NCBI GenBank assembly: GCA_002118135.1
Contig: BDIU01000139.1
Location: 1-64,000 of the forward strand
Direction of reading: 5' to 3'
DNA from: Trebouxia sp. TZW2008
Lineage: Eukaryota; Chlorophyta; Trebouxiophyceae; Trebouxiales; Trebouxiaceae
DNA: 64,000 nucleotides
Of the stretch, positions 1 to 64,000 are shown one piece after another. Below the pieces are notes generated by a model. It did no database searches, had not been told where the DNA came from, and saw only the letters and a list, made by a program, of their open reading frames with translations. The translations under genes were made by a program, and so were the position numbers. Each line of letters starts with the position of its first letter. Within the stretch, counting starts at the first letter, position 1.

Positions 1-1060
1 CACAGACTTGCTTGAACATGCACATGTACTGGAGTGGTGCAAAACTTTCTGGGGGGACTGTACTTGACCACAAGCTTTGGAGCATGTGACGCATTATCTA
101 GCAATGAACACTGCAAGGGAGACTGGTGCTGCGATTTGTGAAAAACACTGATGTTGGTGCTTTTGACATACTGCAGCACGGTCTCCATTGCAGCGTTCAT
201 ATGTAGTCAATGCATACAACGTTCAAGGCTGACGATGCTAAATACTGCACGCTACCTATCCACAAGCTTTTGAGCATGTTACGCATTGTCCAGTAATGAA
301 CATTGCAAGGGAGACCATTGCTGCAGTAGGTGAAAACACTGATGTTGGTGTTTATGACATACTGCGGCATGGTCTCCATTGCAATGTTCAATTTTAGACG
401 ACGCACACCATGTCCAACCCTGGTGTTCCTGAATCATGCACACGGCTTGGTCATGAGCTATTGATCATATGCTGCACAACCTACTGTTGAGCATTGCAAT
501 GGACATCACCAAAAGATCAAGCTGAAGGCGCTGACAGTGCTGTCAGCATGATGCAGCAGTGATGTTCATTGCAAAGTTCACAAGTAGACAATGCACAGAC
601 TGTTCAAAACTGATGCTGCTGTGTTGAGCACTCAACTTGATCACAAGCTGTTGAGCATGTGCTCCGCTGGCTATTATTGGACACTGCGAGGGAGAGCACT
701 TTTGCAGTACATGAGAGTTGCTGATATTGGTGCTTTGAGAATCCTGCAGCATAATCTCCACTGCAATGTGCGTCCGTAGACTACGCACACTCTGTTCGAC
801 ATTGATGACATGAGCGATGCACGCTTGACCCCTAGGGTCTGTCATTGAGCAACTGGTGTTATACACTGTACAATACCAGCAAGCCTTTGTGGCAGTTTAT
901 GATAGAGAATAACCTTACTGACTCTCAGCAATGTTTGAGCATGTGCTGCACTGTCCCGAACTAAACGCTGTGATGGATATGACCGCTGCACTATGCCAAA
1001 ATCGCTGACATCAGCCCTTTTGGTGTGTTGCAGCGCCAATCTTTGCTGCAACGTCAATGT
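1..1060. repeat. decayed ~190-bp tandem repeat array
   Basis: A block containing 'cacaagctt(t/g)tgagcatgt' recurs near positions 70, 261, 448, 641 and 930. It is followed each time by similar text around 'ctgatgttggtg' and 'tccattgca'. Spacing is close to 190 bp. Copies are diverged, and the reading frames through them are not convincing. By analogy with the rest of the window this may be intronic sequence of the minus-strand gene to its right, but that is inference. Confidence 0.6.
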
Positions 1061-1090
1061 CATGACCACACGTCATTGCAGACTGATGAG

Positions 1091-1177
1091 CATGTAGCAT
1101 GTAGCATGTAGCATGTAGCATGTAGCATGTAGCATGTAGCATGTAGCATGTAGCATGTAGCATGTAGCATGTAGCAT
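1091..1177. repeat. 7-bp microsatellite (ATGTAGC)n
   Basis: About 12 uninterrupted copies of the heptamer catgtag. Seven is not a multiple of three, so a length change would shift any frame. It lies outside any exon I can support. Confidence 0.97.
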
Positions 1178-1532
1178 CATGCCAAAGAAGCGATTTGAAC
1201 CTGACATCTTTGGCTGTCGTTTTGAGCAGCCCTGCAGACGTGATGCAGAATTGCTGAAGCAAACAATGTGTTAGCATACCATTGACACTTGTTCAATGGC
1301 AGCGAGCATAATGTGCTATGTCTGGCAAGCAGACAGTGCAGCAATGATGGATGGTGGCATGGGGCGGGGAGGAGGGTGTACATTATCTGATCAATTGCCA
1401 GTCACAGACTGTTCATATTACAGTGCAGGATTGTTTTGCGTTTTCTTGAATGCTCAAACCCTCCAGAAAACAACATTTGATACATTTGTACGGACTTGTC
1501 ACAAAGCATGGAAGATGTAATGTGTCTCTCAC

Positions 1533-3520
1533 CTGACGAGCTGTGATCTGTGCTTCCAGGAAATTCAGCACAGCCGCCAGGGCACTCAATAGCACAGGCA
1601 GGGCTGTAGCCCTGGTCACATGACTGTGTCTTTCGCCTTGATGTACAACATGCTGCTGCAGCATTGTGTGCAGTGTCTGTACAGTGTCAGGTTGAAGCCA
1701 CCCCAGGGCTTCATTGACTAGGGCTGTTGCGGAGCCTGGACTCAGCATGGCCCTTGCTGGCTGCCTGCATCAATCCAGCACAAGCTCGTTGCACTTCTGT
1801 GCTGAGATTGATCTTTTACTGTGCAACAAGACAGACTCCAGTCACGTGACTTGTTCATCAGTTCCTTGTACATTGTGGTGCCGCAACATGGTGCGCAGTG
1901 TCTGTATGTCAGGTTGAAGCCACCCCAGGGCTTCATTGACTAGGGCTGTTGCGGAACCTGGACTCAACACGACTGTAGCTGGCTGCCTGCATCAATACAG
2001 CATGAGCTCACTTGCTTCTGTGCTAAGATTGATGGACTGCAGTGCAATAGGACAGACTCGAGTCACATGATTTGTTCCTCAGTTCCTTGTTATTGATGCC
2101 GCTGGGATAACTCAATGCGCAGTGTCTGTCCAGTGTTAGGTTGAAGCCTCCCCAGGGCTTTGCAGATCCTGGACTCAGCATGGCCCTTGCTGGCCGCCTG
2201 CATCAGAACAGCACAGATGCATTTGCATCTGATGCTATTACTGACCTGTTGCTATGCAAATCATAGAGTGCTTCACAAGCATCTCCCGCTTTGCAACAGA
2301 CAAACTCCAGGACATGGAGCTCAGCGCAGCTGTGGAACCAGGACAGACAAGCAAACTTGGCCTAAACTCAAGACTTGATCGAGTGTACTCGCATGCTGAC
2401 AGCATGCGTGCTTTCATACGACAGACATGGTCACCATACAGCACAACTAAGCAGGTTTTAACATTCTTAAAACTACAAAATAGCCCTGCAGAATGCGTGC
2501 TGTATCCAAAAGACCTCGATGCAAGATATGACAGCAGACAGCAAACAAGCTTTACCTGATGGCATGACGGACCAAGCTTCCTAGTAGCAGGTACGACTGG
2601 CAGCTAGCCTCCAGCTGCAGCTTCTGCAGCAGCTGTGCCTTGTTACTCATGACCTTGCTGCCATGCGATCCCTGCTGCCCCTTCTTCTGCTGCTGCGCCT
2701 GGTGAGTCATTGCCTGGCTGGCAGCTGACTCATCCCGATTGTCATGTTGTGACTCAGACACAGGAGGTGGGTTGGTCTGCAGACGCTGACTAAGGAGCTG
2801 ACTAAGGCTTGAAGAAGATGGGCGGATCAGAAGGCAGCAGATGGCTGAGTAGGCGTCGTCTAAGTGCATGAAGGCTTCATTACGGTCGGCACAGATGCGC
2901 CAGATGTGAAGGGCTTCAACCTGTTGCATGGACATCAAATGGTTGAAGCTGATGTTTCAGGTGTGAAGAAGATGATGCGCCAAATGTACAGGGCTTTAGC
3001 CTGTTATACGCACGTTACCTGCTTGAAATTGATGGATGCGACATGCCTGAAGGTGATGTGTCACATGTGAAGGGCTTTGACCTGTCACATGGACAGCACA
3101 TGCTTGAAATTGATCTATCACACAGACAAAACATGGGTGCAGGTGCCTTGTCAGGTGTGAAGGACTTCAGTCTGTCACATGGCCAACTTGCATCTGAAGT
3201 ATCACATGTCTGAAGTTGATGTGTTACATGTGAAGTGCTTCAAGTTGTCACAGCAAAGTGCTAGGGTCATGTAGCGCCTTGTGTTGCTGAAGCTGAAGTA
3301 TGGGTTTTGGTTTGGAGGCAGGGTCGGATAGTTCTCAAGACAGGAGGGGAAACAGCGGAGTAGGGGTGGAAAAGCCTTGCGCAGGTGATTGTGCAAAGCA
3401 AGCCAGCAAGCTGATGCAAGCACACTCACAGGACCAGTTACAAAGGAAGCTTTGCCTGGCGTGACAGCAGTTGCTGGCAAACATGAAGCTGGTTCTGCTA
3501 CAACAACTTCTGTTTGTAAG
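1533..3520 (-). CDS. probable downstream exons of RPAP1 (uncertain joins)
   Basis: Three minus-strand stretches look coding and follow the confident RPAP1 exons, but I could not fix their splice phases. (1) About 3500-3230, with PVSVLASACWLALHNHL. (2) About 2890-2590, rich in Ser, Gln and Leu, with AFMHLDDAYSAICCLL. (3) About 1745-1533, with ALPVLLSALAAVLNFLEAQ, ending at a good donor (cag|gtgaga). The helical, Leu/Ala-rich character suits the alpha-solenoid C-terminal half of RPAP1. No terminal exon or stop was identified, so the gene probably continues left of the window. They could instead belong to a separate small gene. Confidence 0.4.
1671..2200. repeat. three copies of a 219-bp exon-containing unit
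   Basis: The segment 'aggttgaagccaccccaggg' starts at about 1692, 1911 and (with small changes) 2130, a spacing of 219 bp. On the minus strand the left-most copy is continuous with the coding stretch that ends at the 1533 donor. The two copies at higher coordinates lie upstream in the gene's sense. This matches the acceptor-side pattern seen elsewhere in the window. Confidence 0.8.
2885..3250. repeat. short tandem copies upstream of a putative RPAP1 exon
   Basis: Segments resembling 'agggctt(c/t)aacctgt' plus 'catggac' and 'cttgaa(a/g)ttgatg' recur about five times at roughly 60-90 bp spacing. They lie immediately upstream (minus sense) of the putative exon at 2890-2590. Copies are diverged and of unequal length. 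Confidence 0.6.
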
Positions 3521-3672
3521 GACACTTGATGTGAGAACATTCTCAATGTAAGGACATCGCTATTGGTGACTAATCACTGCATTCAGACAGCATTGGCACC
3601 TCTGAGTATGGACAATTCAACATAGGGACAATTGTGTTGGGAACCAAAGCATTCATTACAATTCAAAGTCAT
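3501..3672. mobile_element. MITE copy, pogo/Tigger-like, decayed
   Basis: Shares the ordered blocks of the best-preserved copy at 54186-54365: 'tttgtaaggacacttgatgt', 'actgcattcagac', 'cctctgagta', 'gggaaccaaagcattcatta'. A TA precedes the left end. Terminal repeats are eroded. It lies in an intron of the RPAP1 gene. Confidence 0.6.
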
Positions 3673-3807
3673 CATACCTACTTTACTGGGTACATTCAAA
3701 ATCAATGCACCTAGTAAAGTAGGTACAATGACTTTATTGTCATTGTAAAGAGAGCCCAGTCTTGACACCAGTGATACAATACATTTGAACAGAAGTGCAA
3801 GTCCCAC

Positions 3808-6800
3808 CTGGAGACTCAGTCTGTGTATGTACGCATCCATGCTTGTGTTGCCCTCAGGTGCCAGGGCTAGAGCCCTTTGTGCATGCATCAAGAGCCCTAC
3901 ATGCATGACACAGAAACCCTGACGCCTCTGTGATATTGTTGGCAATTTGGATTTTGAAATAATATGCTCACATGGCTTGTTTTGGACTTTTGGCTGATCA
4001 TCATGTCCTTTCTTGTATGCAATGACCTCTGTCATGTTAACTCTGGCTTGATTCTGCAAGATGTGAATGATATCAAACTCCATTAGGGCCATGCTTGCTT
4101 TTGTGTGTGAGAGCGCAAAGCAAAACATCAGATGTTACCTGAAGACAAGACTGCCTGAAACAGCTGAGAAGAAGAAGCAGCCAGCAGCCGCACAGTAGCT
4201 AGCGCAGCCGCCAAGTAGCTGCTTTTGTCATCACTTGCTGCGTCAGCTGCAGGGCTCTGGAGAAGCCCCTGCAGGGCTTTGAGGATCCCAGGGCATTGCC
4301 AAATAGCCCTAGCAGCATCAGCACCAGCCCTGGCGTAGGCCTGGAGGATGGCTAACAGAGGGCTGGTAGCTGCTGCTGCAGCTGGTGACCTAAGCAGAAA
4401 GCTGATGCGCTCAAGAACCTGCAGCAGCAGCTGATGAACTAAGCAGAAAGCTGATGCACTCAAGAACCTGCAGCAGCAGCTGATGACCTAAGCAGGAAGC
4501 TGCTGTGCTCTAAAAGCTGCAATTTATGACACATGTAGAATAACACGCACAGACCATCAACTCACAGCAGACATAGCAATAGATGTTACAGGGCACATTG
4601 AGCTCTTGTTTCAAGGACGCTCAGAGGTTATACCTACCAGTCAGGCACCCTGACTGCAAAAAATCACTTCTGTGTGCAGAAAACTTGATGCAAGAGTGTT
4701 TTTCCTGGTAACCAGCGCAGTCATTACAAAGAAAAGTAACTGTGCTCATAATTAATAGGAATGCACAACATACATGTGGAGAGACAAAAGATACCTGCAT
4801 GTCCAACAGGCCTATCAGGGGGTCCAAAGTTCCTGTCTTGCCATCATCTGGGGGCTGTTCCTCAACCAGCCCTGGCCCAAGAGGGGCAGGTGCGGCCTTA
4901 TCTACAGGAGTATTAACCCAAGCTCCCACTGCATGGGGCCTTACTAAATACCTCCAGGGCACAGCTGGACAGCCTGGGCAGACACATACACGCACTGACA
5001 GACTTGACTAAGGCTGTTCCTCACCCAAGCCTGACCAAGGAGGGGCAGTTTCCGCCTTATCTCTAGGAATCATAACCCAAGCCCCCACTGCATGGGGTCT
5101 TACTAAGTACCTCCAGGGCACAGCTGGTCAGCCTGAGCACACACACACATGCGCAATGACAGACTTGACTAGGGCTGTTCCTCAACCGACCTGACCCAAG
5201 AGGGCACACTCAGCTTTACATACAGGAGTACCAAACCAAGCTCCCATTGCATGGGGCTTTACCAAGTACCTCAAGGGCACACAAGGGCAGCCTGCACAGA
5301 CACACACATTGACTGTCAGAGGTGGCAGGGGCTGTTCAATGAGGGCTGTTCACCAGCAGCTCTGTCATCAGGGCCTTTCTGTTGCACACACGAACAGAGA
5401 CATTAGTCTCCAGTGTTTGGGGCTTTGCCAAATCCTTCAGGGCACGGCTGAGCAGAAAAACAAAAGCGCAATAACAATAACAAAAGCAATAACAATTTCA
5501 GGCTTTCATCAGCGGAACATTTGCCTTTTCTTTGAGGCAAAGAGTGATCAGCTGCCTTTGATTGCCAGACACATTCACCTTTGCTTTTAAGCCAGGAAGT
5601 CCAATGAGTCACATCTGGTTCCCTACCTTGGACTGTAAATTCTATTGATTCGTTGTAAAGGAGCAAGAGACGAACACATCCTCACCGCATTTGGGGTTGC
5701 AGTCAGCAGCCGCCCACAGCTCTTCTTCTTCAGGGCCTGGACCCACCAGAACAGCCAGAGCTTCTGCTGCTGCTGTCATCACCGGCAGATGTGAGTCATC
5801 CATCAGTAGTCTCAATACTGTGGTGACCTGGATGTCTTGCACTGCGTACTCCCATACCTCTAGCCATGTCACATGTGCCTGCACAACATGACTGCATCAG
5901 CATGGGCTGCACTACCTGTGAGTCAGCCAGTAATACTTTTAGCGCTATGATGACCTGGATGTCTTGCACTGCATACTCCCATACCTCCAGCTATGTCGCA
6001 TGTGCCTGCATGGCATGCGTTTGCAGTCAAGTCAATGGAAGGCAAACAGCACTCTCAGTACTATACTGTTTTGGATGTTGTGCACTGCAGTTCCTCTCAG
6101 ATAGCCATGTTACAAAGGTGAGTACAGTGTTCACCTCCGATGCCAACATCTCCTGCTCCGTACATGGCAAGTTCACTTGCTGTGTCACAAGAGCTCCTGC
6201 TGCGTTGTGATGCCATGTTGGTCACTCAAGTTTGAGTTAAGCATTCACCTCTGGTGCTGCTGTCTCCTGCACAGTAAACGGCAAGTCCACTTGCCGGCGG
6301 ACCAGAGCTCCTGCTGCGTCATGGTGACTGGGCTGTGGCCGAGCGGCAGTTAGAACAGCACTGATGATGCGCAACGCCAGCACTCTTTGCTTAGGCAGGC
6401 TACTCCGGGTCATGATGCAGGCCTCTTGCAGGGTGTAGCCCTCAGGGGAAGTGCCCTCAGACTGCCTGAACATTGCAGAGAGTGTAGTCTCAGCATGCAC
6501 AATATCAATGCATAAGAGTTTGAAACTCTGGAACTTGCACAGCACTCTTTGCTTGGGCAGGCTGTCATGACGCAGGCCTCTTGCAGGGTGTAGCCCTCTG
6601 GTGAAGTGCCCTCAGACTGCCTGAACAGGGCAGAAGGTAAGAGCCACCCCACAGCATGCAAAGCACAAAGGTTTGAAACCTGAGGTTTGAACAAAGCTGA
6701 ACACGTGTAAAGTTCCAGTGCTCCCCTTGCAGGGTGTAGCCCTCCGCGAAAGTGTGCGCCGCCTGCCTGAACATAGCTGAAAGAGATGTCTCAGCATGCA

Positions 6801-8920
6801 CAGCATGCACAACATGAGAGCTTGAGACTGTGGGTCAACACCTTAGCAAGTCTCTCTGCAGAACCTGCTGATCAGAGCCAGGACCATTGCTTTGTGCAGT
6901 GGCTTCCTTGAGGCCTACGACTCGCCCTTCTAGTGAGAACCTCAGTCTGCTAGGGATGGAACTGACGCCAGCACCAACCAGATGAGGATCATTGCTGTTC
7001 GCTCCTGTGTCACGCTCGGCTGTTGAAGATTGAAGCCGCTGCACAGAGGTACTGTCCTGCTGTCTGGGGCCTGTTTTCCCTGCTGTGCCTGCTGAGACTG
7101 CTGAGCCTCCTTGGATGCTGTGATTGGCAGTGACAGGCTGAAAAGAAGCTGCAGCTTGAAGCTGACCAGAAGCAGCAGGTCTGTTTGACTTGGCAGCAGC
7201 ACGCTTTGCTAAGAAGGCTTGAGCTGAAGGAGAAAGCCTAGACAGCAGCTCCTGCTTTGCTTCCTCTACCTGTGTTGCAAACAGTGAATCTCCACACTTT
7301 CCATTTCAGTAATTGATTCTCTTCAATACTTTCATTTTAGGTAATTTGCATTGGCGCTGACATATTGTGCATTTCATCAACTGCACTGCATCTCCGTGAT
7401 CCATGCTCTCAAATACTCTCAAAAATGTTTTGCATAATACGTGTTGGATATTGAATATTATGTACGGTGATTCATTGATCACAAATGAATTGCTTGGACA
7501 GAGTTGTGCGCAGAAAGGACTTGTACGCATACAGTAAGAATTTGTACACGCAGACTGGCAACTTTGACATACCATGAACAGTACCCAAGCATTGTAGGCA
7601 ATACACTTGCAAGTGTAAAACAGATGGCAGCATACATATCTGCCGAGGCAGTTGTCTGAGAGCATCCCACAGCTGAACATGCGAAGAGATGCAGATGTGC
7701 TTGAACATGAGCCATATCAGTCAGCCCCAGTGATCTGGCCTGTCAAACACTCCTGTTAGTCACTTGTAGAGTCAGCCTTTTTAGTCAGTGCTATGACTCA
7801 CCTCAGCAGGGCTCATGCTGTCCACAAGCTGCCTGTTTTCTTCGTCAATGCGCTGCTTGTCAGCAGGACCCACATCCATACCCATAGTAGGGATGTTTAC
7901 AGATGCAGCCGGGACTGAGTCTTGAGAAGGCTGCTCTGAAACTATGGCAACAGCATTGCCGTTTTGGGTATTGTTGGCTTGCACTGCAGCAGGTGCAGCA
8001 GAAGCTGCAGCTGTTCTTTTGGAATATGTTATGGTTGACGCTGCTGAGGCAGCTGTCTTCGTCTCTGTTGTTTCTGCTGCATCCCTGAGTGATGCTGGTG
8101 GCTGCTTGCGGCTGAGCGCAAACTGCAGCGGCACAGCATTGTCAGCCTTGTTTACAGGCCTTGCAGAACGTTTGGAAAGACTGCTAAATGGAGGCTGTGC
8201 TACACATGATGGCACCATGTGCAATGTGTGCCGGCTGTTTGCTTCCATGTGCTTGTGCTGATGTCATGCGTGATGCTGCAGCATCTGCAAATAGACTGCT
8301 CCGCCAATCCTAAGTTTGGCTGGCAGCTGTTGCTCTCACAAAAGGTCACATAGTCGACAGCTGCATTGTTTGACTCATGCCAAGATCATGCAGACAAGGA
8401 TATTGGCAGTTTTGGCTGCAAGGCTGCAATGACAGTTCTGTAGTAAACATGGTCAAGCCGCATGTACAAGGCAGAGCTATATGCCTCCAAGGCTATTGCC
8501 CATTCTTACCAGCAGTCTGGTATGCACATATGTATGATACCTTGGAAAGCTTTCTGTGAATTGCCTTGGGAAATGCTGTGCCTCCTTTTGGTGGGCTTGG
8601 GGCAGTCACTTGCTCGCTGACAGGCTTTTCTTGCACATCGCTGACAATGCCAAGAATGCCTGGTAAGAGTCCTGCAGAGAATGTTTCAAGGAGTGAGGCA
8701 GATGCACCGCACCCGTATGTTTATGGTCACCGCACTTTGAGGCATGAATGGCACCTTCTGCGGGCTCAGGAGCAGATGTGGGTGCCTGAGTAGGTGGAGC
8801 ATTTGGCTGCTCTGAAGGCTTGCTTGGCGCTCTGGGTGCGCTTGGGCGGATCCGAGTGGCTTTGGCAGCTGGCCGCTGCTGACCAGACAGAAACTCGCTC
8901 TGCAGCGCATTGACCGTTTT
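3808..8920 (-). CDS. RPAP1: RPAP1/MINIYO, RNA polymerase II-associated protein 1 (partial)
   Basis: RPAP1 (plant MINIYO/IYO) helps assemble and import RNA polymerase II and promotes elongation. Nine exons join in phase on the minus strand: 8920-8755, 8659-8541, 8257-7802, 7269-6842, 6465-6249, 5878-5686, 4973-4795, 4418-4139, 3896-3808. The first holds the family's N-terminal ALQSEFLSG motif. The RPAP1_N signature (ENRQLVDSMSPAEVEEAKQE, then LLSRLSPSAQAFL) spans the join of exons 3 and 4. Next come LRFSLEG and the RPAP1_C signature GYTLQEACIMTRSSLPKQRV, in which an Arg codon is split across the intron. The remainder is Leu/Ala-rich helical sequence. The initiating exon, upstream of 8920, was not found and the C-terminus is uncertain. 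Several exons are preceded by tandem copies of their own 5' ends. Identification rests on two family signatures in the right order. Confidence 0.88.
4419..4515. repeat. 53-bp tandem copies of an RPAP1 exon acceptor
   Basis: The junction at 4418 (ctgctgcag|gttcttgagc on the minus strand) and its flanks recur about twice more upstream at ~53-bp spacing, up to 4515. The unit reads 'ctcaagaacctgcagcagcagctgatga' on the plus strand. These are acceptor-side copies upstream of the intact exon. Confidence 0.85.
4630..4743. mobile_element. MITE copy, truncated
   Basis: The right half matches the 3' half of the 54186-54365 element: 'tttttcctggtaaccagcgcagtcattacaaag' against 'gtttttcatggtacccaatgcagtcattat'. 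It ends in a degraded aagtaactg terminus. The left half is barely recognisable. It lies in an RPAP1 intron. Confidence 0.5.
4974..5450. repeat. ~150-bp tandem copies of RPAP1 exon 4973-4795
   Basis: The block with 'aagctcccactgcatggggc' and 'acctccagggcacagctgg' occurs in the intact exon, then again near 5040-5140 and 5180-5300. A remnant lies near 5420-5450. All extra copies are upstream in gene sense and include the acceptor and the 5' part of the exon. Copies carry substitutions and small indels and are not obviously functional. Confidence 0.9.
5456..5510. repeat. AAYAAC-rich simple sequence
   Basis: A-rich stretch with 'aataacaataac' and 'aaaagcaataac' in an RPAP1 intron. No coding or structural meaning is apparent. 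Confidence 0.7.
5935..6135. repeat. tandem copies of RPAP1 exon 5878-5686 acceptor side
   Basis: The block 'gacctggatgtcttgcactgc(g/a)tactcccatacctc' of the exon recurs at about 5950-6010. A weaker copy lies at 6062-6130 ('ttttggatgttgtgcactgcag'). Both are upstream in gene sense and both include the acceptor flank. Confidence 0.85.
6540..6790. repeat. two extra copies of the RPAP1_C exon 5' end
   Basis: Besides the intact exon at 6465-6249, the acceptor plus the codons for EGYTLQE recur near 6650-6590 and 6790-6725. The nearer copy still reads SEGTSPEGYTLQEA and keeps its ttcag acceptor. The farther one reads TFAEGYTLQG. Neither continues into a complete exon. Confidence 0.9.
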
Positions 8921-9985
8921 CTGATGCAGAACTTAGGAGACAACCGTAGCCGTTGATTGGACGCGTGCCACGCGGATGTCACGGGGAGTGCAGTGATGTT
9001 GTTGATCGCTGTTCATGACGCTGTTCACAACTTGGGTCGAGGCGCAAAGGAAAACAATCGTGCTAGCGTGCAGTACACATTTGCCAATGTCGTTATACCT
9101 GCAAGCGCAAGAGCTCAGCTTGATCCTCGTCAGCGGTGTGAGTGTTACGACTTTTTCGCATCTCTGCGGATCGTCAAAACTGCGATGCCGAGTTGCAAAA
9201 CTTCTTTCTCTCAATACTGCGAAGGCTGTGCAACATAGTGATTCTGGACAGGCTTCTTGCCATGCAGCACGACGTTGCCGCTGATGCGTTCACGAGCAGT
9301 ATTCAGGGCGATGTCGCCAGCAGGGCAGAAGAGGGCGCCTGTGAGGTTTACTAAGGCACAGACAATCATACAGCAGCAGTGCAGCAAGCACGACAGACTG
9401 TTGCATAGCGCATGCAACAGAATGGAAAAAAATTGCGCATATTGTCTGCCGCTTTGCATGCATACAAATCAGGCGAGCAAAAGTGCATGTCTATAAGCCA
9501 ATGCAGAGTCTACTGTAACACATGAAAACTTTACGAGCTGGAATGAGCTTTCAAATTCAAAGGCAAGGCTTGAAAATTTGGTTTGCTCTTGCAGACCACC
9601 CGTCCAGCAAAGGATTGACGTCTTTGTTTTGGTCAAGCAAGTGAAGCACTCACTGCAGACTTGTCTGACTGCACACATGTCTTCATGGCCACTTGTGCCA
9701 AAGTGCTGATGCACCTGCATTGCCAAGCAAAGAAGTGAAGGTGACTTCTTTTTATATTGAATCATCTGACGCATGATCAAACGGCTGTCTTACAGAGAGC
9801 TATCACGGGATCTGGTGGCGATGTATCGTATTGAAAGGGTACAACAAATTTTAAGCCAGAAAACAAATCGTCACCAGGCTGGTGTGCTGGGTAGGCTGCG
9901 TTCTAGATGTCAGCAAAGCACTTTTTGACATGTTTACCGATCCAGTCCTGGCCACACATCGCAGCAGCAGCCGCAGCATGCATTT
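8921..9985. other. no supported gene; putative RPAP1 5' region
   Basis: The initiating exon of RPAP1 should lie here. The best short minus-strand ATG (about 9017) reads into a stop and has no usable donor, so I leave the start open. The segment around 8935-9240 has more CpG than its surroundings, as a promoter or first exon might. Nothing else is convincing. Confidence 0.4.
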
Positions 9986-10019
9986 CATGTGATTGAAAGC
10001 TTTGATGCATCACACATCA

Positions 10020-11576
10020 CAAGGGTTTCTGTGCTTCAGCTGCATGACCCATACCTCGCTACTGATAGCCAGCAAGAGTTTCAGGCTCGCATCCCCCTGC
10101 TCCCCCTTCTGCGCCTGCTTTTGAGTCTTCTGCCTCTTCTTCTTCTGCAGCCGCCGTTACTTCTGCTGCCTCTTCCTCTGCAGCCTGTTCTTCTTCTATA
10201 CTTTCTCCTACCACGTCTTCTTCTGTCTGTTCCTCATCTTCTGCCGCTCACTGATGTCCTTAGTCTTGCTTGCCTTCACATGAAGCAAACAGCAATTCAT
10301 GGGGCTGTGGCCGAATATGATACCAGGGTCTTCTTTTGACAGTCTCAGCACACAGACATTGCACACCAGATTGTGTGTGAAGTGCCTGGGCAGTGACGCC
10401 AGAGGGGACAACTGACAACAGCAAAGATCAATATGTGAGGTACAAATGTTTGACAATCCATGTGGGCATATGGACAAGCTTTGAGCCTTGCATTTCAGTT
10501 TCTGACCAAATGCAAGACAGGAGGCTTGCCAATGCAGCACAGTAATCACTCATGCCCAACTGCTATATCTGAGCATGCACGTGTTGCACTGTATGAAGGT
10601 GTGACGCTGAGCTTTTTAGTGCAAGGCCAAAAGGACACTCCTTGCATGACTGGGTACCTCTTGTCCGGCAACAGGCACTCTTGGAAGGTGCTGTCTGACC
10701 TCGCTGCATGTCCTCAATGGCTGCCATGATTTGTGTCAGGGATTTGGGCTCTTCGCCTATTGCGGGCAAACTTAGCTGTTCTACAAAGCCTGCAACACAT
10801 GCTGTGAAAAAACAGCTTGAATGATGGTCAATATCTGTATGCCATGCCGGAGCACTTCAGCATACAAGGCTTTCAGGCTGTCAAGTGACAAGCAAGGTTG
10901 ACAACACACTTGGACCTGCAACATGCCTATGATCACTTCTATATCATCATCACCTGAAGTGTTCAGCTTCTCACACTCACATTGACATGACACACTGATC
11001 ACACTGCTTGACAGCACCAAACCCATCAAAGTTCATTGACAAAGCATGTGCATGACATATGAGCTGCCAACATGCGTGTTTGACATATGACCATGTACGT
11101 AAGTGTTAACCTGGACCCTAGCAAGGACCTGTCTAAAGCGGATGCATGGCAGCAGGGCAATTTTGCATTATTCACGCCAGGACAATCAACAACCTGATTG
11201 TTGCCAAAGACACCTACCTGAAGGCTGAAGCCAGGAACTCTGGTAAGTCACATCTACCTCCCTTCCTGCCCCAGACTGCAGCTGTCGCATCAACGACCGA
11301 CGCTTGCCTTGATCAACCAATAGTGTATCGGTTGATCAACAGCTAACTGCAGTATGCATCCAGGCTCCCTCCAGCCGCTGCCTCAAGTCTTGGCTTTAAG
11401 TATTTGGCCAGCTGCTCAGGGTCGCCAGAAGCCAATTTGAAACTGACAAACAGAGGAATGCCTGCTTGCGACAGCAGCTGCTCACAAAAGATAGCTCGAC
11501 CTGTGAACCTGCAAGCAGCAGAAGATGCACTTAGATACAGAAGCGTGTAGGCATTGTGTGCAATCTGCTCAAGCAA
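10020..11576 (-). CDS. unidentified minus-strand gene or gene fragments, acidic tail
   Basis: Several stretches look coding but are not recognised. At 11576-11343 an ORF contains LYLSASSAACRFTGRAIF and KYLKPRLEAAAGG, then a stop. A segment near 10920-10790 reads CLSLDSLKALYAEVLRHG. Near 10755-10695 it reads PKSLTQIMAAIEDMQR. At about 10412-10260 there is LPRHFTHNLVCNVCVLRL, with a good acceptor (ttgtcag). At about 10245-10075 the frame is very acidic (runs of Glu and Ala). Joins between them were not resolved. The 11576-11343 piece could be a last exon of the OPR gene upstream of it. Confidence 0.35.
10084..10255. repeat. 170-bp polypyrimidine (plus) / polypurine (minus) tract
   Basis: The plus strand is dominated by C and T (cttcttctgc-type runs) across about 170 bp. 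On the minus strand it can encode a Glu/Ala-rich acidic segment such as EEEQAAEEEAAEVTAAAEEE. It could be a genuine acidic tail or an intronic low-complexity tract. Confidence 0.75.
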
Positions 11577-11740
11577 TATTGGACTGGCTTGCTGAACAGC
11601 TTTCTGAGCTCAGCTGGACTTCTTTTTGTTTGATTGTCTGTGAAACAAGGCTACAGCTATCAGCATAAAGCTGGGACAGTCTGAAAACAGCTATGTTGGG
11701 CTCTCCTGCTGATGCTGAGGGTGGGACGAGGGATGATCAA

Positions 11741-13858
11741 TCAGGTCCAGACCCAGCTGCATGAATGTAAATGCAAATGCACACGCAAGAGACCTGCTGG
11801 AGTGTGCAGAGGTAGAAGTTGGAGCAAGCCTTTGCATTTTGCAGAGCGTGAGACATCAAGACGGATGTATGTTGCAATCATGCACATCAGGATATGCAGC
11901 CAATTTGCAGAACAGCAGCCGCCTTGCAGGCGCTCGACCATGAATGCACCATCATACTCAGTTAAAAAGTCAGGTCCAATTGCATGCACAAGGCAAAGCT
12001 GAATACAGACAGCGGCTCTCATCATCAGACAGAACCTGGCAGGTTTGTTCTTGAAGGTGTCCTGCCCGCCAACCAAAATCAGGATAGCTGCAGCTGTGCC
12101 CTGTCGCGGTTGCACAACAGCATTCACCCAGTAGCTCTTCACCAGAGCATTGCTTTGGCACCGAAGCCCAAGCAGTGCTAGCGCCACCAGCAGCGGCTCA
12201 CAAGGTCGAGGCATAGCCTTCTCAATTGGCCTGGGACCTAGCATTTGCAGCCTGTGCTGCATCTGAGACCATGCCATTTGTTGATCTTGTGAGGTTGCTA
12301 GTACCTCCAGTCTGTCCAGTGCTGGATACATGCGGCCTGTGTTTCCTGCTGAGAGCTTAGATGGAACCTGAAGACCCAGCTTCTCAAGGCTGTGTAGCAG
12401 CTGACTGTACACGTCAAGTGTGAGCAGACCTAGAACAGCTAATGCCCAAGCTGTGACTGACACGTCCTCAGGTTGCAGTTGTCTATGGTGTAAAAGCTGA
12501 TTCGTCATGACTTGTGCTGCTTCAGGCTTGATCTTGGCTCTCAGAACAGCGCAGGTAAACAGCATGAGACTGGTGTCAACAGGCGCCGGCTGGTGCTTCT
12601 GACTTTTGCACAGGTACACCATCTTGAACAGCATGACTTGGAGCAGTTTGCCGGACGGCATATGCTTGAAATCTTGCAAGGCCCAAGCAAAGCTGGAGAC
12701 GTCCTGACCGTTCACATGCTTTGCAGTGACTGGAGATTTCAGCACTCCTAGGAAGCAAGCACAGATGCGGTCCATGAGCTGAGCTGATGGCTGAGCTCTG
12801 AGTTTGGCCAGTGCAAATGCTGTGCTGGACAGCGATTGACCGTCCCAAATTGCCATGGATGCTGTCTCCAGGTGCGTTTGCATCGTCTTGAGCAATTGGC
12901 CTTGACAGGGATTCAACTGGAGGTCAACACATGCTAGCATGGTGGATGAAACGGACTGACCAGTGGCTGCATGTATGTCAGACATGAAACGGAGACCTAG
13001 AGCGTCCACTACACCAGGAGATAAGCTGTCGGGGTTCACTCCGAGTTGAGCAAACACCCAGAAAGCATTGCTGGCAATTCTGGTGCCAGCCTGAGGCATG
13101 ACCCTCTGCAGGCGCAGCAGCATTCTCAGCAGGAAGGCTTCAAGATCCTGCTGTGCATGCTGGTCATGCTGTGCACGCTGGGAGGGATTGGTTTGAATTG
13201 CTTGCCAGATCCTTGCTGTGCCGTAGAGTGCTCCGCTGATGTGCTTGGGGTCCAGTCTATGGCTTGTGTTGTCGAAGTGACCGTCAATGCGTCTGGCATA
13301 CAGCTGCATGATGTGTGCAGCATCTGTGTTGCGTGCGGCTTCTTCTGCTCTCTGCCACTGGTTTTTGATATTGATCTCTCGAGGCACATATTGCAGTAAT
13401 GCTGGGCAGGCATCTGACTCTGGCTGTAACTTGAGCGTCTGCAGAAAGGAGAGAACTGTGCCATGGAACTGGATTGAGTGGTGCACGGTTGCAAACCAAG
13501 ACGTCAGCGCTGTCAGAGATGACTGGTAGGCATGTACCTGGCGCTTTGCATTGTCGATTTGACGATGCCAGGAGGTATGCTGAGGATTTTGTCCATTGAG
13601 CTGAGGCTGAGCCTGTGTCTCAAGGCCCTGCAGCAATAATTTCTACTTTGATATTGGTCGAGCTGCTACGGGATGCAAAACGATTACAGCAAGTTGAGCA
13701 CTAACCTGTTTCAGCGATTTCGGAGAGGTCTGTGTGGCAGCTTCCTCTTTCTCAAGGGATCGGACAGAGCTTGCATGCGCACGTGGTGTCCTCGAATTAG
13801 CAGCGCCTTGGCACCTGCGAAGCAAGGACCCGTATTTGTGACAAAAGGTGCTATGCAT
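11741..13858 (-). CDS. OPR (octotricopeptide repeat) protein, organelle RNA-binding
   Basis: Two exons join in phase: 13858-13706 (51 codons from ATG) and 13627-11741. The 72-bp intron between them has clean aacag|gttagt and ctgcag|gg borders. The product is about 679 residues. The first exon is Arg/Ser-rich, poor in acidic residues near its start, and looks like an organelle targeting peptide. The body carries repeated helical motifs around an A-(F/W)-A-L core, including ASNAFWVFAQLGVNPD, SSTAFALAKLRAQPSAQL, VSSFAWALQDFKHMP and VSVTAWALAVLGL. This is the pattern of green-algal OPR/FASTK-like proteins, which bind organellar transcripts. No C-terminal RAP domain is evident. The target RNA cannot be read from sequence. 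Confidence 0.8.
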
Positions 13859-13861
13859 CAA

Positions 13862-15570
13862 AGGATAGCGACCGGAACTGTATCGCCTGTATTGCTCACA
13901 ATATCAAAATAGGGGAGCGAGGTATCTGAAGACAGCTGTTGGTCTGCGGAAAGAGCTTTGGCGACAGTCGGCTTGAGAGGTATTGCGTTGGGAGCATGCT
14001 TGGCCTACAAGGCGTCTGCTGCTGACAGATCACCACGTTGTGTGGAGTTTGCAGATTGCGGCTTCACGCTGAAGCAAGCACTCATGCGCAGCGTCTCAGT
14101 GGGACACATAAGCACGGACTAGACCTGAGAATAGATTGGGCAGGGTCCTTATGGTTTCGGAGCGGCAAGCAGTGTTTGACTGAGAGGCTAATCAGTAACC
14201 GCACAAAGATTCATTGACAGCAGCTGGGACATGATGTACACCTGAGCGGATGTTGATGCCGCACACTTTGCTCAGGTGTTGTCTGTGCAAAGCTGATGCA
14301 TCCGCCAGACCAGCGGGCAATCCTAAACCAGACCAGCGGGCAAACTTTCATTATATAACGAGACCAAGGCACAGCAGATTGTGCAGCTGAGAATTACACA
14401 CACACATAATTTCAAGACTATAAGCTTGGGGCACACAGGAACATAATTTGGCTATGCAATTGGCCAGTCCATAAGTAAGGGACATCAAGCAAAGCTTACT
14501 CCCTCTCACAAGCAAAGGGTATACAAGGTGTGGTGCCCCGCTTACAATCAACTTGCACTTGATGACACCACAGAGCTGGGAATCAAAGATATAGTTGCAA
14601 TGGGATGCACAGCATGAAACGCAAACAAAACAAGCTGTCAGCCTCATCATTTGTACAAGCAAATGAATGCCCTGATAGCACAACGTGGAAGTCCAGCAAA
14701 CATTCTGACGCCGACAAGAGACGCGTGTGTATTAGCCACTGGGAGGGTTGCCAGATGAGCAGCCCGAGAGGCTCGCATATATGATCCAAACTACTGCACA
14801 ATCAATTGCCAGCATAGAGGGTGGCCTGTTTTAGCTTCAAGAATTTTATTTTGTTGATGTCCCATGGCGTAAATCGCAAACGATCTACGACTCAGCAAAT
14901 GCGTCGAATAGAAGCAAGTAGATCTGAAGGCGTCTGCAATTGAGGTTGTTCTGAACTGCGCTGCACTGTCTGCTGAGCTGCTGCTGTCGGTCACGAGCGA
15001 TTATGCATATGCAATTCTTCCAAGTGCCAAAGGTCAGTATACCTGAAAAAGACAGCACAGCAACAGCCTTTAATACCCTGTTGTAGCACCACGTATATAG
15101 CCCAAAGCAGGAACAATGTCCAGGCACAAGCGCAAGAGTCAAAAGGCACACAGGCACTCATGACCAGCTCTGGCGGAACGGCTGCCTGCTTCTGACTGTC
15201 TATGTCTGAAGGAAAGAGCAAAATCCTGCGCAAGCTTGCAGTCCAAGACGTTATCAACAACAGGGACAGCCCTGGGCACAATGCAACACAGCAACACGTC
15301 ATGACTCAATTTTGCATGTCAGCAAACACCTGTAGGTCTGCATGTCTTGACAAGCATGTCCATATGACAACAACAAGTACCAAATGCCGGACTATGGCAC
15401 ACAGCAGTCAGCTCCATACAATGACCACGAAAAGTTAATTCAAATGAATGTGAAATGCATCAAATTTGGCAAACAATCAATTCACAAATTCAACAGCAAG
15501 CACGTCGAGAGCTGAGCATCATGAAATCAGCTGTGATCGACATAACAAGTGCAGCAAAAGTATAAGGCAT
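13862..15570. other. intergenic, no firmly supported gene
   Basis: The upstream flank of the OPR gene carries a direct repeat 'ccagaccagcgggcaa' at about 14306 and 14329 and an AT-rich 'ttatataacg' near 14351. A minus-strand reading at 15302-14991 has a good acceptor (ctttttcag) and ends YTDLWHLEELHMHNRS. It could be the last exon of the gene to its right, but no join could be made. Confidence 0.35.
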
Positions 15571-15574
15571 ACCT

Positions 15575-16921
15575 GATGGGGGAATGCCGCCACTTGTAGA
15601 ATTCAAGTCTTTCAGTCCAACACCCTCATCATCAGCTGCAGGATGAAGTACATCTTTATGCCAGAAGTGTTGACCAAACTGTTTTGGAGAAGGACTGTTG
15701 GGTGGGGTAGGCCGATGCTTGTTTCTGTCTAGCACCTGCAAGTGCATCATAGTTAGCGTGGACTGATACTGCCACGCAACACAAAACCAAGAAATGTCAA
15801 GTATTAGTCTTGTTATACCAACTACAACGCCTAGCTGAATGAAGGGCATCATGACATTCAACCACCGAGTGATTGGTTAACACACGACATACATCGTGAC
15901 TTGAGAATTTTTGCTGTTGAGCATCTACCTGGATTACAGGCGACATGGAGCTGGATGGGAATGTCACTGTATTTGTCTAAAGTCCAGCCATCTCTGCATG
16001 CAGGATAGCCGTTGCCAATGCTGACAAGTATTTGTCCCAAGCCATCCAAGTGCTCCTTGATGCTATCCACACACAGCTATTCGTGTTGATTCTTTGGCAC
16101 CATGTTTGTTTTGGCCGGGATGTCATCTGTCTCAGCTTCCACCATTTCGACTGCAACAGCCCTCCAGATTGTTTTTTGCAAATAAGCTGCAAGTTGCATG
16201 CGTGTTAAAAATGCAACAGCACATGCAAGTCAAGCTGATGTCGGCAGATCTGTGATTGCAACATGAGAGGCAAGTGATATACAAGTCACCTCTGCTAAAA
16301 GCATAGCGGAGGCCCTAAAAGAAATACAACAAAATGGCATGCACATGTTGGCTAATTGGCCAAAACCCAGCTGGTACACGTGATCATGCTGAAGGCACAA
16401 GGAGCCAGAGAGTATGCACTAACATCACCATGCATATGAATGCTCATGCACATTGGCCCTGTTGGAAGGCTTGTGAGCAGTATGCAATGAAGCTTCACAT
16501 GGAATTGCCCTTTACTGCAAGAAAGCCTAAGCTTGTCAAAAAAGCCTAAGCTGTGCATGCAAAGCCAGCTGATGGGCTCACTGAAAGTTGGCTGTGCCAG
16601 CATGTTAAGTCTTGAAAATAATGTGAATAGCTCCAAAGCACACTGCATCTAAGGACGCACTCCTAGAGCAGGACTGAGGGTTCCTCTAGGACTGAGGGTC
16701 TAGCAAGTTGGCAATAGAGAGCAATGCCTACCTCTTGGCTGAGCTCGCAAGAGAAGAGTCTCCTCCTCACCCAGCTGGAGCAGCCGGCTGCGCAGAAAGC
16801 TGACCTTGTCACCACCTCCAGCCAGCTCTGCCGCTATCCGTGATGCCTCAAAGTCTGCAACCTGTCGAACAACGTCCGCAACTTGCTGCTGCACACTTTG
16901 AAGCTGATCTGCATTTGACAT
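15575..16921 (-). CDS. unidentified gene, coiled-coil-like N-terminus
   Basis: Three minus-strand exons are likely. Exon 16921-16732 starts at ATG directly after a cttgtgcag acceptor, suggesting a 5'UTR intron. It encodes a Gln/Val-rich helical start (QLQSVQQQVADVVRQVADFE) and ends at the donor gag|gtaggc. A second, about 16060-15929, contains GWTLDKYSDIPIQLHVACNP and ends at ccag|gtagat. A third, 15735-15575, contains RPTPPNSPSPKQFGQHFW and ends before a gtatgc donor. The phases of exons 2 and 3 do not match, so an exon is probably missing. I do not recognise the family. Confidence 0.45.
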
Positions 16922-17299
16922 CCTGCACAAGAAAGGTGTCAAGGAGGGCGTGTAAGAAGAAACAGATGTTTAGCTTTCAACAGGAGACTAGCAGTATGAC
17001 AACCTGAGGCTACAGTGTTGTGGCGTGACAAGCTATAGCTCTTGCAGTCGCAGCAACACTTTGTTGTACCAGTTTCGCCTTGCTTTGAGGTGATGCTGAA
17101 CAGTAAGGTGTTTCCTCTTTCGCTACAGCACTGTGAGACCTTAGAGTTGTGCCACCAGTACAGCCCCTGCCTCACCAGGACCTCAAAGCAAGTCTGATCA
17201 CCTGGAATGGGGAATCAAGCACGCCAACCGTGTCCATCTGTTCATAAGCAACGGCAATCACGCACAACGCTTCTGCCCGTCAGCCGCACCAGGCGGGCA

Positions 17300-17494
17300 C
17301 TAACAGGCACGAACTAAAAGCAATGGTCTGGTCTGGTCTCGGAGTGGTACAGGAGAAGAAGATCGTTTCAAGGTCTGCAAGCCTTCTAAGCGGCCGTCAG
17401 CATACGAAACTCGCCGCAAGCTCGGCGCCTGTCCCTCAGCGTCTTCCTCACTGATGTCATAGCTCAGTTGACCGGCGATGCCAACAGCGTCCAA
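17300..17494 (-). CDS. short antisense ORF overlapping the UTP25 start
   Basis: A 64-residue ORF on the minus strand begins at 17494, so its first 17 bases overlap the UTP25 start codon on the other strand. Composition (SYDISEEDAEGQAPSLRRVS) looks protein-like rather than random. It may be the first exon of a divergently transcribed gene, possibly the one at 15575-16921, but I could not connect them in phase. A shadow of a GC-rich first exon is also possible. Confidence 0.25.
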   Translation of the reverse strand: MDAVGIAGQLSYDISEEDAEGQAPSLRRVSYADGRLEGLQTLKRSSSPVPLRDQTRPLLLVRAC

Positions 17495-20400
17495 AGCCAG
17501 GAGAGTTGGTCAGTCCGTGGCTGAGGCACGACTGTCCGATAGCGATGACGAGCTGGACGACATATCACCACACGCTGGTGTCGCCTCAGGCGCCAATGCG
17601 TACGAAGCTTTGCTTGGACATTTTGAAACGGCCGTTGCTCACAAGAGCGCAGGCTTGAAGCGAGCTAGCAAGGTGAAAAGTCACAAAGGCTTGCCCATCG
17701 GCGCACAGCAGCAAAAACTTCTTGACGATCCCAAAACATCATCTGTCTCCAATCTGCACCATGCTGCGTCGTCCAGTGCTGGCGATGGCGATGGCGCTGA
17801 AGCTTCAGAGGCACCACATGAGGCAGACGGTGCAGATCACAGCACAGCTGACTTCTACAACCAGCACTTTGACCGGAGCAGTGCTGATATTGAGATCAGC
17901 CAAACCGCGAACGCGTCTGTCACATGGAAAGAGGACACGAATGCGCGGAGTACATGGCCCAACACCACTTGGTCCACCACAGGACCTGCACTGCCCAAGG
18001 TGTGACTACAGCGTGTGATGCCTTCTGAAAATCTTGCACAGCTTCATCGCCCCAAGAGCAATGCTCTTCAGCAAAACTTGATCCCATACTCACAGAAGCG
18101 CACTTGTTGTGCAGGTGTACAACAAGCTAGCAAGCTATGGTGTCAGACCTCGCCTACAGACGCTATGGACGGATGCCCATGCTGCAACATCTGGCAGTGC
18201 ACGAAAACAGAAGCGACCTCGCGCTGAGGCAGCAGGAGATGAAGCTGCAGCTGCAGCCAGCTCAGACGCCTTGGCTGACACACACATGGCCAATGTAGAT
18301 GACCAGACTGCCCATTTTGTCAGTGCCCAACAGCAAGCAGTCTTTGCAGTCTGCAACAGCTACACTGACCTGTTCCTGGCAAATCATCACTACCTTATGA
18401 AGTAAGCCAGTTGCTGACTGATCATAGACACCACTAGCAGCCGCATGCATGCTTCAGCTTTTGCAGCATAATAAACTTTGCTTCTAGTTGCATGTTTTGT
18501 GGCATGCTGCGATTATCACGACATGTAGCTGTCATTCAAGTTTGGCCAGGCTCAAGCTCTCGCGTTCTGCATGCACAAGCCACAAGCAGTGCTGATGACC
18601 TAAACAACATCTCTTTGTCAATCCGCACCCACATCAGCAATAATGCCTGCGCCTGCACCTGTTTGTTGCAACACCAGACCTGTGTGCTTTTGACTGAAGA
18701 CCACATGCAGAGGAACCCAGTCTTGATGTTTGCCTGCTGTACTGCATCAGCAACTGCCCTTGCATCTGCAATCTTTTGCAAGTGCAAGAGTTGAAACTGT
18801 GTGCTTTTGGCTTTAGATCAGATGCAGAGGACCCGCATCTGGACGCCTCACCTTTCTGCTTTTTGCAGACACAGGAATTCACGAACATGAGAATTCAACC
18901 CGTGTGCATTTCGGCTTGAGGTCAGATGCAGAGGACCCCCCTTTTGATCCCTCGCCTTTCTGTTATTTTGCAAAAGTACAAGTTGACGACATCAGGAATT
19001 GGACCTGTGCGCTTTTGGCTGCAGGCCAGATGCAGATGACCCCACCCTTGACGCCTGCCTGCTGCATTGCATCAACCACTGCAACACAAGAGTTGATAGT
19101 GAGTGCTTTTGGCTTCAGGTCGGATGCAGAGGACTCTAGGAGCCTCACCTTTCTGCTTTTGGCAAACATAGGAATTCACAAACATAAGAATTCAACCTGT
19201 GTGCATGTGGCTTCAGGTCAGACGCAGAGGATCCCCTTCTTGATCCCTCACCTTTCTGTTTTTTGCAAGAAATCAAGTTGACGACCACAGGAATTGAACT
19301 TGTGCGCTTTTGGCTGCAGGTCAGATGCAGAGGACCCCATCCTTGATCCCTCACCTTTCTGTTTTTTGCAAAAGTACAATTGATGACCACAGGAATTGAA
19401 CCTGTGCGCTTTTGGCTGCAGGCCAGATGCAGAGGACCCCATCCTTGATGCCTGCCTGCTGCACTGCGTCAACCACTGCTCCAAGACAGCTGAGCTGATC
19501 AAGAAGAGTGACCAACAGTCCAAAGCTGATGATGGGTTTGAGCCTCCCAGGGATCAGGGCTTCACTCGTCCAAAGGTGCGATTGAAGCCAGCTGAGTTGT
19601 AGAGTGTTTGTATGCGCTATGTTGCCAGAATCTTGCCTTCAAGGGTGAGCGCACATGCTTGCATAATCTGGCAATCAGGTTGTGTTTGTTATGTCATGGA
19701 GGAGGTCTGGTGATCGTATTAGTCATGGTAGCATACTCTCTTGTGTATACTGGGGACATGCTCGGGTGTCAATGTTTGGAGCAAACAACAATCACAGATA
19801 CAAACAGTGGCATGCAGCAAATGCGTGATTGTGTTTCATCAGCATGGTGAGATATGCATACCATCAAGACTTGTCCGACGCTGAACACCAAGTGAAAACC
19901 AGCATGCCAAAACAGACAAAATGTCTGCACTTCAAGCAATCCAAACTCGTCCCTAGTAATTCTGCTTGTTGCAACAATCACTGTCACATTTCTGCTTAAA
20001 AAAGCAGAGGCTGAGTATGCATGGGATTTGACCTGTGCCATGACCTAGCCTCTCGTCATGAGTAGATAGATTGAAAGTGCACTGGATTTGGGTGAGCATG
20101 GGGAACCACATGATCTGGAGCTCAATCACCATTGCAACATGCTATGCAATCAAGCTAGAATGAACTCATTTGCTATGCCAACATCTCATGTTTAACTATA
20201 CCAGCTGGAGAATCGCTTGCATGCCACTGGAACATCTCGTTTGACCAAGTCGTGTGTGGCCAAGTCATGTAGGAGCTCAACTGCCATTACTACAGCTTGC
20301 TCAACCAGCTCACCACCTTGTCTTGTCGAGGAGCTGCTAGGGTGGCCTGCTACCTTTTGCTGCATTACCCAGCTATTGTTTGACTTGCTGGCATTGTTGC

Positions 20401-23400
20401 AACAGCAAAGTAGGGAGTGCTGCTGAAAACCAAGGCATCCTGTTCAATCAGCTTTCCGCAGACCTTTTGGGTCTCACAAAAGTTGTGATCTGTCACTGCA
20501 GATTTTTCAATTCAAGAGTGCTTCAAGTCAGCGCTGTCTGTTGCACTGCTTTGACAGCATGCTTCGCTTGTTCTCAGGTGCTCATTCTGTTGCCAATGCG
20601 CAACATGGCATTGAAATGCATCTTACGTCTGCTGCAACTTACCCAAAAAGAGACCAGGGCAGATTCCATCAAAGGCAAACAGCGCCTGATGGATGATTTC
20701 GGCCCAGGAGAAGACGCATCTGATGAAGAAGAGCTGACTGATCGGGGCAAGAGGGTTAAGCAGCAGCAGCCTGCTGAGCATAAGGCGCTATTTGAAGGCA
20801 ATTGTGATGACCATTTCAGGATAGGCATCAAGATTACCAGGTAGCTCACAAAACATCAAATTATTCCATGATGCTTCCGTGTTTGCGCTTTTCAGGACAG
20901 CGATTAGAGTCACCAGGTAGTTCCTAATAGTGCACTGATTGCATTCCATGATGCTGTCATTACTGGAGGATAAGCTTTAGTACTGAGTAGGTTAGAGAGG
21001 TAAGCAGCAGCAGCCTGCTGGGCGAAATGCTTTGTTCGACGGCAGCTGTGATGACCATTACAGGATATGCATCAAAATTACCAGGCAGCGTCTAATGCAC
21101 TGATTGCTTTCCATGATGCTGTCACAACTTCAGAATAGTCAGCAAGGTCACCAGGTAGCTCACAGTGCACCAGCTGTTTCATGATGCTGCCATCACTTCA
21201 AGATAGGCATCCTTGCCCCAATTTATTTCTCACTTCACTAGCTTCAAGCTGTTATCTTCATTTTCACCATGTTGTACATGCTTGCTAGTGCAGTTCCAAA
21301 ACACAGCTGGGTGCATGCAGAAGCGATAATGTTGCTGTGCTTAGCAGGATTTTTGGGGTAAATCTCTGAGCCTTGTGTCAGGAACTCTTGCACTCTGAGG
21401 TGCAGCCATTAGGATAGACACTCTATGTTTTTTGTCATCAAATTGCCCTGCCCTGCCCTGCCCTGCCCTCATTTTGCACTGAAGCAACCTTTCACAAGCA
21501 AAGCACATGAAGCATGTACTGTCTGCAGTGCATGCTGGATGTGCCCTGAGTTGCTGTCATCCACAGCATGCATGTCACAGCCTGTACTGCACTGCCAATA
21601 TCTGTGTTGCTCATGTGCACCCCAGACATTGGAAATGGAGTTTATGCTGCAAGATGTGTGCTGTTTATGGCAATCAGACAGCATGAATTCAAGGTTGCAC
21701 AGCATTCAGCGCTTGATCTGCAGCTTGACCCGTTCTACACAGTTCAAGTAAAGCTTGTGCTGCATGCTGTGCATGCTGGGCGTGTCTTGAGTTGCTGCCA
21801 TCCACAGCATGCTTGTCACAGCCTATGCTACACCACCAATATCTGTGTTGCTAATATGCAACGCAGGCATTGCTGGTATAGCGTATACTGCGAGAAGTAT
21901 GCTTTGCATGGCAGCAGCACAGTGTGTGCCCAAGTTTGCACAGCAATCAGCACTTGCTGCTTTCATGTTGCATCAGAGATTGTAGACAGCAAATTATCAA
22001 CCTGTAACGCATCACTTCATGGCGCATTGGTGCTTATGCAAAGAGAAGCAAGTGTGACACGCTTGTTGTCGTTTTGACATACCATTCCATCTGAAACAGA
22101 GGAGGAGTCGCTTGCGATTAAGCTTTTCATTATGACTCATATGTTCAAAAGGGGGGAGCTATGATGCTTTGTCTCGTTCGTCAGATGTGCTGAGAGCCTT
22201 AAGGCTTGGTCAGCCCTGTTGAGGAATATACACCACCCATAGCCTGAGCTCCCCTTCCAAATCCCCCCTCCCTACCCCGCCTCACCCAACCTCAGTATCT
22301 GCTGCTACCCATATTGCTGTTGTGCATCTCGGGAGCTGTGTCCTGCTGTTCTTGTTCTTACAACTCGCATGCCTGCGACTAATCCTGTGTTGATTCTGCC
22401 TTACACTGCAACAATGTTGCCGACTGATGCGAGGGGTTCTAAGCAGGACTGTAAGAGTTGCTGGGTCCGTGATGCGTTTGCCGTCTGTGCAAGCTTGCAT
22501 GTCAAGACATTGCGCTGTGACAGCTTCAAACCACGGCAAGATTCTTGGCAGCCTTGAAAGGACTTGTGCAGAATCCCTATCATTGGTGCCCTCAAATCTT
22601 GAGGTTCTTTCCAGGCAACTTGGCGCAGACATAGACAAGCAAGTCTTTGCTGCACACAAATACAGATGTTTGATCATATGCAATTGTGCTATTGTGCAAA
22701 ATTTCCAGCTTCCTCATCCTGCGACACTGCCCTTGGCACCATAACCTTGCAGCTCTCCATTTGCCCTGCATCTGATTCGTGCTCAGCCCGTTGCAATATA
22801 TGGAAAGCACCCTACCTTGCAATTTGACCAACCTTGCAGCTGGAGTACGGAGCACATGCGACTGTTGACTCGGCCCGTGATTTGCTCTGTAATGTTCCTT
22901 GCAACTGTCTACTGCACACATGGAAATCTTGAGTCTACTTGGTGATTGCTTGATCATTACACGAACACATGATTTGTGCCATGCAGGGGTTCTGTGCGGC
23001 TGTATTCTGATTTCTACGAGTCAGACATCATTGTGGCATCTCCCTTGGCCTTGGCCACTAAATTGACCGAAGACGAAGATGAAGGTACGCCTGCTTCAGC
23101 GCTACATGCTTTTCTCCTTGAACTTACCCACTCTGCTTGATCAGTTGTTGTCTATTGCTTTATATCTGCATTGGCTGTACTAGATCTACTGCTTGTTGCT
23201 GGCAAGTTTGTATGCATTGGGTGAGACAACATTCCTAGAACGCCCAGTGCCTCTCGCATCAAGATCAAAGATTGCAAACTGATATTCAGCGCTTGCTGAC
23301 CAATGCGTTGATATAAACTTCCGCGCAGAAGCTCATGCTGATGCAGGCAGTGCTGCTGACTTTCTGTCATGCATTGCAGTGCTGCTAACATGCTTACATA

Positions 23401-26400
23401 GCATGCACTTGTTGCTCTGTACTGATGTGATTGCCTTCATCTACAATCTGCTCAATGTTGCAGTAGTGTTGATGCAGGCGGCGCTGCTGATTTCCTGTCG
23501 TCCATTGAGGTGCTGCTGGTCAACCGGCTGGATGTGCTGCAGATGCAAAACTGGGCTCACGTCACGACTGGTAAGGCTTGGACAGCTGACAATATTCATG
23601 AGCATAGTTCATACACAGTTGTCACAATTCAGAAAATCGCAGGATGCCAGGCTGCCGGCCTCATGCTTTCAAGCCAGAAACAGAGGGTAGTGCAGATCAT
23701 GGCAACATCTGAGGTTGCCACAATCTGGACGCCTTTCTGTTTGCTGGCTTGCAAAAATTTGAGGTAGCTCTGCAGCAAGAGTAGCTAAGCTCTATTAGCA
23801 TTTGCAAGGTTGGCCTTCCAAAGCCTTGTGCCGACAAGCAGACAGTCTATGTACCAAGAGCTTGAGAACTTGCCAGAAGTATGGCAAACATGTACAGGTA
23901 AAACTGAACACGGATACTTCCCCTGTTAGGTGTGCCATCCAGTTGCATCACAGCAGACATCAGAAGCGGCTTGCATCTTGCAGCACTTTGTTCTGGGCAT
24001 TTTGACCCTTAGTTCTTTTCAGCTGAAATTGCGCCATGGCCAGATGCCTTATTGCAACAAAAGCCAGGCATCGTGGGGTGCTAGGCTGCATGCCTTATGT
24101 TCTTGCAAGCCAGCAAACAGAGAATTGTGCAGATCATGGCCATCTTTCAGATCGCCTCCATTTGCACGATATTCTTTTTGCTGGCCTGCAAAGATCGAAG
24201 TTTGACGTGATCGCCTGATCAGAACTTGCAAAACTCTGCTAGCAATTTCAACATCAGCCTTCCAGGTGTCTGTGCGGACAACCAGACAGCCTGTTCACCA
24301 AGCGCTCAAGAATTTGCCAGACGTGTGGCAAACATTCAGAGGCCAAGCTGAACAAACATACTCCCCCTGTTGATTGTGCGCTCTAGTTGCATCGTGCTAG
24401 TGGTTGGGACTCAAAGCTTTGGACAGCCTGGCTGGGCATGCTGGTTGAGCTGTCAGCAAGACCGGCTGGTGCAGCCTGCCCGTGCATGCTCCCCCTGCCT
24501 GTGTTGCTGAAAGCTTGGCGCAGCCTAGTGCTGAAGTCTGTTTAATTTCTGAGGAGTCAAAGCCTTTTAAGAGCAATGCAAGCTTCCTGAGCTGTCAGCT
24601 GTCAGCAAGAACAGCCGGAGCAGTCTAGCGGTGCATGCGCTACCTGCTTGATTTGCTGGAAGTTTGATGCAGCCCAATGCCCAAGCTTGTTGGATTTCTG
24701 AGGAGTCAGAGTTCCTTTTAGGCGCTATCAGTCAGTTCCTACTGAGACCAAGCCTGAATGTATGTGCCGAGTGCTGGCACTCAAATTTTGGACAGCCAGG
24801 CATGCATTCTGAGCTGTCAGCAAGACCAGCTGATGCAGCATGCCTATGCATGCTCCACCTTGCGGTCTTGCTGAAAGTTCAGCGCAGCGCTGTGGCCCAA
24901 GTCTGTTTGATTCCTGAGGAGTTGGAACCCCCTCTAGCGACCGTCAACAAGAGGACTGAAGCTTTCTGAGCTGTCAGCAGGACTGGCTGGTGCAGCCTGG
25001 CTGTGCATGCTCTATGTTCCAAGTCTTGCTGAAAGTTCAGGGCAGCCTACTGCCCAAGTCTGTCTGACCCTGAGGAGTCAGAGCTCTTGAAAATGTTGTC
25101 AGTAACACCAGCTTAGGCTGTGCATGCTGGGTGCTGGTACTCACGCTTTGGACAGCCCGGCTGGGGATGCCTGCCCAGCTGTCAGCAAGACCAGCTGGAG
25201 TCAAGCATGCACAGGCAGGCTTTAGTCTTGCAGGTTTTGTTGACAGCTCAGCCCATTACAGCCCATGTTCTGAGATGTCTGAGCAACTACAGCCCTGTAA
25301 GGTTGATGTCTACAGAAACTCGTCTGTGCTGCTCTCGCTGATTTGTGTTGTACCATGCTGGTTGTTCGCAGTTCAGCTTTGGATAGCCTAAGTTGCAACA
25401 GTTTCTGAGCTGTCAAGGCATCCAGCCTGGCTGTTTAGGCTGCATGTTGCTGGGGCTTTCTGAAAGCTCAGAGTAGCACTCAAGTGCTGTCAGACACCTG
25501 AGCAGCTATGGCCCTGATGGGCTGGTGTCCACAGAAAAGTTTCCTATGCCCCTCTCCCTAACTGCACTTACTTCCCAGTCATGTTGCATCATGCTGGATG
25601 TTGGCACTCAAGCTTTTGATAGACCAGCTGGGCATGCTTCCTGAGCCGTCAACAACAACAGCTAGAGTGAAACCTGGCTGTGCAGGCTTCAACCTGGCAG
25701 GGACTGCTTGAAAGCTCAGGATGGGTTTAGGTGCTGTCAGACACCTGAGCAACTATGGCCCTGTTGTGCTGGTGTCCACTTTCTATGCCCTTCTCTCTCT
25801 AAGTGTATTCGTTTCCCTAGCCATGTTGCAGCATGCTAAATGCTGGCACCTCAGCTTTGGACATGACTGGGCATGCTGGCTGAGCCATCAGGGAGGCCGC
25901 CTAGAATGCCTTTGTAGGCTTCATTTTGCTAGGGCTTCTCAGTGCAGCGCTCAGGGCTTGTCAGATACATGAGCAGCCATAACCCTGTTGGGCTGGTGAC
26001 CACGGACAACTTTTCTAGGCTGGTTTCATACATGCAGTGATTCTTGTCATCATGCTCAATGGTGTCATCTTAGCTCTCAACAGCCTGACTGGGCATAAGG
26101 TTTGAGCTATCAGGCTGGCCAGCTGGAATGAAGCCTGCAAGTGCATGCTTCATCTTGCTGGATCTTCCCGAAAGCTTAGGATAGTGCTCAGCTGCTGTCG
26201 GATGCCTGAGCAGTTCTGCCCTGTTGGGCTGGTGTCCACAGAAAACTGTCCTATGCTCTTCTCCTTTGAGTGTATTTCATTTCCAGCCATGTTGCAGCAT
26301 GCTACATGTTAGTACTTCTCAAAGAATGAGATAGGCCAGCTGGGCATGCTTGCTGAGCCGCCAGGCAGGCCAGCTGGAGTGAAGGCTGACTGTGCAAGCT

Positions 26401-29400
26401 TCATCCTGGCTGGGGCTGCTTGAAAGCTCAGGACAGCGCTCAGGTGCTGTCAGACACCTGAGCAGCTATGGCCCTGTTGTGCTGGTGTCCACAGAATACT
26501 GTCTATGCCCTTCTCTCTAAGTGTCTGCATTTTCTTAGCCATGTTGCAGCATGCTACATGTTGGTACTTCTCAAAGAATGAGATAGCCCAGCTGGACATG
26601 CTTGCTGAGCCGCCAGGCAGGCCAGCTGGAGTGAACCCTGCCTGTGCAGCCTTCATCTTGGTTGGTCCTCTTGACAGCTCACTCCAGCTCAGCGCTCAAG
26701 TGTATTGTCTGGATGTATGCACCTCATTTAGGCACTGTCAGCAAGAGCAGCTGAAAAGAGGCTTGACTGCGCATGCTGGTCGTAGGCAGATAGACTTTAC
26801 ACACTTGACTTGGCATACTTTCTGAGCTGTCATGACTTTGTTTTTTTTACCCCGAAATAAGACCCCATTATTTACCAAAGGTTGTAGTCGGAAAAAGTTC
26901 TCAAAGGGATACGAATCCTTTTCGGTGAAAGCTTCGACCAGCTGGACTGAAGCCTGCCTGTGCATGCTTCATCTTGACTGGCCTTCTTAGTTTGGCCTGC
27001 CTCTCAAGTGTGTTGTCTGGAAGTATGCGCCTCATGTAGTCACTGTTAGCAAGAGCAGCTGAAAGAGGCTTGATTGTGCATGCTAGCTGTTGGCAATTCA
27101 GCTTTAGACGCTTGGCTGGGGGTACTTTCTGAGCTGTCAGGCAGGCCAGCTGGAGTTGAACCTGCATATGCATGCTTCATCCTGGTTGGTACTTTTTGAC
27201 AGCTCAGCCCAGCCTGGCTCTAAAGTTCATTGGTTGCCTGGGCAAATGCAGACCTGTTTGGCTGGTACTATCACAATCGCATCTATGCTAATGTGGTCTG
27301 ATGGATGTGCATTCTCAGAACGCTCAAGTTGACACAAGGACTTTCTTGGGTGCACACAAAGCAATTATTACAGACATGCATTGGTAAGCATTGCCACGGC
27401 TTCCCTTGCACTTTGACTGCCCTTGCTGCTGTTGCGACACTTAGAAAACTCTACATTTGCGTTGCTAGGGCTCCTCTGGCCTTCCCATGGTCATCAAGCG
27501 AGTTTCCGCAATTGCATACACTGACCATAGCCTGTTGGAGCATGTGCACAGCCCCATTGTGTCCATGTCACTGCAGCGATGCACCAAGCTGGCTCACATG
27601 CTTTTACTCTGGGTTAAAATTATCCCTGCCAGCATTTAGAAAGTGCTGAGTTGCATACAGTGACCATAACCTACTGGAGCATGTGCACAGCACCACTGTG
27701 TCTGTGCCACTGCCGCGATGCACCAAGCTGGCTGACATCCTTCTACTGTATTCATTGTGACAAAGTACAATATCAATAAAGTGGCAAGGAATTGACAAGC
27801 TCACTTTGAACCAATTCCATACCCTTTGGTTCTTGTCAAGCAGCACAAAATGATTCGATTTTCTGCAAGTTTCTGCAGTTTTAATGGCAGCAACTTGGTT
27901 GTAGCGACAGCTAAGACCACTATTTTGATGCTGCAGTTGTTGAAGCTTTGAACCAGGTGCCAAAGGGCCAGCACGGCGTAGACATCATGCGAGTACGCGA
28001 ATGGTACCTCTCAGGCCACGCCAAGCAGCACAGACAGACTATCCTGCTGAGCAGCTTTGCCACAGCTGAAGCCAATGCCCTGTTCAACAGATCCTGCGCG
28101 AATCACGCTGGCAAAATCAGGCTGAAGATTGACTACAAGGTAAGACATATCAGATACATCATTGCCATGCGAGTGCGTGAGTGGTACCTCTCAGGCCACG
28201 CCAAGCAGCACAGACAGACCATCCTGCTGAGCAGCTTTGCCACAGCTGAAGCCAACGCCCTGTTCAACAGCTCTTGTGTCAATCACGATGGCAAGGTTAG
28301 GCTCAAGATTGATTACAAGGTAAGACATATCGAACACATAGTTGTCGTCCTGTTATTACTAATGTGGTAGCTCGCTGGCCATGCAAATCAGTACAGACAG
28401 ACCACACTGCTCGGTAGCTTGGCTATGGCTGGGATTGACGCCCAGCAGCAGAAGAATATCCTGTTGTTACCAGCAAATTCTCACTCTTGTCTTGCTTGCG
28501 GGGTGTGCTTGAGCACACACAGAGGCAGATGTCTGAGTGCATTGCCTCGTTCTCTGTTATCAGAAATTGGTTGCCGTCAGACTGGTACTGGATTTTTTCA
28601 AGATGTATGTATGTTTTCCCTTTTTGAATGCAGGGTGTACTAGGACACACGCTGAACCCAGTCAGGCAGATGTTTGAGCGCATTGCCTCCCCAGCAGCAG
28701 CAGAAGATATAGAAGATGGCATCACCATTGTCGCTTCTTCATATTACAGTTGCTTGTGCATGCAGCGTGTGCTTGATACCTAATCCCAGTCTTCTTGTGT
28801 ATGCTAAAAATTGCAGTATCATGTCGTGTCAGTCTGGCATACGACTCACGTGTGCATTCAGGGTTTGCTTGGCCGTACGTTGAATCTGGTCAGGCAGAGG
28901 TTTGAGCGCACTGCTGCTCCTGCTGCAGCAAAACATAGCACTTGAGCCTCAGAACTGGCTTCAGTAGCATTTGCACTGAAATCACGGTCAGATGCTCTCT
29001 AATGCGCTATGTGCAGGGTGTCCTAGAATATATGTTCCCGGTCAGGCAGTTGTTTGAGAGCATTGCCTCGGCTGCAGCAGCAGAACGTAGCTGTGGGCTG
29101 CATCCTGCCACTCAGTCTTCACCCATGTTTTGCATGCAGGGTGTCCTAGGACAAACGCTGAATCCGGTCAGACAGATATTTGGGTGCATTGCCCGCAGCA
29201 GCATGAGACCATGCTGATCCAGTGTCTATGACACAATATTTGGATGATAGCCCTTTCACTTTGGCATGCAGGGTGTGCTTGGCCACACGCTGAACCCAGT
29301 CAGGCAGATGTTTGACCCCATTGCCTCCCCTGCAGCAGCAGGACATAGCACTTGAGCCACAGAACTGTCTTCATTACAAGTAGCATTTGCACTGAAAGCA

Positions 29401-32400
29401 CAAATAGATGTTCACTCATGTGCTGTCTGCAGGGTGTTCTAGGACATGCTTTGAATTTGGTCAGACAGACATTGTGTGCATTGCCTCTCCTGCAGCAATC
29501 AGGATGACCACAATGCTTTAAAGCATGATGATCACCTCATACAGGTGGCATAAGCGTGCCATTTGCATGCAGGGTGTGCTTGGACACACATTGAATCCGG
29601 TCAGACAGATGTTTGAGCGCATTGCCTCGCCTGTAGCAGCTGAAGATGCAGAGGCCCGCTTTCAGCACTTCAAGAAGCACGCCTGGCTGCGCATCAAGGA
29701 GACTGGTAGCTCAGGTGAGCAAGAAGAGAAGCGTGAAGTGTGTTTGTGTATGCTTGCGTATGCTTGCGCATCACAGCGAGAGTTCTTGTTTTGCGGTTCC
29801 AGCACTTCAGGAAGCATAGTTGGTCGGGCATTTGGGAGTTGGCGGCTCAGGTGTGCAGGCGCATTCCAGAATGCTGTCTGGGAAGTGACACTGAAAATGT
29901 CTTTTCACATTTTCTCTTCTCTGTAGAAGCAGATGCACATGATAGCTCAGGTGAGCTTTCAGACAACACAGCACATCTTGCTGTGCGTTGGCGCATTGCA
30001 GTCAGTAGTTAGTTTCTTTTGCGTACTTCAAGCAACACACATGGCTGTGAATCAAGGAGATCGTCAGCTCAGGTCGGCAACTTTTTGATGATTCACTTTA
30101 TCACACAGTCGGCTCAATGCTGCATTTTAATGGGTTTTCTGTGGCTTTCACCATCTTTGGGAGCGTTGTCTCAACAGATGTGCCACAGCAAATGGCCCGT
30201 GTACTACATGTACACAGGTACAAGCTGTAGCAGAAGGTGCATGAGTCAGATCCGTGTGAGTGGACTCTGAGTAGGCTTGTTGAGTAGGGCATCGCTGTGC
30301 AGCACCAGTGCATCCCTTCAGATGCACATGTGTGGTCAGGCCCACTGTCATGCTGATGAGCCAAGCTTCATCACAACCTCCATTCTGTTTGATATGGCAG
30401 GCCTATCTGCAAGCCCTGTCTGATTAGTATGGATGTTGCATTTGCCCATCAGAGGTACTCTATTTCTATTCTGTTTGGTATAGCAGGCCTGTCTGCAAGC
30501 CCTGTCTGATTGGTGTGGATGTTGCACTTGCCAGCAAGGGTACTTCAACAACAGAGAATATGACAAAGACAGAGCAGACAGTAGTAGTAGCTCCTTTGGA
30601 CATGTCTTTGAGCAACCGCTGCAGGTGTCAAAGTCACACCAAGCATCAAAACGACCTCAACAAAACGTGGTTGATTCATTCACCCGCCATGCTTCAGCCA
30701 GAACTCTGCCTGTCATACATTGCATTTGCCCAGCAAGGGCATCCTGTTGGCAAAAGACATCCCAAAGACAGAGCAGACAGCTTGAATACAGATCGCCAGG
30801 AAGTACAACCGTCATCACGTCTGATGAAGGTTGCACTTTGTGTCCACCCACACTCACGCCATAATCTTCCTCGTGTCCTTGGATAACAGCGCGCTCTTGC
30901 TGAGGCAGGTGTCAGAGTCACACCAAGCATCAAAACGTTTTCAGCCAAATGTGATTGATTCACTCACCCGCCGTCCTTCAGCCAGAACTCGCATGTGATA
31001 CACTGCATTTGCCCAGCAAGGGCATCCTGTTGGCTTAAGATATGACAAAGACAGAGTAGGCAGCGTGATTATGGGTCGACAGGAAATGCACCCATCACAT
31101 CTGATGACGGTTGCATTTTTTCTCTACACATATCCCCGCTGTAGTCTCCCTCTTTGACATGTCCTTGGTCAACAGCGCGCTCTTGCTGAGGCAGGTGTCA
31201 AAGTCATACCAAGCAGCAAAACTTCCTCAAACAAAGGTGATTCCTTCACTCACTCACCATGCTTCAGCCATAGTCTCCTTCTTTGTCATGTCTTTGGGCA
31301 ATAGCAGCTCTTGCTGAGAGAGGTATAACAGTCATATCAATCGTCTAAGCATCTTGGATCAACTCTGATTGCAACTCACCTACCTGCCTTGCACGGAACC
31401 TGTCTTCAATGTTCTGATGTTCAGCCTTGGCCTTGCTGCAACAAGAGCCAGCTGTTGACTCAGAGATACCGTGAACAAGGACGGCACGGTAGGCACAAGC
31501 TTCTGCAACAGGTGTAATTGCTACAAGTATCTTGGTACTTGTGGCATTTGGTGTAGAAGGATGTCCCTGCTGTAGTCTGCCTCCACGAATAGGGGTAGTG
31601 GGAACGAGCTTCCACAACGGGCTTTTTCAGCACAAGCGGCATTGTATGCGATGCTGGAAGCACTGTGTGTGGAAGCCACCCCCGCTCTATTCTATGTTTC
31701 TGTCATACTCTTGGTTGACAGCCTTCTCTTGCTGAAGCAATCGCAAGAATCATACTAAACAGCCAAGCATCTTGGACAAAATTCTAATGTATATCTCCTG
31801 CCTGCACAACCATCGTAAGTCTGGCTGGACCATAGCTTGGCCCTGACCAGGTGGTTCTCATTGTTGTTTTGCTGCAGCAAGGGCGTCCTGTTGGCACAGG
31901 ACATGATGAACAGGATGTCACAGTAGGAACAAGCTTCAACAAAGGGTTGATCTAGCACAAGCAGCGTCGTATGTCATGCTGAAATAACCTTGTGTGGAAG
32001 CTGTTTCCGCTGTAGTCTCTGTTTTTGGCATTTCCTTGGTCAACAGCATTCTCTTGCTGAAGCAATCGTAAGAAACATACTAACCAGTCAAGCATCTTGA
32101 AGCGAGAGCCCAGTGCATGTCCATTCCCTGCACAACCATCGCCAGTCTGGCCGGACCATAGCTTGGCCCCAGCCAGGTGGTTCTCAAGTTTGCCCTTGCT
32201 GCAGCAATTGTAACAGTGATACCAACCAGTCAAGCGTCTTGAACAAGATCCCAGTGCATGTCTCTTCCCTGCACAACCATCGCAAGTCTGGCTGCATTGC
32301 TGCTTGGCCCCAGCCAGGTGGTTATCATCTTTGCCCTTGCTGCAGCCATTGTAATAGTGATACCAACCAGTCAAGCATCTTGCACAAGACCAGTGCATAT

Positions 32401-35400
32401 CTCTTCCCTGCAAACTCATAGCAACTCGGTCGCATTTCTGCTTGACCATAGGCATCATGCTTGCATCATCACCCTTGCTACAGCAAGAATTTCCTTTTGG
32501 CACAGGACACGATGAACAGGAATCATACAGCAGGAGCAAGCTTTTGCAAGAGGTGTGATGAGCACAATGAGCTTCTCAGTACTTGCCACATTGGTTGCAA
32601 AAGGATGTATCCGCTGTAATTTCCCTTCTAGTCATGTCCATCGACAACAGTTTGCTCATGCGTACGCAAATGTCCAAGTCATTTCGATCAGCAACTTGTT
32701 TTGATCAGCAGCCCATTGAACTGTGAATCTCATTTGCCATCAGTACCAGTGAAAAGCTTGACCAAATCTTGCTTGGTCCCAGCCGGGGTGTTCTTGTTAT
32801 TCCACTTCCTGCAGCAACAACATCCTGTTGGCACAGGACATGAGGAACAGGAATGCCACAGTAGGGACAAGCTTCTGCAAAAGATGCGATGAGTACAACA
32901 AGCGTCTTGGTACTTGCCGCAGCGATTGCAGAAGGATGTGTTCGCTGTGGTGTGCCTTCTTGTCAGGTCTCTGGGCAACAGTGTGCCCATGCGTGCGCAA
33001 ATGTCCAAGTCATTTCGATCAGCAACTTGTCTTGATCAGCAGCCCTTTGAACTGTGAATCTCGTCTGCCAGCAATACCAGTGAAAAGCTTGACCAAATCT
33101 TGCTTGGACCCAGCCGGGCTGTTCTTGTTTTTCCACTTTCTGCAGCAAGAACATCCTGTTGCACAGGACATGATGAACAGGAATGCCACAGCAGGAACAC
33201 GCTTCTGCACGAGGTGTGACGAGTGCAATAAGCGTTTAGGTACTTGCCGCAGCGATTGCAGAAGGATGGATTCGTTGTAGTACGCCTTCTTGTCATGTCT
33301 CTGGACAGCAGTGTGTCCATGCATACGCAAATGTCCACGTCATTTAAATCAGCGATGTGTCTTGACCAGCAGCTCACTGAACTTTGAATCACATCTGCCA
33401 GCAATACCAGTGAAGTCTTGAGCAGATATTGCTTGGTCCCAGCTGGGGTGTACTCATCATTGCCATGACTGCACTTTTTGGCACAATCAGAAATGCCACA
33501 GTAGGAACAAGCTTCTGCAGGAGGTGCGATGAGTACAATGAGCGTCTTAGTACTTGCCGCATTGGTTGCAGAAAGATGTATCTGCCTTCTCGTCATGTCC
33601 TCGGGCACCAGCATGCTCGTGCACATGGATCTGTCCGGAGTCATATCAATCAGTATTTGGTCCGAGACAGCAGCCCGTGGAACTGTGAAAATCACTTGCT
33701 AGTTACAACTGTGGCTGAACTACTGCTTGGCCCAAGGCATGTTATTCCCATTATGATTTCTGCTGTAGCAAGGGCATCCTGTTGGCACAGGACACAAGGG
33801 AAAGGACAGCGCAACAAGCTTTCACAAGTGGTGCAACCTGCATTACCATATGTGATGCTGGTTGCAGCTCTTACAGAAGCATGTTTGTGCTATGGCCTCG
33901 CGTCTTGTTGTGTGGTTGGGCACCAGCATGCATTTACTGAGGCAGATGTCAGAGTCACATCAAGTAGTGACTCTTAGTACCGCATCTCAAGGTTTTCTTC
34001 TATTGCAAATCTGTGTACCTGCAGCATCACTGCAGGTCTAACCACAAGAAACGTCTGATGGTGGCTGTCCATCTTGCCGTTGCTGCAGCAAGAGCAGTCT
34101 TAGTAATCTTACATACACAAGTCATTTACTTGACTTGTGTTTGGCTGTGTCAACCTCAATGGTTGTGCATGCACCAAGAAAGATGTAGCAGTCAAATAGC
34201 ACAAAAAACAGATGACGTTGGAAAATTGATTCATACTTTGCTGTTTGTTTGTTTGCAGCACAAAATGTTGCAGGCTGTTTTGTGACGACAACTTGGAGCA
34301 GTCATGCAGGTTGAAGGGGCCTATCAAGGTAGTGCAGTTCTTGATGGACTCACAACTCTGAGTGAGCTGTCAAAGATTGCAGTACCTTAGTAGATCCTTC
34401 ATTTTGCATGCCTGCTTGCTTGGCGTGGTCTCAAGACAGTTTGACAAGCACTCAGCTGGTGTGTATATTGCCATTCGGTTAAGCCAATCTGCCTGACTGC
34501 ATGTCAAACTGTCTTGAGATCATGCACGGCCTGGTTTCAAAACAGTCTGTCATGCACTCAGCAAGTGTGTATGTTGCTGTTTAGCGACGCCAATCTGCCT
34601 ACCTGCTTGCACGGCATGGTCTCAAGGCAATTTGACATGCAGTCAGGCAGATTGGCTTAACCGAATGGCAATATACACACCAGCTGAGTATGTTGCCATT
34701 GAGCTAAGCCAAGGTCACTTGCTTTGCATACTGCAAGGCATAACCAGCATCAGAGGCAATCAATAAAGAAGAAAAGGCATGTAGGCTTCATGCCAGCGTT
34801 TCGCATCAGCAGGCTGAGTGTTCAGAGACAATGCAGTATCCAATGTTGTACAGCGCAGTCCTCCACCAAGCATGCCGTTATCCATTTGTGGTGTTTGATG
34901 CATCATACCTCCTTGCAGGCTGTACAAAGACTGAACACTGCACTGCCACTGTTTACATCCCTGCCACAAACCACAGGTTCAAGCCAAGTCAAGCAAGCCA
35001 TGTAGTACAGCACATGGAGTATCAGATAGAACAGCTTGCCATGTATCTTCCTGGATTGTGTCGACTGCAGCAATATATCAATATGCCCTGCAGCATTGCA
35101 ACAAGGAGCAGTTGCCTGTCTTGCCTGCGCTGTGGTAAGTTGGCAATCTGCCTTGTAGCATTGCAAAGGGAGCAGACAAGCAGAGTAAAGCACCTCTACA
35201 TCTGTACATCTCTTGCTGGTATGTAAGCCTTACTCAGCTGTCAGGGCATTTATGGCTCAAAGGTCCTTCAAGCTGTATGCCTGCTTGCTTGGCATTGATG
35301 CTGTTTCTGGCATACATGCTTCAGGCATGCTTGGCATTGCTGAAAAGTCATGGCATGGATGGCCTCATGGTTTTTCAAGCCTTATGCCTGCTTGCTTGGC

Positions 35401-38102
35401 ATGGCTGTACAGCATTTTGCTGATTTGTATCTTCAGCGATTCAGTTCAAGGCATCACCAAAGCTTGTATGAAGTCAAGAAAGTCATTGCATCCAAGACAT
35501 GTATCACCAGACAACTTGGCTTGCAGTGTTTGATCTGCATATACTACAACAAGGATGCAATCTGCCTGGTAGCATTGAAACGGCGCAGCTTCATGGGTTG
35601 CCTATGCTGCCGCAAATTGGCAACCTGCCTTGTAGGTTTGCAACAGGAGCGAACTCGCAGTTTCCTGGTTAGTACTCTGCCTGGTAGCGTAGCAGAGGGA
35701 GCAGCTTCCTGGTTTGCTTATGCTGCAGCAAATCAGCAACCTGCCTTGCAGTGATGTGCAAGGAGCAAACTCTTGCTTTCCAGCTTTGCCTGTACTACGG
35801 CAAGTTGACACTCTGCCTTGTAGCATTGCATTGGGAGCAGACAAGCAGATTGAAGGGCTTCCCTGACCAGGTCAAGCCTTAATGGTCTGTAAGCCTTGCT
35901 CAGCTGTCAAGGCTTGGATGTTGCAGCGGTCCTTCATGTTGCATGCCTGCTTGCTTGGCATTGTTGCACAGCATTCTACAGGCTTGCTTTTGCCTCTGTC
36001 AGTGATATAATCTGCTTAGCTTAGATTCTGCTATACAGCAAGAAGTGTGCACTCTTCAAAATTGGCAAAACCAAATGGGATGCACACAGTTTGACCCTTG
36101 TCTCGCTGGTGCAAAAGCATCTTCCTGATGTCATATGCAGTTCAGCAAGAACCATGTGTTGTCTGAAAGTGGAAGAAACAAGAAGTATGAGCAGAAGTCG
36201 AGCCATATTTTAGCAGCTTGTTTTGTGGCAATGCCATGAAAGTTTGGTATGCAGATTGGAGGGCCTAGCAAGGAAGCACATGTTTGATGGACTAACACTT
36301 GAGCAAGCTGTGAAAACATTGTACCTAACAGGTCCTTTGGTTTGCATGCCTGTTGTCACAGCATTGTTGCTAGGCTTTGTGCTGGCTTGCCCTGAGACCG
36401 GTATATGCTACGCAATATACACCCATGTCTAGACAGAAGCAGTGGCTGAGACTTGCTGCAAAGCAACAAGGCAGATTGCTAGCTCAGCTGTTGACTATAC
36501 TGCAGCAAGCAAGTTGGCACTCTTTCTTGCGCAAGTGCAAAAGTGGCTTAGCACCGCTGCAAGAAAAAATGCCAACTTGCCCGTCATGCAGTTTGTTTGG
36601 CGCTGCAGCTCAGAAAGGCTTTGCCATTGTTCAACGGTTTTCAGCCTAGCCAGGGAATGTATTGCCATGGTACATCTGTTTCAGCACTCAGTGCAATGCA
36701 CCAGTGATGTGCTACATCTGTCAGTCTGTTGTGTGAGATGACCAAATGCATGGTGTCTCTGCAGGTCAGCTCACCTTTGTGAGGTCAGACTTTGACTTTG
36801 TGCGCTAACGCAACTTCTTGAAAGAGAAGGGAGCGTCTGTTGTGGTCATCAGTCTACTGCATGGACTCACCGAATGCCTCTTGTCCCTGCAGGTCAGCTG
36901 ATCTTTGTGAGGTTCTAGTTTGACTTCGTGCAGCTGCTTGAAACAGGGAGGTGCAACTGTGTGGTCATCAGTCTGTTGTATGGACTCACTGAATACGTGT
37001 TGTTCTTGCAGGGCAGCTCATCTTTTTGAGGTCATACTTTGACTTTGTGCGGCTACGCAACTTCTTGAAAGAGGAGGGAGCGTCTTTTGTGGGCTTGTGC
37101 GAGTATACCAAGCACTCAGATGTTTCACGTGGGCGCTCTAACTTCTATCATGGTAGACGACGCATCATGCTTTACACAGAACGGGCGCACTTCTACCATC
37201 GCTACAGGCTAAGAGGCATTAAGGTCAGCAACCTGCTTAATCTCCTATCATGGTCGTCAACATATCATGCTTTTCACAGAACGGGCACTGTTATACCATT
37301 GCTACAGGCTAAGAGGCATCAAGGACAGCAAACTGCCTGCTTGTTGATGAGCAGATTTGTGTCAAATTGTGACTTCCAAAATTTAGTGGCCCTGTTTTTG
37401 TCTCTCACGTGATTTGCATACTACAGCACAAGAAACTGCGCCTGAACTGTGCAATAGTCACAACCAAACAAGGTCGAGACACATGAAATCGTGTCAGTGG
37501 GCCTGTTTTTGCCTGTTGACCACATGTCACCTGCCTGCTTGTTGATATGAGTCTACGTTTGTTTGAAGCCTGCAAGGTTTCCGGCACTCTTCTACCGTAT
37601 TCATTTTAAGGCAAAGCCTCACAGATATTCTGAGCAGCATTGCTGTTATTTTTTCTCGTTGTTGAGAGAGCATCAGCTTCATGTTCGTGAAAGGGACAGT
37701 CTAGTTGTGCAGCTTGTTGGCATGCGTTCAAACTGGGTACATGTCAGAGGCCATGTTTTGGACGTCACCGCTTCAGACCAATTCTGAGGCCCAAGTAGGT
37801 TATATCTCTTACACTGCTTGTGTGTTGGCCCCAAGCCCATCTTTTGTCTGTTTCTGGTTATGTCATTTGATGTGTTGTGACTGCAGGACTCGCTATTCTA
37901 TCAGCTGCCTGAGCATGCAAGCTATTACTCAGAGCTGGTGGGTTGTCTGGAGGAGGGGTCTGCGGCCACCAGCAGTGATGCTCATGCCACTGTGACTGTA
38001 CTTTTCAACAAGCTTGATGGACTTCAAATGCAAAGGGTTGTGGGCACTGCTCGCTGCAGCAAGATGCTCAAGTCCAGCTCTTGCACTTTCATGTATTGCT
38101 GA
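17478..38102 (+). CDS. UTP25: UTP25/DEF (digestive organ expansion factor), SSU processome factor
   Basis: UTP25 is a nucleolar DEAD-like (ATPase-dead) component of the small-subunit processome, needed for 18S rRNA maturation. Ten exons join in phase: 17478-17999, 18115-18401, 19422-19575, 20578-20840, 22987-23084, 23478-23570, 27937-28139, 29573-29714, 37012-37223, 37887-38102; 729 codons plus stop. Family motifs appear in order: DGFEPPRDQGFTRPKVLILL, LYSDFYESDIIVASPLAL, ADFLSSIEVLLVNRLDVLQM, QTILLSSFATAEANALFN, SYFDFVRLRNFL, YTERAHFYHRYRLRGIK and, at the C-terminus, VLFNKLDGLQMQRVVGTAR. The N-terminus is acidic and Ser-rich, as usual. Length is close to family norms, but the gene is enlarged to 20.6 kb by introns of up to 7.3 kb made of tandem repeats. 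The first 17 bases overlap an antisense ORF. Confidence 0.95.
18670..19421. repeat. seven extra copies of UTP25 exon 3 acceptor side
   Basis: The exon 3 start (ggctgcag|gccagatgcagaggaccccatccttgat) recurs upstream near 18705, 18815, 18922, 19025, 19118, 19217 and 19320. Most are followed by 'tcacctttctg' and 'ttttgcaa' spacers. One copy (about 19025-19100) extends into the codons for DACLLHC and NH. Spacing is about 100-110 bp. Only the last, at 19422, continues into a full exon with a donor. Confidence 0.93.
20841..21215. repeat. downstream copies of UTP25 exon 4 donor side
   Basis: The exon 4 end (aggcatcaagattaccag|gtagctcac) is copied near 20895, 21070 and 21150. The 21000-21090 copy also includes 'aagcagcagcagcctgctg' and 'gatgaccatt' from inside the exon. 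All lie downstream of the intact exon, inside intron 4. Confidence 0.88.
21444..21469. repeat. pentanucleotide repeat (CCCTG)n
   Basis: Five copies of tgccc in UTP25 intron 4. Confidence 0.9.
21500..21960. repeat. two copies of a ~241-bp unit in UTP25 intron 4
   Basis: 'gagttgctgtcatccacagcatgc' at 21548 recurs as 'gagttgctgccatccacagcatgc' at 21789. Similar flanks follow, including 'ccaatatctgtgttgct'. I cannot assign it to an exon. Confidence 0.8.
23336..23390. repeat. acceptor-side copy of UTP25 exon 6
   Basis: 'gctgatgcaggcagtgctgctgactttctgtc' parallels the true junction at 23478 ('gatgcag|gcggcgctgctgatttcctgtc'), about 135 bp upstream of it. The copy soon meets a stop. Confidence 0.8.
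23680..24365. repeat. two copies of a ~443-bp unit in UTP25 intron 6
   Basis: 'gtgcagatcatggc(a/c)' at about 23690 and 24131 starts two long similar blocks that share 'tttgctggc(t/c)tgcaaa' and 'ttgccaga(a/c)gt(a/g)tggcaaac'. No coding meaning was found. Confidence 0.75.
24400..27230. repeat. ~250-bp tandem array filling UTP25 intron 6
   Basis: About ten diverged units share 'gagctgtcag(c/g)caagaccagctgg', 'ggtgctgtcagacacctgagcagctatggccctg' and 'gctggtgtccacag'. The second block lies at about 25485, 25732, 26190 and 26445, giving a spacing near 250 bp. The array makes up most of the 4.4-kb intron. ORFs in it are short and incidental. Confidence 0.9.
26831..26936. other. ~100-bp AT-richer insert interrupting one repeat unit
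   Basis: Within one unit of the intron 6 array the expected text 'gagctgtca...gaccagctgg' is broken by about 105 bp. The insert begins in a run of T and contains 'accccgaaataagacccc' and 'gggatacgaatcc'. Its base composition differs from the array and it has no counterpart in other units. It may be an organelle-derived fragment or a small mobile insertion; its origin was not identified. Confidence 0.5.
27988..28470 (+). repeat. in-frame 180-bp duplication of UTP25 exon 7, plus a third decayed copy
   Basis: Block 27989-28139 (RVREWYLSGHAKQHRQT to IDYK, then gtaagac) is repeated at 28169-28319 with few changes and no stop. The offset is exactly 180 bp. Both copies end in the same donor, aag|gtaagacatatc, so splicing could use 28139 or 28319. 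The second choice adds 60 residues in frame. A third copy from about 28362 is shifted and carries stops. Confidence 0.93.
28633..29572. repeat. six extra copies of UTP25 exon 8 acceptor side
   Basis: The exon 8 start (tgcatgcag|ggtgtgcttggacacacattgaatccggtcagacagatgtttgag) recurs near 28633, 28860, 29017, 29138, 29271 and 29431. Most copies keep the cag acceptor, the codons for LNPVRQ and the 'attgcctc...gcagcagc' block. Only the seventh, at 29573, continues into AEARFQHFKKH and a donor. Confidence 0.95.
29805..30080. repeat. two downstream copies of UTP25 exon 8 donor side
   Basis: The exon end 'cagcacttcaagaagcacgcctggctg...agctcag|gtgagc' is copied at about 29809-29852 and 30025-30077. 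Both copies keep a ...ctcag|gt donor. They lie downstream of the intact exon. Confidence 0.88.
30380..33960. repeat. ~280-330-bp tandem arrays in UTP25 intron 8
   Basis: Related families follow one another. Units with 'gtcaaagtcacaccaagcatcaaaacg' lie at about 30630, 30905 and 31194. Units with 'ataccaaccagtcaagc(g/a)tcttg' lie near 32080, 32220 and 32360. Units with 'aaatgtcca(a/c)gtcattt(c/a)(g/a)atcag' lie at about 32668, 33000 and 33332. Shared blocks such as 'gcatcctgttggcacaggac' link them. Nothing coding is supported. Confidence 0.88.
34380..35960. repeat. third repeat family in UTP25 intron 8
   Basis: Units share 'atgcctgcttgcttggc(a/g)tgg' (about 34410, 35277, 35386, 35945) and 'ctgcc(t/g)(t/g)gtagcattg(c/a)aa' (about 35147, 35562, 35813). 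The array includes the inverted repeat described separately. Confidence 0.8.
34451..34688. repeat. 69-bp inverted repeat with 100-nt loop
   Basis: 34451-34519 and 34620-34688 are reverse complements over 69 positions with only two mismatches that I can see. 34430-34446 is also complementary to 34503-34519. The arms start 'ctcagctggtgtgtatattg'. A transcript (intron 8) could fold into a long hairpin. Confidence 0.9.
36764..37320. repeat. flanking copies of UTP25 exon 9
   Basis: Acceptor-side copies start near 36764 and 36892 ('caggtcagct(c/g)a(c/t)ctttgtgag'). Both carry stop codons and frame damage. The intact exon starts at 37012. A donor-side copy ('cagaacgggcactgttataccattgctacaggctaagaggcat') follows at about 37240-37320. 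Confidence 0.92.
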
Positions 38103-38176
38103 GGTTGATGTGGGCTGTTGTTATGACAGACAATACTGCAGAAGGTACCTGATTTCAGAAGGCTGATTTGTGTCAG

Positions 38177-38181
38177 TGTAA
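38177..38181 (+). terminator. possible poly(A) signal TGTAA for UTP25
   Basis: TGTAA, the usual green-algal polyadenylation signal, occurs 75 bp after the UTP25 stop. The motif is short, so chance cannot be excluded. Confidence 0.35.
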
Positions 38182-38449
38182 TGCATGCTATGCAATGTGA
38201 TTTACAGTGATGAAAGATTCGAGATATACTGAGGCCTCACTCTGCAATGCGTAGCAGTGATAGTCGTTTGCCGTACAACTTTTGTTCTCCTTCTGCACGG
38301 CCGATGCTTTTGGTCTGCAACTGCGTTGCGACATAAATAGAATTGGTGGCATGATTTTGCAGTAACGCCACGCCAATCATCAAATTTGCTGCACTGCAAG
38401 CACTCTCAAGCTGCAACATAGTGTCAATTCGTGCTCCGCTTGTTGCAGA

Positions 38450-38614
38450 ATGTCCGACGTTGCAGGCAAAGCATACGGTGCCAGTGCCAGCGGGAGCACA
38501 GACCTCGTGCCAAACATGTCTGACGGCTTCGCAACTGGAGCTGGTGCAGCTGGCTTTCAGCAAGCTTCACGACGCGACTCTGACAACGACCAGCAGACTG
38601 GCAAAAATGGCTGA
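38450..38614 (+). CDS. putative small protein (54 aa), Gly/Ser/Asp-rich
   Basis: An ATG placed two bases after a ttgttgcag acceptor opens a 54-residue frame with low-complexity but protein-like composition: SDVAGKAYGASASGSTDLVP near the start and Asp/Gln-rich text at the end. Other frames here are Cys/Arg-rich and less plausible. If real, it has a 5'UTR intron. Not recognised. It could also be a first exon continuing elsewhere, though the stop is clean. Confidence 0.35.
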   Translation: MSDVAGKAYGASASGSTDLVPNMSDGFATGAGAAGFQQASRRDSDNDQQTGKNG

Positions 38615-39336
38615 TGTGCGTCAACTATAGGCTTCTGGCAAATGGACTATGACTATTGGGCAATTGGACTACTGCAGAGCTCCACAAAGAAATCATCCCT
38701 TTTTTGTCCCATGTAGCGCGTGAATATGTATTTGCGCAACACTGACCATTTGCTGCCCTATTGCCAAGCACGGTATGCTCACACTGCTGGTTGCGACTTC
38801 TGGAAATGCCACGGCCAGTGATTTTCGCATGATGATGCAATTATTGCAGACTCTGTTCGTTATGCAAACGAACTCAACACTTCACATTGACCTGTCATAT
38901 ATCAATGGAGTCAGAGTGTAACTCTGTTTCATGCGTGGACAGCATCACCTGATATGATATGATAGGTGAACAGCAAGCCTTTACATGCTGCAACATGCAT
39001 GCTCAATCAGAAGCTGCTGCTTGTGGAATCATCTACAGCGGCTTACACTGAGATCAGACAATCATTTGATGTCAATGCAAAGGCAGCACATCAAAGACTC
39101 CAGCTGTTTCTGAAGGACCCCAATGCCATACTTTACAGAGGACCAGCTTCAGTTTGTGCAAACATTCACTGCAGAGGCAATAGCTTTCTGCACAGTCAAA
39201 ATTGGTGGCGTGTTGAAAAGTCTCCTCAAGACGAACTAAACTTTGTGTACATACAGAGGGCAGGAAGCGTTTCCAGCTCTGTCAGAAAAAGCAAGCACTG
39301 AGAATGCACAGCGCTAATTCTGTGGCTGCTGGAACC
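38615..39336. other. no supported gene; 3' flank of psaE
   Basis: A plus-strand ORF (38966-39301) is antisense to the expected psaE 3'UTR and has no recognisable features. A minus-strand TGTAA lies at 39132-39136, about 200 bp after the psaE stop, and may be its poly(A) signal. Confidence 0.4.
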
Positions 39337-40592
39337 CTAGAGCTGCTCTACTTCATCAACAGCGTAGTTGTTTGTGGACACACCGGCGTAGTTGACTGTG
39401 CTAAATCTGACCACAACTGGATACCTAATACCGCTCTGCAGCATAAACACACCATTTTTGAGACTCAAGTGTCGCTTGGGACACGAGAGTGTCTGTAGCA
39501 TCACTCACAGCTAAGCTCATGCATGTACCAAACAACCTCTGCAGCATGCACACTGATTTGCACACTGCTGCAACATGTAGCGCTCTTGCTGCCAAGCTGC
39601 GTGATGCATTGTCTTAGGTCTGACAACACACTTTGAAAATGTGAAAAGCTGTATGACCGATGTAACAGGTCTGACAACAGCATGTCAATGAATTCAACAA
39701 ACCAATCAAATTGACTTTCTTGTATCTGACAACAAACTTTGCAGGCTGTACAAGCTGAGTATGCAATAACACATGAGCCCAAGATGTGTCAATACAGAAG
39801 ATAGTGACCTGATTTGACCAATGTCAAATGCTGACATGTTGCTGAACTGTGCTATGCTTACCTGGTCGACTGAAACAACTTTGCCAGTCTCTCTGAACCA
39901 GAATGACTCAGGTCGCAGCACTCGCACCTGCAAAACCAAATTGTCTTGCAGAGTCAAAAGCAAATCTCCTCGGCATTCTCAGAATGTGCAAGACAGCTGA
40001 GACTGCTGGGCGTGTGCTGCTTTGCGTGAGTATGCTCAATCAGGCTTTTCATTGATACAGCCCTTCCCGCTGTCAGAAACTTGGCTGCTGCAGCATTTGC
40101 ATGGTGTACAGTGTTTGTAGCAACAAAGTTGTTGTTTCACATCTATGGCAGCACCTGCGAGCCACGCTTTGGGCCAAGTGGCTGCTTGCCCTCCTTGTTG
40201 CTGGCCTTAGCTCCTGTTGGTTGCACTTTCTGTCCCTCAACGGCCTTGTCTCCCTCGGGTGCAGCCCTGATAGGGCAAAGCGAGCAGCTCATGACACAGC
40301 AGCTGTCAGCAGCGATGCTGCGGTTCTGATTGACGTTATGACCGCTGTCTTACCCTTGCTCTGGCTTTTTTGCTTGCTTGTCATCACCCTTCAGTCCTGT
40401 TGATGTTCTGCCTTCAGCTCTGATGGTAAGAGCTTGTCGGGGAGCACATCGTACGCGCGCAGCAGGGCCTACAGCAGCAGGACGGTCGTCGGTCGTTCCC
40501 GCGTAAGGTCTCAGCGATGCTGAAGCTGCCGATAGCATGACCGATACGACTTTGCGTCGCGTTGGCCGAATGCCTACATGCTGTCGAACCAT
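39337..40592 (-). CDS. psaE: PsaE, photosystem I reaction centre subunit IV
   Basis: PsaE is a stromal subunit of photosystem I that helps dock ferredoxin and supports cyclic electron flow. Four exons join exactly in phase: 40592-40354, 40266-40155, 39927-39862, 39435-39337; 171 residues. The N-terminus is Ser/Ala/Arg-rich, as a chloroplast transit peptide should be, followed by an Ala/Lys-rich linker. The mature SH3-like domain is classical: GPKRGS, then [33 protein letters not shown], and [16 protein letters not shown] near the end. Splice sites are canonical. An internal ATG at codon 19 is an alternative start. The ATG lies only 14 bp after the stop of the upstream ORF on the same strand. 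Confidence 0.97.
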
Positions 40593-40606
40593 GACAGAGG
40601 TGAACC

Positions 40607-41425
40607 TTACCTCGCGCGGAGGTGATCCTCTTTCCTGCTATGCTGCTTCTGCTTGCTGTCAAATTTGCAGAGCAGGTCAAAGAGGCCATGGCGCTCATTG
40701 TATGTGACTGCGCTCACAGCAGCTATAGGTATTCGCAACAACGCTAATGCGGGTCGGCACGGTTCAAGCTCAACTTGTTCAATGCAGCCCTTATCCTCTA
40801 CGATCTCACGGCTCCAGTAAAGGGTCTGGCGCCGATTACATGGTAAGCCAGCTCTTACGGCGTCACCTTCTTTCCAACAGTCTTGCATTGCGTACAACTG
40901 GGCATTGCTAGCCTATCGTGAATTTATATTGTTGATCGTGCAGCACTCCATGTGGTGAATCGCTTGAAGTACAGCTCGTGATCTTGTCTTACCCACACGC
41001 CGCTTGCAGTGTAGATCTTCAAAGCAAAAAAAGTCCTATGCAAGTAGGCTCATATGATGCATCACGAGAAACTCGGAAGTAGGTACAGCCCGAGATGCAA
41101 TGTGTACAAAGGCATCTAGCTGCTCTGCAAGTCAGGTGTGGCCTTAAAATTCGTGATCATGCAAACGTCCTTTCCTTACAAAACAGGGCCGCTGACGTAC
41201 AGCAACTCCTATATGACAGCTGAGCTTGGCTCTTCTGCACTTGCGAAGTAATTGGGCCAATGGATGCTCCACACCAAAACGAATGACATCTTGCCCCTCT
41301 TGCAAAGACGCTGTGTACACACATTGCACAATTGGTACTCCAGCATGCACGACATAGAATGTGATTGCCTCTACCAGATCGCCAAGACACCTATATCTTT
41401 CATGTAGCCGTCTTGCATCCCCCAT
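40607..41425 (-). CDS. unidentified protein upstream of psaE
   Basis: The first exon, 41425-41180, starts at ATG and encodes RRLHERYRCLGDLVEAITFY and FGVEHPLAQLLRKCRRAKLS. It ends at ttt|gtaagg. The last exon, 40897-40607, follows a cccag acceptor and contains RQTLYWSREIVEDKG. Two tiny exons (41122-41066 and 41016-40993) would join these in phase to give about 205 residues, but are less certain. The final TAA lies inside a perfect donor-like gag|gtaagg, so the true end may be different. Family not recognised. Confidence 0.5.
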
Positions 41426-41645
41426 AATTGTGACATCATCTGTCCCCTCTGCACAGTTGAAACACAGCTGTGATGACCGACATCTGTCTCAAGCAACATG
41501 AGGCAGATGTTGGGTTCTGCATGCAGCAACCCCATTGGCTGCATTTCTGCAATATTGCAACAAATTGTTCATGCTGCAGCTGTACAGACTTCATTTGCTG
41601 ACCAAACTGGCTGACTCCATGTGTATCTCAATGTGATGATCATGT

Positions 41646-41732
41646 AGTGAGTGAGTGAGTGAGTGAGTGAGTGAGTGAGTGAGTGAGTGAGTGAGTGAGT
41701 GAGTGAGTGAGTGAGTGAGTGAGTGAGTGAGA
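41646..41732. repeat. tetranucleotide microsatellite (AGTG)n
   Basis: About 22 uninterrupted copies of agtg. It lies just outside the last exon of the neighbouring minus-strand gene. Confidence 0.98.
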
Positions 41733-41775
41733 CTGGCGGGATTCATGAAAGGTATATTGCATGATTGATTCATTG

Positions 41776-44461
41776 TTAGGTAATTGAGGGCAGGGCTATA
41801 CCAAGAAGACTGGCCTTCATCTTCAGCCCTGGGAATACGCCATTCCATTTTGCAAAGCATGTGATGCCCACCAACATCAATCGCCTTACTACAATGCTTT
41901 CTCTCCCTGAAGAACTCGGTCGGCTCCTCCTCACTATGCCTAGCAGCAATGCCTGAGACACTGGTTTCTGGCTGTCTAGATCTAGCTTCTGTGTTAGGTA
42001 AGGCATCAGGCTGTCGTGAACTCTTCCCGCGTGAAACAAGCTCGCCAACACAGGATTGTGCTGTGCAATGCCGGCCGATGATAGCATGTTAAACACCTGC
42101 AAGCGTAGCATAAGGCTGGTTTTGAGGGCCTGGTGCAAACAGACGCAATGAACTGCTTCCAAACCGTTCTGACCAAAGCAAACACATGCCAGCATAAGTC
42201 AGACCTCAACTCATTCTAACATGTGGACACAGACGCGCGCTTTGCTGGTACGTCACGTGTCACAAAAGAACAAGTTTGTTCACGTAACTTGGGTTGAGCA
42301 TTGTAGCAGCATGCAAATGGGTTCTTAGTCAAGCGCACTTCTCATCATGCAAATGCAGAGGGATTTTGATGATGTTGAGCATTGTCATTGCTGATCAAGC
42401 TGGTGATGTGTTCACAGCATCTGGCTTATCATGCATGCCCTCTTGAACACGCACACAAGCAGCAGATGCACTTTTGTAACCATGTATCTATTTGCAACAG
42501 CACAGCTCAGAACATGCTCACCCAAGACCAGCTGCAGATCTCCTGCGTGCATTTGCTGAGGTGTGGATCATTTGCAACTTACATCACAGGACAATATCAA
42601 AAATGCAGCTGTTGTAATGTGCAAATATGCTTCAACGTGAAAGCACAGCGTCCATCAGGTGACAATCTGTAGAACAACCCACCTGCGGCTCACAGAACGC
42701 TTTGCACTTGAGTTGCAAAGCGCTTGCTGCAAAACTGCAACTGTCGCGCTGTACATATATGCTTGATGCAGAAAGCACAGCGTCAATCAGCGTCTGCAAC
42801 AGCGCTAACCTGCACCTCACAAACTGCTCCACACTTGGAGCTGCAAAGCGCTTGCTTGCAGAGCTCAATTCCAGGCGTTCCAGACTGCAGCATGTAACCA
42901 AACAGCACTGACAGTGGGCATGTATACTGCATTGTGCAAGCACAGCATCAATCAGCCAGACAGTTGTAGGCAGGAAGGGTTCACCTGCAGTGAACAGACT
43001 GCTCCGCACTTGGAGCTGCAAAGCGCTAGCTCGCAGAGCTTGAGTCCAGGTGCTCCACTTTGCAGCATGTAGCCAAAAAGTACTGACAATGTGGCCACAA
43101 CATTGCTTGTCCAAGTCTTGTTGACACACTTGCAAATAGTCCGCATCTGAGCGTCTGGCAGTTACAGGTGATCCCACAACCTCATTAGCTGACACAGGTG
43201 GCGATTTAGCAGATCTAAGCTGATCAAATAATCAATGCATGCATCCTCCACTGCTTGTACCTGTTGTCACAGAAGGGGGTTGCAGCAGGTGTCAACCAGC
43301 GCCCATTCCAGACTGTAGTAACTTTCATTTGTAAGGACACTTGATGTAATAGGCAACCACTGCATTGTGACTGCATTGACCCCTCTGAGCAAGGACATTT
43401 TGATGTAAGGACAGATTTCTTGGTTACCAAAGGCAGTTCTTACAAAGAGGAGTCACTTTGCTTACCACTTCCACCTGTGATGACACTTACATGACAGGCG
43501 CTGCAAAGTAGCACACATACTCATGCAAGACAGAACCAAGTGTGTGTGTTTGGTTTGCTGAGTTTTGCAGAACAGTGTTGTGCTGTGCGCCAAGCCAAGT
43601 TCAAGTAAGCAGGCTCCATACCGCGTTAAGTGCACATCAAGGGATCAACTTGCAAGCAACTTGTGCAGCCATGTGCCACTGCATGAGTATGAGTCTTTGC
43701 TAGGAAGTGCCACGTTTCATGATTGCAATTGTTGTTGTTGCTATTGTTTGTTATAGTTATTATAATTATTGTTATTGCTATTATGATGAATGTTGTTATT
43801 GTTATTGTTATTGATGCACAAAGCAGATGCTAGATGAAGCATGGCGGAAGATCACCTGCATGCTGTTGGCTAGAACAAGCAGCTCCTCGACGTCATTTCC
43901 AAACTCAATAAACCTGCTGTAGAAAGCCTCGGCTAGCTTGTGAACAGCGGTTTGTGAAGTTTGGACAGGCACAACTGCTGTGCTGCCACCGTTCTGCATT
44001 TCTGTGAGGCGGGAACGGGCAGCACCCCACAGGCTGGACGCTTGCAGTTCAGTCTCTCTGATGCAGGCAAAGAGGCTAGGCTCTGCTGCATTGCCAATCA
44101 GCCTCACTTCAAAATTGCTCTGTATCCTGCTTGTACCAATCTGACAGAAAAGACCATGCTGGCTGCAGGCCCGTACCCTTTTGCGCTGGACTGGCAATTG
44201 TATGGTGCCAAACTGTAACAGGTTCTGATGCTGCACTTGAAGCTCTGGCGCCGCTGGCACGGCATCCAGGTCTTGCCCTTGCACCTGGCAGCTGGACTCG
44301 CTGTTTTGGGGCAAAGTTGACTGCTCTGCTGTAGCATGTCGTGCCCGTTCCTTGGCGGGAGTTGCATGTCATCAACTTGATTGAAAGTCAAGATTGTTCT
44401 GAGACTCCACGCTGCGCGGCGTGACCAGGTCCAAACGAGCTGCTGCTAAGATCAGCGACAT
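41776..44461 (-). CDS. unidentified multi-exon gene
   Basis: Proposed exons: 44461-44411 (ATG, 17 codons), 44350-43856, 43219-42985 or extended to 42684, and 42096-41776. The second contains KLAEAFYSRFIEFGNDVEEL and ends cag|gtgatc. The third starts after gatcag and contains DADYLQVCQQDLDKQCCGHI. The last starts after cttgcag with VFNMLSSAGIAQHNPVLASL. The donor at 42985 is in the wrong phase for the last exon, while the donor at 42684 fits. The first exon is the weakest part. The gene starts only 124 bp after the GT61 stop on the same strand. Family not recognised. Confidence 0.45.
42680..43075. repeat. copies of an exon 3' end in the unidentified gene
   Basis: 'tgcagcatgta(g/a)ccaaa(a/c)ag(t/c)actgaca' occurs at 43061 and 42886, 175 bp apart. 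'ttggagctgcaaagcgct' recurs at about 43013 and 42836, with a third related stretch near 42710. Extra copies lie downstream of the first donor. Confidence 0.85.
43316..43457. mobile_element. MITE copy
   Basis: Contains 'tttgtaaggacacttgatgtaa', 'ccactgcattgtgactgca', 'cctctgagcaaggac' and 'ggttaccaaaggcagttcttacaaagagg', in the order seen at 54186-54365. It lies in an intron of the 41776-44461 gene. Confidence 0.7.
43727..43812. repeat. TTR trinucleotide-rich simple sequence
   Basis: Degenerate (ttgttgt/ttatta) tract in the same intron as the MITE at 43316. Confidence 0.85.
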
Positions 44462-44584
44462 GCATCAAGCTCTGCCAGGCCTGACACTTCGGAGCGCCTA
44501 ACAGTGGCCCAGCACACAAAGAGCAGCAGTGCAAATATATGTCAACGCCAGCACGCTAGCGAATGCAATGACAGATCACCCGGC

Positions 44585-47500
44585 TCAGTGCATCGCCATG
44601 TGGTACTGGCACTTCTGTGAATCAGCTGGTGAAAACCGAATTTGGTCAACTACCTTTTTTGTGAGTGCAATGTTTGAGCCAATAGGCTGATGTGCATGAT
44701 CATGAGTGGGATCAGATGCAGCCTCCCAAGCTGCAGTTATGGCTGAGCAGCTTTCCAAGGCATTGAAAGGTGCATACATGGTGTAAATCTGTTGAATGCG
44801 CAGCATATAATGGACAGGTCTCTGACAGTCAACACTGATTGCACAACAAGCAACGACGAGGCAGGTTGAACATGCTCCTGATGCAGTCTAGAATTTTACT
44901 TTCACCTCAAGCTGCACCTAGCCAGGGACAAATTTTACTTGCTGCATACACTCAAGAACATCAACAACTGCATGCTCAAAACATGCACAGGGTCTACTGC
45001 CATCTAGACTAGTCAGTTCACCTTATTTCAGCTACTTTGTCCTAGGACCCTGAATTAACATGCTGAGCAGCAGCATGATAGAAATGATTTTGTTTCCTGC
45101 AGCCTACATCTGCCTGCCTTGAACAGCGCTCATACTTATTGCCGGTGTCCAACATAGTATGACAAGACGAGTAGACATGCCTGCACCCCTGCTTAGTCAC
45201 AAAGCATGATGACACTTTGACAAACACAGGACTTTGGCACGTTGTCAGTGATCACTTAGGCAAATGCACTCTGACTCACCAGGTGACCTATTCATTGTGA
45301 CATGATAGAATGCTTGATGACGCATTGCTACCAATGACTAGCAGCATGCTGATGCTAGCCTGCATGCCAAAAACAATGCAGGAACCATGCTGCAAGTTAT
45401 TCCCCTGCTTGTGCGTGTAAGTTCTGGCACAGGGTTTCATTCTGATCCATTCTGTCATTGAGCGACTGGCATTGCTACTGATGGCAACGACTGCCAGGCT
45501 GACTGATAGTACATCCTCAGTTGATCAACATCAATGACCATGTTTGCCAGGAACACCCACTTGCTCACACAATGCTTTGATTTGAGATCATCCTGCAGAA
45601 GTTCACCATGGCAAATTGAACCAATCCACTGAGGAAAGCAGTGGCAGGGGCGAATAAACATGCTTGCGTTTGGCATATATGGAGACAATGACTATGCATG
45701 CAAGTTTCTCATGCCTGTCAAGTCTGCAACACAGGTCCAGAGTAGCAACAATGGGCACAGTCAGCATGATCGAAATCTGATGCCTTGCTGGGGTGCTACA
45801 TGTTACGTGGCTACCATGAAATCACCCAGCTGACGACATCAGCCTCATGTTGGCAGCACAGCAAAAGTCGCTGACTCAGCAGTTGTACCTCGTTGCCAGG
45901 GCATGTGCCCTGCTCCCAAAGCAACATCTGCTGCTTTGTAGTCAGCTCTCTGTACACCTCATCTTCCTGGAACAAGTGCAAAGAACAAGTCTAGGCAGAA
46001 GAACCAGACCAGACACCCAGAAATTCAGGCAAGAGGTTCAAAGCAATCAACTAAGGAATTTCAAGACAAAAACTTGAGAAAGCGCCTCAAAAAAGTTGTT
46101 CACGTAAAGTTCAAGGAGGTGCAATGAAGGGTTGCAAACGACATGATCGAAGGTTCAAGTGCACATACAGAATGGTGATAGGTTTTCCTGGTGCAAGCAA
46201 GTCAGAAAGGCATGTGCATAACTTGCTACTATGCCAGGAAAGAAGTAAAGAACAATTTCATTCATGCCAACATTGCTGCAACCCTATGCTTCAAGCAATG
46301 GCACTTGGTTGAAGCATGATGAAGGACATGAAATGCTAATTGGAGTTGAGGATCAAAGATCGGGTTTGAATGTGATGCTTTTGCATGCAGCGTGCTTCAG
46401 CTGTGCTGTAGTGTGTTTGCAGCCGACTGCAAAGACATTGACCTAGGACCGTCATGCTGTCAATTTTTGGCGTGAGCATATCATGCATTGTGTTTGCCGA
46501 CTCTGCCGAGTCAAAATTTCAGCCCATTTACTTACCAGGATGATCTTCTGGTTGAAGACCAGATCTTGTGATCTTGGCATGATCATGATCTCATGGTGAT
46601 ACCCCAAGTCATACTTGTCCACGGTCCTGTGATACATATTGCTTGGAAATGCTGGCGAGTGCGCATAAAAGTGCTGGATCTGCAAGCCAATCACCCACAT
46701 CATGTTTGTAACATTCACGCACAATGCCTCAAACTCAGGACTTGCATGACAAGACTGCTTTGACTGCCTCAGTATCAACAAGGCTCATCGGGACATTGCA
46801 TTCCACATGAAAGCTGGTCACGGCATGTCAAGTTTGCTTGTTGTTTGGCCCTTGCAGAAATGCTAAGATGCAGCTAAGCATTCAACAATGCTAGACCAAC
46901 AAGTCCAAACAAAGAAGGATATTTGCAGCACGCTGCAAGAGGAGCCACATTTCTAGGCAGCATGAGAGATTGCAACTGCAGTCACTACCAACCACCTGTG
47001 TTGCTGATTAGCTGAAAAGTTGAAAGCATAGAGTACACCTCAGAATTGGCTTCATTTCTTTGCAGCAACATGTACAAAGCCATTGCAGCAGCTATGCATC
47101 AGCTCAAGCACCAAGCAAGCGCAATTTTCTTTGATCATAAGTCACTTACTGCACCTCAAATATTGCTGCATTTCTTGGCAGGAACATGTACAAGGCCATT
47201 GCAGCAGCTATGCATCAGTCCAGCCACTGACCAAGCACAACTCATGAAAATCGGGAGTCAGCCAGTTACCATACCTCAATGATTGCTGCATTCCTTGGTA
47301 GGAACATGTACAAGGCCATTGCTGCTCCATGTATGAGGATGTAGATGTGGGAGTGTGCAAGCGCTTCAGCTTGCTGCCGTAAAGTCTTGCCTGCGGCAAA
47401 AATCAACATCATTACTGTCAGATACAATAAGTTGTCTTTGTAAGGATACTCAATGTAAGGACACTTTTGATGTAAGGACAATGCACTGGTCATCAACCAC

Positions 47501-50500
47501 TGCATTCTGACTGCGGTGGTGTATCTGAGGACAATTTGAAATAAGGACATTTGTCTTGGGGACCAAAGCAGTTGTTTCAAAGAGAAGTCATGGGACCATG
47601 TCAAGCTGCACGTTCAAGAGGTGCCGATGGCATACCTTGTGAGGCGCACCTTGACTGCTGGCAACAATGTCATGCAGAAAGGTTACATCTACAGATCACG
47701 CTAGTCTGTTTTGGCTTTGTACTGGTAATTGCTCTCAAGGCAGCATTCCCAGGCTGCCTTCTAAACAGTGTTTCCTGGTGTGACGCGTAACGGTCTAGAC
47801 TTTGCCTGTGTTGGCCAAGCTGGACAAACCCAACCTCAGACATGACTGATTGACATCCTATAACAAGCCTAAAACAGTTTGCACAGCTTGTGCTGCTCGA
47901 TTTTGACAAGAAGGGGGGACTTTGCAAATTGTTCCTCTGCCTCAGGCTTCATCCACATCACAGCATGAAATGCGTACCTTCAGTGCTGAACACCTGGACT
48001 TGAGCGCCTGTGTCAGCAATCGCGTTATGCACCTCTATCAGCATGCTGCCTCAACATCACTCACCCATATGACTTGACTGTGGTGTTTGAGCAAAAGCTC
48101 TTTCCATGCAAAGCGCACCTTCATTGCTGAACAGTCGAACTTGAGCGCCTGTCTCAGCAGTAGCGTCACGCACCTCTGGCACATTCAGCATGCTGTTCTT
48201 CATTAACATCACTCACCAAGCTGATTGCACTGTGATGCGTGACTAGATGTCCTTTCCATGAATCTCACCTTCAGTGCTGAACACTTGGACATGAGCCCCT
48301 GTTTCAGCAATAGCATCATGAACCTCAAGGATGTTCAACATGCTTCTGCCCCTTGACAGCAGCCGCTGCACAATCACCACCTGTGTGTCCTGCTGGGATG
48401 GCTCAGACTCAGTGACGTTCAGACAGTCCAGCATGAGCTGTCTGTGTCCTGAGGTGTAACCATTCTGCATGTAAGGGACTGAATCCCATTCACATTTGGG
48501 ATCATCGCACTGGACACCGATACCTACCGCAGTTTTCCCAATCACCACCACCTGTAGTAAAGATGACAGTTGATGTGTGTTTGCAGAACCATCAATGCGT
48601 GTCTAAGATGCACTGAGGTATCTGTGCCTTGAGGTGTGACTATTCTGCATGTGAGGGACAGAATCCCACTCGCATTTGGGGTCATCGCATTGCACTCCGA
48701 TGCCTACCGCAGTGTTCCGATCACCGCCACCTGTGGCAGAAGAGATAGTGATTCAACAATTGTAGCGAGTGTGTACATGTCGCATTGCAACCCAATGCCA
48801 ACAACAACAACTGTTCCAGTGAGGTAGGCTGACAGTGTTGTCAAAGCGTGGGGCGCCAATCCACATGGGCAATCTCCTGTATCACCAGTGATAGCTTCAG
48901 TTGACAAGAGAAATGGACAATGATGTGACAGGATGATTGATGATGAGGCATGATCTAAGATTAAGGTAAGCTGATTTTCTTTTCAAACTGTGGCCTATCC
49001 AGAGAGGCAGGCTGCTGTCTCAACACTGACATGTTCTGATTGGCATAAGAAGCAAAGCACAATGTGGCAGGAAGAATCCCTTTGAGATTAAGCTAGGCTG
49101 ACCTTGTTGTCATGGATGTTGTCTGGGTTGGAATGACAGATCAGGGAAGATGGTGTGATAGATATAAGATAAAGCTAGGCTGACCTTGTTGTCGAATTGC
49201 GGGTCCCCGATCCAGAGGGGCAGTCTGCTGGACAGGCATTTGAGGGACTCGTGACCAGCAGGCAGCCCTTTGTCTTCCCCAAACTTGAAGTAACCCTGAA
49301 AACAAGACACACTGTATTGCCTACCAGCCATTTCTGTTGTCTTTCTGCAGACTTGCAGTATCCCAAGAAACAAGTTCACGCTGATGTCTTTCCCACACTG
49401 GAGTGGCATTGCAACCAAGCACAATCTATTTGTCTTCCCAAAGTTGAAGTAGCCCTGCAAGCAAGCACTCTGTTGTCTTTCCCAGCATCAAAGCGACCTT
49501 TGAAGCAAGCAAACTCTGCTGGCTTTGTCCAGACTTTACAGTAGCCCTCAAAGCAAGCACACTCTGTTGTCTTTCCCAGACTTGAAGTAACCCCAACAGC
49601 AAGCACACTCTGCTGCATGCCAGCCATTTGGAGCTTAGTTTTTGACGAATTGAAGACGTTTTCAGGACATATTGCAAATGCCTTGACATGACACATATAA
49701 AGCCAGCCTTGCCCAAAAGCAAAGGACAGCAGCACAGAGCGTTTGGGATTGTGACGGTCACAAAACATGTGCTACTGCTGCATGTCAAGCAAATGTGTAC
49801 TCACCGTTGATAAGATCTGGAAGTGACTGTCAGCATACGTGCAAGCGCCCAGCAGCTTACAAGCCGCAGCATAGACGAAGTTCCCAGTCTTCATCATCAC
49901 ATGATATATATCACTTGATCAAGCCTCTTGTAGAACAAGGTTGGGTCAAGATATTGAGCACGAGCAATGCAGACTCTATACCAGGCTGCTTTGCCTGACA
50001 CCTGCCACTCACCGTCAACAGGACTAGACATGCAAAATGTGAGCATAGCATTGCACAACATTCACAAAGCTGATTTGCCTAGAGCGCATCACTCACCGTT
50101 GATAGGATCTGGAAGTGACTGGCAGCATACGAGCAAGCGCCCAGCAGCTTACAAGCTGTGGCGTAGATGAAGTTTCCTGTCTCCATCATGACATGGTACA
50201 TGTTTGCTTGATCAAGCCAATTGTAGATCAAAGCTTGGTCTAGGTAGTCTAATTGGGTGCCAGATTCCCATGGTAGATTTGCCATTGAAACTAGTCACAG
50301 AGCGGCGCACGCCACTCACCGTTGACAAGATCTGGAAGTGACTGGCAGCATACGAGCAAGCGCCCAGCAGCTTACAAGCTGTGGCGTAGATGAAGTTTCC
50401 AGTCTCCATCATGACATGGTACATGTTTGCTTGATCAAGCCAGTTGTAGATCAAAGCTTGGTCTGGGTAGTCTAATTGGGTGCCAGATTCCCATGGTAGA

Positions 50501-51868
50501 TTTGCCATTGAAACTAGTCACAGGGCGGCGCACGCCACTCACCGTTGACAAGATCTGGAAGTGACTGTCAGCATATGAGCAAGCGCCCAACAGCTTGCAA
50601 GCCGTGGCATAGATAAAGTTTCCAGTCTCCATCATAACATGATACATGTTTGCTTGATCAAGCCAGTTGTAGATCAAAGCTTGGTCTAGGTAGTCAATAT
50701 GGGTGTCAGAGTCCCATGGTAGATTCAGTGGGTGGACTATAGACACATGCTCTGGGAGTATTGCTTCACCATAAGGGTGCCACCACATGTGCCATCCCTC
50801 CCTGACATTGGGTATGCTTATGTTCTCTGCAGAGCACAGATACAGGGTGTCAGATTGCAGGGTAGATTCATTGGAACACTTACTGTCACAGACTGTGGAA
50901 GCATTGCTTTGCCATATGGGTGCCACCACATGTGGGATGGCCATCCCTGACATTGAGTATGCTTACGTCCCCTACACGGCATATCAGTATGAGGGCTTCC
51001 TATTGATGCTTCCCTTTATCGGACTGTCATAAAGCACAAGCATAGCCATTGGCAGCTGCATTTGCTGTATGCAGGACAGCCAACAGCAAGCACTTGCAGG
51101 TGCCACCAGGAAACAGCAGAAATGCGCATTGCGCAAGCTTGCAAGTTGCGTATTGGGCAGCTCTGCTGCTTTCTAGTAGCATGTGCAGCTTGCTTGCTGT
51201 TTGCAAGAGCAGCTAAGGCCTGATGAGCAGAAGTTGATTGAGATTCATCATGCTGTCGCAAGCAAGCTGAAGCATGAAAGTGATTGTGTAAAGGTGCTGC
51301 ACTCCTTCTGCGACTAAGCTTCACACTATGGCCTATGTGCCTTTGACTATGCTCTGCTACGCCGTGCGGTTGTGATGGTGTACCTGACAACATAGGCTGC
51401 AAAAGCTCACCTGTTGTGATGTAGTAGAACTGCTTCTGCCATAGCACCAGATCAAAAAACAAGCAAGTAAGTCCCAGGTGACCAGTGCCGTTGCACTGCA
51501 GTGGCATTCACCGCTTTACGATGACGCTGAATGAAACCGTGCGGCTAGGTTCAGAAGGACTTGACACTGATCTTAGGCGTAAGGCCGCGCTGGAAGGCAT
51601 CGCGTCAAATGCTCATTAGTCGCAGGTGTACCGTATGCCTCGTTGTGGTCACGAGTTCGTATTCGGGTAGACTTTCTGCAACGGAGTGTTTCTGCTGCAG
51701 TCAAACATGCGAATCCTGACTTCCCATAATGTCGCGGCAGCGATGCACTTGGCGATGTGTCACAATGTTTACTTTCAGCTGGCCCCTGAATGTGAGTCGC
51801 TGCGCATGCGAGCCTGCCGCAGTCCACATTAGACACGCGTATAGCACTACTCGTGCGGTTGCCGCCAT
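44585..51868 (-). CDS. GT61-like (DUF563) glycosyltransferase
   Basis: Eight exons join in phase: 51868-51773, 51495-51411, 50826-50543, 49295-49185, 48551-48269, 47390-47275, 46763-46536, 44788-44585; 468 residues. The N-terminus (ATARVVLYACLMWTAAGSHA) is a signal peptide or anchor, so the protein should enter the secretory pathway. Exon 2 has GHLGLTCLFFDLVL; exon 5 ends with VVIVQRLLSRGRSMLNILEV. Exon 6 encodes HSHIYILIHGAAMALYMFLP and NAAIIE. The HGA motif followed by a hydrophobic FLP stretch is the hallmark of GT61 enzymes, which include plant xylosyl- and arabinosyltransferases and EOGT. Substrate is unknown; wall or glycoprotein glycosylation in the Golgi is likely. Several exons have tandem copies of their ends in the introns. 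Confidence 0.82.
47040..47235. repeat. two downstream copies of GT61 exon 6 donor side
   Basis: The exon 6 end ('cctcaatgattgctgcattccttggtaggaacatgtacaaggccattgc' on the plus strand at 47275) is copied near 47155-47220 and 47040-47100. Both share 'aacatgtacaa(a/g)gccattgcagcagctatgcatcag'. Confidence 0.9.
47425..47600. mobile_element. MITE copy
   Basis: Preceded by TA. Contains 'tttgtaaggatactcaatgtaaggac', 'ccactgcattctgactgcggtg', 'tgaggacaatttgaaataagg' and 'ggggaccaaagcagttgtttcaaagaga'. Termini resemble the 54186-54365 element. It lies in a GT61 intron, upstream of exon 6. Confidence 0.75.
47970..48200. repeat. two downstream copies of GT61 exon 5 donor side
   Basis: The exon 5 end ('cttcagtgctgaacacttggacatgagcccctgt' at 48269, plus strand) recurs near 47978 and 48119 at ~145-bp spacing, each with a cac|ctt donor. 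Confidence 0.9.
48615..48830. repeat. upstream copies of GT61 exon 5 acceptor side
   Basis: 'attctgcatgt(a/g)agggac(t/a)gaatccca' through 'cc(a/g)cc(a/t)cctg' is duplicated at about 48640-48735. A remnant near 48780-48825 shares 'cgcattgcaacccaatgcc'. These sit upstream of the intact exon in gene sense. Confidence 0.9.
48835..49160. repeat. downstream copies of GT61 exon 4 donor side
   Basis: 'aagctaggctgaccttgttgtc' at the exon 4 donor (49174) recurs at 49090. Weaker copies of the 'gatccagaggggcag' block lie near 49000 and 48860. Confidence 0.8.
49335..49605. repeat. six ~46-bp copies of GT61 exon 4 acceptor side
   Basis: The junction text 'cttccccaaacttgaagtaaccctgaaaacaag' (exon 4 start at 49295, plus strand) recurs near 49345, 49388, 49435, 49478, 49523 and 49570. 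Each copy is followed by a variant of 'gcaagcacactctgttg'. All lie upstream in gene sense. Confidence 0.93.
49801..50503. repeat. three downstream copies of GT61 exon 3 donor side
   Basis: Besides the intact exon ending at 50543, near-identical 3' parts end at 50320 and 50097; a more diverged one ends at 49805. All keep frame and the acg|gtgagt donor. The two nearest encode ALIYNWLDQANMYHVMMETG and NFIYATACKLLGACSYAASH, as the parental exon does with one change. Spacing is about 210-290 bp. Confidence 0.95.
50890..50960. repeat. upstream copy of GT61 exon 3 acceptor side
   Basis: 'tgggtgccaccacatgtgggatggccatccctgacattgagtatgctta' parallels 50774-50820 inside the intact exon. It lies upstream in gene sense. 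Confidence 0.85.
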
Positions 51869-52089
51869 GTTGTGCGGCTTTCGCGTCGCACACAGACCCC
51901 AATTGGTTGGTTTGTCTCTTGCACAGCTCGCGATGGACGGTATCACAGTTGCTGTTGGCTGACATCTCACTCATCGGCTTGCTTTGCGCCAAGAAGGTTT
52001 GGTCTAGCGGGAACTTCCCACCGGGAGGCCTGAATCTGACCTACAACAATGAGTCATTGACTCACATGGCAGCGCAAAAATTTGGCATG

Positions 52090-52692
52090 CTAAACTGGCC
52101 AACCCAATTGATCTGTTGCATGCAACACCAAGATGGGCTCCGTGCACCGAGGCATGCATTGCAAGTGACAGAATTGTGCAGTACGTAGTGCCATAGGCTG
52201 ATCCCACAATATTATGCTTTTTCCGCATAGCAGGTTTGACCCATGCGATTTGGAAAATTTTCCCAGTTTGCAGGCAGGATGTCCTGCGCAGGAAGTCAGG
52301 CAAATCCTAATGAGATCTAACGATGGCAGCAGTCTGACATATGCCGTCATACGCTTCAGGAATGGTGTTGCCAACTTGAAAGCATTCACGAAGTCTTGAA
52401 GCTGCTGCATTTTCTGAGAATGAAAGTGCAAAAAACCTTCCTTCGTCCACATCAACGCTGCCAAATGCTGCTTTTGACCCCGTTCACACACATCCTCACA
52501 TTTGCTACCGCATATACTGTTCGATTGGGCAGACTTTCGTGACTGAGGCATGAGCTTTTTGGAAGTGGCCAGGAAACTTCTTCTGAGAAAAGCTGCGAGC
52601 TCAATACATAAGCCACATGCTGATCCAAAATGACCGCACTGAGCAGAAGGACAATGACGCAAACATTCCAGCCTCGGTAAGGGTGACACCAC
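52090..52692 (-). CDS. 200-codon open frame, doubtful
   Basis: An uninterrupted minus-strand frame lies between the mannanase stop and the GT61 start. It contains LAALMWTKEGFLHFHSQKMQ and a run of hydrophobic and Cys-rich text. It has no recognisable domain or signal, and its first codon is not clearly ATG. Its length is greater than expected by chance, but it may be a UTR or a decayed gene. Confidence 0.2.
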   Translation of the reverse strand: MVSPLPRLECLRHCPSAQCGHFGSACGLCIELAAFLRRSFLATSKKLMPQSRKSAQSNSICGSKCEDVCERGQKQHLAALMWTKEGFLHFHSQKMQQLQDFVNAFKLATPFLKRMTAYVRLLPSLDLIRICLTSCAGHPACKLGKFSKSHGSNLLCGKSIILWDQPMALRTAQFCHLQCMPRCTEPILVLHATDQLGWPV

Positions 52693-52851
52693 TCTGCAGA
52701 GGAGCTTGATGCAATGTGCTTACTGAAGGGTGTCTGCTCAACCTGCAATCCTGCTTCTGCTACTTGACCGCTGTAAACCAGAACAAAATCAGTACTGCAG
52801 CTGCTGATACAGTTTGAAACTCTAGCTTCTTCCCGCCTAAATGCACCGTAC

Positions 52852-55800
52852 TCACCGCCCGACAGCAGTTACCCTATGGTGAGGATTGCTTCTGGACCTA
52901 GGCTGTGAATCCAACATCTTGCCTTGCCTCACAGTGTGAACACCACGACTGCTACCACTGTTCTGACTGCTGCTTTGGCTGCTGCTGTGACTGCTGCTAG
53001 CGTCATCACCAAATGTGAGACCGGTGTGATCTGCTGTGTGATCAGCTGCAGCATGGTGTAGTGCATTCCCTGTAGCATCACTGAGAGAAGCATCGTCTGC
53101 GGCACGGTCAGCTGTGGTATGACTAACTTCACTGATACTGGCGCTGCTGCTTCTGCCTGAAATGTCATTGGCCAGGGCGTCTGAAGAAGAGGAGTGCAGA
53201 CCATCTGAAGCAGAAGAGGAGCGGAGGCTGTCTGCTTCCTGCAGCTGGTGTAGGGTTCCCGGCATGATGAGGGTCTGCGCCCGCCGAGCAGCTGGCACTG
53301 CAAAAGCAGATTGTGTGTCATTGTATGGCAAAAGATTCAAAAATGTTCAGCATTATGCGAATACATCATGAGTTTTGTCAAAGCTGTGTATAATACATTA
53401 TGCTAACCAAGCGAAGTCAACAGAAGTCAAGGTGGCTTGACTACCTTGAGCTCTGAAAGATCCTGGCAGTGTGCACAGCAGGCAAAGCACATGAGAAGTT
53501 GACAGCGCGCTTTGCATGCTTTGACATACCTGCCTTCCAGGATCTGACCAGACGTCTACCCTCAGCAAATCTGGCAGAATGCACAGCTGCAGGCAAAGGA
53601 CGTTTGAGCTTGGCACTCATGCTTTGCATGCTTTGACATACCTGGCTTGCAAGTTGCAACTGGGGAGCGGCTTTGTGCCACCTGCGCAGCGTGCTCAGCA
53701 GCAGGAGCAATGACGTTCTTGAAGACGCCGTCACTGCTAGAAACTTGAATGGCTTGGCAGTGGATGCAGCCCTGGAGGAACTCGTCTGCTACGTACGGCG
53801 CAAAGCCCCACTGCCAGAAGATCACACCTGCAAAGGCCAGTTTCTGTCAGTCATCAATCTTCTCAGACTGCATTTGTTGGATGCAAAGTTTTGCAGACAC
53901 AAAGGCAGGAAAGAAAGTCACAAGGCAAGAAAGGACAAGAGCCTGGCGACAAGATTTCATTGCCAGAAGATCTCTCCTGCACAGCCTAAGCATCTGTCAG
54001 CTGTCAAGCTCAAAAAGCAGATGGTTTCCTCAAAGACAACTGAGCTGACTTGTGCTCAGTCAAACACTGAAGACTGAGCACAGGGCAGCTCAAAACAGGG
54101 CAGAACTGCCACATGGAAGCAGGGTAGGAATGTCGACCAGTCAACGCACCAGAGCGTAGCGGTTAGATTGTGCTGTTGCCTGCTACAGTGATCTCTCGAT
54201 ACAAGGATGCTTAATATAAGGAAATTCTTGATGTAAGGACAATGCAAATGGAAACCAAGCACTGCAGTCTGACTACAGTGATAGTTCTGATTCTGAGTAA
54301 GAACAATTTGATGTAAGGATGTTTTTCATGGTACCCAATGCAGTCATTATATCAAGAGATTACTGTACAAAGCATAGCGTGCCCTGACCTTTGAGAGCGC
54401 CATCAGCATCAAGTGACTCCTGAAGCTGCTGGTACACCTTCCTGTAGAAGGGCCCTCTGATTGAGGTGATGTTAGCGTTTGCCCCACTCTCCAAATGCAC
54501 CTCCTTCCCAAACTCCTCAATCATGAAAGGCTTGCCCATGGCCGCTGCATCAGCTGCATGCTGTTTGATCCAGGCCTCTAGGAAGTCCAGATCCCATGTC
54601 TGTAGCAGCACACAATTATTCACAGGCAGAGACAAAGATGAGGAGAAACCTCACAGATCCATGCTCCTTGCCCATCTTCTCAATGCCTGAAACAACACAC
54701 AATGTTTGAGGTGCGGAGACAAGAACAAGACGTTCCCTAGATGCACTTTGTCCTCAATCATGAAAGGCTTGCCCATGGCCGCTGCATCTGCTGCATGCTG
54801 CTTGATCCAGGCCTCGAGCCATTCTAGGTGTCAGGTCTGCATGAACACAGAGCAGGTGAGAAATGCATGAAATGGCAAGATCTTGACAGATGTGCTTCCT
54901 TGCCAAAGTCATCAATCATGAAAGGCTTGCCCCTTGCTGCAGTATCAGCTGCATGCTGCTTGACGCAGGCCTCTAGACAGCAACCCATGTCTACAGCAAC
55001 AGGTGATGCGTCACACCAAGAGGCAACCACAGCAACCCTCCAAGCACAGCTTCTTTTCAGACTGCTGAATCACAAAGAGCTTGCTCATGGCTGCTGCGTC
55101 AGCTGCTTGCCGCTTGGTTCACGCCTCTAGGCAATCCGGGTCCAATAACTGTATGCAAAGTCGATTGCTGAGAATTGGACCAACATGAGTGTTTTGACCA
55201 TACCTGTTGCCTTGGCTGCTGCTTAGACAAAACATGCTGGAAGTAGCAGAGTGAATGGCTTTAAAGCACATGTATAAATGCATTGTATTGCAACCAGGTC
55301 AGTGTCACCTTTATGCAGCATCAAGTCCCCGACAAAGCCCTTTTGTGCTCTGTTGCCCTTCTTTTGCGTAACAAGCCAGGTATGGGCAACAGGAAAGACA
55401 ATGGCATTCGAAATTTGACTAATGGCAATATGCCAACGCAAAGCACCACCATTGCATTATGCTCAATACTTCTCTTCAGTGCAGCTGCTTACCTCCCAGT
55501 TGTCAGGCCAAATATGGGCAGCAGCGAAGTCGATGGCCTTGGAGGCGTGGTTAGCAATGAAGTCCTGCCCGGTAAGACTAGCCCAGCCAGTGCCAGGGTT
55601 GACTGATTCCCCGGGACTGCCCTTGGTGTAGAAGCCCTCCTCACCCACTGTAATCATGTGGTTGGGGTCTGCCTTCTTGAGATACTTGGACATCTCATCA
55701 ATCCAGGACTGCAGAGCAACACTGATGTCAGCAAACTCCTCACAAACATTGACCGTTAGCTTCGCAACTGAATGAATGTAGAAAAGATAGCGCAGCACTG

Positions 55801-58280
55801 ACAACAAACATCAATTGAGCCCAATGTTGCCAGGGCAGCAGTCACAGCAGGGCATGACCATGAGTAATAGTGTGAAAGCTGACAATCAACAACTGTCCAT
55901 TTGTGGATGCTCAAGCTATTGCATGCATCCTGACCTGAACTTTCTTGGCAAACTCAGGCTGGCAGCTGAAAGAGGTGTCAAGGACACAGAAGCAGTCATA
56001 GCGCAGCTCATTCCATGCAACGTCAACCAGCATGTGCATATCGCGCACGCATCCTGACCTGAACCTTCTTGGCACACTCAGGCCAACAGCTGACGTAGCT
56101 GTCACGCACAGGGTCAAATCTGGGAAGCAGTCATGGCGCAACCGTTGCAGTTCATCATCAGACAGACAACAGCATGTCAAGACACAAGAGTACAGCTAAG
56201 TCCCTACCTGAACTTTCTTGGCACACTCAGGCCGACAGCTGACGTAGCTGTCACGCACAGGAATGAAATCTGGGAAGCAGTCACAGCGCGGCTCGTTCAT
56301 AAGGTCCCACGCAAAGATGGTTGGGTCATCCTTGTATAGCCTGTTGTTGATGGTGTTGCGCCTGTTGACCATGGCATCGATGTGGTTCTTGAATAGCTGC
56401 TTCACGTCTGGATCTGTGAAGAAGGGGTCATGCCCTTCTGCTCCTGCCCATTGAATATACTGCAAAAGGCAGCACTTTCTTGGTGGTGGCCGCAGCTGCC
56501 AAGCAGCAGCAGCAAACATTGAGTAACAGCAGGTACGAGCAACTGGCAGCATCCCAAGTGCAGCAGGAAGCGCAAAAGCAAAGCATAACAAGCAACTGCA
56601 GGCAGGCACTGTTGGTCAATGACTGACTGCCCATGATGTGTTTTGGGGAGGGCCAGAATCACTCAGCAATGGCCACAGCTGCTGAGCAGTGGCAACAAGC
56701 AAACCCAGCGCTCACAACTAGAAGCCATGACAATGCCTTTGCCCAAGTGGCAGCATTTCAAGCACAGCAGCAAGATTTAGGGCAACAGCAATTTGTTGCT
56801 GCTGCTGCTCATTGCAAAAGGCAAGTGAACTTCTTTGGTGTCGCTGCATCAGCCACTTTTGACGGCAAACACAATGCAGATGCAGCGCCACAACACCCAC
56901 CTGGGTTTTGCTGTCAGCATTGTCCCAATTGTTGACCAGCGTAAGCAGTAGCCTGACGCCGTATTTGGATGCCTCATCCAGTATGTAGTCCAATGCCTGG
57001 AACGCATGCTCGCTATACTTGCCTGCACAATGCATACAACACAAGGTGCTCAGACAGGATCCTGCTTTCGCTGCAGCAAATTGAATGGCTGCATGTAATG
57101 CATGGTTTGCAGCTACAGCATGTTGGTGCATATGCCAAACAACATTGGCAGAGAGATGCTGTATATGTCAATCCATCATGAACGCAGCAAGTCTGAGTAG
57201 TTACACAGGCAGACTTGCTAAGCTTGTTTGGCTTGACAGTATATGGCATATACAGGAAGCTGATATGGCACATCTCCTGGGTGCAGCAGCCAAGAGCAGT
57301 TGCCCACTATGCAAGGCCAGGAACGCATGGATGCTGAGCACACCTGCTTTGAGCTGGAGGGGAAAGCTGCTGTCAACACCATGCGCGAAAGACCGCAAAA
57401 CGTTGAGCTTGTTGGCAGCTGCTGTAGCGAGGGTCCACTGCACAACATCTGCAACTCCATTTTCCAACATGACAGGCTTGGACTTCACTTTGCTGGCTGC
57501 TACCTCCATTAGTTGCCACCTGCAAGATTCACAGTTTGTCAATTAGTAAACTCTGTTTGTAATGACTGCTTTGGTTGCCCACAAAAATGTCCTTACAGTG
57601 AAATGTCACTGTGTCACTTTATTATTAGGAAATCAGAAGTACCACTGAAGTCAGAATGCAGTGGTTGGTTCCCGTTTGCATTGTCCTTACATCAAGAATG
57701 TCATTACCTCGAGTGTCCTTATATCGAGAGATGAATGTAGCACAAGGACTCTGAGTCGTACTGCAGAGCTGGAATGCGGCGCAAACAGTCTGAGCAAAGC
57801 TGCACAGCTTGAAAGCACCATTGATCAAACACGACAAGGAGTTGCACATGGCTTGAGAGCAGTCTGAATGCTTCACTTATCAGGAACTTTTCAATGGGGA
57901 ACCAATTGCAACTGCAGCAAACACTCAGCGGCACAGGCAGTCTGGGTGCTCACTTGCGTGCTGCACTAAAGTGCAATGTCCAGGCAAACTCAACAGGTAG
58001 CTGCACATGGGTTGACAGCATTCTCTTTGCTTCAGATGTGAGTAGACTCAGCTGGCAGATATCAACAAACTCAGCTGGCAAGCAAGCGCTGTAACAAAGG
58101 GAAAGTGAGCAGTTGTACTCACGTGTTGAGCCCACTTGGGATGAACTCGTTGCAGTCCTCATCAACAAAGCGGCCCTTGTCCGCTCTGATGAAACCACCT
58201 CCCGCATGCTGAGCCAAAGCTGCGCTGAAGTGTAGACACAATACTACAAGCAAGCCTACACGCCAACCACCCCGGCGCAT
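52852..58280 (-). CDS. secreted endo-beta-1,4-mannanase, GH5_7, with Ser/His-rich tail
   Basis: Hydrolyses internal beta-1,4-mannosyl bonds of mannans. Eight exons join in phase: 58280-58123, 57519-57344, 57022-56901, 56459-56208, 55708-55493, 54599-54389, 53827-53642, 53297-52852; 588 residues. The start RRGGWRVGLLVVLCLHFSAA is a signal peptide. GH5_7 landmarks follow in order: FIRADKGRFVDEDC, GVRLLLTLVNNW, DPTIFAWDLMNEPRCD (acid/base Glu in NEP), DPNHMITVGEEGFY, GKPFMIEEFGK (nucleophile, second Glu of EEFG) and GVIFWQWGFAP. The last exon adds about 149 residues rich in Ser, His, Ala and Asp with no catalytic motif, absent from typical family members. It may be a linker or wall-binding tail. 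Several exons have tandem junction copies in adjacent introns. Confidence 0.92.
53440..53641. repeat. downstream copies of mannanase exon 7 donor side
   Basis: 'catgctttgacatacctg' at the true donor (53642) recurs near 53526-53532 with similar flanks ('ggcagaatgcacagctgcaggcaaagga' against 'ggcagtgtgcacagcaggcaaagcac'). Spacing is about 115 bp. Confidence 0.8.
54186..54365. mobile_element. best-preserved MITE copy, pogo/Tigger-like, TA target duplication
   Basis: 180 bp. Left end CAGTGATCTCTCGATACAAG; right end complement CAGTAATCTCTTGATATAAT. The element is flanked by TA on both sides (54184-54185 and 54366-54367). CAGT termini with a TA duplication fit Tc1/mariner pogo/Tigger-type elements. 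It contains internal 'gatgtaagga' repeats. No transposase, so it is non-autonomous. It sits in a mannanase intron, 23 bp from exon 6. Confidence 0.85.
54730..55145. repeat. three upstream copies of mannanase exon 6 acceptor side
   Basis: The exon block 'tcatgaaaggcttgcccatggccgctgcatc(a/t)gctgcatgct' and the following 'tgatccaggcctc' recur at about 54758-54835, 54916-54990 and 55062-55135. Spacing is about 150 bp. The nearest copy still reads as the active-site region but has lost its donor end. Confidence 0.93.
55920..56150. repeat. two downstream copies of mannanase exon 4 donor side
   Basis: 'cctgaacttcttggcacactcaggc(c/t)' to 'gggaagcagtca(t/c)' of the exon end (56208) is copied near 56057-56140 and 55930-56005. 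The latter is more diverged. Confidence 0.92.
57543..57738. mobile_element. MITE copy, reverse orientation
   Basis: Reverse complement of the same family: 'tgcattgtccttacatcaagaat', 'gtccttatatcgagagat' at the right end and 'agtaaactctgtttgtaatgactgc' at the left. It lies in the mannanase first intron. Confidence 0.75.
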
Positions 58281-58408
58281 GGCGCAGCTGACGCTGTGCG
58301 ACGCCTTCACTTGTTGATAGCGAACAGAGTCCCTGCGCGGAGCAAGTCTGCGCGAAAATCAGGTGCGCTGTCGCGTTGAATTGTCGTTTACGTCTCTGCG
58401 CTCTGCAC

Positions 58409-59125
58409 TCACGGCAAATTGCAGTTCTGCAGCTGCGCAAGTAACAGCGGGATCTCCTGGAAATCGAGGGTCAGTCTTGGCTTGAGCAGAACAAGTGCTA
58501 TCGCAGCAGCAGCAATACTTTTGCGTCCAATATTGCAGATTGTAGGCGACAGGCAGGAACGGCAATGCGATTCCGGCAGCGACAGGTGTCGAAGCATCTG
58601 ATCCACGTGAGCGCTTGCTGCACTGCTTGCCGGCTGCAGTCCGAGCTTGTTTAGGCAGTGCATTAGTAATGCGGCTCTTGACATGCTGAGCGAACCTGGC
58701 CGAGAACGGCGAAGGTACCTATCAAACACATGGTGCTGAAGACTGGCCGCTGCAGCGAAGTGTCCTGCATCGCTGTCAATGCAGTGACGGACGGCTGAAG
58801 CGGTTGCCTTGGGTCTTTAAGTCATTTAACTTGCCTGATGTATAGATCACTCTGCGTGTGACTCAAAGTCGCAGAGTTGTGTAGCACCCTAGTGTCTGCA
58901 AGGACACACAGAAATTCCGACACAACTTTAGAAAGTACTCACCTCGACCCCGGGCCCAGCAGTCTGTTCTGTGCATGTCTCCCGGAGCTGCAGTGAGGCG
59001 CCCGACCCTTTTGGCCTTGCGTTTGAAGTCGTGTCTATGATGTGTCGGTCTGATTTCAGTTGCAGGCTAAGTGCACGCATGGCTTGCACAGTAACCAGCC
59101 AAACACAACACAGTCTGAATTGCAT
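58409..59125 (-). CDS. small unidentified protein
   Basis: Exon 59125-58943 starts at ATG (QFRLCCVWLVTVQAMRALSL, possibly a signal peptide) and ends gag|gtgagt. The second exon, from about 58736 (acceptor cttcag|caccat) to the stop at 58409, joins in phase. It contains DRYLRRSRPGSLSMSRAALL and KSIAAAAIALVLLKPRLTLD. Together about 170 residues. The Ala/Leu-rich helical second exon is vaguely cyclin-fold-like, but I would not assign it. The gene lies 129 bp upstream of the mannanase start, on the same strand. Confidence 0.45.
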
Positions 59126-59740
59126 CGTGGCAACTTCTTGTATTCTAGTCACGCACAACACTGATTACGTGCACTGCACAGACCAAAGACAGTGCGTGCC
59201 TGCCATCGGGAGCAAGACTTCCTTTTCTCATTGAGTGCTTGTAAGGCCACTGCTGAATAGAGCTAAGCCTCAACAAATGGGCATTGTTGTTGCACGTCCC
59301 TATAGTTGGGGGTCTGAGGGTCTTGGAGATCAGCAGAGCTATGGATTTCCACAGATCTGCAAGTGGAAATCTGCACAGATATCTGAGGAAGACATGCTCA
59401 GTGCAGAAATCAAGACTGGCATGTTGCACACCCATCAAGGCTGCGTATTTATGCACTGTGGCAAACCTTGTCTGGGAGTCCAGCCTTGTCACCACACTCG
59501 CGCAAATCCAAGCAGTCTGAAAGGCTCAGCAAACAGCCTGGCAGCCCTGCTTTTGTATGCATTGTACTCAGCAAGGCTGCCCATCAGACTTCCTAGCAGG
59601 TCTGACACCACAAATAGGCCTATTAACTACAAATAGTTATGCGTACGCCATGGGAGTTCCTTGGCATGCAAGGCCACACACCCCACTGTACACCACAGTG
59701 CACGCTACACTCACAGAGGTGTGCATGCAAGACAAGCAGC
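59126..59740. other. no supported gene
   Basis: ORFs on both strands here are open but lack splice context and recognisable composition. The stretch is presumably the promoter side of the small gene ending at 59125. Confidence 0.4.
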
Positions 59741-59965
59741 CTATGTGCCAACTGACTGAGCATGGTGTTCACTGATGTCCACTTTTTCAATCGTCTTGTC
59801 TGGGTTCTGCGCCACATATGCCATCCAGTCCAGGGCAATGTCATTGTGCTCCACGACATTAGAGCACATGCTATCGCACATAGGCTTCAGTGTTGGCTCC
59901 AGCATAGCCAGCTCAGCAGGTGTCAGCTCGCAGTCTGGTGTGTCCACGCAATGGCATGGCGCCCT
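59741..59965 (-). CDS. exon or gene fragment, faintly primase-helicase-like
   Basis: A minus-strand frame ending in a stop at 59741 reads DTPDCELTPAELAMLEPTLK, then NVVEHNDIALDWMAYVAQNP. A possible acceptor (ttacaag) lies near 59963. The 'E..ALDWMAY..QNP' pattern resembles a segment of virus/phage-type primase-helicases (D5/DUF5906-like), where a similar 'DWLA...Q.P' precedes the ATPase P-loop. No P-loop follows. It may be a terminal exon of the Gln-rich gene at 61707, a domesticated fragment, or unrelated. Confidence 0.35.
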   Translation of the reverse strand, partial: RAPCHCVDTPDCELTPAELAMLEPTLKPMCDSMCSNVVEHNDIALDWMAYVAQNPDKTIEKVDISEHHAQSVGT

Positions 59966-61190
59966 TGTAACAAGCTGTATGCAAATAAGCGCAATAGAGC
60001 TAAGAGCGTTCCGCAACGGTCGTGTGTAGACACACAAGAGCGTCTGCAATCATCTCAGGATGGACTGAATGGCAGCTCAGAGCTCACCGTCTAACGCTCA
60101 GCTGGATCAGACTCAACTGCAGAGCCTTCCAGGTGTGTGATCCAGCTACTAAGCATGCTTATTTCCATAAACAATGCTCAGTCTGTTACAGTCCTGTAGC
60201 AGAATGGCTTCGTCATCTGCAACTCAATGCCTGCAAGCAACAAATGAAAATTCTGACAAAGCTAACCAGTGGGGCAAGTGGTGTATGATGGAGCAATGCA
60301 AGCAGCAACTGTGCATACAGCAGCAATTGAAGCAGCAATAGCTTGACAGAGGCAGGGCAAACAGCTGTAGCGCAAGTAGGAGCAGTGCAAGCAACAGCCA
60401 AGCGTACAGCAACACTTGCAGGGGTTGCCAGTGAGATTGGTCTTGGTGGCTCAATTGGGAGAATTCTTCCCCCAAGTTGAAGGCTCAGTCAAAATGTGTA
60501 GTATAAACCTGATGTCACTTGTGCAGCACGCCCTTGAAACCTGCGCAAGTTGTTCAAAGGAAAACAGTGCTCCCTTTGTGTCTTGTCCGAATGCATTGTA
60601 ATAAGCTTTTTGGCATGAGTCAAGGAGCAGCTGCTTTCACAAATGCAATTCTGCCTCAACTACCAGACAAGTTCACAACAAGTTCTACCACCAAGGACAA
60701 ATGTCAGCAGCACAGCATTGCTTGATTTCAGAGGCTTGGATTCTTTGGCTAGCTGCCTAGATTGCTTGAAAGTTTGGTAACACCATGACACGATCACAGC
60801 GCCAAGCAATAAGGTTTAAAGACAAATACAGAGGCATTACCAATCATCCAAGTTCAGATTTGATAGAGCAGAATTCTAAGCCCTGAAGAAAGCTGTACTT
60901 GACCCTGACTTCACAACATGTGTAGTAGTTGCTGAGGCTTGCTTAAATGCTGTTTCCAAAGGTGCACATCACCTCATGGTGAAGGAAACAAATTTGCATA
61001 GTCATGCAGTCTATCATAGTGTGCAATCATGCACTGCAAGTCTCACATGCAGACAGGTTCTGGTAAGACTCATTATCGCACTCTCAGATACATCAAAAGC
61101 CTGCGCTGCCGGTCTCGCACAAGTCCATTTGTTGGCAAATGGTAGTGTTGCAAGATGCTGTCCCACCTGGTCCCACGGCATCTGCCTGAC
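59966..61190. other. no firmly supported gene
   Basis: The plus strand has an Ala/Gly-rich but stop-interrupted reading near 60290-60480 and short ORFs (for example from about 60783). These could be remnants of a decayed gene. No splice-consistent model was found. Confidence 0.3.
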
Positions 61191-61194
61191 ATCT

Positions 61195-61707
61195 TCTGGG
61201 GTGGCGTTTGCAGGCCACATGGGCGGTGCAGCACCATTGCCATTTTGAATGACTTCTAGAGCTGTGTTGTTTGCTGCAAGAGAGTTTGCAATCCTGGCTT
61301 GCTCTCTCCTGTCACTGCAAAGGACACGAGTTCTGAAAGGGACTGTCTTGGAAATTACAGGAACAGCAGCAGCATGTAGCACTGCGTGAAAGCTTGTGTT
61401 TATACCTGTGCTGCATGCCGTCCAGTATTCACTGCTGCAATAGCTGTAGCTGCTGCTGTAGCTGCTGCTGGTGCTGCTGCAGCTGTTGCTGTATCTGCTG
61501 CTGGTGCTGCTCCAGCTGTTGCGGCAGCTGTTGCTGCGTCTGCTGCTGCATTTGCTGCTGAATCTGCTGCTGATGCTGCTGCAGTTGCTGGGTCAGCACA
61601 GCAGCAGTGAGCGGAGGGTGATCTGCTACGCGCTGGAACTGCTCACGGCTGGCGCGCATGCTGTCAGCTAGAGCAACATAGTCGGGGGCTGGTCGAGGTG
61701 CAGCCAT
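61195..61707 (-). CDS. Gln-rich protein N-terminus, unidentified
   Basis: Exon 61707-61433 starts at ATG (APRPAPDYVALADSMRASRE). It then runs into a long Gln-rich tract of CAG/CTG-type codons and ends cagca|gtgaat. Exon two, from 61314 after a tttgcag acceptor, joins in phase. It contains RREQARIANSLAANNTALEV and WPANATPEDVRQMPWDQVG; its end is uncertain. The remainder may include the fragment at 59741-59965. It is divergent from VIPP1, with about 515 bp between the start codons. Family not recognised. Confidence 0.5.
61440..61612. repeat. CTG/CAG-rich low-complexity tract
   Basis: Imperfect ctgctg(c/t)tgctg repeats encode a polyglutamine-rich segment on the minus strand, interrupted by Leu, His, Met and Pro codons. 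Confidence 0.92.
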
Positions 61708-61933
61708 CTCGTCACGGGCTGCCGTGCTACTTCGGGTTGCAACGGCAGTGCAGACAAAACTCGAAACAAGTGGTCTCAGAGAATGCGTCGCAGCGCCACT
61801 CACACGGTCCAGCCGATTGCACCATACTAGCACTAACTCCGCGCGTTGACGAACTTTCCAATTATGTAAAGCCTCCGCGGTAATCCTTGATCGTTCTGCA
61901 AACTGGATCGGAGTCAGCAGTCAGCAAGGTACC

Positions 61934-61942
61934 TATATATAA
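61934..61942 (+). promoter_or_regulatory. TATA box, probable VIPP1 promoter
   Basis: TATATATAA lies in the divergent intergenic region, about 280 bp before the VIPP1 ATG. That would place a start site near 61970 with a long 5'UTR. The same region may also drive the minus-strand Gln-rich gene. Confidence 0.45.
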
Positions 61943-62222
61943 GCCAAGCATGGTGTAGCTAGCTTTGTTGCAGCAGAAGAAGACTGCAAGCTTCGCGCAC
62001 CCAGCTGAAGCTACGTTTAGCATCCGATCCGACCTGGCGCACAAACGAAGGAAGTTTGAGCAGGTTTCGCGAGGAACATTCCGAACAGTTGGTAGAGACA
62101 GCATATCGGCAGTCGCGACAAGACACAGATCCGCTTACTTCACGGTCATTCAATAAACGACAACCCAAGCCACCGTCCAACTCGACCCCGTCCGCGCAGG
62201 TCAAAGACAGTACAGCACCGAC

Positions 62223-63631
62223 ATGTCTGCAACTTGTATGCACTCCGCACTGCAGGCAAGACCAGTCAAATGTCAGACTAGCAGACGCAGCGTTGCGCAG
62301 CCAACATGCGCGCAAGCGCCCCCACATACTCGGATTGCCGGGAAGCACTTGTTGACAGGTCAGTCACAAAGCCATGCTTCCGACAAGAATAGCGCTAGAA
62401 GCATACTGCATGCTGGTTGTATCGTCAAAGCGCATCCACCTGAATGCGCAATGCTGCTGTGGTCGAGCGCAGCATCGTTTGTCGTTGTACGGCTCGGATG
62501 CAGGTTTCTGTGTCGACGTTCAGGTGGCCCGCTGAGCAGTCAACAAAATCGCCACTTCCGGTCAAGCAAGTCAACGACAACCAGTGCCGGTCTTGGTGAT
62601 CGCTTTCTGAGGGTTGGGAAAGGCTACACCTTTTTCTACGGAGATGCAGCAGGTGACCGAAGATCTTTCTGATCACAGGCTTTGTTGTAATGCAAAAGCG
62701 CTACTGTGCATTAAGGCATGCAATCGCTGTCTGAAAGCTTGATTTCTACCACAAATGATGCAGCAGGATTTGGCAATAATTGCAAAAGTCTGCACTGCGT
62801 CAGGATCTCAACCTGCCAGGACAATCCACACAGGTCTGCTTATTGCAACATAGTGACTAGGGTCAAAACATGTGTGTGGCAAAGGTTTACTCCGTGCTTG
62901 TAGCCAAACAGCTAGAGGATCCAAGAAGAATGCTGGACCAGGCTGTGTCTGAGATGAAGGAGGATCTCATCAAAATGCGTCAGGCCTCTGCCGAAGTCAT
63001 GTCTACACAAAAGATGCTAGAGAGCAAGTACACCCAGGCGCAAGCTTCAGCAGTAAGTTTTTGGTCCTTGTGAAGGGATTGCAGTATCGTTCTGTGCGGC
63101 TGCAGCATTTAGGACAGAACTCAGACAATGACAACGGCAGTTTAGTGTGCAACCCCCATCATGCTCCCTGACATGTCAAGCAGCTGTTGTGTTTGCAGAG
63201 ATGTCAAATGCATGTCATGCAACTGCCAACTTGTATGGCGTACAAGATCAGCAAGGTTGGCACATTGCGTCCTTACTGAAATTTGCAATGCTTGTGCGAC
63301 AGGGCAAGTGTAGGAGCTTGTGCATGGCCAACAATACAGCCCAAGCTCTGGACAAGGGCAAACAACAGCTAGCTGTGGACTCACTTGCTGCATGGTACAA
63401 CAGCTACACACATTTACTTGACTGAGCTGCAGAGTGAGTAACGGCTCTTTGACATTATGCTGTGCAGGATCAATGGTACAGGCGTGCTCAGCTGGCTTTG
63501 GATAAGGGTGAAGAAGAGCTAGCCAGGGACGCTCTAAGGAGGAAGAAGAGCTTCTCTGACACTGCAGCCATGCTGAAGAAGCAGCTGGATCACCACACAA
63601 GAGCGACCAGTCAGCTCACCACCAACATCAG
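62223..63631 (+). CDS. VIPP1: VIPP1/IM30 (PspA family), plastid membrane-remodelling protein, partial
   Basis: VIPP1 is an ESCRT-III-like protein that forms rods and rings and maintains thylakoid membranes. Three exons join in phase: 62223-62652, 62904-63052, 63468-63631. The gene continues beyond the window. The long first exon is Ser/Arg/Ala-rich, as a chloroplast transit peptide should be, and ends in a helix-1-like segment (LGDRFLRVGKG). Exon 2 has LEDPRRMLDQAVSEMKEDLI and KMRQASAEVMSTQKMLESKY. Exon 3 has WYRRAQLALDKGEEELARDA, RRKKSFSDTAAMLKKQLDHH. These are the diagnostic coiled-coil helices of the PspA/VIPP1 family. Which of several in-frame ATGs in exon 1 is used is uncertain. Helix 1 is unusual, with GYTFFYGD before the join. 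Confidence 0.88.
63310..63425 (+). repeat. decayed upstream copy of VIPP1 exon 3
   Basis: The plus-strand reading AQALDKGKQQLAVDSLAAWY matches exon 3's AQLALDKGEEELARDALRRK in order and spacing. It lies about 140 bp upstream of the intact exon and has no usable donor. Confidence 0.7.
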
Positions 63632-64000
63632 GTGCTGTCATATGCTCCTTGTATTGATAGTGCTGTTGCTGTCTCTGGCATGTCTGAGTTTTCATCTTGC
63701 CTCTGGCACAGCTTGAGCTTCTCCTTGAAAGAATAGTGTGTTGAAAATCTGTCATGCTGATTGCAGCTGTTTTGCTCTCGATATCTTAAACTGGGTTTTG
63801 TACAGCTTGACGTTCAAGACTTGCCTCACTGACTTTGAGTGTGTCAATGAGTCTGCCTGTGATTCTGTCAATGAGTCTGAGTATGTTGCAAAGGATGTTG
63901 GGTTTCAAAGCTGCCTGTCATGCCACTCCCTGACTCAGGCAACTTGATTGAGCCATTGAGTCTGACTCTGCAGAGTAGGTTGATAGAAAGCAATGTTGCT
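63632..64000. other. VIPP1 intron to window edge
   Basis: Begins with the exon 3 donor (atcag|gtgctg). Contains direct repeats of 'gtcaatgagtctg' near 63843, 63867 and a variant near 63950. No exon was recognised before the right edge. Confidence 0.5.

Follow-up and report, generated by a model that had tools for sequence, protein, structure and literature searches.

The window analyzed here is a 64,000-nucleotide stretch of DNA from a Trebouxia, a lichen-forming green alga. We curated four of its genes, UTP25 on the plus strand and RPAP1, GT61 and a mannanase on the minus strand, for a total of 32 exons and 60 splice junctions. The exon models are in frame with GT-AG introns for 10 exons of UTP25, 7 of GT61, 7 of the mannanase and 8 of the exons of RPAP1, whose exon rb overlaps an RPAP1_C match. 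Local repeats cluster at about 0.06-0.8, 1.6-6.8, 18.7-37.3, 42.6-43.1, 47.0-51.0 and 53.5-56.3 kb, and self-comparison of the window revealed none from 7.3 to 18.6 kb. Partial copies of exon edges were sought with 90-nt queries at the 60 junctions, over 3 kb each way and with a score of at least 38.

In UTP25, intact exon 3 (19422..19575) is preceded by six acceptor copies (18678 to 19351) and is associated with an array of period 103 (19143-19453). Intact exon 4 (20578..20840) is followed by donor copies at 21041-21120, in which GT has become GC, and at 21129-21191. One acceptor copy (23336-23386) lies upstream of intact exon 6 (23478..23570), and one donor copy (28281-28339) lies downstream of intact exon 7 (27937..28139), where a repeat of period 180 spans 27986-28331. 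Intact exon 8 (29573..29714) has five acceptor copies upstream (28623 to 29469) and one donor copy downstream (30028-30080), the latter still detected after the exon 8 donor was set 9 nt later to correct a three-residue gap between exons 8 and 9 in a protein alignment. One more acceptor copy near 29017 was seen by eye only. Acceptor copies at 36721-36807 and 36848-36935 precede intact exon 9 (37012..37223), and its downstream donor copy (37279-37336) carries GA in place of GT. Tandem arrays also lie deep in UTP25 introns on the same strand, at 24386..27232, where no exon part was recognized, and at 30621..33806, with periods of 286, 141 and 331.

The minus-strand genes show the same arrangement. 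Acceptor copies lie upstream of the intact RPAP1 exons r1 (1533..1764; copies 1942-2030 and 2154-2215), rg (2556..2920; 2974-3034 and 3055-3120), re (4139..4418; 4464-4505), rd (4795..4973; 5088-5179 and 5248-5336, with a tandem array of period 159 at 4852-5309), rc (5686..5878; 5961-6010) and rb (6249..6465; 6576-6634 and 6723-6802); rb also has a donor copy downstream at 6119-6179. For GT61, intact exon g1 (50543..50826) has an acceptor copy upstream at 50925-50976 and donor copies downstream at 50275-50364, 50090-50141 and 49799-49849. Intact exon g2 (49185..49295) is flanked by acceptor copies at 49429-49473 and 49552-49629, the second of which has lost its AG, and by donor copies at 49085-49111, 48952-49016 and 48822-48878. 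Intact exon g3 (48269..48551) has an acceptor copy at 48687-48752 and donor copies at 48074-48163 and 47976-48020, and intact exon g4 (47275..47390) has donor copies at 47140-47199 and 47037-47083. In the mannanase, donor copies of intact exon m3 (56208..56459) lie at 56053-56103 and 55929-55969, acceptor copies of intact exon m5 (54389..54599) at 54792-54839 and 54950-55001, and a weak acceptor copy of intact exon m6 (53682..53827), with a score of 40 against the threshold of 38, at 53958-54000.

Across the 60 junctions of the curated genes, 31 acceptor-side copies were found upstream and none downstream, and 18 donor-side copies downstream and none upstream; the reverse-complement control of the same targets gave no matches. 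At least one copy occurs at 25 of the 60 junctions (15 acceptors and 10 donors). The copied unit itself crosses the intron-exon boundary in 26 acceptor-spanning and 14 donor-spanning copies. A sequence-only reading of this DNA had described this polarity at about 18 exon ends without exception, and the polarized copies are real.

That reading also called for a genome-wide count, and we made one on a sample of 250 kb, drawn from this genome as 25 random stretches. Exons were predicted with order-2 and order-3 models, each of which recovers 24 of the 32 curated exons exactly (scored with the earlier end of UTP25 exon 8), and only identical calls of at least 45 nt were kept; an order-5 Markov gene finder, which overfits the window genes and undercalls elsewhere, was replaced. 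In the unfiltered stretches, acceptor copies numbered 117 upstream and 26 downstream and donor copies 72 downstream and 25 upstream, with two matches in the reverse-complement control, which predates the filter. A direction-blind filter then removed 23 of 293 predicted exons, each at least 80% within one local copy. The polarity after filtering is 85:4 for acceptors and 54:3 for donors, with copies at 41 of 253 predicted acceptors and 26 of 253 predicted donors. Two predicted exons, 46 and 66 nt long, account for four of the seven wrong-polarity matches (among 146), and a fifth reflects a repeat within a predicted exon of 339 nt. Together with the local repeats described below, these counts support genome-wide occurrence.

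The copies are local, direct, mostly adjacent and spread over the genome sample. Specifically, local direct repeats outnumber inverted ones by 138 to 5 across six 10-kb segments of the window and by 165 to 11 across 20 random stretches, 19 of which contain local direct repeats. Several arrays were called tandem by TRF, and the median unit period is 162 bp. The ratio of aligned length to offset has a median of 0.77 and is at least 0.5 in 74% of 184 repeat pairs; for the remaining quarter or so, whose alignments cover less than half the offset, we infer adjacency. Local direct repeats account for 48% of non-exon bases in the four genes and 15% in the 25 random stretches.

Two further claims of the sequence-only reading, that introns lengthen and that proteins stay unchanged, are supported. 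Introns with copies are longer on both the acceptor side (median 540 versus 365 nt, p=0.0004) and the donor side (median 655 versus 395 nt, p=7.5e-5). Protein alignments, which cover UTP25, GT61 and the mannanase, show no copy-derived segment in the exons relative to other Trebouxia proteins. The mannanase aligns gap-free over 427 residues, and the UTP25 comparison is limited to the conserved part (about residues 250-700) because its N-terminal part is variable among Trebouxia. That the process is continuous, as had been proposed, is doubtful: repeat identity is mostly 70-90%, and only 10 of 184 elementary repeats reach at least 90%, against 80 at 80-90%. Young copies are either rare or merged in the assembly.

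The copies are best explained by head-to-tail duplication across junctions. From sequence comparison, we put at roughly 0.85 the probability that frequent short head-to-tail duplications in and around genes, ongoing or active until recently, lengthen introns while leaving the mRNA unchanged. A unit spanning an acceptor would convert the locus into intron, 5' exon part, intron, 5' exon part and the rest of the exon, and a unit spanning a donor would give the mirror image. Splicing would then take the junction attached to the intact exon, the fragment becoming intron and the mRNA staying as it was, and units within an exon or containing a whole exon would be removed by selection; no whole-exon copies occur among 47 repeat regions of the curated genes, where 6.7 are expected. 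Less securely, a fragment with only an acceptor or only a donor may be ignored through exon definition, its partner site being absent. A donor-like GT within 400 nt is found for 76 of 106 acceptor copies and 234 of 283 intact exons, which counts against this step. In size, the units would fit Okazaki fragments or nucleosome spacing, although this is speculation.

Exon integrity and tandem geometry together would generate the polarity. A duplicated unit that ends within an exon necessarily leaves the fragment outside, with the intact exon at the far edge. Polarity is therefore geometry once exons stay intact, and not separate evidence of selection. Head-to-tail duplication, part of the original account of the polarity, stands, but the rule that only one arrangement is kept is not needed. 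The polarity does argue against copies scattered at random close by, and a mirror test on the curated genes leads us to reject dispersed local insertion: of 49 mirror positions, 22 are non-coding and able to take a copy, and none of these is occupied. In the random stretches, mirror positions are non-coding in 58 of 138 cases.

Several results count against the best explanation, among them the scarcity of young copies, the pairs aligned over less than half of their offset, an excess of junction-spanning units over random placement and the seven wrong-polarity matches in the random stretches. In those stretches, moreover, 37 repeat regions enclose a whole predicted exon versus 38.4 expected, and repeats cover predicted exons (0.14) about as much as other DNA (0.15). 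False exons called on copies are the probable cause of these random-stretch results, although this is unproven. The state of the acceptor copies also counts against it. Their AG is retained in 87 of 92 junction-spanning cases, and in 67 of 70 and 58 of 62 under an intron-flank requirement blind to AG, compared with 377 of 484 exonic AG and 152 of 189 exonic CAG controls (Fisher p 9e-5 to 0.009 for the two flank-filtered counts against these controls); this exceeds the expectation for neutral debris. Copies at one junction share their history, so these tests overstate significance; counted per junction, all AGs are kept at 41 of 44 and 33 of 37 junctions. We regard the excess over controls as suggestive only.

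The AG excess is what would be expected if the acceptor copies were functional, as alternative, regulatory or stepwise 3' splice sites with AG under selection. Donor copies, by comparison, keep GT only in line with a neutral copy (40 of 49; 30 of 38 and 27 of 34 with the flank requirement). In addition, 53 of 92 acceptor copies outscore the lower quartile of real acceptors. Only 11 of the 92 begin with GT, however, as a zero-length recursive splice site needs, and recursive splicing by AG|GT was rejected on this count. The exon parts of copies contain 120 frame-breaking and 11 in-frame indels, which also counts against functional acceptors; we consider these improbable. It is similarly unlikely that tandem duplication builds arrays of used 3' splice sites for the stepwise removal or regulation of long introns, AG being selected while exon fragments decay; if it did, the growth of introns and the multiplication of splice sites would be coupled in a single, partly adaptive process. 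Much less likely is that the copies are ordinary exons, either alternative cassettes or repeat-encoding exons, even though a gene finder trained on these genes calls some of them exons. Differences between copy and intact exon are 0.112, 0.090 and 0.215 at codon positions 1, 2 and 3 (0.170, 0.125 and 0.246 between neighboring copies), lowest at the first two positions and highest at the third. Part of this contrast is expected from constraint on the intact exon, and coding constraint on the copies, which looked suggestive, was rejected since frameshifts dominate. The fragments are also each missing one parental splice site, and in alignments with proteins of related Trebouxia the curated exons show no repeated segment.

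Duplication may instead be targeted to splice junctions, for example via transcription or R-loops, rather than uniform. Repeat regions end in an exon more often than expected at random, both in the curated genes (22 of 47 versus 10.8) and in the random stretches (68 versus 41.9 with predicted exons). Exon parts diverge more slowly, however, so junction copies stay visible longer, and perhaps this accounts for the excess. Junctions are indeed hit but are not the only target: of the 47 repeat regions in the curated genes, 25 are intron-only, and large arrays lie deep in UTP25 introns. Targeting is a minority possibility, somewhat ahead of functional acceptors. An assembly artefact is very improbable. 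The assembly does consist of 527 contigs, but copies differ from the intact exon by about 9-22% depending on site class, too much for misassembled duplicates, and local direct repeats occur in 19 of 20 random stretches. Equally remote is placement by transposon or introner activity, for which a dispersed element, about 170 bp long and located in this part of the window, might speak. The behavior of that element is different, with 896 candidate matches, 40 of them scored, and all four tandem stretches tested, which contain gene-specific exon parts or intron arrays, match only their own locus in a 68.5-Mb search that skipped very common words.

Under the duplication reading, genes would be lengthened and many decoy splice sites created while proteins remain unchanged. 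The genome also offers a natural experiment, with a real splice site beside its copies at many junctions and an unchanged protein (at 21 of 50 junctions the best AG-keeping acceptor copy scores higher than the real acceptor), in which spliceosome choice among near-identical sites and exon definition in green algae are directly testable. Gain in intron length is usually ascribed to transposons; in this Trebouxia, short tandem duplication appears as a visible, countable source of intron sequence. Introners are dispersed elements with a genome-wide effect on introns. This Trebouxia shares the genome-wide effect, but where tested its copies occur only at their own locus.

The view that no named mechanism matches this pattern is too strong, given that tandem genomic duplication across splice sites is a recognized route of intron gain (PMC4974935; PMC3443670, which cites Gao and Lynch 2009 and Hellsten et al. 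2011). A search of open-licence papers, by titles and the starts of abstracts, turned up none that describes tandem duplication as a genome-wide mode of intron growth. In the cases treated in the part of PMC3443670 considered here, as in this Trebouxia, the duplication crosses the intron-exon boundary and splice signals come from the parent junction. Those cases are new introns and isolated (the review tabulates 188 events across species), whereas in this Trebouxia existing introns appear to lengthen and the fragments are discarded. Chlamydomonas and Volvox, which are green algae too, likewise carry an excess of tandem repeats in introns and close to junctions (PMC3887541); the abundant motifs named in the portion of that paper drawn on here are dinucleotides such as GT/AC, with no mention there of exon fragments or polarity. 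Human boundary internal tandem repeats (PMC2812944) also straddle junctions and elongate exons and introns. As described in the part of that study used here, they are minisatellites with units of about 30 bp in recent primate segmental duplications, with 27 intron modifications, whereas the units in this Trebouxia measure about 160 bp, have diverged and occur across the genome.

With a 90-nt query centred on each of the 60 splice junctions of the four curated genes (UTP25, RPAP1, GT61 and the mannanase) and 3 kb searched on each side, the strict polarity claimed by the sequence-only reading held without exception: acceptor-side copies lay upstream of the intact exon in 31/31 cases, and donor-side copies lay downstream in 18/18. 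A reverse-complement control on the same targets gave 0 matches. At least one copy was found at 15/30 acceptors and 10/30 donors. Beyond the window, we sampled 25 random 10-kb stretches of the same genome (L002-L026), in which 293 exons were called identically by two self-trained models. Unfiltered, acceptor matches were 117 upstream and 26 downstream and donor matches 72 downstream and 25 upstream, with 2 control matches; many of the contrary matches came from short predicted exons that are themselves fragment-like. A direction-blind filter removed 23 predicted exons (at least 80% of each within one local copy) and left ratios of 85:4 and 54:3, respectively (253 junctions per kind). Among the filtered predicted exons, 7/146 matches are contrary.

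The models of the curated genes were read from the sequence and then checked by translation. UTP25 (17478-38102, plus strand) has 10 exons. The other three genes are on the minus strand: GT61 (7 exons, Pfam Glyco_transf_61), whose true first exon precedes the first exon used; a GH5-type mannanase (7 exons, PF00150 in relatives), modeled without its C-terminal part; and RPAP1 (8 exons used), in which RPAP1_C scores above cut-off, as does RPAP1_N once the preceding exon is added. An open frame of 633 aa without a Pfam match occupies 11741-13642 (minus strand), inside the 7.3-18.6 kb interval of the window, which was free of local repeats in the self-comparison.

The genome around the window comprises 68.5 Mb in 527 contigs. 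Trebouxia is a lichen photobiont, and the best named matches to the UTP25 protein (residues 300-720) are from Trebouxia, with 84-87% identity for the matches labeled C0004, C0009, and C0010 and 80-88% for C0005. These matches, with a mannanase at 90% identity to the Trebouxia lynnae protein, identify the organism as a Trebouxia. The mannanase aligns with three relatives without gaps; GT61 aligns with Trebouxia proteins with a few short gaps within exons. UTP25 was judged on its conserved part; roughly the N-terminal quarter varies, and the models of some relatives are truncated. The short contigs of two relatives, P0001 (3474 nt encoding 601 aa) and P0122 (1700 nt encoding 462 aa), suggest cDNA. 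Relatives of UTP25 have three extra residues between exons 8 and 9, and the window encodes them if the donor is shifted 9 nt downstream, so we take the exon 8 donor to be at 29714. The polarity, codon, indel, and splice-dinucleotide counts were made with the earlier position; the single downstream donor copy of this exon is recovered with either. The proposal that introns lengthen while the protein stays unchanged finds support: introns adjoining copies are longer than other introns, and alignments with other Trebouxia proteins revealed no repeated segment in the exons of the mannanase, GT61, or the conserved part of UTP25.

When a head-to-tail duplication has its endpoint within an exon, the truncated copy must fall on the outside, with the exon that stays whole at the margin. 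Adjacency and an intact exon therefore already predict the polarity, and no preference is required. Arguing against copies scattered randomly nearby, the mirror position on the wrong side was non-coding for 22/49 curated copies and could have held a copy, and 0 were found there. In the curated genes, 0/47 repeat regions hold a whole exon (6.7 expected) and 0/47 lie wholly inside one (0.8 expected), absences in which selection shows. The whole-exon filter cannot be seen in the random stretches: 37 of the 132 repeat regions there include an entire predicted exon, against an expectation of 38.4, and repeat coverage is 0.14 in predicted exons versus 0.15 in the remainder; exons miscalled on copies would yield this result. 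Junction-spanning units in the curated genes are about 2-fold in excess (22 versus 10.8 at random placement), which may reflect only slower decay of exon parts.

The exon parts of the copies are not kept as coding sequence: in the 124 copies whose aligned exon portion reaches 24 bases or more, 120 indels break the frame and 11 preserve it, and stops make up 21 of 3205 codons. Copies differ from the intact exon by 0.112/0.090/0.215 at codon positions 1/2/3 and by 0.158 in the intron part; the values between neighboring copies are 0.170/0.125/0.246 and 0.190. The excess at position 3 (0.215 versus 0.158; window plus L002-L026) is greater than simple neutral copies predict, and we offer no explanation beyond uneven mutability. 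AG is retained in 87/92 junction-spanning acceptor copies and GT in 40/49 donor copies (controls: exonic AG 377/484, exonic CAG 152/189, intronic AG 72/111, exonic GT 165/248). Because local alignments could end at a lost AG, we recounted by intron flank (12 or 20 nt), ignoring the dinucleotide, and obtained 67/70 or 58/62 for AG and 30/38 or 27/34 for GT; codon positions 1 and 2 of the curated exons, a constrained-partner control, were kept in 517/622 cases (83%). The AG excess is present in the sample and modest, and copies of one array are non-independent. Judged by score, copies are still plausible splice sites: 53/92 acceptor and 23/49 donor copies exceed the lower-quartile score of their real counterparts, and at 21/50 acceptor and 7/31 donor junctions the real site ranks below the best copy that retains its dinucleotide. 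On average, real sites score better, exceeding the mean copy at 34/50 and 17/31 junctions.

Local direct repeats cover 28,110 of 200,000 bases in 20 random stretches (direct versus inverted, 165:11) and 18,342 of 60,000 bases examined in the window (138:5); in the curated genes they account for 48% of the bases outside exons and 28% of those within them, and in random stretches for 15% and 14%. The window is therefore a rich case of a property found across the genome sample. Across the window and the 25 stretches, 184 elementary repeats have a median period of 162 bp, with quartiles at 129 and 208; their identities run from 65 to >95%, peaking at 75-85%. The process had been read as continuous, which the counts make doubtful: only 10/184 repeats have at least 90% identity, versus 80 at 80-90%, and a larger share of young copies would be expected under steady duplication. 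The alternatives are that duplication has slowed, that young copies are removed, or that assembly has merged them. Four tandem stretches each matched only their own locus in a genome search that skipped very common words, unlike a dispersed comparison element.

Other repeats were also noted. A dispersed repeat of ~170 bp, MITE- or SINE-like by appearance, occurs in both orientations (3499-3672, 43355-43455, 47423-47591, 54203-54349, and 57557-57721), with 40 matches scored of 896 candidates in the genome. Perfect microsatellites are AGCATGT x12.7 (1089-1177) and AGTG x21.5 (41646-41731). A local direct array with periods of 192, 380, and 573 lies at the left window edge (62-807), outside curated exons, and 26835-26935, inside the large UTP25 intron array, appears by eye unlike the neighboring units.

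The duplications are local, direct, and mostly adjacent across the genome sample, and exon integrity is maintained in the curated genes. An exon fragment would carry only one of the two parental exon-defining sites, leaving splicing correct, and a full exon copy would add an exon and be removed. Counting against a strict exon-definition step, a donor-like GT lies within 400 nt of 76/106 acceptor copies, little rarer than at intact exons (234/283). Speculatively, the ~160-bp unit would fit Okazaki-fragment or nucleosome-sized events.

Published Trebouxia genomes are similar in size and GC content. In its main text one genome paper (PMC12712428) uses "intron" once and "tandem" not at all, and that of the other (PMC11523091) contains neither word; the text of the genome paper on Asterochloris, a related photobiont, mentions large introns without the word tandem (PMC6652019). 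At the level of listings, the open-licence literature yielded no report of genome-wide intron lengthening by tandem duplication with exon fragments on fixed sides. The suggestion that no named mechanism matches is nevertheless overstated, as tandem genomic duplication is already an established source of intron gain: a duplication crossing an intron-exon boundary created a new intron in potato (PMC4974935), a review tabulates 188 events (PMC3443670), and human boundary repeats are reported to lengthen exons and introns (PMC2812944). We therefore place the lengthening seen here as a variant of this known process.
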